Source: a virus. Taken from it: a DNA stretch of 32,013 nt. Where the stretch lies: positions 1 through 32,013 of the IMG/VR virus record IMGVR_UViG_3300044614_000246. The stretch is one strand, 5' to 3'. Below, one piece after another: positions 1 through 32,013 of the stretch; positions within the stretch are counted from its first letter, which is position 1, and each line of letters begins with the position of its first letter. Under the pieces are notes generated by a model. That model worked only from the letters and a program-made list of their open reading frames with translations. It had not been told where the DNA came from and searched no databases. A program made the position numbers and the translations under genes.

Positions 1-142
1 AGGGTTTGAATTTAGTGAGCAAATCATTGCTTCTAATATGACCCAAGATGAAATTCGTGAGAAGTTAGGTTTACCTGCTATCGTTCAAAAACTCGAAACA
101 TCGCAACAAGATGTTATCAATGGTATAAATTCACTTTCACCA
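1..142. repeat. Terminal overlap, left copy (matches 31872-32013)
   Basis: Bases 1-142 repeat at the right end of the window with only two differences, A/C at 127 versus 31998 and A/G at 139 versus 32010. Both fall on third codon positions and leave the portal protein unchanged. The repeat most simply marks the closure of a circular assembly; a true packaged terminal repeat is less likely because the cut falls inside a gene. Confidence 0.9.
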
Positions 143-898
143 TTGGTTGCTAATAAGGTTTTAGAAAGCATGACGCCAAACGAAATTCGTGCTTTGATTG
201 GTTTGTTACCAAAACAAGAAGGTCAAGATTTGCAAACATCAAGTTCGCCACAAGCGTTTAGTAGCCAAGAAGACGATTTTGCTATCGAAGTATTTAGCGA
301 ATTTGGGACTTCTAAAAGCGAATTTCAAGTTTTAAAATCTCGTAAGGTTCAATTCGACGAAAACTTTGAGCCGATGCAACATCAAGATTTTGCCGACGTA
401 GATATTTTAATTACCGAAGTACAAAGTGGTATTTTGGATTTGATTGAAAAAAACCCTTTAATAAGCGCAAACGAAATAGCAAACGCTTTAAAGGTAGATG
501 CCCAAATGGTATCTGCTTCGATTGCTAATTTAGAAAGCAATGGTTTATTATTATCTTCGGAGATTAACAAAAACGGAGCAACGATTATTTCAAGAGAATT
601 AACCGAAGCTGGTAAAGTACAAAAGAAAGCAAGAAAGCCATTAGCCGAAATTAGTATTCGTTATTCGTACGAAGTAAGTCCTGGTTTAGGCGAAAGAATA
701 ATCGATACTACAAGAGATTTTTGCAGAAGATTAATTCAATTAGACCGAGTTTATTCTCGTAAAGAAATAGAACAAATTAGCCAACGATTAGGATATTCGG
801 TTTGGCAACGTAGAGGTGGTTTTTACCACAATCCAAGAACAGGTGTAACGACGCCTTATTGCAGACATCGTTGGGTTGAACAAGTAGTAATTAAATAA
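1..898 (+). CDS. Phage portal protein, C-terminal part (continues from the end of the window)
   Basis: This is the 3' part of the portal gene whose 5' part lies at the other end of the window. The reading frame is open from base 2 and matches the frame at 31873, so joining 30811-31871 to 1-898 gives a protein of about 652 residues. The portal is the dodecameric ring at the capsid vertex through which DNA is packaged. The segment encoded here is unlike a plain portal: bases 395-580 encode a winged-helix-like stretch (isoleucine/leucine-rich, with ISANEIANALKV), and the last 80 residues carry RRGGFYHNPRTG followed by TPYCRH, a C-terminal motif I associate with phage head-morphogenesis proteins. 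An internal ATG at 38 is in frame but is not the true start. The role of the extra C-terminal domains is unknown. Confidence 0.85.
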   Translation, partial: GFEFSEQIIASNMTQDEIREKLGLPAIVQKLETSQQDVINGINSLSPLVANKVLESMTPNEIRALIGLLPKQEGQDLQTSSSPQAFSSQEDDFAIEVFSEFGTSKSEFQVLKSRKVQFDENFEPMQHQDFADVDILITEVQSGILDLIEKNPLISANEIANALKVDAQMVSASIANLESNGLLLSSEINKNGATIISRELTEAGKVQKKARKPLAEISIRYSYEVSPGLGERIIDTTRDFCRRLIQLDRVYSRKEIEQISQRLGYSVWQRRGGFYHNPRTGVTTPYCRHRWVEQVVIK

Positions 899-899
899 A

Positions 900-1490
900 A
901 TGAGTGCAAATATCTTATTCATTTCCGAACAAACGCTAAAAGATAGAAGTTTGTTGCAAGATAACGTAGACCCGAAGTTGATTAAACCTACAATCAAACA
1001 AGCGCAAGATATGTTCATCGAGCCAATCTTGGGAACAGGTTTATATTTAGAACTACAAACCCAAATTAACGACGACGATGTAAGCGTGTTAAATGCAACG
1101 CTTCTAAACAACTATATCACCGATTGCTTATGTTGGTATGTAGCTTCCGAAATGGTTATGTCTTTAGGTTTTAAACTAACCAATAAGAACGTATTAAAGA
1201 AGACGAGTGAAAATAGCGATGTTCCATCTATATCGGAGTTATTCGATGTTATGGAATACTATAAAAATAAAGCCGAATGGTATGCGCAACGTATAACAAA
1301 CTACTTGTGCGAAAACAATACAGATTATCCGTTATACGATAATCCTGGTAATGGCGTAGATACTATACACCCAAATACTACAAGCTATTCAAATGGCTTC
1401 TATTTAGGCGATAGCAAAAAGGAATACAAAAATTATTCCGATATGTACCAAAGTGAAAGTGGTGCGCTTGGCGTAGATTATAGAGATTAA
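900..1490 (+). CDS. Putative head-tail connector protein (DUF6712-like)
   Basis: The 196-residue product begins with a segment (LKDRSLLQDNVDPKLIKPTI, then QAQDMFIEPILGTGLY) typical of small alpha-helical connectors encoded just after portal or capsid genes in Bacteroidetes phages. Such proteins dock under the portal and join head to tail. The N-terminal half is helical; the C-terminal 50 residues are polar and glycine/serine rich, probably flexible. It starts one base after the portal stop codon and its own stop is coupled to the next start by a TAATG overlap, so it is translated with the head-neck genes. The family assignment is from memory of its sequence pattern and the position; the exact role is inferred. 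Confidence 0.6.
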   Translation: MSANILFISEQTLKDRSLLQDNVDPKLIKPTIKQAQDMFIEPILGTGLYLELQTQINDDDVSVLNATLLNNYITDCLCWYVASEMVMSLGFKLTNKNVLKKTSENSDVPSISELFDVMEYYKNKAEWYAQRITNYLCENNTDYPLYDNPGNGVDTIHPNTTSYSNGFYLGDSKKEYKNYSDMYQSESGALGVDYRD

Positions 1491-1591
1491 TGGCTAAAGA
1501 TTATTCGGTAAAGAACGTAAGTAAACTAAAGGTTTATTTGCAACAAGTAAAGACAAATGACAATAACGCAGGTAAAAAAAATACTAAATGA
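1490..1591 (+). CDS. Small hypothetical protein, 33 residues
   Basis: A short reading frame starts in a TAATG overlap with the connector gene and ends in TGA at 1589-1591, overlapping the start of the next gene (ATG at 1557). The product is lysine-rich (MAKDYSVKNVSKLKVYL at the start) with no recognised domain. The stop/start coupling is the same as at many real junctions in this genome, which is the main support. It could be a translational bridge rather than a functional protein. Confidence 0.5.
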   Translation: MAKDYSVKNVSKLKVYLQQVKTNDNNAGKKNTK

Positions 1592-2009
1592 TTTAGCCGA
1601 TGCTCACTACCAAATTAACGATTTTGGTTGGGGTGACGTTTGGGAAATTGGAGAAAGCGAAAGTGTTACTTATCCTTTGATGTATTGCACGATGCAAAAC
1701 TCGAATATAAGTGGTAAAACTTTCAACTTCAATATATCTATTATTTTTGCCGACTTGGTTTACGCAGATGAAAAGAACGAAGACCAAGTTATTGCTGACC
1801 AAATGTTAATATGCCAAGATATTATTGCACAATTACGAAGCGATAAATGGGATTTTACATTAGGTCAAAATGTTAATATTACTTTCTTTACCGAAAGATT
1901 ATCGGATTTAGTTGCAGGAGTACAAGCACAAATTAGTTTAGCACTTCCTTACGTTGCCGATAGATGCGCAGTACCGAGTAGTTACCCTTTACCCGACGGA
2001 GTTGAGTAA
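1557..2009 (+). CDS. Putative neck / tail terminator protein
   Basis: The 150-residue product has the composition and length of neck or tail-completion proteins and lies in the portal-connector block. It has mixed alpha/beta character; a central stretch (KTFNFNISIIFADLVY) looks like beta strands, and the C-terminal stretch ITFFTERLSDLVAGVQAQIS resembles one I associate with Bacteroidetes phage structural proteins placed after connectors. A tail terminator would cap the tail tube and bind the connector. The function is inferred from position and fold impression. Its stop codon overlaps the next start as TAATG. Confidence 0.5.
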   Translation: MTITQVKKILNDLADAHYQINDFGWGDVWEIGESESVTYPLMYCTMQNSNISGKTFNFNISIIFADLVYADEKNEDQVIADQMLICQDIIAQLRSDKWDFTLGQNVNITFFTERLSDLVAGVQAQISLALPYVADRCAVPSSYPLPDGVE

Positions 2010-2266
2010 TGACACAGAAGGAGATGCAAACATTAGACAAACTATTTGCCGAAGTGCGAGAACTATCGCATAAGGTACAAAATATAGAAGACGCTATTTT
2101 AGGTAGCGATTATATCGGAGAAGGTATTAAAGAAAAGACCGATAACAATACAAGAGATATTGAGAAGATTAATCAAAAGTTTAAACACTTTTATTTCTTT
2201 TTGATTGGAGCTGGGTTAGCAGGTGGATATACAATCATTGATATAATTAAAAAGGTTTTCTTGTAA
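2009..2266 (+). CDS. Small coiled-coil protein with C-terminal membrane helix
   Basis: The 85-residue product has a heptad-like charged helix over residues 1-55 and one hydrophobic helix near residues 60-80 (FYFFLIGAGLAGGYTII), ending in a short basic tail. This architecture (N-terminal coiled coil, C-terminal anchor) recalls XhlA-type haemolysin/holin-accessory proteins. It closes the neck operon with a TAATG start. A second candidate holin lies at 4181, so this gene could be a lysis accessory or a membrane-anchored structural helper. The topology is seen directly; the function is not known. Confidence 0.6.
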   Translation: MTQKEMQTLDKLFAEVRELSHKVQNIEDAILGSDYIGEGIKEKTDNNTRDIEKINQKFKHFYFFLIGAGLAGGYTIIDIIKKVFL

Positions 2267-2303
2267 ACTTTCAACATTCAAACAAGGCATTTCTTTTTTA
2301 ATA

Positions 2304-2311
2304 TACTTTTG
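2304..2311 (+). promoter_or_regulatory. Bacteroidetes-type -7 promoter box (TACTTTTG)
   Basis: The box fits TAnnTTTG and lies in the only real gap between the neck genes and the exonuclease gene, leaving a leader of 22 bases before ATG 2334. No clear TTG -33 element sits about 20 bases upstream, so the call rests on the -7 box and position. Confidence 0.5.
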
Positions 2312-2333
2312 TTTAAATAATTAAACAAAAACT

Positions 2334-3122
2334 ATGGCCACACAAACAAAGGGTAGATTGTTTTTTGATATTGAAACAAGTCCCAATATTGGTTTCTTTT
2401 GGCAGTCAGGTTATAAACTGCAAGTTCCATACTCAAACATAATTAAAGAACGTGCTATTATTTGTATTTGCTACAAATGGGAAAACGATAAAAAGGTTTA
2501 TTCGTTAAATTGGGATAAAGACCAATGCGATAAACAAATGCTAATTGATTTTATAAAGATAGCGAACGAAGCAGAAGAACTCGTTGGCCATAACGGAGAT
2601 AAGTTTGACTTAACTTGGATAAGAACGAGGGCATTGTTTCATCGCTTACCTATGTTTCCTCAATATACTACGATTGATACGCTTAAACAAGCACGTAGTA
2701 CGTTTAGATTTAATTCCAATAAGTTAGATTATATCGCAAATTTCTTGGGTATAGGAAGTAAACTTGAAACAGGTTTTGGATTGTGGCGTGATATTGTTTT
2801 GCATAACGACAAAAAGGCGTTAGCATCAATGATTAAGTATTGCAAGAACGACGTTGTAATTCTTGAAAAGGTATTCAATCATTTATCAAGTTATGTTCCA
2901 CATAAAACGCATCGTGGAGTTGCATTGTACGACGATAGAAATTCTTGCCCACATTGTGGAAGCAAACATATTAATATGAATAAGCATCGCACAACTGCAA
3001 GTGGAATGAAGAAAGTGCAATACGTTTGTGTTCCTTGTGGCAAGTATCATACTGTTTCGCAACAGCAATCTAATAGAATTTTAATTGAACGATATAACGA
3101 TGAAAGTATTGGAAGCATTTGA
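2334..3122 (+). CDS. DEDDy-type 3'-5' exonuclease (RNase H-like) with C-terminal zinc ribbon
   Basis: The 262-residue protein has the acidic motifs of the DnaQ/YprB-like ribonuclease H fold: FFDIETSP (D12, E14), VGHNGDKFDL (D92) and YCKNDVVIL (Y169, D173), which together would bind two metal ions and remove nucleotides from 3' ends. A C-terminal zinc ribbon follows, with CPHC at 205-208 and CVPC at 232-235. The likely role is processing DNA ends during replication or recombination, in support of the ERF and helicase genes downstream. It has its own upstream promoter box. No polymerase domain is attached, so it is a stand-alone nuclease rather than a proofreading domain. Confidence 0.85.
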   Translation: MATQTKGRLFFDIETSPNIGFFWQSGYKLQVPYSNIIKERAIICICYKWENDKKVYSLNWDKDQCDKQMLIDFIKIANEAEELVGHNGDKFDLTWIRTRALFHRLPMFPQYTTIDTLKQARSTFRFNSNKLDYIANFLGIGSKLETGFGLWRDIVLHNDKKALASMIKYCKNDVVILEKVFNHLSSYVPHKTHRGVALYDDRNSCPHCGSKHINMNKHRTTASGMKKVQYVCVPCGKYHTVSQQQSNRILIERYNDESIGSI

Positions 3123-3234
3123 AAAAGAAATAAAAAGACAAAAAGCAGTTGCAATGTTAATGCAGCAGAAGGCACAATTAACAGCACAAATAGAAGAAGT
3201 TAATAAGAGATTGCGCAAATTCAATCAGCGATGA
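3100..3234 (+). CDS. Small coiled-coil protein, 44 residues
   Basis: A short frame starts inside the 3' end of the exonuclease gene (ATG 3100) and ends in TGA at 3232-3234, overlapping the next start as ATGA. The product is almost wholly charged helix (EKEIKRQKAVAMLMQQKAQL and onward), a likely coiled coil. It fills the gap between two solid genes and is coupled to both, which supports it being translated. No function can be given. Confidence 0.55.
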   Translation: MKVLEAFEKEIKRQKAVAMLMQQKAQLTAQIEEVNKRLRKFNQR

Positions 3235-3728
3235 GCATAGAAGATAGCTTTAAATATTTTTATAACTATATACAAGATGCTTCTTATGAAAAGCATTTAA
3301 GAGAAAAATATCCTAAAATGACAATAACACATGACACAATGGAATGGTGGCAAAAAGCATCTGCTTCAACTACATTAGAAAACCAAAGCAACGTAATAGA
3401 TACCAAGCGTATCTTTGAAAGTGGAAGCCAACGTGACGACGATACCGATAAACCATTGGTAAATCATTTGACTTCTTACTTGCGTTTACGATTTGGATAT
3501 TTACTTCGTATGGGCGCAAATAAATATGGTAAGAATAATTGGCAGAAAGGTCAGCCAACGGAAGCAGCGCTTGAAAGTTTGCATCGGCATTTAGCTAAAT
3601 ACGAATTAGGTGATAGAGAAGAAGACCATTTGTCGGCAATCGTTTTTAACGTTCAGTTAATTATGAAGAACGAAGAAAAAGAAGGAATTAAAATAGACCA
3701 TTACTATGAAAATAAAAGTAATTCGTGA
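3231..3728 (+). CDS. dATP/dGTP diphosphohydrolase-like protein (DUF5664, MazG superfamily)
   Basis: The 165-residue product carries the signature of the DUF5664/MazZ branch of all-alpha nucleotide pyrophosphohydrolases: GANKYGKNNW at about residues 95-104 and RHLAKYELGDREEDHLSAIV at 119-138, with acidic and histidine residues placed to bind Mg2+ and a dNTP. Known relatives hydrolyse dATP or dGTP to the monophosphate and shape nucleotide pools; MazZ does so in phages that replace adenine with 2-aminoadenine. No PurZ-like synthetase was seen here, so a Z genome is not supported. The start overlaps the previous gene by four bases; the end overlaps the endolysin gene by 23 bases. Confidence 0.75.
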   Translation: MSIEDSFKYFYNYIQDASYEKHLREKYPKMTITHDTMEWWQKASASTTLENQSNVIDTKRIFESGSQRDDDTDKPLVNHLTSYLRLRFGYLLRMGANKYGKNNWQKGQPTEAALESLHRHLAKYELGDREEDHLSAIVFNVQLIMKNEEKEGIKIDHYYENKSNS

Positions 3729-4164
3729 GATATTAACACCTACCGAAACGCTTGGTAGTTTATACATTAATGACAAGTTCTTTTGCTACACGCTTGAAGA
3801 TGTAGATAGAAAGCTAAAGAATACCGATAGTATTGATTTCGTAAAGGCGCATAAGGTAAAAGCAAATACTGCAATACCGAGTGGAGAATATCGAATGATA
3901 TTATCAATGAGCAATCGCTTTAAACGTATTATGCCCGAAGTATTAAACGTACCCGCGTTTCAAGGTATTCGCTTTCATGGAGGTAATACCCATAAAGATA
4001 GTGAGGGCTGTGTACTTGTTGCTAAACAACGTAACGTAAACAAACCATCTTCTTGGCAAGGGATTAAGAATTGGATATTCGGTAGCCAAGAGAAGCAACT
4101 TGTATCCGAAATGCAAAAGGCGTTGAGTAAAGGCGAGAAGATTGAATTGTCAATAGTTTACTAA
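3706..4164 (+). CDS. DUF5675 protein, candidate endolysin (L,D-transpeptidase-like)
   Basis: The 152-residue product matches the DUF5675 pattern seen in many Bacteroidetes phages: IPSGEYRMILSMSNRFKRIM (58-77), then VPAFQGIRFHGGNTHKDSEG and CVLV. The His-Gly at 91-92 and the Ser-Glu-Gly-Cys at 99-102 recall the catalytic HG...S-x-GC arrangement of YkuD L,D-transpeptidases, so it may act on peptidoglycan cross-links. No signal peptide is visible, so export would need a holin. The next two genes look like holin and spanin, which supports a lysis role. The catalytic assignment is inference from motif resemblance. Confidence 0.65.
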   Translation: MKIKVIREILTPTETLGSLYINDKFFCYTLEDVDRKLKNTDSIDFVKAHKVKANTAIPSGEYRMILSMSNRFKRIMPEVLNVPAFQGIRFHGGNTHKDSEGCVLVAKQRNVNKPSSWQGIKNWIFGSQEKQLVSEMQKALSKGEKIELSIVY

Positions 4165-4167
4165 ACT

Positions 4168-4175
4168 TATATTTA
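4168..4175 (+). promoter_or_regulatory. TATATTTA motif, five bases before ATG 4181
   Basis: The motif sits directly after the endolysin stop and is followed by exactly five bases and then the holin start codon. The same arrangement occurs at 16444, 23634 and 27406. It differs from the host-type TAnnTTTG box only in its last base. Here it also forms a small inverted repeat (CTTATA-TT-TATAAG, 4166-4179). It may be a promoter giving a leaderless mRNA or a translation signal. Confidence 0.45.
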
Positions 4176-4180
4176 TAAGT

Positions 4181-4360
4181 ATGGAAACACTTAAAAAGGC
4201 GTTAGCATTGCTAAAAGAGAATTGGCGTACAACACTCGTTGGCGTCTTCTTTGCAGTATTTGGTGTAGCATACTTCTTCAAGTTGATAGATGCACAAGGT
4301 TTAACAATGGTTTGGGGCGCATTAGGTGGCGTAGGATTTACTATTTCTAAAGATGCGTAG
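4181..4360 (+). CDS. Candidate holin, 59 residues, two membrane helices
   Basis: The product has a short basic N-terminus (METLKKALALLKENWRTT), a hydrophobic helix at about residues 19-36 (LVGVFFAVFGVAYFFKLI), a short turn, and a second apolar, glycine-rich helix at about 40-55. A small protein with two membrane helices lying between an endolysin candidate and a spanin candidate fits a class II holin, which forms the membrane holes that release endolysin. Its stop overlaps the spanin start (ATGCGTAG). No sequence family was recognised; the call rests on topology and position. Confidence 0.65.
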   Translation: METLKKALALLKENWRTTLVGVFFAVFGVAYFFKLIDAQGLTMVWGALGGVGFTISKDA

Positions 4361-4763
4361 ATTTACATACATTTTAATTTTGAGTGCCTTATATGGCTTT
4401 ATTTTGAGTGGTTGTGCTACTCGTAAAATAAAGGAACGTGAATACGTTACTATTCGAGATACAATTATTACTCCACCAATCGTTAAATTAGATACCTTAA
4501 CGCAATGGAATGATAGATTTATTTACTTAAAAGATAGCACCAATCAAATGTCCGTAGTTATCGAACGAGTAAAAAACAATTATATCCGAGTAAAAGCCGA
4601 TTGTGTTCCTAAAAAGATTATAGTACCGATTACAAAAACAGTGGTTAAAAGCAAACAAGTAATTGTTGAAAGTTTCTTTTGGAAGCGTGTTTCATTAATC
4701 CTACTTTTGGCCATTGGTGTTTATGTGATTTACGCCAAACTCCTACCAAGAGGAGTAAATTAG
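4353..4763 (+). CDS. Candidate unimolecular spanin (lipoprotein with C-terminal membrane helix)
   Basis: The 136-residue product starts with a signal peptide and lipobox (hydrophobic residues 4-18, then L-S-G-C with the lipidated cysteine at 21). A periplasmic region of about 90 residues follows, and the protein ends with a transmembrane helix at about 113-131 (VSLILLLAIGVYVIYAK) and a short tail. One chain anchored in both membranes is the design of u-spanins such as T1 gp11, which fuse inner and outer membranes in the last step of lysis. Residue +2 is alanine, compatible with outer-membrane sorting. The gene overlaps the holin candidate and ends at the first GGGTGG hairpin, which closes the lysis operon. 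Confidence 0.7.
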   Translation: MRRFTYILILSALYGFILSGCATRKIKEREYVTIRDTIITPPIVKLDTLTQWNDRFIYLKDSTNQMSVVIERVKNNYIRVKADCVPKKIIVPITKTVVKSKQVIVESFFWKRVSLILLLAIGVYVIYAKLLPRGVN

Positions 4764-4786
4764 TTTAGTTTTTTGTTTAGGTTTAG

Positions 4787-4816
4787 GGGTGGTCGTTAGT
4801 TCGGCCACCCTTTTTT
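4787..4816 (+). terminator. Hairpin terminator, GGGTGG...CCACCC family
   Basis: Arms 4787-4794 and 4803-4810 pair over eight positions (one G-T wobble), enclosing eight bases, and are followed by six T residues. It ends the lysis operon. Confidence 0.8.
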
Positions 4817-4822
4817 ATTGAA

Positions 4823-4858
4823 TTTTTTCTCGTTGATTATCAATCAGTTACGACTATT
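4823..4858 (+). repeat. Dispersed intergenic repeat, copy A (TTGATTATCA...AGTTAC)
   Basis: This stretch aligns without gaps to 27261-27296 with 29 of 36 identical positions by hand count; the cores TTGATTATCA and AGTTAC are exact in both. Both copies lie in non-coding DNA ahead of a gene block. A regulatory or replication binding site is possible; nothing in the sequence decides which. Confidence 0.55.
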
Positions 4859-4906
4859 TTAAAAAAATAATTCATTTTTTTTATACAACCTATTATACCT
4901 TCTCTG

Positions 4907-4914
4907 TATATTTG
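4907..4914 (+). promoter_or_regulatory. Bacteroidetes-type -7 promoter box (TATATTTG)
   Basis: A perfect TAnnTTTG box lies 23 bases before ATG 4938 in an AT-rich gap downstream of a terminator, so it probably starts the early-type operon of small genes. No strong TTG -33 element was found. Confidence 0.6.
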
Positions 4915-4937
4915 TTCAACAAACAAAACGAAAAATT

Positions 4938-5156
4938 ATGACAACTCAACAAATAAACAACGAAAGAAACGAAAAAGGAATTTTTTTAACGTATAATGAT
5001 ACAGCTGGTTGGGAAGCAATATCAAGAGATGGAATTAATATGATAACATTTTATGAAGGTAAATTTTCATTTTCAAAAAATGATAACATAATTAAATTTT
5101 ATACAGAAAATGGATTTGCAAAAAGAATTACACAACTTTTAAATAGAGGTTATTAA
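4938..5156 (+). CDS. Small hypothetical protein, 72 residues
   Basis: This is the first gene after a terminator and a promoter box. The product is polar and aromatic, with likely alternating strands (GIFLTYNDTAGWEAISRDG, FYEGKFSFSKND). It resembles no family I can name. Its placement as a promoter-proximal gene in a run of tiny genes ahead of the recombination module suggests early expression, perhaps a host-takeover factor, but that is only inference. A GGGTGG hairpin follows immediately. Confidence 0.7.
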   Translation: MTTQQINNERNEKGIFLTYNDTAGWEAISRDGINMITFYEGKFSFSKNDNIIKFYTENGFAKRITQLLNRGY

Positions 5157-5162
5157 TCAATC

Positions 5163-5185
5163 GGGTGGCCCAAAAGCCACCCTTT
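5163..5185 (+). terminator. Hairpin, GGGTGGC...GCCACCC
   Basis: Perfect seven-base arms (5163-5169 and 5176-5182) with a six-base loop, then three T residues. The flanking text (TTAATCAATC before the hairpin) is repeated before the hairpin at 5659. The T tract is short and no promoter box follows before the next gene, so it may attenuate or protect mRNA ends rather than stop all transcription. Confidence 0.7.
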
Positions 5186-5209
5186 ACTTAAACTTAAAAT
5201 CACAAAACA

Positions 5210-5410
5210 ATGAAACACTTAACATTAACAGAAATCATCGAAGAATTAAACGAGTGCATTTTAAACACTCAATCGGATTTAACTAAAGATTGGAATGAAG
5301 AAAAAGAACTAATGTCAATCCAACTTCAAAGTTTATTAATCGCAAAAGCAAATTTGGAATTAATTATGCAAACAGGCAATCAAATTTTTAAATCATCAAT
5401 TTCTAAATAA
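5210..5410 (+). CDS. Small hypothetical protein, 66 residues
   Basis: The product is predicted mostly helical (LTEIIEELNECI, then SIQLQSLLIAKANLELI) with acidic patches, likely a small helical-bundle or coiled-coil protein. It starts 24 bases after a hairpin without a visible promoter, so it is probably read through from the 4907 promoter. No family recognised. Confidence 0.65.
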   Translation: MKHLTLTEIIEELNECILNTQSDLTKDWNEEKELMSIQLQSLLIAKANLELIMQTGNQIFKSSISK

Positions 5411-5418
5411 TCAAAATC

Positions 5419-5652
5419 ATGGCATACGACAAAGTATACGCAATAGGTTTACCCAACGGAGGTGAAGATATTTATTACAATTTAAGAGATTTGAAGAAGG
5501 CGTCTATTGAATACGCAAAAGAGTACGGAAGAGAAATATACTTTTATGTCTACTATTATTACGATAGTGGAAATATGAAACAAGATTGGTACGAAGCATA
5601 TCCAGACGGAACGATAACCAAAACTGGTAAAGGTATAAGTTACAATAATTAA
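5419..5652 (+). CDS. Small hypothetical protein, 77 residues, tyrosine-rich
   Basis: The product is rich in tyrosine and acidic residues (YAKEYGREIYFYVYYYYDSG) with an N-terminal hydrophobic strand and a probable alpha/beta fold. It lies eight bases after the preceding gene and is followed by another GGGTGG hairpin. No family or function could be recognised; the negative charge and small size are common in early phage proteins that bind host factors, but this is speculation. Confidence 0.65.
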   Translation: MAYDKVYAIGLPNGGEDIYYNLRDLKKASIEYAKEYGREIYFYVYYYYDSGNMKQDWYEAYPDGTITKTGKGISYNN

Positions 5653-5658
5653 TCAATC

Positions 5659-5685
5659 GGGTGGTGTAAAAGCCACCCTTATTTT
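5659..5685 (+). terminator. Hairpin, GGGTGGT...GCCACCC
   Basis: Arms 5659-5665 and 5672-5678 pair with one wobble; the loop is GTAAAA and T-rich sequence follows. The upstream ten bases are the same as at 5163, pointing to duplication of the whole element. Confidence 0.65.
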
Positions 5686-5691
5686 AAACTT

Positions 5692-5853
5692 ATGAAACTA
5701 ATCAAAGACAACTCACTTACACCGATAGAATTAGCAAGGTTAAGGTATCGGAAACTTTACGAACAGCAAGAGATTGCCAAAGCAGAACGCAAAGAAAATT
5801 TGCAGTTATCAACAAAAAACCTTATCTTTAATTTCTTAAACTTAATAAACTAA
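5692..5853 (+). CDS. Small hypothetical protein, 53 residues
   Basis: A short frame begins right after the hairpin and stops in a TAATG overlap with the next gene. The N-terminal part LTPIELARLRYRKLYEQQEI is a basic amphipathic helix; the C-terminus is more apolar (LIFNFLNLIN). No family recognised. Translational coupling to the next frame supports it as a real gene. Confidence 0.55.
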   Translation: MKLIKDNSLTPIELARLRYRKLYEQQEIAKAERKENLQLSTKNLIFNFLNLIN

Positions 5854-6026
5854 TGTCACAAAAAGTCCTAATCGTTGCAAATCCTCAAGGAGTAGATGCA
5901 ATCACAATCGGTAAAGAAGGAACGATTTTAAAAAAATTCTTCGACAAAGCATTAATCCAATTTACTAACGAGTTCGGTGAATTAGAAGAATGGTATTTCT
6001 CAAACAATGAATTTCAAAATCTATAA
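5853..6026 (+). CDS. Small hypothetical protein, 57 residues
   Basis: The frame is coupled by TAATG overlaps on both sides, to the gene before it and to the ERF gene after it. The product has a short beta-like start (KVLIVANPQGVDAITIG) and an acidic aromatic C-terminus (FGELEEWYFSNNEF). It is probably co-translated with the recombinase. No known domain. Confidence 0.6.
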   Translation: MSQKVLIVANPQGVDAITIGKEGTILKKFFDKALIQFTNEFGELEEWYFSNNEFQNL

Positions 6027-6583
6027 TGAAAAACCTAATCGAAAAGCTGGTCTTAATTCAAAGTGAATTAAAAGCGCCTAAAGGTCAAACAAACAAATTC
6101 GGTGGTTACAAGTATCGTTCATGCGAAGATATTTTAGAAGCGTTAAAACCACACTTAAAGGAGCAAGGATTGTTCTTATCTATTACCGACGAATTGGTAG
6201 CGCAAGGCAACCGATACTATATCAAAGCAAGTGCAATAATTACCGATGGCGTAGATAGATGGTCGGTAGATGGTTGGGCAAGAGAAGAAGAAGTTAAGAA
6301 GGGAATGGATAGTTCTCAAATTACAGGTGCTTCTTCAAGCTATGCTCGTAAGTACGCCTTGAATGGTTTGTTCGGAATTGACGATACTAAAGATAGCGAC
6401 GCAACAAACGATGGCGATATTCCACAAATGCCAACTATCAATCTACAAACTGCGGTTTATGATATTGGGTTAGCTAATAGTTTAGACGGATTGAAAACAA
6501 TTTGGGCGAAGTACCCACAATTCCAAAAGCAACAAGAGTTTATTGACGCAAAGGATAAAAAGAAAGTACAACTAAATGGATAA
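6026..6583 (+). CDS. erf: ERF family single-strand annealing protein
   Basis: The 185-residue protein has the ERF signature: FGGYKYRSCEDIL near residues 25-37 and QITGASSSYARKYALNGLFG near 98-117. ERF proteins form rings on single-stranded DNA and anneal complementary strands, allowing phage recombination and genome circularisation independent of RecA; P22 Erf is the model. The C-terminal 45 residues are variable and probably mediate partner contacts. It is flanked by a coupled small gene upstream and a recombination-associated gene that overlaps its end by eight bases. Confidence 0.9.
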   Translation: MKNLIEKLVLIQSELKAPKGQTNKFGGYKYRSCEDILEALKPHLKEQGLFLSITDELVAQGNRYYIKASAIITDGVDRWSVDGWAREEEVKKGMDSSQITGASSSYARKYALNGLFGIDDTKDSDATNDGDIPQMPTINLQTAVYDIGLANSLDGLKTIWAKYPQFQKQQEFIDAKDKKKVQLNG

Positions 6584-7052
6584 GCAACTATTAACCTTCG
6601 AGGGATTGCAAGTGCAGTCCCTTGATAAAGCCACTATAATCAATCAAAGTCAGTTAGTTAAGGCAAATATACTCGATGGCAATTTGGATGCGTTAGAAGT
6701 CCTTATTTCAGCCAAGAAGATGCAAGAACTTGGTAAGCAACTTGAAGATATATCAAGACCAATAGCAGAAGACAAAGTTATATTGGGTCGTGGCGAAGTT
6801 TATAAATTCCAATCTGTAGAGGTTATCGAAAAAACAATAGGTTCTAAAACCGATTACTCAACTTGCGATGACCCAGAGTGGGATAGTTTGCAACAAGCGT
6901 TAAGCGATATTAAAGATGCTATAAAAAGACGTGAAGCATTTTTAAGCGCAATAACATCTCCTACTACAATCGTAACAAACGATGGCGAAATAATTACAAT
7001 AAATCCACCAATCAAGTCAGGTCGGCTTGGTTTATCTTTAACAATTAAATAG
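6576..7052 (+). CDS. Hypothetical recombination-module protein, 158 residues
   Basis: This gene overlaps the ERF stop by eight bases. The product has a helical segment (ALEVLISAKKMQELGKQLED, residues 39-58), which may be a coiled coil, followed by beta-like and helical sections and a flexible C-terminus ending GRLGLSLTIK. Proteins in this position next to ERF often assist recombination, but I do not recognise the family. The function is inferred only from overlap with ERF. Confidence 0.6.
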   Translation: MDKQLLTFEGLQVQSLDKATIINQSQLVKANILDGNLDALEVLISAKKMQELGKQLEDISRPIAEDKVILGRGEVYKFQSVEVIEKTIGSKTDYSTCDDPEWDSLQQALSDIKDAIKRREAFLSAITSPTTIVTNDGEIITINPPIKSGRLGLSLTIK

Positions 7053-7060
7053 TATATTTG
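7053..7060 (+). promoter_or_regulatory. Bacteroidetes-type -7 promoter box (TATATTTG)
   Basis: A perfect TAnnTTTG box begins directly after the stop codon at 7052, 18 bases ahead of ATG 7079. A TTGG at 7027-7030 could serve as a -33 element but the spacing of about 23 bases is longer than usual. Confidence 0.55.
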
Positions 7061-7078
7061 AAAATTAAATTTTAAACA

Positions 7079-7297
7079 ATGACAGAAGAAAAAAAAGAAA
7101 GCTGGGGTGCTTGGAAAAAGCAAACGGCAAAAGGCGAAGTAATTAACTTTACTTTAGAAGGAAAGCGCTACTCAATGTGGGCGAACTCCTACAAGAACGA
7201 AGAAAAACAACCCGACTACAAAATCTATGTAAACGATTATGTAGCACCAACAACAAACAATGATTTAGAACCGAAGGCAACGGACTTGCCATTTTAA
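7079..7297 (+). CDS. Small protein with SSB-like C-terminal tip (DLPF)
   Basis: The 72-residue product has a short charged N-terminus, a central beta-like stretch (INFTLEGKRYSMWAN) and a C-terminus ending ATDLPF. The acidic-x-Pro-Phe ending is the hallmark of bacterial SSB tails, which recruit repair and replication enzymes. At 72 residues it is too short for a full OB fold, so it may be a reduced single-stranded-DNA protein or a mimic that captures host SSB partners. The phage helicase at 10327 ends in a similar EVPF. It sits behind its own promoter box between recombination and replication genes. Confidence 0.6.
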   Translation: MTEEKKESWGAWKKQTAKGEVINFTLEGKRYSMWANSYKNEEKQPDYKIYVNDYVAPTTNNDLEPKATDLPF

Positions 7298-7299
7298 TT

Positions 7300-7455
7300 A
7301 TGACTTACGAAGAAGCAGTACAAGTTTTGGTTAATGCAGTAGCAGTAGCACAAAACAAAGGAGCATTTACTTTAGGCGACGCAAAGGTAGTTATCGAAGC
7401 GTTGCAAATTGTTAAACCCGAACTATTTGTTCCACAAGAAGAAGTAACTGAGTAA
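7300..7455 (+). CDS. Small hypothetical protein, 51 residues
   Basis: The product is helical (YEEAVQVLVNAVAVAQNKGA) followed by FTLGDAKVVIEALQIV and an acidic end (PQEEVTE). Similar small helical proteins occur in many Bacteroidetes phages, but I know no function. It starts two bases after the preceding stop, so it shares its mRNA, and a strong hairpin follows. Confidence 0.65.
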   Translation: MTYEEAVQVLVNAVAVAQNKGAFTLGDAKVVIEALQIVKPELFVPQEEVTE

Positions 7456-7462
7456 TAATTAT

Positions 7463-7488
7463 GGGTGGTTTAAAAAGCCACCCTTTTT
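7463..7488 (+). terminator. Hairpin terminator, GGGTGG...CCACCC family
   Basis: Arms GGGTGGTTT (7463-7471) and AAGCCACCC (7475-7483) pair around three A residues, with one wobble pair, and five T residues follow. It ends the short 7079-7455 unit. Confidence 0.8.
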
Positions 7489-7501
7489 AAAAACCTAAAC
7501 C

Positions 7502-7900
7502 ATGAAACAAATTAATTTATTTGGTAATAGTACCCAAGAGAATATAGATGAAAAAAAATATACATCTAAAATTCAAGCGCCAGAATATACTCCAAAAAAC
7601 ATAAAACCACACATACTTGAAATCTACGACAAATCAAAAACCACGAGATTGATTAGAGAAATTGATAATTCAAGTTTACCTATTGAAGAAAAAACTTTCT
7701 TAATAGATGCAGCAAGAAGGCATACCATATTCAACTACGAAAAGATAGCTGACTATTACGCACATTCGTCGAAAGAAATGCAATACTTTATGGAAAAATC
7801 AGCGCTTGTTATAATTGATTTTGAAAAAGCAATTCAGCATGGATATGTAAGATTGTGCGATGAAATTAAAAACCAATATCTTGAAGAATATGGAGAATAA
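7502..7900 (+). CDS. Hypothetical protein coupled to the TAGT glycosyltransferase
   Basis: The 132-residue product has a polar N-terminus of about 40 residues, then a conserved-looking alpha-helical domain (LPIEEKTFLIDAARRHTIFN, YEKIADYYAH, MEKSALVIIDFEKAI). I recall similar sequences in other phages but cannot name the family. The end overlaps the start of the glycosyltransferase gene by 11 bases, so the two are translated together and probably act in the same pathway. Possible jobs are substrate delivery or DNA targeting for base modification; this is inference. No catalytic motif is clear. Confidence 0.6.
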   Translation: MKQINLFGNSTQENIDEKKYTSKIQAPEYTPKNIKPHILEIYDKSKTTRLIREIDNSSLPIEEKTFLIDAARRHTIFNYEKIADYYAHSSKEMQYFMEKSALVIIDFEKAIQHGYVRLCDEIKNQYLEEYGE

Positions 7901-8726
7901 AGATTTTGCTGTATTTATACTTACGCATGGAAGACCCGATAACGTAATTACTTATAAAACTCTAAATAAATGTGGTTATACTGGCAAGATTTATTTTATC
8001 GTAGATAACGAAGATAAATCCGTTGATAAGTATATTGAGAATTTTGGAGTTGATAGAGTTAAAATATTTGATAAGAAAAAACTTGCAGATAGTATTGACG
8101 AAGGAAATAATTTTGACGAACGACGAACTATTACTCATGCAAGAAATGCTTGTTTTGAAATTGCAAAAGAAATAGGCGTAAAGTATTTTATAGAACTTGA
8201 CGACGACTACAAGCAATTCAAATATAGATTTGAAAATAAACTTGGTTACGAAGCTGTAATTAAAAACTTGGATAAAGTTTTTGATATATTCATTGATTTC
8301 TATAAAAGTACAAATATTAAATCTATTGCCTTTTCTCAAGGTGGCGACCATATAGGTGGCTTCTCTATTACTAAATTGAAAAGAAAATGTATGAACTCTT
8401 TTATTTGTTCTACCGATAGAGAATTTAGATTTGTAGGCGCAATGAACGAAGACGTAAATACCTATACAACTCTTGGTTCAAGAGGGGATTTATTTTTTAC
8501 GTTTACTTCGGTGCAATTAGACCAAAAAGAAACTCAAAGCCAATCGGGTGGTATAACGGATATGTACTTAAAATATGGAACTTATTGTAAATCGTTTACA
8601 ACAGTTATGATGCAACCATCAAGCGTTAAAGTTTCTATGATGAATAGTAGCAATCCGAGATTACATCATTTGATAAAGTGGGCAAATACAGTACCTATGA
8701 TAATTAACGAAAAATTTAAAAAATAA
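7890..8726 (+). CDS. TET-associated-type glycosyltransferase (TAGT-like), candidate DNA base modification
   Basis: The 278-residue protein matches the TAGT / GREB1 C-terminal family by memory of its pattern: FILTHGRPDN (9-18), a GT-A type acidic motif IELDDDY (101-107), NEDVNTYTTLGSRG (186-199) and SGGITDMY (219-226). Known TAGTs move sugars onto hydroxymethylated cytosines made by TET/JBP enzymes in phage DNA, blocking host nucleases. No TET/JBP dioxygenase or cytosine methyltransferase was found in this genome, so the acceptor here is uncertain. The start at 7890 (MENKDF) is preferred to an in-frame ATG at 7860 because it gives a short overlap and starts at the conserved domain. Confidence 0.8.
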   Translation: MENKDFAVFILTHGRPDNVITYKTLNKCGYTGKIYFIVDNEDKSVDKYIENFGVDRVKIFDKKKLADSIDEGNNFDERRTITHARNACFEIAKEIGVKYFIELDDDYKQFKYRFENKLGYEAVIKNLDKVFDIFIDFYKSTNIKSIAFSQGGDHIGGFSITKLKRKCMNSFICSTDREFRFVGAMNEDVNTYTTLGSRGDLFFTFTSVQLDQKETQSQSGGITDMYLKYGTYCKSFTTVMMQPSSVKVSMMNSSNPRLHHLIKWANTVPMIINEKFKK

Positions 8727-8729
8727 ATC

Positions 8730-9296
8730 ATGCAAGAAACAACAAAAGATTTGTGCTATTGGGCAGCGCAATTATACCATACAGACCGAGTTCCGTCAGA
8801 CGTTATCTACGATAGAATATTAAATAGCAAATCAAGGTTAAAAGAGGTCGCACAAGCGAAGCAATTAGTTGGGTATATGTTATACAACCATTTAGGTTAT
8901 ACGCTTCAACAAGTGGCCTACGAATTAAATTTGACTAATCATTCTACGATTATATATTGGCTTGATAAAATCCAAGTTCAACTTCGTACTAATAGACGTA
9001 TGCAATACCGATACGATTATATGAAAGACGTATTGCGTGGAGAACAAAAGCAAATCATACGTCAATCAACAAGCGTTCCAAACAAGAACGAATTAAGCGA
9101 AGCCGATATGCAATTCATCAAATCAAACTTTAATAATGGGTATAGCGTTTCGTATTATTCAGATGTATTGCGTAAGAATAGACAACCTATAAAATCCTAT
9201 TTACGATTTTTGTTGAAAGAAATTAGTATATTTAGCGCACCGAAAATAGATAGATTTCGGACTTCAAGTATTAAATCACAATCAATAGATTACTAA
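8730..9296 (+). CDS. DnaA domain IV-like DNA-binding protein
   Basis: The 188-residue product has a helix-turn-helix region at about 25-87 resembling the C-terminal DNA-binding domain of DnaA: AKQLVGYMLYNHLGYTLQQV followed by AYELNLTNHSTIIYWLDKI, where the NHSTI segment corresponds to the DnaA signature (RDHTTV). There is no AAA+ ATPase domain. A second helical region (LSEADMQFIKSNFNNGYSVS) may be another helix-turn-helix. It lies immediately before the replication initiator and three bases after the TAGT gene. The likely role is origin binding or regulation of replication. Confidence 0.75.
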   Translation: MQETTKDLCYWAAQLYHTDRVPSDVIYDRILNSKSRLKEVAQAKQLVGYMLYNHLGYTLQQVAYELNLTNHSTIIYWLDKIQVQLRTNRRMQYRYDYMKDVLRGEQKQIIRQSTSVPNKNELSEADMQFIKSNFNNGYSVSYYSDVLRKNRQPIKSYLRFLLKEISIFSAPKIDRFRTSSIKSQSIDY

Positions 9297-9297
9297 A

Positions 9298-9981
9298 ATG
9301 AAAAAAACTTACTATTTCCAACACGATTTCGAGGCGATTAGCGACCCTAAAATTCAATATATCTTGGCAAAGTTTGGTGGAATTGGTTATGGCCTTTGGT
9401 GGCGTATTGTAGAAATGCTACACCAAGAAGATGAAAATAAACTCCAACATAAGGAATATATATATTTTGCCTTGTCAAATCAGTTAAAATGCGAACAAGA
9501 TTTCGTTAAAGCGTTTATTCAATCTTGTATTCAAGAAGCAGAACTTCTTGATAGCGATGGCGAATACTTTTGGAGTGAACGAGTATTAAAGAACGTAGGT
9601 AAGATGCAAGATATTAAAGAGAAGCGTTCAAGTGCTGGTAAAAAAAGTGCCGAAAAGCGTATTGAAAATCAACAAGTTGCAACAAGTGTTCAACAAAATC
9701 CAACAAGTGTTGAACAAAATCCAACAAAAGAAAATAAAAGAAAAGAAAATAAAAAATATAGTAAACCAAGTTTATTTGAAGTTATTTCTTTTTTTAATGA
9801 CAATGGGTTTACAGATATTGGTGCTATTAAAGCATACAACTATTACGATGAAGGCAATTGGACTGATAGCAAAGGAAACAAGGTTAAGAATTGGAAACAA
9901 AAGATGCGAGGTGTTTGGTTTCGTGATGAATATAAGATTAATAAACCAACGATTTCTAATTTCTCCTTACCTATAAACTAA
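9298..9981 (+). CDS. Replication initiator / replisome organiser (DUF4373, Lin1244/Lin1753-like)
   Basis: The 227-residue protein begins with the DUF4373 pattern YYFQHDFEAISDPKIQYILA and GYGLWWRIVEMLHQE (residues 5-45), a winged-helix domain of phage replisome organisers. A low-complexity linker follows (about 118-155, with repeated Q-N-P-T-S-V and then lysine/glutamate). The C-terminal segment (FEVISFFNDNGF ... NWKQKMRGVWFR) resembles DnaD-like helicase-loading tails. It probably binds the origin and loads the helicase encoded at 10327. The DNA of the linker itself contains iteron-like direct repeats, as in the lambda O gene. It ends in a TAATG overlap. Confidence 0.8.
   Translation: MKKTYYFQHDFEAISDPKIQYILAKFGGIGYGLWWRIVEMLHQEDENKLQHKEYIYFALSNQLKCEQDFVKAFIQSCIQEAELLDSDGEYFWSERVLKNVGKMQDIKEKRSSAGKKSAEKRIENQQVATSVQQNPTSVEQNPTKENKRKENKKYSKPSLFEVISFFNDNGFTDIGAIKAYNYYDEGNWTDSKGNKVKNWKQKMRGVWFRDEYKINKPTISNFSLPIN
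9680..9753 (+). repeat. Iteron-like direct repeats inside the initiator gene (candidate origin)
   Basis: Two tandem 21-base units, 9680-9700 and 9701-9721, share CAACAAGTGTT, one variable base, then AACAAAATC. A partial unit CAACAAGT precedes at 9670 and CAACAAAAG follows at 9722, leading into A-rich DNA. The block matches 27300-27372 in non-coding DNA with 63 of 74 aligned columns identical by hand count. Repeats plus an A-rich tract in an initiator gene are the layout of lambda ori in gene O. The repeats are also coding (Q-N-P-T-S-V), so they may be only a protein linker. Confidence 0.5.
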
Positions 9982-10304
9982 TGAAAAAGGAAATAGCAAA
10001 AGAACTCCAAGAGTTTGCAAAAGTAGTTGAGGAACGCTTTAGTAAACCTAATAGAGAAATGAATTTTAATAACGAGGAATTTAAGATTGAAAAGATTATC
10101 CCTTCAAGCGACCATTCGGCTTCCGTTATATTTAAGAAAACTTCGGGTAAGTTAGGAGTTGCATTTTTCTACTATCAACCAAACGGAATTGGTAAAGGTT
10201 GGAAATACTTTTTCCCTACCGATAGCCATATTACAGGAATGAGAGCATTTGAATATCACAAACTAAATGCCGAAGAATTTAACTTTGATAAAAATTTTAT
10301 TTAA
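9981..10304 (+). CDS. Hypothetical replication-module protein, 107 residues
   Basis: The product starts in a TAATG overlap with the initiator gene. It has an N-terminal charged helix (KKEIAKELQEFAKVVEERF) and a beta-rich remainder (ASVIFKKTSGKLGVAFFYYQ, WKYFFPTDSHI). No family recognised. Being coupled to the initiator and just ahead of the helicase, it could be an accessory factor of the replisome. Confidence 0.6.
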   Translation: MKKEIAKELQEFAKVVEERFSKPNREMNFNNEEFKIEKIIPSSDHSASVIFKKTSGKLGVAFFYYQPNGIGKGWKYFFPTDSHITGMRAFEYHKLNAEEFNFDKNFI

Positions 10305-10309
10305 GTTTG
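10302..10309 (+). promoter_or_regulatory. Possible -7 promoter box (TAAGTTTG, followed by C)
   Basis: The TAnnTTTGC form lies across the stop codon of the preceding gene, 17 bases before the helicase ATG at 10327. A TTTG at 10284-10287 is only 14 bases upstream, short for a -33 element, so the call is moderate. Confidence 0.4.
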
Positions 10310-10326
10310 CCTAAACCAAAAACAAA

Positions 10327-11334
10327 ATGATAAAAAAACTAACCGACTTTGAGAATGAAATATTGGAGTTTCATAAACAAGGTATTCAAAAAGGCGACTA
10401 TTGTGGCTTCGATACTCTTGACGAATATTATACACGCAAGAGTGGGTCAATGACTTTTATACTTGCTTCGCCACATTCGGGTAAAACGGAATTTAACTTG
10501 GAGTTATTACTTAACCTTTCTTTACTTTATAACCAAAGGCATATTTTATTTACACCCGAAACAGGCGACTATAAAGATATTGCTAAAGAACTTGTTTCAA
10601 AGTATTGTAAGAAGCAATTCTTCGCAAGTGATTTTGAGCATTGTACGGAAGCCGAGATTTATAACGCTATTAACTTTCTATCGGATAAATTCTTTATCGT
10701 AGACAACGATGAAAATAGTTTTACGTTTGACGATATTATAAACCAAACGAGATTATTTGAAGCAGAAAACAATATCAAGATAGACAATATCCTATTCGAC
10801 CCTTATAACGAGATTAAGCATGATATGAAAGATTATGCAGGTCGTCAAGATTTGTATATCGAAGATGCGATTGGTAAGTTAAGGCGATACGCAAAGAAGG
10901 AGAATAAGCATATTTTTATTTGTATGCACCCTCAAGACCAAGCGCCTATAACCGAGAACGGAATTACTTTCTATCCACCACCACACCCAAGACAATCGGC
11001 AGGTGGCCAATCGTTCTTCCGTAAAGCAATGGCTTTTATAATTCTTTGGCGACCACCAAAAGGATTTATTGACAACGAAACGCAACAACCATACGAGGAT
11101 AACGAAACGCAGATACATATTGCAAAGGCAAAGCCAAAAGGTAGCGCTAAACTTGGAAAGTGTAAATTGTATTTCGATTGGCGTAAGAATAGATTTTACG
11201 AACGTAAAGATGATGGGATTTATTTCGGTTTAGAAGCAAAGGCAAAAAGAGAACGAAACGTAGATGCAGGTAATTTAGAACTATCGGTTTTAAAAAATAC
11301 GTTTGGTAAAGATTTCAATGAAGTACCTTTTTAA
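10327..11334 (+). CDS. DnaB-like replicative helicase (RecA-fold ATPase)
   Basis: The 335-residue product has a Walker A loop ASPHSGKTEF at 47-56, with alanine where the first glycine usually is, and a probable Walker B at about 154-158 (NILFD). A C-terminal region with HPRQSAGGQSFFRKA and then WRPPKG and HIAKAKPKGSAKLG matches the DNA-binding and arginine-finger part of SF4 helicases. It lacks the DnaB N-terminal primase-binding domain. It would unwind DNA at the origin as a hexamer. The last residues NEVPF resemble an SSB tail and may contact the same host partners. The gene follows a possible promoter. Confidence 0.8.
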   Translation: MIKKLTDFENEILEFHKQGIQKGDYCGFDTLDEYYTRKSGSMTFILASPHSGKTEFNLELLLNLSLLYNQRHILFTPETGDYKDIAKELVSKYCKKQFFASDFEHCTEAEIYNAINFLSDKFFIVDNDENSFTFDDIINQTRLFEAENNIKIDNILFDPYNEIKHDMKDYAGRQDLYIEDAIGKLRRYAKKENKHIFICMHPQDQAPITENGITFYPPPHPRQSAGGQSFFRKAMAFIILWRPPKGFIDNETQQPYEDNETQIHIAKAKPKGSAKLGKCKLYFDWRKNRFYERKDDGIYFGLEAKAKRERNVDAGNLELSVLKNTFGKDFNEVPF

Positions 11335-11336
11335 TC

Positions 11337-11660
11337 ATGAGCAATTATAAGAACCATTTAAATAATTTACAAAGCCAACTTGAAGGATTAAGATACTTTC
11401 AAGAAGAACGATTGCGTTTACTAATGCTTGGAATTGACTTGCAAATTATCAATCGTGATTTAGAAGATTTAAAAGGGTACGATGAAACTATTGACAAGGC
11501 ATCTTCACTAACTACAAAAGCAAAGGATTTACATGATACGATGTTTGCACGTTATGAAGCAGCAACCATACAACTTGATATAGTTAGAAACGAAGCAATG
11601 GCTTTATGTCAATATACAAAGGATTTAGAGAAACAACTTGAAGCACATAAAGAATTGTAA
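11337..11660 (+). CDS. Coiled-coil hypothetical protein, 107 residues
   Basis: Nearly the whole product is heptad-rich helix (NYKNHLNNLQSQLEGLRYFQ; later AATIQLDIVRNEAMALCQYT), suggesting a long dimeric coiled coil. It starts two bases after the helicase stop and its stop is coupled to the nuclease gene by TAATG. It may be a scaffold or adaptor in the replication complex. No family recognised. Confidence 0.65.
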   Translation: MSNYKNHLNNLQSQLEGLRYFQEERLRLLMLGIDLQIINRDLEDLKGYDETIDKASSLTTKAKDLHDTMFARYEAATIQLDIVRNEAMALCQYTKDLEKQLEAHKEL

Positions 11661-12055
11661 TGAAGAACGCTGAAGATATAGTACAACTTGCAGTTGTAAA
11701 TTATTTGCGTTTGAAATACCCAAAGGTTAGGTTCTTGGCTAATTATCTTTCGGGTGCAAGATTGCCGATATATTTGGCAAAGAAAGGCAAAGCGCTTGGT
11801 CAAGCTGGTCAAGGTACACCCGATTTGTTTATCTTTTTCAACAATGGAAAATATACTTCATTGGCAATAGAACTAAAGGCGCAAGGCAAAACGCCTTTTA
11901 AAAAAGATGGAATGTTAAAAACTGATGAGCATTTGAATAAACAAAATGACTATATATGTTATCTAAATACTATTGGATTTTATGCTACTTTTTGCGTTGG
12001 CATCGATGAAGCAATAAGTACAATAGATAGATATATGGCAAATGAACTCGAATAA
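11660..12055 (+). CDS. VRR-NUC domain nuclease
   Basis: The 131-residue protein fits the VRR-NUC family of PD-(D/E)XK nucleases: GQGTPDLFIF (51-60) supplies the catalytic aspartate and AIELKAQGK (69-77) the E-x-K pair. A histidine/glutamine-containing region follows (DEHLNKQNDYICYL). Stand-alone viral VRR-NUC proteins cut branched DNA such as Holliday junctions or flaps. This fits resolution of replication or recombination intermediates before packaging. It overlaps the sigma-like gene by 14 bases. Confidence 0.85.
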   Translation: MKNAEDIVQLAVVNYLRLKYPKVRFLANYLSGARLPIYLAKKGKALGQAGQGTPDLFIFFNNGKYTSLAIELKAQGKTPFKKDGMLKTDEHLNKQNDYICYLNTIGFYATFCVGIDEAISTIDRYMANELE

Positions 12056-12593
12056 ATTAATAGCCGAGTATTACGAGAATAAGGAATTAGTTACTTTCTT
12101 CAAGAATATAGCCAACGAATGGTGGGAAGAACTACGCCAAGATGTGTTTTTAACTGTATGCGAATACGATAAAGACAAGATTTTAGAAATGCAATCTAAA
12201 AAATACCTTAAATTCTTCATCATTCGTATTGCTTTAAACCAATTTAGAAGCAAAACATCTAAATTTTATTACCAAAACTTCAAGAATAATAACGTAGGTA
12301 TTGCATTAAATGACGATGAGATGGTTGAAAATGCAGATGAAATACTTTATTCTAATCTTATTTACGATACTCAAGGCGAAACAGCTTACGATATTGTAGA
12401 AGCGAAGATAGTATTGGCAGAAAACTCAATAGAAAAGCTACGTTACTTTGAACGTGAAGTCCTAAAATTATATTTACAATTAGGTACTTATAAAAAAGTA
12501 TCGGAAGATACAGGTATTCCTATTCGCACAATAGCCAACGGAGTTAAAAACGCAATTCAAAATGTCAAATTAAATATCAAAGAAAATGAATGA
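12042..12593 (+). CDS. Sigma-70 family (ECF-like) sigma factor homologue
   Basis: The 183-residue product has the two-domain layout of ECF sigma factors. A sigma-2-like region spans about 25-75 (WWEELRQDVFLTVCEYD, then KYLKFFIIRIALNQFRSKT), and a sigma-4-like helix-turn-helix spans about 130-178 (YFEREVLKLYLQLGTYKKVS, IPIRTIANGVKNAIQNVK). It could redirect host RNA polymerase to phage promoters, and the TATATTTA motif before four genes is a candidate target. It overlaps genes on both sides. A few phage proteins of this type lack promoter-recognition activity and act in terminase-like or regulatory roles, so activity is unproven. Confidence 0.7.
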   Translation: MNSNKLIAEYYENKELVTFFKNIANEWWEELRQDVFLTVCEYDKDKILEMQSKKYLKFFIIRIALNQFRSKTSKFYYQNFKNNNVGIALNDDEMVENADEILYSNLIYDTQGETAYDIVEAKIVLAENSIEKLRYFEREVLKLYLQLGTYKKVSEDTGIPIRTIANGVKNAIQNVKLNIKENE

Positions 12594-12885
12594 GTTATTT
12601 TTAGTTATCGGTAGTGCTTGTGTTGGCTTCTCGTTTGCAGAAGTATCCATGTTACCACAAGCGTTTTCAAAATGGTTACTCGATAAATTCAATATCGGTA
12701 AAGATGTTAAGGGTTATCAATATATCAAAGTACCTTATCGTTTAAAACCATTTGATTGTGGGTATTGCCTATCGTTTTGGGTAGGTATATTATCTTCTTA
12801 TACTTTTAATTGTAATTTAATAGCTTCGGTAATGATTGGCTTCGCTGCATCTATCGTTGCTATCTTATTTAAAAAATGGTTGTAA
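12586..12885 (+). CDS. Small integral membrane protein with CxxC motif
   Basis: The 99-residue product has an N-terminal hydrophobic segment (residues 3-18), a loop with the conserved motif KPFDCGYCLSFWVG (about 54-67), and a C-terminal membrane stretch (NLIASVMIGFAASIVAILF). The paired cysteines before SFW are reminiscent of DUF1360-like membrane proteins. It overlaps the sigma-like gene by eight bases and is coupled to the next gene by TAATG. It may alter the host envelope or exclude competing phages, but the function is unknown. Confidence 0.65.
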   Translation: MNELFLVIGSACVGFSFAEVSMLPQAFSKWLLDKFNIGKDVKGYQYIKVPYRLKPFDCGYCLSFWVGILSSYTFNCNLIASVMIGFAASIVAILFKKWL

Positions 12886-13211
12886 TGGAATATTTAGAAA
12901 AAGCAATATTAGAAAAATACAAAGAGCATTGGTACACGTTGCGAGATGCTGGGTTTATTAAAAACTTGAATAGAGAAAGCGTTGAGGAAATTGAAAGCGC
13001 ATATAAAAAACTTATTGACCAAAACTTCTTTGTAAACAAATGGTGTATGTCTTGCGTTGCCGAGATGATGCGTATATTATACGTTGCTACCAAGTTCGAC
13101 GAACAAGAAGTTGTACAAGATATTGTACAAGATGTTGTACAAGAAGAAGTACTAATTGAAGAAGAACCTAAACCACAACCTAAAAAGCGTGGTCGTAAAA
13201 AGAAAAGCTAA
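12885..13211 (+). CDS. Hypothetical protein with basic tail and VQD repeats, 108 residues
   Basis: I take the start at ATG 12885 (MEYLEKAILEKYKEHW), which lies in a TAATG overlap; an in-frame ATG at 12876 would overlap the preceding gene further. The N-terminal 70 residues are helical with a C-M-S-C motif. A repeat V-V-Q-D-I-V-Q-D-V-V-Q follows, and the protein ends in the basic tail KPQPKKRGRKKKS, like an AT-hook or general nucleic-acid-binding tail. The repeat DNA contains three TTGTACAA palindromes at 12-base spacing. DNA binding is likely; the role is unknown. Confidence 0.6.
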   Translation: MEYLEKAILEKYKEHWYTLRDAGFIKNLNRESVEEIESAYKKLIDQNFFVNKWCMSCVAEMMRILYVATKFDEQEVVQDIVQDVVQEEVLIEEEPKPQPKKRGRKKKS

Positions 13212-13636
13212 TGCCTGTATTTAAATGTTCAAATGGCAAATACCGAGTAGGTAATTCGGATTGCATATACGATACTAAAGAGAAAGCCGAAGAAGTTTGG
13301 AAAGCATTACTTGCGCAAGGTATCTATGCCGAAGAAACTTACGACGATTATCCACAAGCAGCTACCGAGAATGCTAAACGAGCAATCAAGTACGCAGAAG
13401 AAAATGGTTGGGGTTCTTGTGGAACGCAAGTAGGCAAGGTTCGTGCTAATCAATTAGCAAATCGTGAGCCAATTAGTAGAGATACTATTGCAAGAATGAG
13501 TGCATTCCGTAGACACCAACAGAGTAAAGATACTCCATACGGAGAAGGTTGTGGCAAATTGATGTGGGATGCTTGGGGTGGAGATGAAGGAATTGATTGG
13601 GCAGAACGTAAACTACAACAAATAGATGCCGAATAA
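13211..13636 (+). CDS. Conserved phage protein, 141 residues, unknown function
   Basis: The protein begins with MPVFKCSNGKYRVGNSDCIY and contains a long conserved module: YPQAATENAKRAIKYAEENG, then CGTQVGKVRANQLANREPIS, RDTIARMSAFRRHQQSKDTP, and GCGKLMWDAWGGDEGIDWA. I recall this module in many phages, where it can be fused to protease or portal proteins; its biochemical role is not known to me. Conserved Trp, Gly and Cys residues suggest a compact fold. TAATG overlaps couple it to genes on both sides. It may be structural or head-related. Confidence 0.65.
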   Translation: MPVFKCSNGKYRVGNSDCIYDTKEKAEEVWKALLAQGIYAEETYDDYPQAATENAKRAIKYAEENGWGSCGTQVGKVRANQLANREPISRDTIARMSAFRRHQQSKDTPYGEGCGKLMWDAWGGDEGIDWAERKLQQIDAE

Positions 13637-13785
13637 TGCGACCAATGAATGTTAGCGCACTTCAAGAAATCCAAGCACTAATAGAAATTCTACGAGAATT
13701 AGAAGATATTGATACGATTGGGAACGGAATAGGTATTAAGATTAAGATATTAAATAGAATAGATAGTTTACTTGATACACTATAA
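13636..13785 (+). CDS. Small hypothetical protein, 49 residues
   Basis: A short frame fits exactly between two TAATG overlaps. The product is a helical, leucine/isoleucine-rich peptide (SALQEIQALIEILRELEDI, then KILNRIDSLLDTL), likely an oligomerising coiled coil. It precedes the ParB-like gene. No function can be assigned. Confidence 0.55.
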   Translation: MRPMNVSALQEIQALIEILRELEDIDTIGNGIGIKIKILNRIDSLLDTL

Positions 13786-14279
13786 TGGATATTAAATCAA
13801 TCAAACCGAACCCAAACAATCCAAGAGTTATAAGAGATGCTAAATTCAAGCAACTCGTAAGGTCTATCCAAGAGTTTCCCGAAATGCTTGAGTTAAGACC
13901 TATCGTAGTTAATGAAGATATGATTACGCTTGGTGGCAATATGCGACTTCGTGCTTGTATAGAAGCAGGATTGACCGACGTTCCTGTTGTAATTGCAAAA
14001 GGATTAAGCGAAGAACAACAACAAGAGTTTATCATTAAGGATAACGTAGGATTTGGCGAATGGGATTGGGACGATTTAGCGAATAATTGGGACGAAGCAA
14101 ACCTAAAACAATGGGGACTTGATTTCCCGATGTTTGACGAAGCCAAAATAGAAGATGAACAAGATACCCAACCTTTCATTAAAGTTTCAATAGAAGCCAC
14201 CAATGACACCTTCATCGAGATGAATGAGAAGTTGCAGAACCTTTGCGATGAGTACAACGTAATTATGAAGGTAAAATGA
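13785..14279 (+). CDS. ParB/sulfiredoxin-like domain protein
   Basis: The 164-residue product has an N-terminal ParB/Srx fold: IKPNPNNPRVI (5-15), FKQLVRSIQEFP, RPIVVNEDMITLGGNMRLRA and CIEAGLTDVPVVIAKGLSEE. In phages this domain usually accompanies DNA methyltransferases or packaging genes and may have nuclease or NTPase activity. Here it stands alone, without a methyltransferase domain. The C-terminal half (EFIIKDNVGFGEWDWDDLAN and onward) is acidic and aromatic, as in the methyltransferase-associated form. It lies just ahead of the HNH and terminase genes and could act in DNA binding for packaging. Confidence 0.8.
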   Translation: MDIKSIKPNPNNPRVIRDAKFKQLVRSIQEFPEMLELRPIVVNEDMITLGGNMRLRACIEAGLTDVPVVIAKGLSEEQQQEFIIKDNVGFGEWDWDDLANNWDEANLKQWGLDFPMFDEAKIEDEQDTQPFIKVSIEATNDTFIEMNEKLQNLCDEYNVIMKVK

Positions 14280-14545
14280 AGAAGCATACTAAACTTTACC
14301 TTAAATTCTTTGGGTTTGACGAAAGCGACTTTATACCTTGCGAGATTTGTGGAGGTTTAGCTGTTGATATTCATCATATCGAAGCGAGAGGAATGGGTGG
14401 AACTAAACAAGCCGATACGATTGATAACTTGATGGCTTTATGTAGGGAACATCATATGGAGTTTGGCGATAAGAAGCAACATAAAGAATACTTAAACAAC
14501 ACACACGAATTTTATATTGAATTAAGAAAAGCTGGTAAATTATAA
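14276..14545 (+). CDS. HNH endonuclease, terminase-linked
   Basis: The 89-residue protein is a compact HNH nuclease: a CEIC zinc knuckle at about residues 22-25, VDIHHIEARGMGG (29-41) with the catalytic histidine pair, and NLMALCREHHMEF near the end. HNH proteins encoded beside terminase genes, as in HK97-like and other cos phages, cooperate with terminase for specific cutting and packaging. The gene overlaps the ParB-like gene by four bases and is coupled to the next gene by TAATG. A free-standing homing endonuclease is the alternative, but the operon setting favours packaging. Confidence 0.85.
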   Translation: MKKHTKLYLKFFGFDESDFIPCEICGGLAVDIHHIEARGMGGTKQADTIDNLMALCREHHMEFGDKKQHKEYLNNTHEFYIELRKAGKL

Positions 14546-14667
14546 TGGCAAAGAAAGCAGTAGCATCGAATAAGCAAGTATCGTTTGGTAAACGCAAAAT
14601 GGGTAAAGCCAAGAAGCATAAGAACAAGCGTGACGATGCAAAGAAGTATAGAGGTCAAGGAAGGTAA
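14545..14667 (+). CDS. Very basic small protein, 40 residues
   Basis: The frame starts in a TAATG overlap with the HNH gene. The product is extremely rich in lysine and arginine (MAKKAVASNKQVSFGKRKMG, then KAKKHKNKRDDAKKYRGQGR), with no hydrophobic core, so it is probably a disordered nucleic-acid-binding peptide. Sitting between HNH and terminase, it may condense DNA or help terminase assembly. No family name is known to me. Confidence 0.6.
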   Translation: MAKKAVASNKQVSFGKRKMGKAKKHKNKRDDAKKYRGQGR

Positions 14668-14691
14668 TAACAAAGAGAAAACAAAGAGGAT

Positions 14692-15066
14692 ATGGCTAAT
14701 AATCAAAACTTGAAGCCAATACAACCAGGCGAAACAAGAAACCCAAATGGAAGACCGAGAAAGTATGTATCGGAACTTCGTGCGCAAGGATATAAACTTG
14801 CAGAAGTAAACGATGCAATTCAAGTATTAATGTCAATGACAATAGATGAACTTAAAGAAGTTTACACGAACCCGAAAGCGACAGTACTTGAGAAAACTAT
14901 CGCAAGTGCAATCCGAAAATCAATCGAGAAAGGCAGCTTATATTCTATTGAAACTTTACTTACACGAGTATATGGCAAACCTAAAGAACAAGTTGATTTG
15001 AACGCTTCGGGTGGCATGGAGATAAAGGTAGTTTATAGCGATGGAAGTAACGATAGAACTGAATAA
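14692..15066 (+). CDS. Putative terminase small subunit
   Basis: The 124-residue protein starts with IQPGETRNPNGRP, a sequence common in DUF5681-type and small terminase proteins, and continues with a helical body (VNDAIQVLMSMTIDELKEVY, ATVLEKTIASAIRKSIEKGS) and a VYGKPKEQVD segment. Small terminases bind the packaging site and regulate the large subunit. The gene overlaps the large terminase start by 26 bases, which is the strongest support. There is no clear helix-turn-helix by eye. Confidence 0.75.
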   Translation: MANNQNLKPIQPGETRNPNGRPRKYVSELRAQGYKLAEVNDAIQVLMSMTIDELKEVYTNPKATVLEKTIASAIRKSIEKGSLYSIETLLTRVYGKPKEQVDLNASGGMEIKVVYSDGSNDRTE

Positions 15067-16204
15067 ACCACACGATGGACAACGTGCAGTATTGGAAAGC
15101 GATGCGAGGTTTAAAGTTCTTATGTGTGGAAGGCGTTGGGGTAAATCCCTTATTAGTAAGAATATTTCAATAACTGAAGCGCTAAATGGCAGAATTACAG
15201 GATATGTTACACCTACTTATGCGTTGGCTAAAGTATTCTTTGACGATATTGCGAAGATAATACCAAGCGAAATAGCTACACCAAACAAATCGGACTTGAC
15301 TTTCAAGTTTGTTACAGGTGGCGAGATACGTTTCTTTACAGGCGAACGTTTGGATAACTTTCGTGGTTTACGTTTGCATAATGTTATTATTGACGAAGCA
15401 GCGTATATACCACATTTGAAAGATGCTTGGAATAACGCAATAAGACCGACGCTAACGGACTTTCAAGGTAAGGCCATCTTTATATCTACTCCAAGAGGAA
15501 AGGATTTCTTCTATGGCTTGTATTTGCGTAACGAAGGCGATTGGCAATCATTTAAATATACAACCTATGACAACCCACATATTAAAACTCAAGAGATTGA
15601 TGAAGCTAAATCTTCGCTACCTAAAGCAGCGTTTGAGCAAGAGTACATGGCGAACCCTGCAGAGAATGCAGCTAATCCGTTTGGTATTGATTTTATTCGT
15701 CAAAACATTTCGTCGTTATCCAATGGCAACGCTACTTGTTATGGTATTGACCTTGCTAAATCTTACGATTATACTGTTATACTTGGGTTTGACAACGATG
15801 GCAACGTTTGTCACTTGGATAGGTTTCAGTCTGATTGGTCTACTACGAAAGCCAAAATACGTCAATTAGATAACGTACCTAAATTGATTGACGCAACAGG
15901 AGTAGGCGACCCGATAGTTGAGGAATTGCAAAGAGAAGACCATTTGATTGAAGGGTTTAAATTTACAAGTACAAGTAAGCAACAACTCATGGAAGGTTTG
16001 GTTACTTCAATTCAACAAGGCGCTATCAAATATCCCGATGGTATTATCGTAGATGAACTATCAATATTTGAATATCTATATACAGCAAACGGAGTTAAGT
16101 ATTCGGCACCTAACGGAATGCACGACGATTGCGTTTGTGCTTTAGCGTTAGCAAACAAGATATTTATCAAGTCCCAATCGTTCGGTAAATACGCATTGAT
16201 TTAG
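15041..16204 (+). CDS. terL: Terminase large subunit
   Basis: The 387-residue protein has all expected motor and nuclease motifs: Walker A GRRWGKS (30-36), Walker B VIIDE (115-119), coupling motif STPRG (149-153), and RNase H-like nuclease aspartates at GIDLAKSYD (D237), LIDATGVGD (D284) and MHDDC (D362, D363). It powers DNA translocation through the portal and cuts genome ends. It is somewhat shorter than many TerL proteins but complete. The final codons run into the promoter box of the next unit. Confidence 0.95.
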   Translation: MEVTIELNKPHDGQRAVLESDARFKVLMCGRRWGKSLISKNISITEALNGRITGYVTPTYALAKVFFDDIAKIIPSEIATPNKSDLTFKFVTGGEIRFFTGERLDNFRGLRLHNVIIDEAAYIPHLKDAWNNAIRPTLTDFQGKAIFISTPRGKDFFYGLYLRNEGDWQSFKYTTYDNPHIKTQEIDEAKSSLPKAAFEQEYMANPAENAANPFGIDFIRQNISSLSNGNATCYGIDLAKSYDYTVILGFDNDGNVCHLDRFQSDWSTTKAKIRQLDNVPKLIDATGVGDPIVEELQREDHLIEGFKFTSTSKQQLMEGLVTSIQQGAIKYPDGIIVDELSIFEYLYTANGVKYSAPNGMHDDCVCALALANKIFIKSQSFGKYALI

Positions 16205-16212
16205 TATCTTTG
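16205..16212 (+). promoter_or_regulatory. Bacteroidetes-type promoter box (TATCTTTG, followed by C)
   Basis: A canonical TAnnTTTGC box lies directly after the terminase stop and only four bases before ATG 16217, so its transcript would be leaderless or nearly so. A TTCGG at 16181-16185 is a weak -33 candidate at about 20-base spacing. Confidence 0.6.
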
Positions 16213-16216
16213 CGCT

Positions 16217-16411
16217 ATGAAAGATTTAGCGTTTAAGTTTTTTGACGAAATGAAAGTTGGGCAAGTAGTAGCGATTAAAGAAATTGCAAAGAAAGACCCA
16301 GAGGTATTTAAGCAATACCTACGAGATTATATTGACGAAGGTGGCCATATAACAATATCAAGCGATTGGAAAAAGTTTCGTAAGGATAGCGACCCAAAAG
16401 ATTTTGTATAG
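16217..16411 (+). CDS. Small hypothetical protein in its own transcription unit (moron-like)
   Basis: The 64-residue product (MKDLAFKFFDEMKVGQVVAI ... YLRDYIDEGGHITISSDWKK) looks like a small winged-helix or similar alpha/beta fold, with a helix and a beta hairpin at the end. The gene has its own promoter box and a perfect hairpin terminator, and sits between terminase and tail genes. That is the arrangement of a moron, an extra gene inserted in a structural operon and often active against other phages or the host. No family is known. Confidence 0.7.
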   Translation: MKDLAFKFFDEMKVGQVVAIKEIAKKDPEVFKQYLRDYIDEGGHITISSDWKKFRKDSDPKDFV

Positions 16412-16436
16412 GAACATAAGGTATGTTCCTTTTTTT
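16411..16436 (+). terminator. Perfect hairpin terminator
   Basis: Arms GGAACATA (16411-16418) and TATGTTCC (16422-16429) pair perfectly around a three-base loop, followed by seven T residues. It closes the 16217 unit and is unrelated to the GGGTGG family. The TATATTTA motif follows at once. Confidence 0.85.
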
Positions 16437-16443
16437 GTACTCT

Positions 16444-16451
16444 TATATTTA
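16444..16451 (+). promoter_or_regulatory. TATATTTA motif, five bases before ATG 16457
   Basis: It follows a terminator directly and precedes the tail chaperone start by exactly five bases. Because a new promoter is needed here after the terminator, this copy is the best evidence that the motif is a promoter. Confidence 0.55.
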
Positions 16452-16456
16452 TAAAT

Positions 16457-17125
16457 ATGAAGCATTGGAATAACTTAACCATTGAAGATTATCAGCATAT
16501 CTACGGAATTATCGTAGATGAAACATTGAATGACTTTGACAAGGAAGTTAAACTCGTTGCTTTGGTTAATGAATTGACCGAAGAAGAAGTAGATAACCTA
16601 CCTATTGACAAGTTCAAATCAATGAAAGATACTCTTGCGTTCTTACACGATGGAAAGATTGAAGGAAAGTTAAAAGGTATTATCAAAGCGAATGGTAATA
16701 AATACCAAATCTCTTTAGATGCTTTTAAGATTACTTACGGACAATACGTTGATTTAACTTCTTTTATGAGCGCTGATGGTGGATTAGTTGGAAACCTACA
16801 TTTAATTATGGCATCTTTAGCTATGCCAGTTAAACGTAATTGGTTAGGTATTCCTTACGTTGATGGTTACGGAGCAAAGGCACATGCCGAAGTTGCAGAA
16901 GATATGCTAAAAGCAAACTTTGCAGATTGCCATAATACCTGTATTTTTTTTTGCAAACTTATAAACGACTTAACAAAAGTTACAGTTCGTTATTCGGTCA
17001 AAGAGATACTGAAGAACAAGAAAGCAACGAAGGAGAAATTGCGAGAGATACTGAAACCTTTGAAGCAAGATGGGGGTGGGTCTACAATGCTGAACTTATT
17101 AAAGGATTTGAAGGAATTGAATTAG
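16457..17125 (+). CDS. Tail assembly chaperone, short form (gpG-like)
   Basis: The 222-residue protein starts with LTIEDYQHIYGII and a helical region (EEEVDNLPIDKFKSMKDTLA), a pattern I associate with tail assembly chaperones of Bacteroidetes phages. These bind the tape measure and guide tail-tube growth. The gene carries nine T residues at 16944-16952, where slippage by one base back would switch into an overlapping frame reaching 17241. Without slippage translation continues to 17125 with a further charged helical tail (KEILKNKKATKEKLREI). The gene opens the tail operon after a terminator and a TATATTTA motif. Confidence 0.65.
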   Translation: MKHWNNLTIEDYQHIYGIIVDETLNDFDKEVKLVALVNELTEEEVDNLPIDKFKSMKDTLAFLHDGKIEGKLKGIIKANGNKYQISLDAFKITYGQYVDLTSFMSADGGLVGNLHLIMASLAMPVKRNWLGIPYVDGYGAKAHAEVAEDMLKANFADCHNTCIFFCKLINDLTKVTVRYSVKEILKNKKATKEKLREILKPLKQDGGGSTMLNLLKDLKELN

Positions 17126-17241
17126 ATAAAGTTTGGGAATTGCCGATAATACAAGCGCTAAACGGATTGGCTTATTTAAAAGACAAGAGCAAAAACGAAA
17201 GAGAACAAATAGAACGAATGAATAAAAAGAATGGCAGATAA
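16936..17241 (+). CDS. Tail assembly chaperone extension (gpT-like), reached by -1 frameshift
   Basis: This frame is open from 16936 to 17241 but has no ATG near its start; the first alternative start is TTG at 16951. A -1 slip on the T run (zero-frame codons ATT TTT TTT TGC) would fuse 165 residues of the upstream gene to 96 residues from this frame, giving about 261 residues. The extension contains RWGWVYNAELIKGFEGIELD and KVWELPIIQALNGLAYLKDK, a conserved-looking domain like the T part of lambda gpGT. Its end overlaps the next gene by 11 bases. A homopolymer sequencing error is the alternative. Confidence 0.65.
   Translation, partial: YLYFFLQTYKRLNKSYSSLFGQRDTEEQESNEGEIARDTETFEARWGWVYNAELIKGFEGIELDKVWELPIIQALNGLAYLKDKSKNEREQIERMNKKNGR
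16943..16952 (+). other. Candidate programmed -1 frameshift or transcript slippage site (A then nine T)
   Basis: The run lies in zero frame as ATT-TTT-TTT-TGC and is the only place where the chaperone frame can join the open overlapping frame. The 16953-17125 region then codes in two frames. Either ribosomal slippage or RNA polymerase slippage on U9 could make the fusion. Confidence 0.6.
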
Positions 17242-17857
17242 ATTTGCATTTGTTGATAGTTTAGGTCAAAGCAGAAGTGTTTTAGATACCAATATTAAGT
17301 TTAGCAATATTGAGGAAGTCCTTATTGTATTTGCTAATCGTATTGCATTACAAGCCGAGAAGAATTTACGTTCTAATAAACTTGGTAGAGATAGCAATGC
17401 AAGTGGTTCTTTATCCGAAAGCATACGAGTAACTCCTGTTAGTTTTATGGGTGGAGAATATTCTATTGAGATTAATATGAATAAGTATTGGCGATGGGTA
17501 GAAAATGGTAGAGGGCCAGGGAAAAAGCCACCAGTAAGAGATATTATAGAATGGATTAAAAATAAGCAGTTACGTCTTGACGATAAAGGAACAACAGCAA
17601 GAGGATATAAGCGAGAAGGAACTTTGATTTCTGCAAGTAAAAAGAAAGTAAAATTAGGCAATAAAAAGGTTTCTATATTAGAAGCAACTGCCTACAAGAT
17701 AGCATCTAAAATTGGTAAGTATGGTACACAGGCGACTAACTTCTTATCTGATGCAGTAGAAGATTATAATGACGAATTAGTAAAAGAAATGGCAAAAGCG
17801 TTAAAGCGTGACGTCGTAACAATAATAAATACTTCACAAAGAATAGAAGCATCATAA
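17231..17857 (+). CDS. Putative HK97 gp10-like neck / tail completion protein
   Basis: The 208-residue product has a helical N-terminus (FANRIALQAEKNLRSNKL), a beta region (GGEYSIEINMNKYWRWVENG) with the R-G-P-G-K-K-P-P loop, and C-terminal helices. The W-V-E-N-G-R-G-P-G-x-x-P-P segment is common in HK97 gp10-type proteins, which complete tails or link tail to head. It begins in the last bases of the chaperone extension. The exact position in the virion is inferred. Confidence 0.6.
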   Translation: MADKFAFVDSLGQSRSVLDTNIKFSNIEEVLIVFANRIALQAEKNLRSNKLGRDSNASGSLSESIRVTPVSFMGGEYSIEINMNKYWRWVENGRGPGKKPPVRDIIEWIKNKQLRLDDKGTTARGYKREGTLISASKKKVKLGNKKVSILEATAYKIASKIGKYGTQATNFLSDAVEDYNDELVKEMAKALKRDVVTIINTSQRIEAS

Positions 17858-17858
17858 A

Positions 17859-19100
17859 ATGGCAATAACCTATATACAAACACCGAAAACTTGGACACCT
17901 GTAAGCAACGACATGATTTACTATGTGCAAACCAATAGCGCAATTAGTAATTTATTCCTTGAGGTATACGTTCAAAGTTCATTAGTAGCACGAGTAAAGC
18001 TGGTAGTAAATAACGATGGCTTTGCGTATTGCGATATTAAGCAATTCTTACAATCGTTTATAAAGAACGACCAAATACATTTTGACGATATATTGTGGAA
18101 AGCATTAAACGATTTAAGTTATTTCGTTAATTATAGCGTTGTTTGTGTTGAAACGATTGGTGGTACCGAATACGCAGACGATACGAGATACGCTTTCAAT
18201 GGCCAACTTCCTTTTGTTGATTTCGTTGAATACGACGAACAATATAATACTTCGTTAAATCCTCTTGGTAAATTCTTAACCAATTCTCCAAGAACTTTAA
18301 AGACCGACTTTATTCGAACCAACTTTTTAAGTTATATTGACGGAAGTCCAACTGCGGTTAAGATACGTTTAAGAACTTACGAAAGTAACGCAACTACGCC
18401 AACTCAAGTTTACGAAATAGATATTGACGATTTATCGGCACTTGCTGGTATTATCGCACTTAATAAACAAAGTATCGGTGGTGAAGATTTGTTATGGGAA
18501 AACGTATCGGAATTATGGGAAGATTTATCGCCACAAACTTGGGACGAAATGGGTGGATATATTATAAATCCAAACGTAACCCAATACGATATATGTCTAA
18601 TTGATACCGAAGGAGATGAAGTAACCGAAAGATTTACTTATCAACTAACGGATTATTGTTCAAAATACGGAAAAACAAATTTGTATTGGCAAAACTCTTT
18701 GGGTGGTTTTGATAGTTATACCTTTAACTTGGTTAAGAAGACAAGATATAACATTGATAGAAAATCTATCCAATCAAATCCTTACAACTTTACAAATACA
18801 GGTTATTCGCAACATACAGGTAACGTATTTAATCTATCTAACCAAAATTATTTTAGCAACTATACAGAAGGTGTAGTTTTAAATTCGGATTTACTTACAA
18901 CCGAAGAACATGCTTGGTTATGGGAATTGATTAAAGCGCACTCAATCTACGTTGAGCAAGTTATTAACGGAACTACTTATTACGTTCCTGCAACGATTAA
19001 AGCAACAACCTACGAACCAAAAATTACGAAGGTCGATGGCTTACAAAATATAACCATTGAATTGGAATATGGTTACGACAATATCAAAATAACTAAATAA
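17859..19100 (+). CDS. Phage tail structural protein, 413 residues
   Basis: The product is beta-rich throughout and contains LYWQNSLGGFDSYTFNLVKK, a segment typical of tail proteins of Bacteroidetes phages encoded before the baseplate hub. No signal peptide or membrane segment. It is coupled to the next gene by TAATG. It likely forms part of the distal tail or baseplate wedge; the sequence does not identify a more precise role. Confidence 0.65.
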   Translation: MAITYIQTPKTWTPVSNDMIYYVQTNSAISNLFLEVYVQSSLVARVKLVVNNDGFAYCDIKQFLQSFIKNDQIHFDDILWKALNDLSYFVNYSVVCVETIGGTEYADDTRYAFNGQLPFVDFVEYDEQYNTSLNPLGKFLTNSPRTLKTDFIRTNFLSYIDGSPTAVKIRLRTYESNATTPTQVYEIDIDDLSALAGIIALNKQSIGGEDLLWENVSELWEDLSPQTWDEMGGYIINPNVTQYDICLIDTEGDEVTERFTYQLTDYCSKYGKTNLYWQNSLGGFDSYTFNLVKKTRYNIDRKSIQSNPYNFTNTGYSQHTGNVFNLSNQNYFSNYTEGVVLNSDLLTTEEHAWLWELIKAHSIYVEQVINGTTYYVPATIKATTYEPKITKVDGLQNITIELEYGYDNIKITK

Positions 19101-21487
19101 TGGCTACCCAAAGAACACAAATATATCTTGAAGGCGTTTCTCTTGACTTGGATAAAAACGTTGATATTGATTTTACTTATTCAATAGCCGATATATCCGA
19201 TTTTGAAAAGCGTACAACAACGTACTCGAAAACAGTGGTACTTCCTGGTACTGCGCATAATAGTTTCTTATTGGGTAATTACTTTGATTTCAATATCAAT
19301 AACGATTATAGTAATACGCTTGATAACGTAGGCGTAAACTACAACCCTTTGAAGAAAGCGTTTGTTAAAGTTACGCTTGATAACGTCGAAGTATTTGTAG
19401 GCGTTTTAAGGTTATTAGAGATAACTTCTAAAGACGGAGAGATACAATACCAATGCGCACTATTCGGTTCGTTAGGTGGCTTGTTTACTGCATTAGGCGA
19501 TACGTTATTAACCGATTTAGATTTAAGTGATTTAGACCATACTTACAATATATCTACAATTACTAATTCTTGGGATACTACCGATTTAGTTGCCGATGGC
19601 TTTGTTTACCCAAGTGCTAATTATGGACTTGGTGTAAATGGCGATGAAACCCAATACGATGTAATGAATTTTAGACCTGCCGTATCGGTTAAAAGAGTAT
19701 TCGATGAAATTATAGCACAAGCTGGTTATACATATCAGGGAAATTTTTGGGATAGCAATAATTTAGATAAATTAATTCTTCAAAATGGAGAAGAAAAGTT
19801 TAGTGCTTTTTACGACCAATTAGCATCTGCAAATTATGTTGCAAGAACTACAAATGGCCCACTTGAAATTACTCCAATATCTTCAAATGGTTTAACAATA
19901 AATACAACACTTGACAGATTTATAAATAATAGTGCCAATACTATAAATTTAAAATTAACGTATGATATTTATGGTACTAACGCAATGGCAATATTTACTT
20001 CTTGTGTTATCAATACATCAATTCAAGATAGTACAAGCGCAATAAAATCAGTAGTTTCAGATACTATTTCTTATGGAACAGGAACAACTATTGAAGAACA
20101 TAATGTATTTACAAGAAATGTAATTTTAGAACCTGGCGATAGTATTCAATGGTATTTTTCTTATGTAGATATTTTAGGTGGAAGTATGGGTTCGGGATAT
20201 ACTTTAAAAAGTACATCTATAATTTCAGCAAGTTCATTGTCTTCAAGTTCTAAAATACCTGTAATTTATAATACAACTATTCTTGGTGCTTCAATAGTAC
20301 CCGAAGGAATTAAGCAATCTGATTTCATTAAGAGTATTATTAACTTATTGAATTTATATATAATTCAAGACCCAAATAATGAATTTGATTTAACTTTTAT
20401 ACCATATAACGAATTCTATACAGGAGAAATTATTGATTGGACTGATAAAAGAGATTTGGCAAAAGGATTTAGCGTTAAAGGTTCGAATGAGTTTATTCCA
20501 CAATCTTATTCTTTTAGATATAAAGACGACAATGATTTTTATTGTAAAACTTATAAGAATAGATATACTGCAAATTACGGAGATTTAAAATACGAAACTC
20601 AAAACCAATTTAGTAAAGACGATACTCCTATTGAACTTCCGTTTTCTTTAGCACCGATTGTAAATACAGGAAATAGCACAAGGTTAATGGCCCAACTTTA
20701 TGATATAAATACCGATGGTAGTTATAAGCAAGTAAAGTGTAATCCAAAATTAGCGTTTTGGGGTGGTAAAAAAGTAGGTGGAACAACTTATTCTATAAAA
20801 AATGGAGATACTGTTCTTTCTGCTGGTTTATACGAATACGGATATGCTGGGCATATTTACGACCCAAGTGCAACGAGTAGCGGTTTATTGTGGGATTTAT
20901 GTTTTTCTGCTCCGAGGGAGGTTTATTTTAACATAGGTACTTATCCAACATTAAACCTTTATCATTTTTATTATAAACAATTTATTGATAGCCAAAATAA
21001 CAAAGACACAAAATTGATAACACTTTATTTATTACTCAATGCCATTGATATAATGAACTTGAGTTTCCGCAAATATGTGCGAATGGATAACGGTATTTAT
21101 TACCTAAATAAAATTGATGGTTATAACCCATTGGGTAACGAACTTACAAAAGTAGAACTATTGCGCATTGTTGCGCTTGAAGAACTTGATGTTTATGTTG
21201 ATTATACGCCAAGTCCTGTTGAAGCATTCCTTTCGTTCCCAAAAGTAACATTGGATAAATCACTTCCATTTAGTAAATCTTTTGTCGTTCAATGGCAATT
21301 TGATGCTACTGGTACAATTACAAATGGAACTCAAACAATAACAATCGGTGCTGGTCAATTATTTGGTAACGGAACTCCTGTTGTTGGTAGTGGTATTGGT
21401 GGATATTTTACTTTCATTAGAATACTTGAGCCGACAAGCGATGAAGGTTATATTTATAATTATACAGGAGATTACAGCACATACTAA
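19100..21487 (+). CDS. Large tail tip / baseplate hub-like protein, 795 residues
   Basis: The N-terminal region (YSIADISDFEKRTTTYSKTV, then VLPGTAHNSFLLGNYF) is characteristic of a large tail protein family in Bacteroidetes phages, probably the hub or tail-tip protein. The middle is beta-rich and repetitive in serine/threonine; near the end NALDIMN-like and FRKYVRMDNGIYYLNKIDGY patterns occur, followed by a glycine-rich C-terminal domain of about 90 residues (TGTITNGTQTITIGAGQLFG). It probably contacts the host surface or carries the fibre. Coupled by TAATG to the preceding tail gene. Confidence 0.65.
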   Translation: MATQRTQIYLEGVSLDLDKNVDIDFTYSIADISDFEKRTTTYSKTVVLPGTAHNSFLLGNYFDFNINNDYSNTLDNVGVNYNPLKKAFVKVTLDNVEVFVGVLRLLEITSKDGEIQYQCALFGSLGGLFTALGDTLLTDLDLSDLDHTYNISTITNSWDTTDLVADGFVYPSANYGLGVNGDETQYDVMNFRPAVSVKRVFDEIIAQAGYTYQGNFWDSNNLDKLILQNGEEKFSAFYDQLASANYVARTTNGPLEITPISSNGLTINTTLDRFINNSANTINLKLTYDIYGTNAMAIFTSCVINTSIQDSTSAIKSVVSDTISYGTGTTIEEHNVFTRNVILEPGDSIQWYFSYVDILGGSMGSGYTLKSTSIISASSLSSSSKIPVIYNTTILGASIVPEGIKQSDFIKSIINLLNLYIIQDPNNEFDLTFIPYNEFYTGEIIDWTDKRDLAKGFSVKGSNEFIPQSYSFRYKDDNDFYCKTYKNRYTANYGDLKYETQNQFSKDDTPIELPFSLAPIVNTGNSTRLMAQLYDINTDGSYKQVKCNPKLAFWGGKKVGGTTYSIKNGDTVLSAGLYEYGYAGHIYDPSATSSGLLWDLCFSAPREVYFNIGTYPTLNLYHFYYKQFIDSQNNKDTKLITLYLLLNAIDIMNLSFRKYVRMDNGIYYLNKIDGYNPLGNELTKVELLRIVALEELDVYVDYTPSPVEAFLSFPKVTLDKSLPFSKSFVVQWQFDATGTITNGTQTITIGAGQLFGNGTPVVGSGIGGYFTFIRILEPTSDEGYIYNYTGDYSTY

Positions 21488-21496
21488 AAATAAATC

Positions 21497-23626
21497 ATGG
21501 CAACTGAAGAAATAGCGTTAAAGATAACGACCGATGCTTCCCAAACGGAAAAGTCGGTCAAAAGTATAAGACAGGAATTAAGGGAAGCGCAACAAAATGC
21601 AGTAGACCTTTCAAGACGATTTGGTGAACTTTCTCCCGAAGCATTAGCTGCTGCTCAAAAGGTAGCAAACTTAAAAGATGAAGTAGGCGATTTAAAAAAT
21701 AGAATTGATGCCTTAAATCCCGATGCAAAGTTTCGTGCATTTTCTTCTGCGCTTCAAGGTGTAGCAGGTGGATTTGCAGGTGTACAAGGTGCAATAGGTT
21801 TATTCGGTACTGAAAGCCAAGAACTTGAAAAGCAATTACTAAAAGTCCAAAGTGCTTTAGCTTTATCCGAAGGTATTAATAGCGTACTCGAAGCAAAAGA
21901 TAGTTTCTTAAATTTAGGTGCAATTATCAAGACGAAGGTTGTAACTGCATTTAGTACATTAAGGGGTGCTATTATAGCAACAGGTATTGGCGCACTTGCT
22001 GTTGGATTAGCTACTGTTATAGCTTATTGGGACGAAATTAGCGATGCAATTAGTGGGGCAACAAAAGAAACAAAGGCATACGGAGAAGCACAAAAAGAAG
22101 CTAATAAGGAAATTGAAAAAGGATACGAGAATTTAATTTCAGTAAGTACCGCATTTAAGGCAGCAAGAGAAGGAGCAATTTCAAAGTCTGAAGCGTTAGA
22201 TATATACAATGAAAAACTTGGTGACTCAATTGGTAGAGCCACAACATTAGAACAAGCTGAAAGATTATATCGTGCAAATAGTGCTAATTATATAAAATCA
22301 GTAACTGCAAGGGCTACTGCTCAAATATTGTTAGGAAAAGCAGCACAAGCATCTGCAAAAGCAGCAACTGGTGAAGATGTTGAATTATCTTTTTTCGATA
22401 AAATAAGCGCAGGAATTACTGCCGTTACAACACTTGGATTTGGAACTGAATATAAATTAAATGAATTAAGAAGTAAAAATCGTCAAGCAAATCAAAAAGA
22501 AATAAATTTTTATACAGGTTTGGCTCAAACCGAATTGGAAAAAGCAAGTGAAGCAGAAGCACAAATACAAACTGTTGCAGTTGCAAACGGAACAAGTATT
22601 GTAAAAAAAGGTGTAAAGGAACAAACTGCAATAAAAAAAGAAGGAATTACTCAACAGGCAAATGATAAAAAAGTTGAGATGACCCAAGAGGAAAAAGATG
22701 CACAAGCTAAAAAAGAATTATTTGAGAAAAACCAAAAAGAACTTCAAGATTTAAATGCTAAAACTGCTGAAGAAAATCGCCTTGCAAAACTTTCTGAATT
22801 TGAAAGAGATATTGAGGAACTTACAACCGAGTATAATGATAAACTTGCAAAGGCAAAAGAGTTCAATACCAACATTGATGCAATAACTGAAGAATACGAA
22901 AGGGAAAAAAGAGAAAAGCAAAAAGAACAAGATGCAAAAGATTTTGAAACTCAACTTACAAAAGATGCAGAAGCTATTGCAAAAGTAGAAGGAGATTTTG
23001 CAAATGACTTGGCAATTATTGATGCTCAACGTGAGGCAATATTAAATAATACTTCTTTAACTGAAGAAGAACGTACTAAAATATTAGAAGAAAATTCAAA
23101 TGCAAGAAGAGCAATAGAAGATGCCGAAACGGAACATAAGAAAAAACAAGTAGGTGAAACAATAAAATTACTTGATGATTTAGGTTCGGTGCTTGGGCAA
23201 CAAACTGCTGCTGGTAAAGCATTGGGTATAGCTACTGCGTTAATCAATACTTATCAAGGTGCTACGGAAGCATTGAAAGAGAAATCTACGTTGCCACAAC
23301 CATTCTCAACTATTGCACGTTTTGCATCGGCTGCTGCAATTATAGCCAATGGTATTCGTACTGTTAAGCAAATTACTTCGGTTAAAGTTCCTGGTGGTGC
23401 AGGTGGTGCAGGTGGCGCACAAGGTGCAGCAAATCCAATTAGTGGTGGTGGAGTTCCTACACAAGCACCAATAGGTGCAGCAGTGCAAGTAACAAATACG
23501 CAAACTGTTGGTACAACTGATGTAAACGTGCAAAATCAAACTGCCGTAAAAGCATTCGTTGTAGAACGTGATATTACAGATAGCCAAGATAGGGTAGCAA
23601 AAATTAAGGCAGCTGCCACATTATAA
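21497..23626 (+). CDS. Tape measure protein
   Basis: The 709-residue protein has the expected features: a heptad-rich N-terminus (SVKSIRQELREAQQNAVDLS), a glycine-rich hydrophobic segment at about 155-180 (ATGIGALAVGLATVIAYW), a very long charged coiled coil in the middle (about 380-560), and a C-terminal apolar region (AAGKALGIATALINTYQGAT) with a Gly-Gly-Ala rich stretch. Tape measures set tail length and help inject DNA; at about 1.5 angstrom per residue it would predict a tail near 105 nm. It is longest but one in the genome. Confidence 0.85.
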   Translation: MATEEIALKITTDASQTEKSVKSIRQELREAQQNAVDLSRRFGELSPEALAAAQKVANLKDEVGDLKNRIDALNPDAKFRAFSSALQGVAGGFAGVQGAIGLFGTESQELEKQLLKVQSALALSEGINSVLEAKDSFLNLGAIIKTKVVTAFSTLRGAIIATGIGALAVGLATVIAYWDEISDAISGATKETKAYGEAQKEANKEIEKGYENLISVSTAFKAAREGAISKSEALDIYNEKLGDSIGRATTLEQAERLYRANSANYIKSVTARATAQILLGKAAQASAKAATGEDVELSFFDKISAGITAVTTLGFGTEYKLNELRSKNRQANQKEINFYTGLAQTELEKASEAEAQIQTVAVANGTSIVKKGVKEQTAIKKEGITQQANDKKVEMTQEEKDAQAKKELFEKNQKELQDLNAKTAEENRLAKLSEFERDIEELTTEYNDKLAKAKEFNTNIDAITEEYEREKREKQKEQDAKDFETQLTKDAEAIAKVEGDFANDLAIIDAQREAILNNTSLTEEERTKILEENSNARRAIEDAETEHKKKQVGETIKLLDDLGSVLGQQTAAGKALGIATALINTYQGATEALKEKSTLPQPFSTIARFASAAAIIANGIRTVKQITSVKVPGGAGGAGGAQGAANPISGGGVPTQAPIGAAVQVTNTQTVGTTDVNVQNQTAVKAFVVERDITDSQDRVAKIKAAATL

Positions 23627-23633
23627 ACAAATT

Positions 23634-23641
23634 TATATTTA
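23634..23641 (+). promoter_or_regulatory. TATATTTA motif, five bases before ATG 23647
   Basis: The motif lies eight bases after the tape measure stop and exactly five bases before the protease start, at the border between tail and head genes. Confidence 0.45.
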
Positions 23642-23646
23642 AGAAT

Positions 23647-24234
23647 ATGGACTTACCTATTTATAAACTTATAATCAGTTCGGATTTGGAAGACGAAGCC
23701 GAAGTTGATTTTGTGGCATTGGTTGATAGACCTGCCATACAACGCAATTTCCTTGCTTTTAAAGAACGTCAAAAGTTCGAGATTATAAGCGAAGACAAAC
23801 GTATTTTAAGTGGCGCATTGATGATTGCAGATATGCCTATTTATAGAAACAATGAAGAGTTCGGTGAACACTATGTTGTATTCGATGCCGATACTATTCA
23901 ACAAATCGCAGAGAAGTTTTTTAAGAAGGGTTATCAATCAAACGTAAACGAAATGCACGACTCATCTAAAGCGATTGAAGGCGTTACCATGTTCGAAAGT
24001 TGGATTGTAAATCGTGACATGGGCAAGATGCCAATCAAAGGATTTGAAGACGCAAAAGATGGTTCTTGGTTCGGTAGCTACAAAGTAGATAACGAGGATA
24101 TTTGGGCAAAGGTAAAGAGTGGAGAATTTCAAGGATTTAGTGTTGAAGGGATATTCGGCTACGCTGATAGATTAACAAAAGAAGAATTAATGGTTTCTCA
24201 AATCAAAAATATATTAGCACAAGCTGGTATTTAA
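23647..24234 (+). CDS. Prohead maturation protease (XkdF-like, Peptidase_S78_2)
   Basis: The 195-residue protein matches the XkdF-type serine protease: DFVALVDRPAIQ (21-32), ILSGALMIADMPIYRN (53-68), NEMHD with catalytic His104, FESWIV, and GEFQGFSVEG with the likely nucleophile Ser165. These proteases cleave scaffold and capsid during head maturation. It is encoded directly before scaffold and capsid genes, as expected. It starts downstream of a TATATTTA motif. Confidence 0.85.
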   Translation: MDLPIYKLIISSDLEDEAEVDFVALVDRPAIQRNFLAFKERQKFEIISEDKRILSGALMIADMPIYRNNEEFGEHYVVFDADTIQQIAEKFFKKGYQSNVNEMHDSSKAIEGVTMFESWIVNRDMGKMPIKGFEDAKDGSWFGSYKVDNEDIWAKVKSGEFQGFSVEGIFGYADRLTKEELMVSQIKNILAQAGI

Positions 24235-24282
24235 GTTGCAAATAACAATCAATTATATATTTATACTTATACTTAAAAAATT

Positions 24283-24897
24283 ATGGAAGCAAAGAAAGCA
24301 TTAGAACAAATCAAAAGTTTGTTGTTTGCAGACCAAGTTGCAGAAGTGGTTTCCCAAGAAGAAGTTACTATTGAATTTGCTGAAGGTGTTTTAGCTGACG
24401 GAACTATTGTTAAGTTCGACAAGTTAGAAGCTGGTGGTATGATTTCGGTAATTACTCCAGACGGAGAAATTCCTGCTCCTGTTGGCGAACACGAATTAGA
24501 AGACGGAACTATTATCGTAGTTACCGAAGAAGGCATGATTGCCGAAGTTAAAATGGTAGAAGCTGACGGAAATGAAGTTGAAGTAGATGTTGAAATGTCC
24601 GAAGAAGACGAAGACGCTAAACCTTCAATCGAAGAAGAAGTTATTGCTGAACCACAAGTTGATAGGTTCGCTGAAATCAGTGAAGCATTCAATTCTAAAC
24701 TTGCTGAAGTTGAAAGCAAAGTGGATTTGTTAAACGACGTAACCAAAAAATTGGTAGAGTTCATGGACGCATTCGCTAAAGTAGAAACTGCACAAGAAAC
24801 CCAAGCACCTAAAAATGCTTTTTCGGCACAAAACAAAGTAAGCAAAGCCGATGCCTACAAAAAATTACAAAACATTTTTCAAACACTTAAAAAATAA
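24283..24897 (+). CDS. Putative capsid scaffolding protein
   Basis: The 204-residue protein lies between protease and major capsid genes. It has two copies of an acidic motif around LADGTIVKFDKLEAGGM and LEDGTIIVVTEEGMI, an acidic low-complexity region (about 90-120), and a C-terminal coiled coil (FNSKLAEVESKVDLLNDVTK) with a basic end, the usual architecture of scaffolds whose C-terminus binds capsid. A TATATTTA motif also occurs at 24256, but 19 bases before this start. It is probably cleaved by the upstream protease. Confidence 0.75.
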   Translation: MEAKKALEQIKSLLFADQVAEVVSQEEVTIEFAEGVLADGTIVKFDKLEAGGMISVITPDGEIPAPVGEHELEDGTIIVVTEEGMIAEVKMVEADGNEVEVDVEMSEEDEDAKPSIEEEVIAEPQVDRFAEISEAFNSKLAEVESKVDLLNDVTKKLVEFMDAFAKVETAQETQAPKNAFSAQNKVSKADAYKKLQNIFQTLKK

Positions 24898-24902
24898 TTA
24901 AA

Positions 24903-25853
24903 ATGGCTTTAGATTTAACTGGTTTAACTAACTATGTAAAAGAGAACGAGCAACAACTTGCTACTTCCCTTGTATTCAAACCAAAAACTGCTCAACTTAT
25001 TGAGGGTGCTGGTAACGTAATGGTGGGCGTAAAATCATCAGAAAAAATTAACATCATGGAAACCAACGCTGTATTCCAAGCAGGTGGTACTTGTGGTTTT
25101 TCTTCAAGTGGTACTACTGCGTTTACTCAGCGTTCGGTAGCACCTGGTAAAATCAAAGTAAACGAAAGCATTTGCCCTAAAGCATTCGAGGCGAAATATA
25201 CTCAAAAAGCATTACGTGCAGGTTCTTACTATGATTACATGCCATTCGCTGACGAGTATTCTGCAAAGAAAATTGAAGTTATCGGTGCTGCATTAGAAAC
25301 TGCTTTATGGCAAGGTGATACTGCATCTTCAAATGCTCAATTAGCACGTTTCGATGGTTTATTGAAACTTATTGCTCCAAGTGGAACTCCTGTAACTGGT
25401 GTTGTAGTTGGTAATACTTCGGAAGCAACTTCAATTACTTCTTCTAACATCATTGGTTTAGTTGATGACGTTTACACTGCAATCCCTGCTTCTATCGTTG
25501 CAAATGGTGATGTAGTTATCTTCGTTGGTATGGACACTTTCCGTACTTACACTGTTGCTTTGAAAGAAGCTAACTTGTTCCATTATGCTGCTGAAAGCGT
25601 TGATTTCGAAATCGTACTTCCTGGTACTAACGTGAAATTAGTTGCAGTTAACGGATTGAACGGAACTGACCAAATGGTTGCTACTCGTTTGTCTAACCTT
25701 TATTTAGGTGTAGATTTATTAAACGAAGAAGAAAGATTTGAGTTGTTCTATGCGAAAGAAGCTGACGAAATGCGTTTCGTTGCCGAGTTCAAAATGGGCG
25801 TAAACTATGCTTTCCCAACTGAAGTAGTTTGGTTTGGTTTAGCCGAAGCATAA
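24903..25853 (+). CDS. Major capsid protein
   Basis: The 316-residue protein follows protease and scaffold genes and has a smooth alpha/beta composition with PFADEYSAKKIEVIGAALET (helix) and YLGVDLLNEEERFELFYAKE (C-terminal strand region), consistent with an HK97 fold. It uses a more biased, optimal-looking codon set than its neighbours, as expected for the most abundant virion protein. A strong terminator follows. The family is not named with certainty but position and size make the role clear. Confidence 0.8.
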   Translation: MALDLTGLTNYVKENEQQLATSLVFKPKTAQLIEGAGNVMVGVKSSEKINIMETNAVFQAGGTCGFSSSGTTAFTQRSVAPGKIKVNESICPKAFEAKYTQKALRAGSYYDYMPFADEYSAKKIEVIGAALETALWQGDTASSNAQLARFDGLLKLIAPSGTPVTGVVVGNTSEATSITSSNIIGLVDDVYTAIPASIVANGDVVIFVGMDTFRTYTVALKEANLFHYAAESVDFEIVLPGTNVKLVAVNGLNGTDQMVATRLSNLYLGVDLLNEEERFELFYAKEADEMRFVAEFKMGVNYAFPTEVVWFGLAEA

Positions 25854-25881
25854 TTAATTAATTAAATTTTAACATAAAGAG

Positions 25882-25911
25882 GGGTAGGTGGTAAACTGCC
25901 TACCCTTTTTT
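25882..25911 (+). terminator. Hairpin terminator after the capsid gene
   Basis: Arms GGGTAGG (25882-25888) and CCTACCC (25899-25905) enclose ten bases and are followed by six T residues. It resembles the GGGTGG family in design but the arms differ. It probably limits transcription past the capsid gene. Confidence 0.75.
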
Positions 25912-25929
25912 AATAACTCGAAAAAAAAT

Positions 25930-26442
25930 ATGGCTTGTGCTTTAACTCAAGGGTACACTTTAGATTGCAAAGACAGTTTAGGTGGCTTAAAATCAGTCTT
26001 ATTTATCGAAAGCGAAAACGTATCAGTAGACACCGAAACCGATGGTGTTATTACCGATATTCAATTAGCAGTAGGTAAATTTTTCTACAAATATGAATTG
26101 GTAAAAGAAACTTCTTCTTTCACCGAAACCATTACAGCGAATGTTCAAAACGGAAGCGTATTCTACGCACAAGAATTGACAATCATTCTTAACAAATTAC
26201 AAGCGAACACTCGTAACGAAATCTTGTTATTAGCTAAAAATACTTTGGTTGCTATCGCTGAAGATAGAAATGGTAAGTATTGGTATTTAGGTCAAACTAA
26301 CGGATTGGATATTACAGGTGGAACTTCTGCAAGTGGTACTGCTTCTGGAGATAGAAGTGGATATGAATTAACCTTTAGTGGTCAAGAACCTGCTCTTGCT
26401 CCTGAAGTGTTATCATCAATCATTGGTGGTTTGATTGACTAA
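25930..26442 (+). CDS. Putative major tail tube protein
   Basis: I take the start at ATG 25930 (MACALTQGYTLDCKDSLGG); an in-frame GTG at 25888 would lie inside the terminator hairpin. The 170-residue product is beta-rich (SVLFIESENVSV; FYKYELVKETSSFTETITAN) with an extended loop region rich in glycine and serine (LDITGGTSASGTASGDRSGY), as seen in tail tube proteins of Bacteroidetes phages. Placement after the capsid gene rather than next to the tape measure is unusual but occurs. The call rests on the fold pattern and size. Confidence 0.7.
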   Translation: MACALTQGYTLDCKDSLGGLKSVLFIESENVSVDTETDGVITDIQLAVGKFFYKYELVKETSSFTETITANVQNGSVFYAQELTIILNKLQANTRNEILLLAKNTLVAIAEDRNGKYWYLGQTNGLDITGGTSASGTASGDRSGYELTFSGQEPALAPEVLSSIIGGLID

Positions 26443-26464
26443 TCAAATTAACTAAAAAAGAAAA

Positions 26465-26490
26465 GGGTGGTTGCTTTATTGCTTCCACCC
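26465..26490. terminator. Convergent hairpin terminator, GGGTGG...CCACCC family
   Basis: Arms 26465-26470 and 26485-26490 enclose 14 bases. Read on the minus strand the hairpin is followed by a T-rich stretch, so it can stop the converging genes from both sides. Confidence 0.7.
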
Positions 26491-26498
26491 TTATTTGT

Positions 26499-26789
26499 TT
26501 ATAAGCGTTCTAACGGACTTTCGTAGTACGCTTCATTTTGGTCATGGCCACACCCTCCATCGTCGTAGCCATCGCTAAAGTTTTCCTCGCTTTCTACTTC
26601 TATTGCGTATTCTTCTTCTTCAATAAAAGAGTTTAATAATTGCTTTAAGTATTTTATTGTACCGATTGAATATCCGTAACAATAAGCGTGGTTTTCCAAT
26701 TTTGTATCTAATAAATCTTCGGTATATTTTTGCGATGCTTCTAAAATTCTTAACATTGATTTTAGTTGTTCTAATTGTAATTGGTTCAT
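26499..26789 (-). CDS. Acidic small hypothetical protein, 96 residues
   Basis: This minus-strand gene encodes a helical N-terminus (QLEQLKSMLRILEASQKYTE) followed by a strongly acidic tail (EEEEYAIEVESEENFSDGYD, then DGGCGHDQNEAYY). The acidic end resembles DNA-mimic proteins in charge only. It is the last gene of a three-gene minus-strand unit running against the structural operon. No family recognised. Confidence 0.65.
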   Translation of the reverse strand: MNQLQLEQLKSMLRILEASQKYTEDLLDTKLENHAYCYGYSIGTIKYLKQLLNSFIEEEEYAIEVESEENFSDGYDDGGCGHDQNEAYYESPLERL

Positions 26790-26792
26790 GGT

Positions 26793-26909
26793 TTATTTTT
26801 TATTGGTTTTTACTTGATTGATTTTTGCTGTTACATAATCACAAAGACCTGCAAATGCGATAAGTCCGATAAACGGAATAGCTAAAAAGATTGCGATTTC
26901 TAAAGTCAT
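26793..26909 (-). CDS. Small membrane protein, 38 residues
   Basis: The frame (ATG at 26909-26907, stop at 26795-26793) lies three bases ahead of the 26789 start. The product has one hydrophobic helix (LEIAIFLAIPFIGLIAFAGL) and a basic tail (AKINQVKTNKK), the topology of tiny regulatory membrane peptides. No family known. Its fit in the gap between two minus-strand genes supports it. Confidence 0.55.
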   Translation of the reverse strand: MTLEIAIFLAIPFIGLIAFAGLCDYVTAKINQVKTNKK

Positions 26910-26924
26910 AATTTTGAGTTTTTT

Positions 26925-26948
26925 AAAGGGTGGCTTTTTAGACCACCC
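26925..26948 (-). terminator. Hairpin, GGGTGG...CCACCC family, minus strand
   Basis: On the minus strand the text AATC-GGGTGG, a loop with AAAA, then CCACCC-TTT repeats the form seen at 5163 and 5659. The T tract is short. No promoter box is visible between it and the next minus-strand gene. Confidence 0.65.
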
Positions 26949-26961
26949 GATTTGTTAATAA

Positions 26962-27162
26962 TTAATTACCATATACACGCAAACTTCCATCTGCGTATTC
27001 AATTTCAAGGGACTTACCTTCACTTCGTTTCCAATCAATCCATTCTTCAAGGTCTTCTATAAAGACAAATTCAAATGAGTAATTGCCTTGTGCATCTAAA
27101 ATCCAAAATGCACGTTTTCCGTAATCTTGATTTCCGTAGAAATCTTGCTTTAATTTAATCAT
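26962..27162 (-). CDS. Small hypothetical protein, 66 residues
   Basis: I place the start at the ATG ending at 27162 (MIKLKQDFYGNQDYGKRAFW). A longer in-frame start at 27219 is rejected because the promoter box 27209-27216 would then lie inside the gene. The product is acidic and aromatic (EFVFIEDLEEWIDWKRSEGK, then LEIEYADGSLRVYGN) with likely strands. It is promoter-proximal in the minus-strand unit and resembles, in size and style, the small genes at 4938-5652. No family recognised. Confidence 0.65.
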   Translation of the reverse strand: MIKLKQDFYGNQDYGKRAFWILDAQGNYSFEFVFIEDLEEWIDWKRSEGKSLEIEYADGSLRVYGN

Positions 27163-27208
27163 TGTTTTTTGTTTTTGGTTTACTGCTTCGCTTCGTGCGT
27201 TGCATATG

Positions 27209-27236
27209 CAAATATACATATTATTTTTAAATGCAA
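27209..27236 (-). promoter_or_regulatory. Bacteroidetes-type promoter for the minus-strand unit (TTG ... TATATTTGC)
   Basis: On the minus strand TATATTTG occupies 27216-27209 and is followed by C; a TTG at 27236-27234 lies 17 bases upstream. This is the best-formed host-type promoter in the window and drives the three minus-strand genes with a leader of about 40 bases. Confidence 0.7.
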
Positions 27237-27260
27237 GAAAAAAAGTAAAAAAAAAGAAAT

Positions 27261-27296
27261 TTTTTTCTTCTTGATTATCAACGAGTTACAACGATA
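27261..27296 (+). repeat. Dispersed intergenic repeat, copy B
   Basis: This copy matches 4823-4858 (29 of 36 bases by hand count) with exact TTGATTATCA and AGTTAC cores. It lies in the 256-base non-coding region between the minus-strand unit and the fibre operon, right before the iteron-like block. Confidence 0.55.
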
Positions 27297-27299
27297 TTT

Positions 27300-27372
27300 C
27301 AACAAGTGTTAAACAAAATAAATTTTTGTTCAACAAAATTCAACAAAAGAAAAGAAAAGAAAAGAAAAGAAA
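27300..27372 (+). repeat. Iteron-like block in non-coding DNA, ending in five AAAAG units
   Basis: The block opens with CAACAAGTGTT, one base, AACAAAAT; has a second partial unit at 27327-27339 (TGTTCAACAAAAT); then CAACAAAAG; and runs into five perfect AAAAG units (27345-27369). It aligns with 9680-9753 inside the initiator gene (63 of 74 columns identical by hand count). It could be a second origin element, a recombination-derived copy, or a decayed piece of an initiator gene. Confidence 0.5.
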
Positions 27373-27405
27373 TACAATATATAGGTGTTTGTGTTTTTAG
27401 GTTTT

Positions 27406-27413
27406 TATATTTA
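27406..27413 (+). promoter_or_regulatory. TATATTTA motif, five bases before ATG 27419
   Basis: The motif precedes the fibre operon, which needs its own promoter because the upstream unit is on the other strand. The five-base spacing matches the other three copies. Confidence 0.55.
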
Positions 27414-27418
27414 TTAAT

Positions 27419-27778
27419 ATGATACTTTTAACGAAGGGACAGACTGCTTACGTTGTGCTTCATTTCGATGACCCACAAATACAAGAAGGGTCTATTTATC
27501 TTTTTGAATTTACAAACGATATTACTAAAGAGGTTGTTTCAATATCCTTATTCAACCAATCTTTTTATATTGATAGATATTGCGCTTTTGGCATTAACGT
27601 AAATGCAAATTTTTTATATAAAGAAGAAGGGTTTTGGAGTTACGAGGTTTTTGAAAGCCGAATTTCACCAAGCATTAAGAGATTATTAGGTTCGGGTAAA
27701 ATGAAGTTAGTTGGCGAACCTGCCGACTATACTCAATACGATGGCCAAGACGAAGATTTTAAAGTTTATAACGCATAA
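27419..27778 (+). CDS. Fibre-module accessory protein, 119 residues
   Basis: The product is beta-rich (TKGQTAYVVLHFDDPQIQEG, then SIYLFEFTNDIT) with an acidic C-terminus (DGQDEDFKVYNA). I recall proteins of this type upstream of fibre genes in Bacteroidetes phages; a role as fibre connector or baseplate piece is likely. It is joined to the fibre gene by a TAATG overlap. It is the first gene after the large non-coding region. Confidence 0.6.
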   Translation: MILLTKGQTAYVVLHFDDPQIQEGSIYLFEFTNDITKEVVSISLFNQSFYIDRYCAFGINVNANFLYKEEGFWSYEVFESRISPSIKRLLGSGKMKLVGEPADYTQYDGQDEDFKVYNA

Positions 27779-29958
27779 TGGGAAGTACACTTACAGGACA
27801 AATCGTAGCAGAAACCTACGATAGCTTATTAAAAGTAACCGATAACAATGTTATCACTGGTACTAAAAAGCGAATTACCGATGGTTTTGGTAACGATACG
27901 CCATTACTATTGTCTTCTACCGATGTACAAATTGATGGAAATTTATTATTAGCAGGTACTACATCGCAATACGTTCGTGGCGATGGTTCATTTGCTACAT
28001 TTACTGATGTTGGTTTAACAAGCGTTGGTATAACAATGCCAAGCGCATTTACTGTATCTAATTCACCATTAACTTCAAATGGTACGATTGCAATTACAGG
28101 TGCTGGTCTTGCTTCGCAATATGTTCGTGGTGATGGTACTTTAGCAAACTTCCCTACAACAGGTGGTGGTGGTTCTTCAGTATCTTACTATATGAATGGT
28201 AGTATTAGTCAAGGAACAATTCTTGGTAATGCTTATTATGAATTTAATAAAACACCAATCGTAGGTGCTGGTACTGATTTCACAATTAATACAAATGGGT
28301 ATATTACTCAATTTATTACCGATGCAAATGACCCTGCATTATTAGAAATTCCTGGTGGTAATTGGAATTTTGAAATGTATTTTAGTGCTTCATCGGGTGG
28401 CGGTAGTCCATCTTTTTATGTTGAACTTTATAAATATGATGGTACTTCATTTACATTAATTGCAAGTAATTCTACAACACCCGAAGGAATTACAAATGGA
28501 ACTGTTATTGATTTATATACAACTGCACTTGCAGTACCACAAACAACACTAACATTAACTGATAGATTAGCTATTCGTGTTTATGTTACACATAGTGGTA
28601 GAACAATTACATTGCATACTGAAAACAGTCATTTATGTCAAGTAATTACTACGTTTTCGACAGGAATTAATGCTTTAAATTCACTTACAAAACAAGTTCA
28701 ATATTTAGCAGTAGGAACAAGTGGAACTGACTTTACAATTTCTTCAGCTACCGATACCCATACATTTAATCTACCAACTGCAAGTGGAACAAATCGTGGT
28801 GCTTTAAGTTCTACCGATTGGAGTACGTTCAATAGTAAGGAAAGCGCTTTGACTTTTTCTTCGCCATTAGCAAGAACAACAAATACGATTTCAATACCTG
28901 TTGCAACATCTTCAGCAAACGGATATTTAAGTTCTACGGATTGGACTACGTTTAATAACAAAGTTCCATCAACAAGAACGCTTACTATAAATGGTACTGC
29001 GTATGATTTAAGTGCCGATAGAAGTTGGACAATAGCAGGAAGTGGAATTTCTACTTTAAACACTTTGACTGCTGGAACACAAACTTTTGCAGTTGGAACA
29101 ACAGGTAGCGATTTCAATATCAGTTCTGCTACGTCTACCCATACTTTTAATATACCCGATGCTGGAGCAAGTGCAAGGGGTTTAATTACAACGGGTACGC
29201 AAACTATTGCAGGGGCTAAAACATTTAGTGGCGCAGCTACATTTAGTTCAACTATAAATGCCAATAGTTCGATAGCAGGTTCAGGTGGTTGGAACGCACA
29301 AACGAATACAAGTGTTGGTAGTGTAAATTCATCTACATACGCTTTACTTGGGTCTAATCTTTGTTCTTTTAAACAATATCTTTATACAAGCACAACATCT
29401 TTAAGCGCTGGGTCTAACCACGCTACGCTTTTAATTGCGAGTAGTGCATTGTTTGAAGCCGTTTCGGGTACACACGCTATCGTTTCACAATTAGCAATTA
29501 AACCAATAACACTATCAAATGGTACTGCAACAACAACCAACGGTGCTACTGTTTATATTGAAGGTGCTGCAAGTGGTACTGCTTCAATAACAAATAATTA
29601 CGCACTTTGGGTAGACGATGGTGCAACGAGATTAGATGGTGGTTTATTAGCATTGAACCAATTCAATAGACAAACTGCATCTTATATCCTTGTTTTAAGC
29701 GATTGGGGTAAGATTGTTGAAATGAACGTAGCAAGTGCTAATACTTTAACAATACCAACAAACGCATCGGTAGCATTCCCGATAGGAACTGAAATACAAG
29801 TTTTGCAATATAATGATGGTCAAACTACAATAGCTGGTCCTGGTGTAACATTGAGAAGTAAATCGGGTCAGTTAAAAATTGCAAACAAATGGACAGGAGT
29901 AACGCTTGTAAAAGTTGGAACTGATGAATGGTATGTAATTGGTAATTTAACTGCATAA
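27778..29958 (+). CDS. Tail fibre / receptor-binding protein
   Basis: The 726-residue protein is rich in Ser, Thr, Gly and Ala and has repeated fibre motifs: SQYVRGDGSFATF and SQYVRGDGTLANF near the N-terminus, then ALSSTDWSTFNSK and YLSSTDWTTFNNK in the middle, and TGSDFNISSATSTHTFNI-type repeats. The C-terminal domain (ILVLSDWGKIVEMNVASANT, then IPTNASVAFPIGTEI and WYVIGNLTA) is widespread at the ends of phage fibres, probably a trimerisation or receptor-contact domain. It would determine host range. Confidence 0.8.
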   Translation: MGSTLTGQIVAETYDSLLKVTDNNVITGTKKRITDGFGNDTPLLLSSTDVQIDGNLLLAGTTSQYVRGDGSFATFTDVGLTSVGITMPSAFTVSNSPLTSNGTIAITGAGLASQYVRGDGTLANFPTTGGGGSSVSYYMNGSISQGTILGNAYYEFNKTPIVGAGTDFTINTNGYITQFITDANDPALLEIPGGNWNFEMYFSASSGGGSPSFYVELYKYDGTSFTLIASNSTTPEGITNGTVIDLYTTALAVPQTTLTLTDRLAIRVYVTHSGRTITLHTENSHLCQVITTFSTGINALNSLTKQVQYLAVGTSGTDFTISSATDTHTFNLPTASGTNRGALSSTDWSTFNSKESALTFSSPLARTTNTISIPVATSSANGYLSSTDWTTFNNKVPSTRTLTINGTAYDLSADRSWTIAGSGISTLNTLTAGTQTFAVGTTGSDFNISSATSTHTFNIPDAGASARGLITTGTQTIAGAKTFSGAATFSSTINANSSIAGSGGWNAQTNTSVGSVNSSTYALLGSNLCSFKQYLYTSTTSLSAGSNHATLLIASSALFEAVSGTHAIVSQLAIKPITLSNGTATTTNGATVYIEGAASGTASITNNYALWVDDGATRLDGGLLALNQFNRQTASYILVLSDWGKIVEMNVASANTLTIPTNASVAFPIGTEIQVLQYNDGQTTIAGPGVTLRSKSGQLKIANKWTGVTLVKVGTDEWYVIGNLTA

Positions 29959-30284
29959 TGGGTAGATTATTATCTTCGGCTATTAAAATGCAAGGTGGTG
30001 GTGCAACGACTGCTACTATAATATTGCAAAATGTAAATGCAATGGGTATGGGGTGGTTTAAAAATGGATTTTATGAGGGTGCAATAATTGGGACTCAAAC
30101 ATTTACACTAAATGCTGGAGATACTTTTTATGTTGGTGCGTATGATGATTTCGGGGCAACAATAAATTATTTTTTAAATGGTACTTTTATTGCAAGTTAT
30201 TCCGAACCATATGAGGCTACAACACCAACATTTACAGCAGTAGCTGGTAATACATATGCATTTTATGCATATAGTGGATTTTAA
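29958..30284 (+). CDS. Fibre-linked small protein, 108 residues
   Basis: The product starts in a TAATG overlap with the fibre gene. It is beta-rich and aromatic/glycine rich (FTLNAGDTFYVGAYDDFGAT, then YEATTPTFTAVAGNTYAFYA), like a small immunoglobulin-like or jelly-roll domain that could cap the fibre or bind carbohydrate. Its position directly after the fibre supports an adsorption role. No family recognised. Confidence 0.55.
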   Translation: MGRLLSSAIKMQGGGATTATIILQNVNAMGMGWFKNGFYEGAIIGTQTFTLNAGDTFYVGAYDDFGATINYFLNGTFIASYSEPYEATTPTFTAVAGNTYAFYAYSGF

Positions 30285-30294
30285 AATAAATAAA

Positions 30295-30531
30295 ATGGAA
30301 AGTTTAAATACATATATACTTAACGAGAAAACAATAAACGTAGGCGACCAATTTACTATTGGCGAAGAATATTTATTGTATATTAACGAAATTTTTGACA
30401 TCGATAGTTGCGTATATTTAGCAACAAGTACAAATAAAGATGTAATGGAAGTAGAGGGTATTTCAATAAATAGAAACATTGTTTCGGCTGAATTATTTAT
30501 AACCAAAAACGCACATTTGTTTGAAAGTTAA
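30295..30531 (+). CDS. Small hypothetical protein, 78 residues
   Basis: I prefer the start at ATG 30295 (MESLNTYILNEKTINVGDQF) over an in-frame ATG at 30256 that overlaps the previous gene. The product is acidic and beta-like (YLLYINEIFDIDSCVYLATS). It overlaps the next gene by 11 bases. No family or function recognised. Confidence 0.6.
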   Translation: MESLNTYILNEKTINVGDQFTIGEEYLLYINEIFDIDSCVYLATSTNKDVMEVEGISINRNIVSAELFITKNAHLFES

Positions 30532-30814
30532 GGTACTTGCAACCGAATTAAAAGTAGGTAGTTTAAAACGAGTAATATCGTCTATAAACATTTTACCATT
30601 TAGATACGAATTGTTTTGCGATGGTATAAACGTAACGTGCCAACTTTGTGATGAACAAAATTGTATTTGTTTAGAAGAAATTATATTTATAGATAAGAAC
30701 AAGTTAGATAAGTGGGGAAACGATGATAATTACCTTGTTCAAGAATTGCTAATAAGATTGGGTTTACAAGAATATAGCAACAAAAAACAAGGCAATAAAG
30801 ACATAAGTAAATGA
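30521..30814 (+). CDS. Cysteine-containing hypothetical protein with probable TTG start, 97 residues
   Basis: The frame has no ATG near its beginning; TTG at 30521 is the best start and gives an 11-base overlap with the previous gene. The product has a cluster of cysteines (ELFCDGINVTCQLCDEQNCI, followed by C), which could bind a metal ion, then an acidic region (DKWGNDDNYLVQELLIRLGL). Its stop overlaps the portal start (ATGA). The role is unknown; the position just before the portal gene suggests a head or packaging link. Confidence 0.55.
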   Translation: MKVKVLATELKVGSLKRVISSINILPFRYELFCDGINVTCQLCDEQNCICLEEIIFIDKNKLDKWGNDDNYLVQELLIRLGLQEYSNKKQGNKDISK

Positions 30815-32013
30815 ACGATTTAATAACAATAAATTTTAGCGAATATTCTCAACCTAAATTTGTTGAGAAAAAGAACCAAGAATGGGTTTCTTATGGTGCA
30901 GATAACAAATATCCGAGCCATTTGCTTTCGCTTTTAAATACTTCTGCAAAGCATAACGCTATTGTAAACGGAAAAGCCAATTTTATAGCTGGTAATGGTA
31001 TTGTATTTGAAGACGAAACCAAACAATATTTAGCAGAAGAAAGCATCAATCGTAATGGCGAAACTATTAACGATATTTTAGACAAGGTTGCGCTTGATAT
31101 TGAAACTTTTGGAGGTTGTTATTTAGAAGTAATTTACAATCCTTTCGGAACTGCGACTTCGCTTTACCATATTGACTACAATAAAGTACGTTCAAACGTA
31201 GATAATACTTTCTTTTATGTATCTGACCAATGGGATTTAAAACAAAAACCCGACGATATAGAAGGTATCGCTGCATTTGACGAAAATAATAAGAGTGGAA
31301 AACAAATTATTTACATCAAGGAATATCGTCCTGGAGTAGATACTTATACTTTACCTACTTATCAAGGCGCAATGAACTACATTGAACTTGACGTTGCAGT
31401 AAGTGAGTTCCATTTGAACGCTATCCATAACGGAATGATGCCGTCAAAGTTGATTTCGTTCAACAATGGTACGCCAAGCGAGGAAGAACAGCGTACTATT
31501 GAACGCAAAATGAAGGAGAAGTTTGCAGGTGAAGCCAATGCTGGTAAATTCATAATCAACTTCAATAACGACCCTGCAAAAGCACCGACAGTTTTAGACC
31601 TTTCGGCTTCCGATTTAGATAAGCAATTCGATTTGCTAAATAAGACCATACAACAAGAGATTTTTTCGGGACATCGTATTACATCGGCTTCGTTATTTGG
31701 CATCAGTACAGAGGGTGCTTTGGGTGCGAGAAACGAAATGCGTACTGCTTACGAGATATTCCAAAACACTTATGTAAATGGTAAGCAAAAATTCATCGAA
31801 AGATGGTTTAGTTATATCTTACCTTTGTTTGGAATTAACGAGGAATTTCATATTCAACATACCGAGCCATTAGGGTTTGAATTTAGTGAGCAAATCATTG
31901 CTTCTAATATGACCCAAGATGAAATTCGTGAGAAGTTAGGTTTACCTGCTATCGTTCAAAAACTCGAAACATCGCAACAAGATGTTATCAATGGTATCAA
32001 TTCACTTTCGCCA
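30811..32013 (+). CDS. Phage portal protein, N-terminal part (continues at base 1)
   Basis: The frame starts at ATG 30811 (overlapping the previous stop as ATGA) and stays open to the window end. It has portal features: VSYGADNKYPSHLLSLLNTS near residues 26-45, a region with KHNAIVNGKANFIAGNGIVF, and SGHRITSASLFGISTEGALG near 288-307, a segment typical of HK97-type portals. The last 142 bases repeat bases 1-142, and the frame is conserved, giving one gene of about 652 residues when closed. The protein forms the ring for packaging and for joining head to tail. Confidence 0.9.
   Translation, partial: MNDLITINFSEYSQPKFVEKKNQEWVSYGADNKYPSHLLSLLNTSAKHNAIVNGKANFIAGNGIVFEDETKQYLAEESINRNGETINDILDKVALDIETFGGCYLEVIYNPFGTATSLYHIDYNKVRSNVDNTFFYVSDQWDLKQKPDDIEGIAAFDENNKSGKQIIYIKEYRPGVDTYTLPTYQGAMNYIELDVAVSEFHLNAIHNGMMPSKLISFNNGTPSEEEQRTIERKMKEKFAGEANAGKFIINFNNDPAKAPTVLDLSASDLDKQFDLLNKTIQQEIFSGHRITSASLFGISTEGALGARNEMRTAYEIFQNTYVNGKQKFIERWFSYILPLFGINEEFHIQHTEPLGFEFSEQIIASNMTQDEIREKLGLPAIVQKLETSQQDVINGINSLSP
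31872..32013. repeat. Terminal overlap, right copy (matches 1-142)
   Basis: See the left copy: 140 of 142 bases match. Differences at 31998 and 32010 are synonymous in the portal frame. Trimming this copy gives a circular map of 31,871 bp. Confidence 0.9.

Follow-up and report, generated by a model that had tools for sequence, protein, structure and literature searches.

Four genes of the window share a box before the start codon

The sequence analyzed here (the window) is a virus record from IMG/VR, 32,013 bases long, whose host group is probably Bacteroidota. The octamer TATATTTA lies at 4168, 16444, 23634 and 27406, each time followed by five bases and an ATG (4181, 16457, 23647 and 27419), as an earlier note made from the sequence alone had described (Table 1). 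That note assigned late functions to all four genes, of which the protease was borne out by a Pfam match above the cut-off; the 16457 product resembled a tail-assembly chaperone only weakly (Phage_TAC_7, 21.9 bits against a cut-off of 25), and the family search returned no match for 4181 or 27419. Gene 4181 comes after a DUF5675 gene (3706–4164). Two of the boxes do follow a terminator or a strand switch: a hairpin with a T run, kept in relatives with a stem of varying sequence, precedes the second box, and genes 26499–26789 and 26962–27219, on the minus strand, precede the fourth. The box is absent before the capsid gene at 24903 and before the gene that follows a second terminator (25882–25905) behind it.

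Table 1. Coordinates of the putative late promoters, host-type boxes and associated genes in the window
Feature	Position	Strand	Remarks
Host-type −7 box TACTTTTG	2304–2311	+	22 nt before start 2334
Upstream element GTC	4149–4151	+	16 bases ahead of box 1
Putative promoter 1, TATATTTA box	4168–4175	+	Kept in 5/5 homologous upstreams
Holin candidate	4181–4360	+	59 aa, small membrane-type; first gene behind box 1
Host-type −7 box TATATTTG	4907–4914	+	23 nt before start 4938
Host-type −7 box TATATTTG	7053–7060	+	18 nt before start 7079
VRR-NUC-like gene	11660–12055	+	Immediately precedes the sigma-like gene; order shared with P12024L
ECF-like sigma factor	12042–12593	+	Candidate reader of the putative late promoters
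Host-type box TATCTTTG	16205–16212	+	4 nt before start 16217; exception to the leadered pattern
Intrinsic-terminator-like hairpin and T run	16410–16430	+	Directly upstream of putative promoter 2
Upstream element GTT	16425–16427	+	Part of the terminator hairpin (3′ arm)
Putative promoter 2, TATATTTA box	16444–16451	+	Kept in 14/14 homologous upstreams
Tail-assembly-chaperone-like gene	16457–17125	+	First of the tail module
Upstream element GCC	23615–23617	+	Inside the tape-measure gene, at its 3′ end
Putative promoter 3, TATATTTA box	23634–23641	+	Kept in 18/21 homologous upstreams
Prohead protease (Peptidase_S78_2/XkdF)	23647–24234	+	First of the capsid module; PF14550 above cut-off
Upstream element GTT	27387–27389	+	Belongs to putative promoter 4
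Putative promoter 4, TATATTTA box	27406–27413	+	Beyond the strand switch; kept in 10/10 homologous upstreams
119-aa gene, family not assigned	27419–27778	+	Upstream of tail-fibre-like gene 27778–29958

The earlier note had proposed scanning all starts against a background model, and such a scan showed that the box is no commonplace before ATGs. Dinucleotide shuffles predict 0.09 copies of the 16-mer TATATTTA-N5-ATG for the window, which has four, and only 4 of the 882 ATG trinucleotides on both strands carry TATATTTA at −13 to −6. Since the octamer by itself is found 13 times where 6.2 are expected, the informative part is its position before an ATG, not the octamer.

The box is conserved in its place among relatives

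Relatives were gathered from IMG/VR by searches with the protease, the sigma-like protein and gene 3706; the closest group, with a protease identity of at least 76%, was designated clade A. Of the positional 8-mers ahead of start codons in clade A, TATATTTA ending five bases before the ATG ranked first, and near-complete relatives carried the box before the same four families. For an unbiased count, we took 45 window genes and, for every homologue of each, the 40 bases upstream, counting identical upstreams once. The box was present in 47 of the 50 distinct upstreams of the four families (counts per family in Table 1) and in none of those of the other 41. Restriction to 4 of 45 families together with this conservation is the pattern of a phage late promoter class. 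In clade B, the box was kept before a 16457 homologue of 25% protein identity, and the protease homologue carried the variant TTAATATTTA. Across sites, the distance from box to ATG ranged from 4 to 7. Extra occurrences of TATATTTATGTATATG in three relatives (G001, G010 and G025) probably belong to the coding sequence of the 19100 homologue, close to its end. Searching the isolate phage collection for homologues of the window-type sigma, 16457 and 19100 turned up none, and a search of genome contigs for the phage host gave a single, spurious match.

A second element lies at a fixed distance upstream

We aligned 31 non-redundant sites on the box; because they had been chosen for an exact TATATTTA, the invariance of the box in this alignment is by construction. 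A T directly precedes it in the aligned sites, extending the box to TTATATTTA. A conserved G stands 18 bp upstream and is followed by two pyrimidines, G(T/C)(T/C). With families weighted equally, this G reached 90% and 1.74 bits, a height attained in 4 of 3000 random per-family shifts, and it was present in all four families. The window contains four copies of the bipartite pattern G(T/C)(T/C)-N16-TATATTTA-N5-ATG where 0.02 are expected; with a spacing of N4–7, the pattern was found in no record outside clade A. In two families the G is partly explained otherwise, by the terminator stem (16457) and by alanine codons of the tape-measure gene (23647). A protease relative (L032) has unrelated intergenic sequence, yet carries G-T-T at about the same place.

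A lone −10 element of the T4 kind, our first reading by eye, was ruled out by the upstream G in the family-weighted alignment. The earlier note was right about TATATTTA, and its promoter reading is supported, but it had overlooked the additional T and the element 18 bp upstream, so its lone −7 box gives way to a bipartite one. Chance as the origin of the four sites can be rejected, given 0.09 expected 16-mers, 4 of 882 ATGs, the family restriction and 0.02 expected bipartite patterns.

The late-gene boxes differ from host-type boxes in sequence and position

The −7 box of Flavobacterium johnsoniae, TAHHTTTG, spans −12 to −5, leaving 4–5 nt to the RNA start; its final G is nearly invariant, and the −33 element is weak (PMC6847099). 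If this spacing is applied, RNA from TATATTTA-N5-ATG would start at the A of the ATG or one base earlier, and N7 sites would have a leader of 2–3 nt. From the distance between box and start codon, we infer that the four sites would give leaderless or near-leaderless mRNAs, a class amounting to 5.5% (leaderless) in F. psychrophilum (PMC9723704) and about 3.7% (leaders <10 nt) in Bacteroides thetaiotaomicron (PMC7366714). In the same phages, TAHHTTTG boxes mostly lay 16–31 nt before other starts, with exceptions before gene 16217 (3–4 nt) and some 7079 homologues (6 nt), whereas 28 of 41 TATATTTA boxes were located 5–7 nt before starts, with a peak 5 nt before the ATG. A scan of the window for sigma-70 promoters (TTGACA/TATAAT) was uninformative, with fewer sites than in shuffles.

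These comparisons bear on the reading that we consider the foremost alternative, though an unlikely one: that the sites are promoters of the host primary sigma factor whose final G has become A, making them weak promoters that depend on help from a phage activator or a modified polymerase (sigma appropriation). The phage box has the same length as the Bacteroidota −7 box (−33 TTTG/−7 TAHHTTTG), shares its TA..TTT core and seven of eight bases with TATATTTG, and occupies the same position relative to the expected RNA start (PMC6847099); the upstream G, near −32, also falls close to the −33 TTTG element. Pyrimidines follow this G, however, rather than precede it as in TTTG, an element itself weak in F. 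johnsoniae, and G(T/C)(T/C) keeps a fixed 18 bp. All four sites end in A, the last-base difference pointed out in the earlier note, and none is a TAHHTTTG with G at −5. In F. johnsoniae that G is nearly invariant (PMC6847099), yet the four families have TATATTTA, and TAHHTTTG was absent from their homologous upstreams. The start codon sits at the expected RNA start with no leader between. The phage moreover has an ECF-like sigma gene, and the CGTTA of a sister lineage, both described below, is unlike the host box.

It is very improbable that the element is a translation-initiation signal of late genes, an AU-rich, Kozak-like context with no promoter behind it. The element does abut the ATG, and A at −3, a positive determinant in F. 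johnsoniae (PMC6847099), is present at all four sites; yet A at −3 is found in 31 of 46 window genes, 27 of which lack the box, and the capsid gene at 24903 does without it. The distance to the ATG varies while the second element stays steady at about 18 bp upstream, once inside a terminator hairpin, and a related lineage has another motif. The two spaced elements, the variable ATG distance of 4–7 and the conserved terminator just upstream of one copy argue for a promoter and not a translation signal.

The window encodes a sigma-like protein resembling ECF sigma factors

The product of 12042–12593 matched PHROG 1740 (sigma factor; 14 of 15 members, best 2.6e-6), with no match to the sigma Pfam families Sigma70_r2/r4 above the curated cut-off. 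Its AlphaFold model has moderate confidence (pLDDT 64) and two helical domains. The best PDB fold matches were mostly ECF sigma factors, aligned over both domains and about 180 columns; the first had an E of 5e-3 and a probability of 1.0, with low whole-chain TM-scores. The C-terminus forms a region-4-like helix-turn-helix, and sigma4 domains were among the fold matches, so the model appears to have a two-domain sigma2 plus sigma4 architecture. Searched against the PDB by sequence, A1 gave no meaningful match.

The sigma-like gene was found in 11 of 11 clade A relatives longer than 18 kb, and in clade B the copy is diverged. More distant relatives, in which the box is absent before these genes, had no match to the window sigma profile, and several of them carry a P12024L-type sigma instead. 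As this pattern follows phylogeny, the co-occurrence of sigma and motif is not independent evidence of recognition. We infer that the sigma of 12042–12593 reads the TATATTTA promoters.

Phage P12024L has a parallel arrangement with another motif

The isolate Nonlabens phage P12024L (NC_018272) carries VRR-NUC, a sigma-70 region 2 protein and, further on, the large terminase in the order of the window. Its syntenic sigma, gp35, passes the Pfam Sigma70_r2 cut-off, and an alignment of gp35 and relatives matched the window sigma profile with a probability of 94% (E 1.7e-7, 14% identity). By reading starts, we found the motif AAAAC-N16/17-CGTTA-N6/7-ATG before seven late-region genes (179, 3031, 5412, 22090, 24771, 26011 and 27612), against 0.09 expected and at most one in 100 shuffles. 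Relatives of P12024L keep it with those families (for instance 22090, 4/4; 26011, 6/6; 24771, 6/9; 179, 19/38), and it was nearly absent before other genes, with one CGTTA case at 23946. AAC and CGTT at a distance of 16–17 bp form an ECF-type promoter. The motif is unannotated in the P12024L genome.

In three or four of the seven P12024L sites, AAAAC adjoins a divergent host-type TATATTTG box, which the others lack; this box could contribute to the conservation of AAAAC at those sites.

Both lineages have the VRR-NUC and sigma genes in synteny, and in both a bipartite, near-leaderless motif stands ahead of genes of the late region, the homologous protease among them. They differ in the motif itself, AAAAC-N16/17-CGTTA against G(T/C)(T/C)-N16-TATATTTA, and in a diverged sigma. 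That the host reads the sites with an alternative (ECF) sigma factor of its own is the least probable of the rival readings: Bacteroidota are rich in ECF sigma factors (seven in F. psychrophilum; PMC9723704) and the P12024L-type sites resemble ECF promoters, but it is the phages' own ECF-like sigma that diverges in parallel with the motif.

Discussion

We consider it likely that the four sites are phage late promoters that lie close to the start codon and that an ECF-like sigma factor of the phage itself recognizes. Two elements at fixed spacing, restriction to late functions, the terminator, the variable distance to the ATG and lineage-specific sequences on a shared design together make the sites behave as promoters. 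The restriction to four families, the second element and the distinctness from TAHHTTTG likewise agree with the phage-specific late promoter class suggested by the earlier note, as do the presence of the sigma-like gene alongside the box and the separate motif and sigma of a sister lineage.

The late promoter would consist of G(T/C)(T/C) near −32 and a −10/−7 element, TTATATTTA, with RNA starting on the A of the start codon or no more than about three bases from it. Late timing, like this start, is predicted. The lysis, tail, capsid and fibre modules would then be expressed from leaderless or nearly leaderless mRNAs. Early and middle genes would rely on TAHHTTTG boxes of the host type and would mostly have leaders. 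The reader would most likely be host core RNA polymerase with the small two-domain phage sigma, which would be made from the early/middle region; this sigma is the simplest candidate for the role. In the P12024L lineage, the same design would operate with sigma and motif both diverged.

Phage sigma factors of late genes are already known. T4 late promoters likewise place an AT-rich −10 element before late genes, read by a phage sigma-family protein, gp55, on host core polymerase. Gp55 resembles sigma in domain 2 only (PMC2988020), whereas 12042–12593 appears to have sigma2- and sigma4-like domains, with its region-4-like helix-turn-helix and sigma4 fold matches, and the window sites have another sequence and an upstream element. 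In phiEco32 and 7-11, according to the available text of PMC4331800, a phage sigma drives middle and late structural genes and host promoters drive early ones; their motif is TAATGTATA where ours is TTATATTTA, hosts and genome type are other, and that text makes no mention of a leaderless arrangement. Our literature search for late promoters of Bacteroidota phages found no description. Judged by the literature searched, the novelty lies in the Bacteroidota phage class, in its fusion with the start codon and in a sigma and a motif that have diverged in parallel.

The analysis offers, for each of two lineages, a concrete consensus and a candidate sigma; one of the lineages includes a cultured phage, P12024L. 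A further prediction is that leaderless mRNAs serve to make the late phage proteins in hosts where such mRNAs are rare and Shine-Dalgarno signals absent, and the sigma–promoter pairs are possible orthogonal expression tools for Bacteroidota. Whether the design is widespread among Bacteroidota siphophages, with an ECF-like sigma beside VRR-NUC and a matched, start-codon-fused late promoter co-diversifying into orthogonal pairs, we judge to be evenly balanced; if it is, most of their structural and lysis operons would be translated from leaderless mRNAs.

Promoter boxes and gene order around the late genes

The strand switch upstream of late promoter 4 (the TATATTTA box at 27406-27413) results from an insertion-like pair of minus-strand genes. 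A terminator-like hairpin stands 3' of the major capsid gene in the window, and the gene beyond this hairpin (ATG near 25942) is preceded by no TATATTTA box and may therefore depend on read-through for its expression. Because a host-type (Bacteroidota -7-like) box nearly abuts the start at 16217, and TAHHTTTG likewise lies 3-4 nt upstream of the homologue in relatives, the sequences suggest a host-type near-leaderless promoter for this small gene, which lies between the terminase gene and a terminator.

Positions of the features discussed
Feature	Genome	Coordinates	Strand	Location
Host-type TATCTTTG box	window	16205-16212		4 nt 5' of start at 16217
Terminator-like hairpin	window	25882-25905		3' of major capsid gene
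Two small genes	window	26499-27219	minus	between capsid and fibre modules
Short genes	P12024L (L151)	2750-3031, 5123-5412, 25649-26011	minus	back-to-back with late promoters

In one clade-A record (G006, 20748-21264; L123 and L130) the sigma-like gene is divided between frames and contains stops, which may reflect either faulty assembly or a damaged copy of the gene.

In Nonlabens phage P12024L, some of the listed minus-strand genes carry host-type TATATTTG boxes, and the AAAAC element of the late promoter adjoins or overlaps the divergent host-type box at these loci. Further variants stand immediately upstream of ATG in other relatives (G016-G019; L154-L161), such as TTGTTATATAAGT-ATG, CGTTATATTAGT-ATG and TGTTATATTTATA-ATG, which suggests that a graded series of variants joins the P12024L and window motifs.
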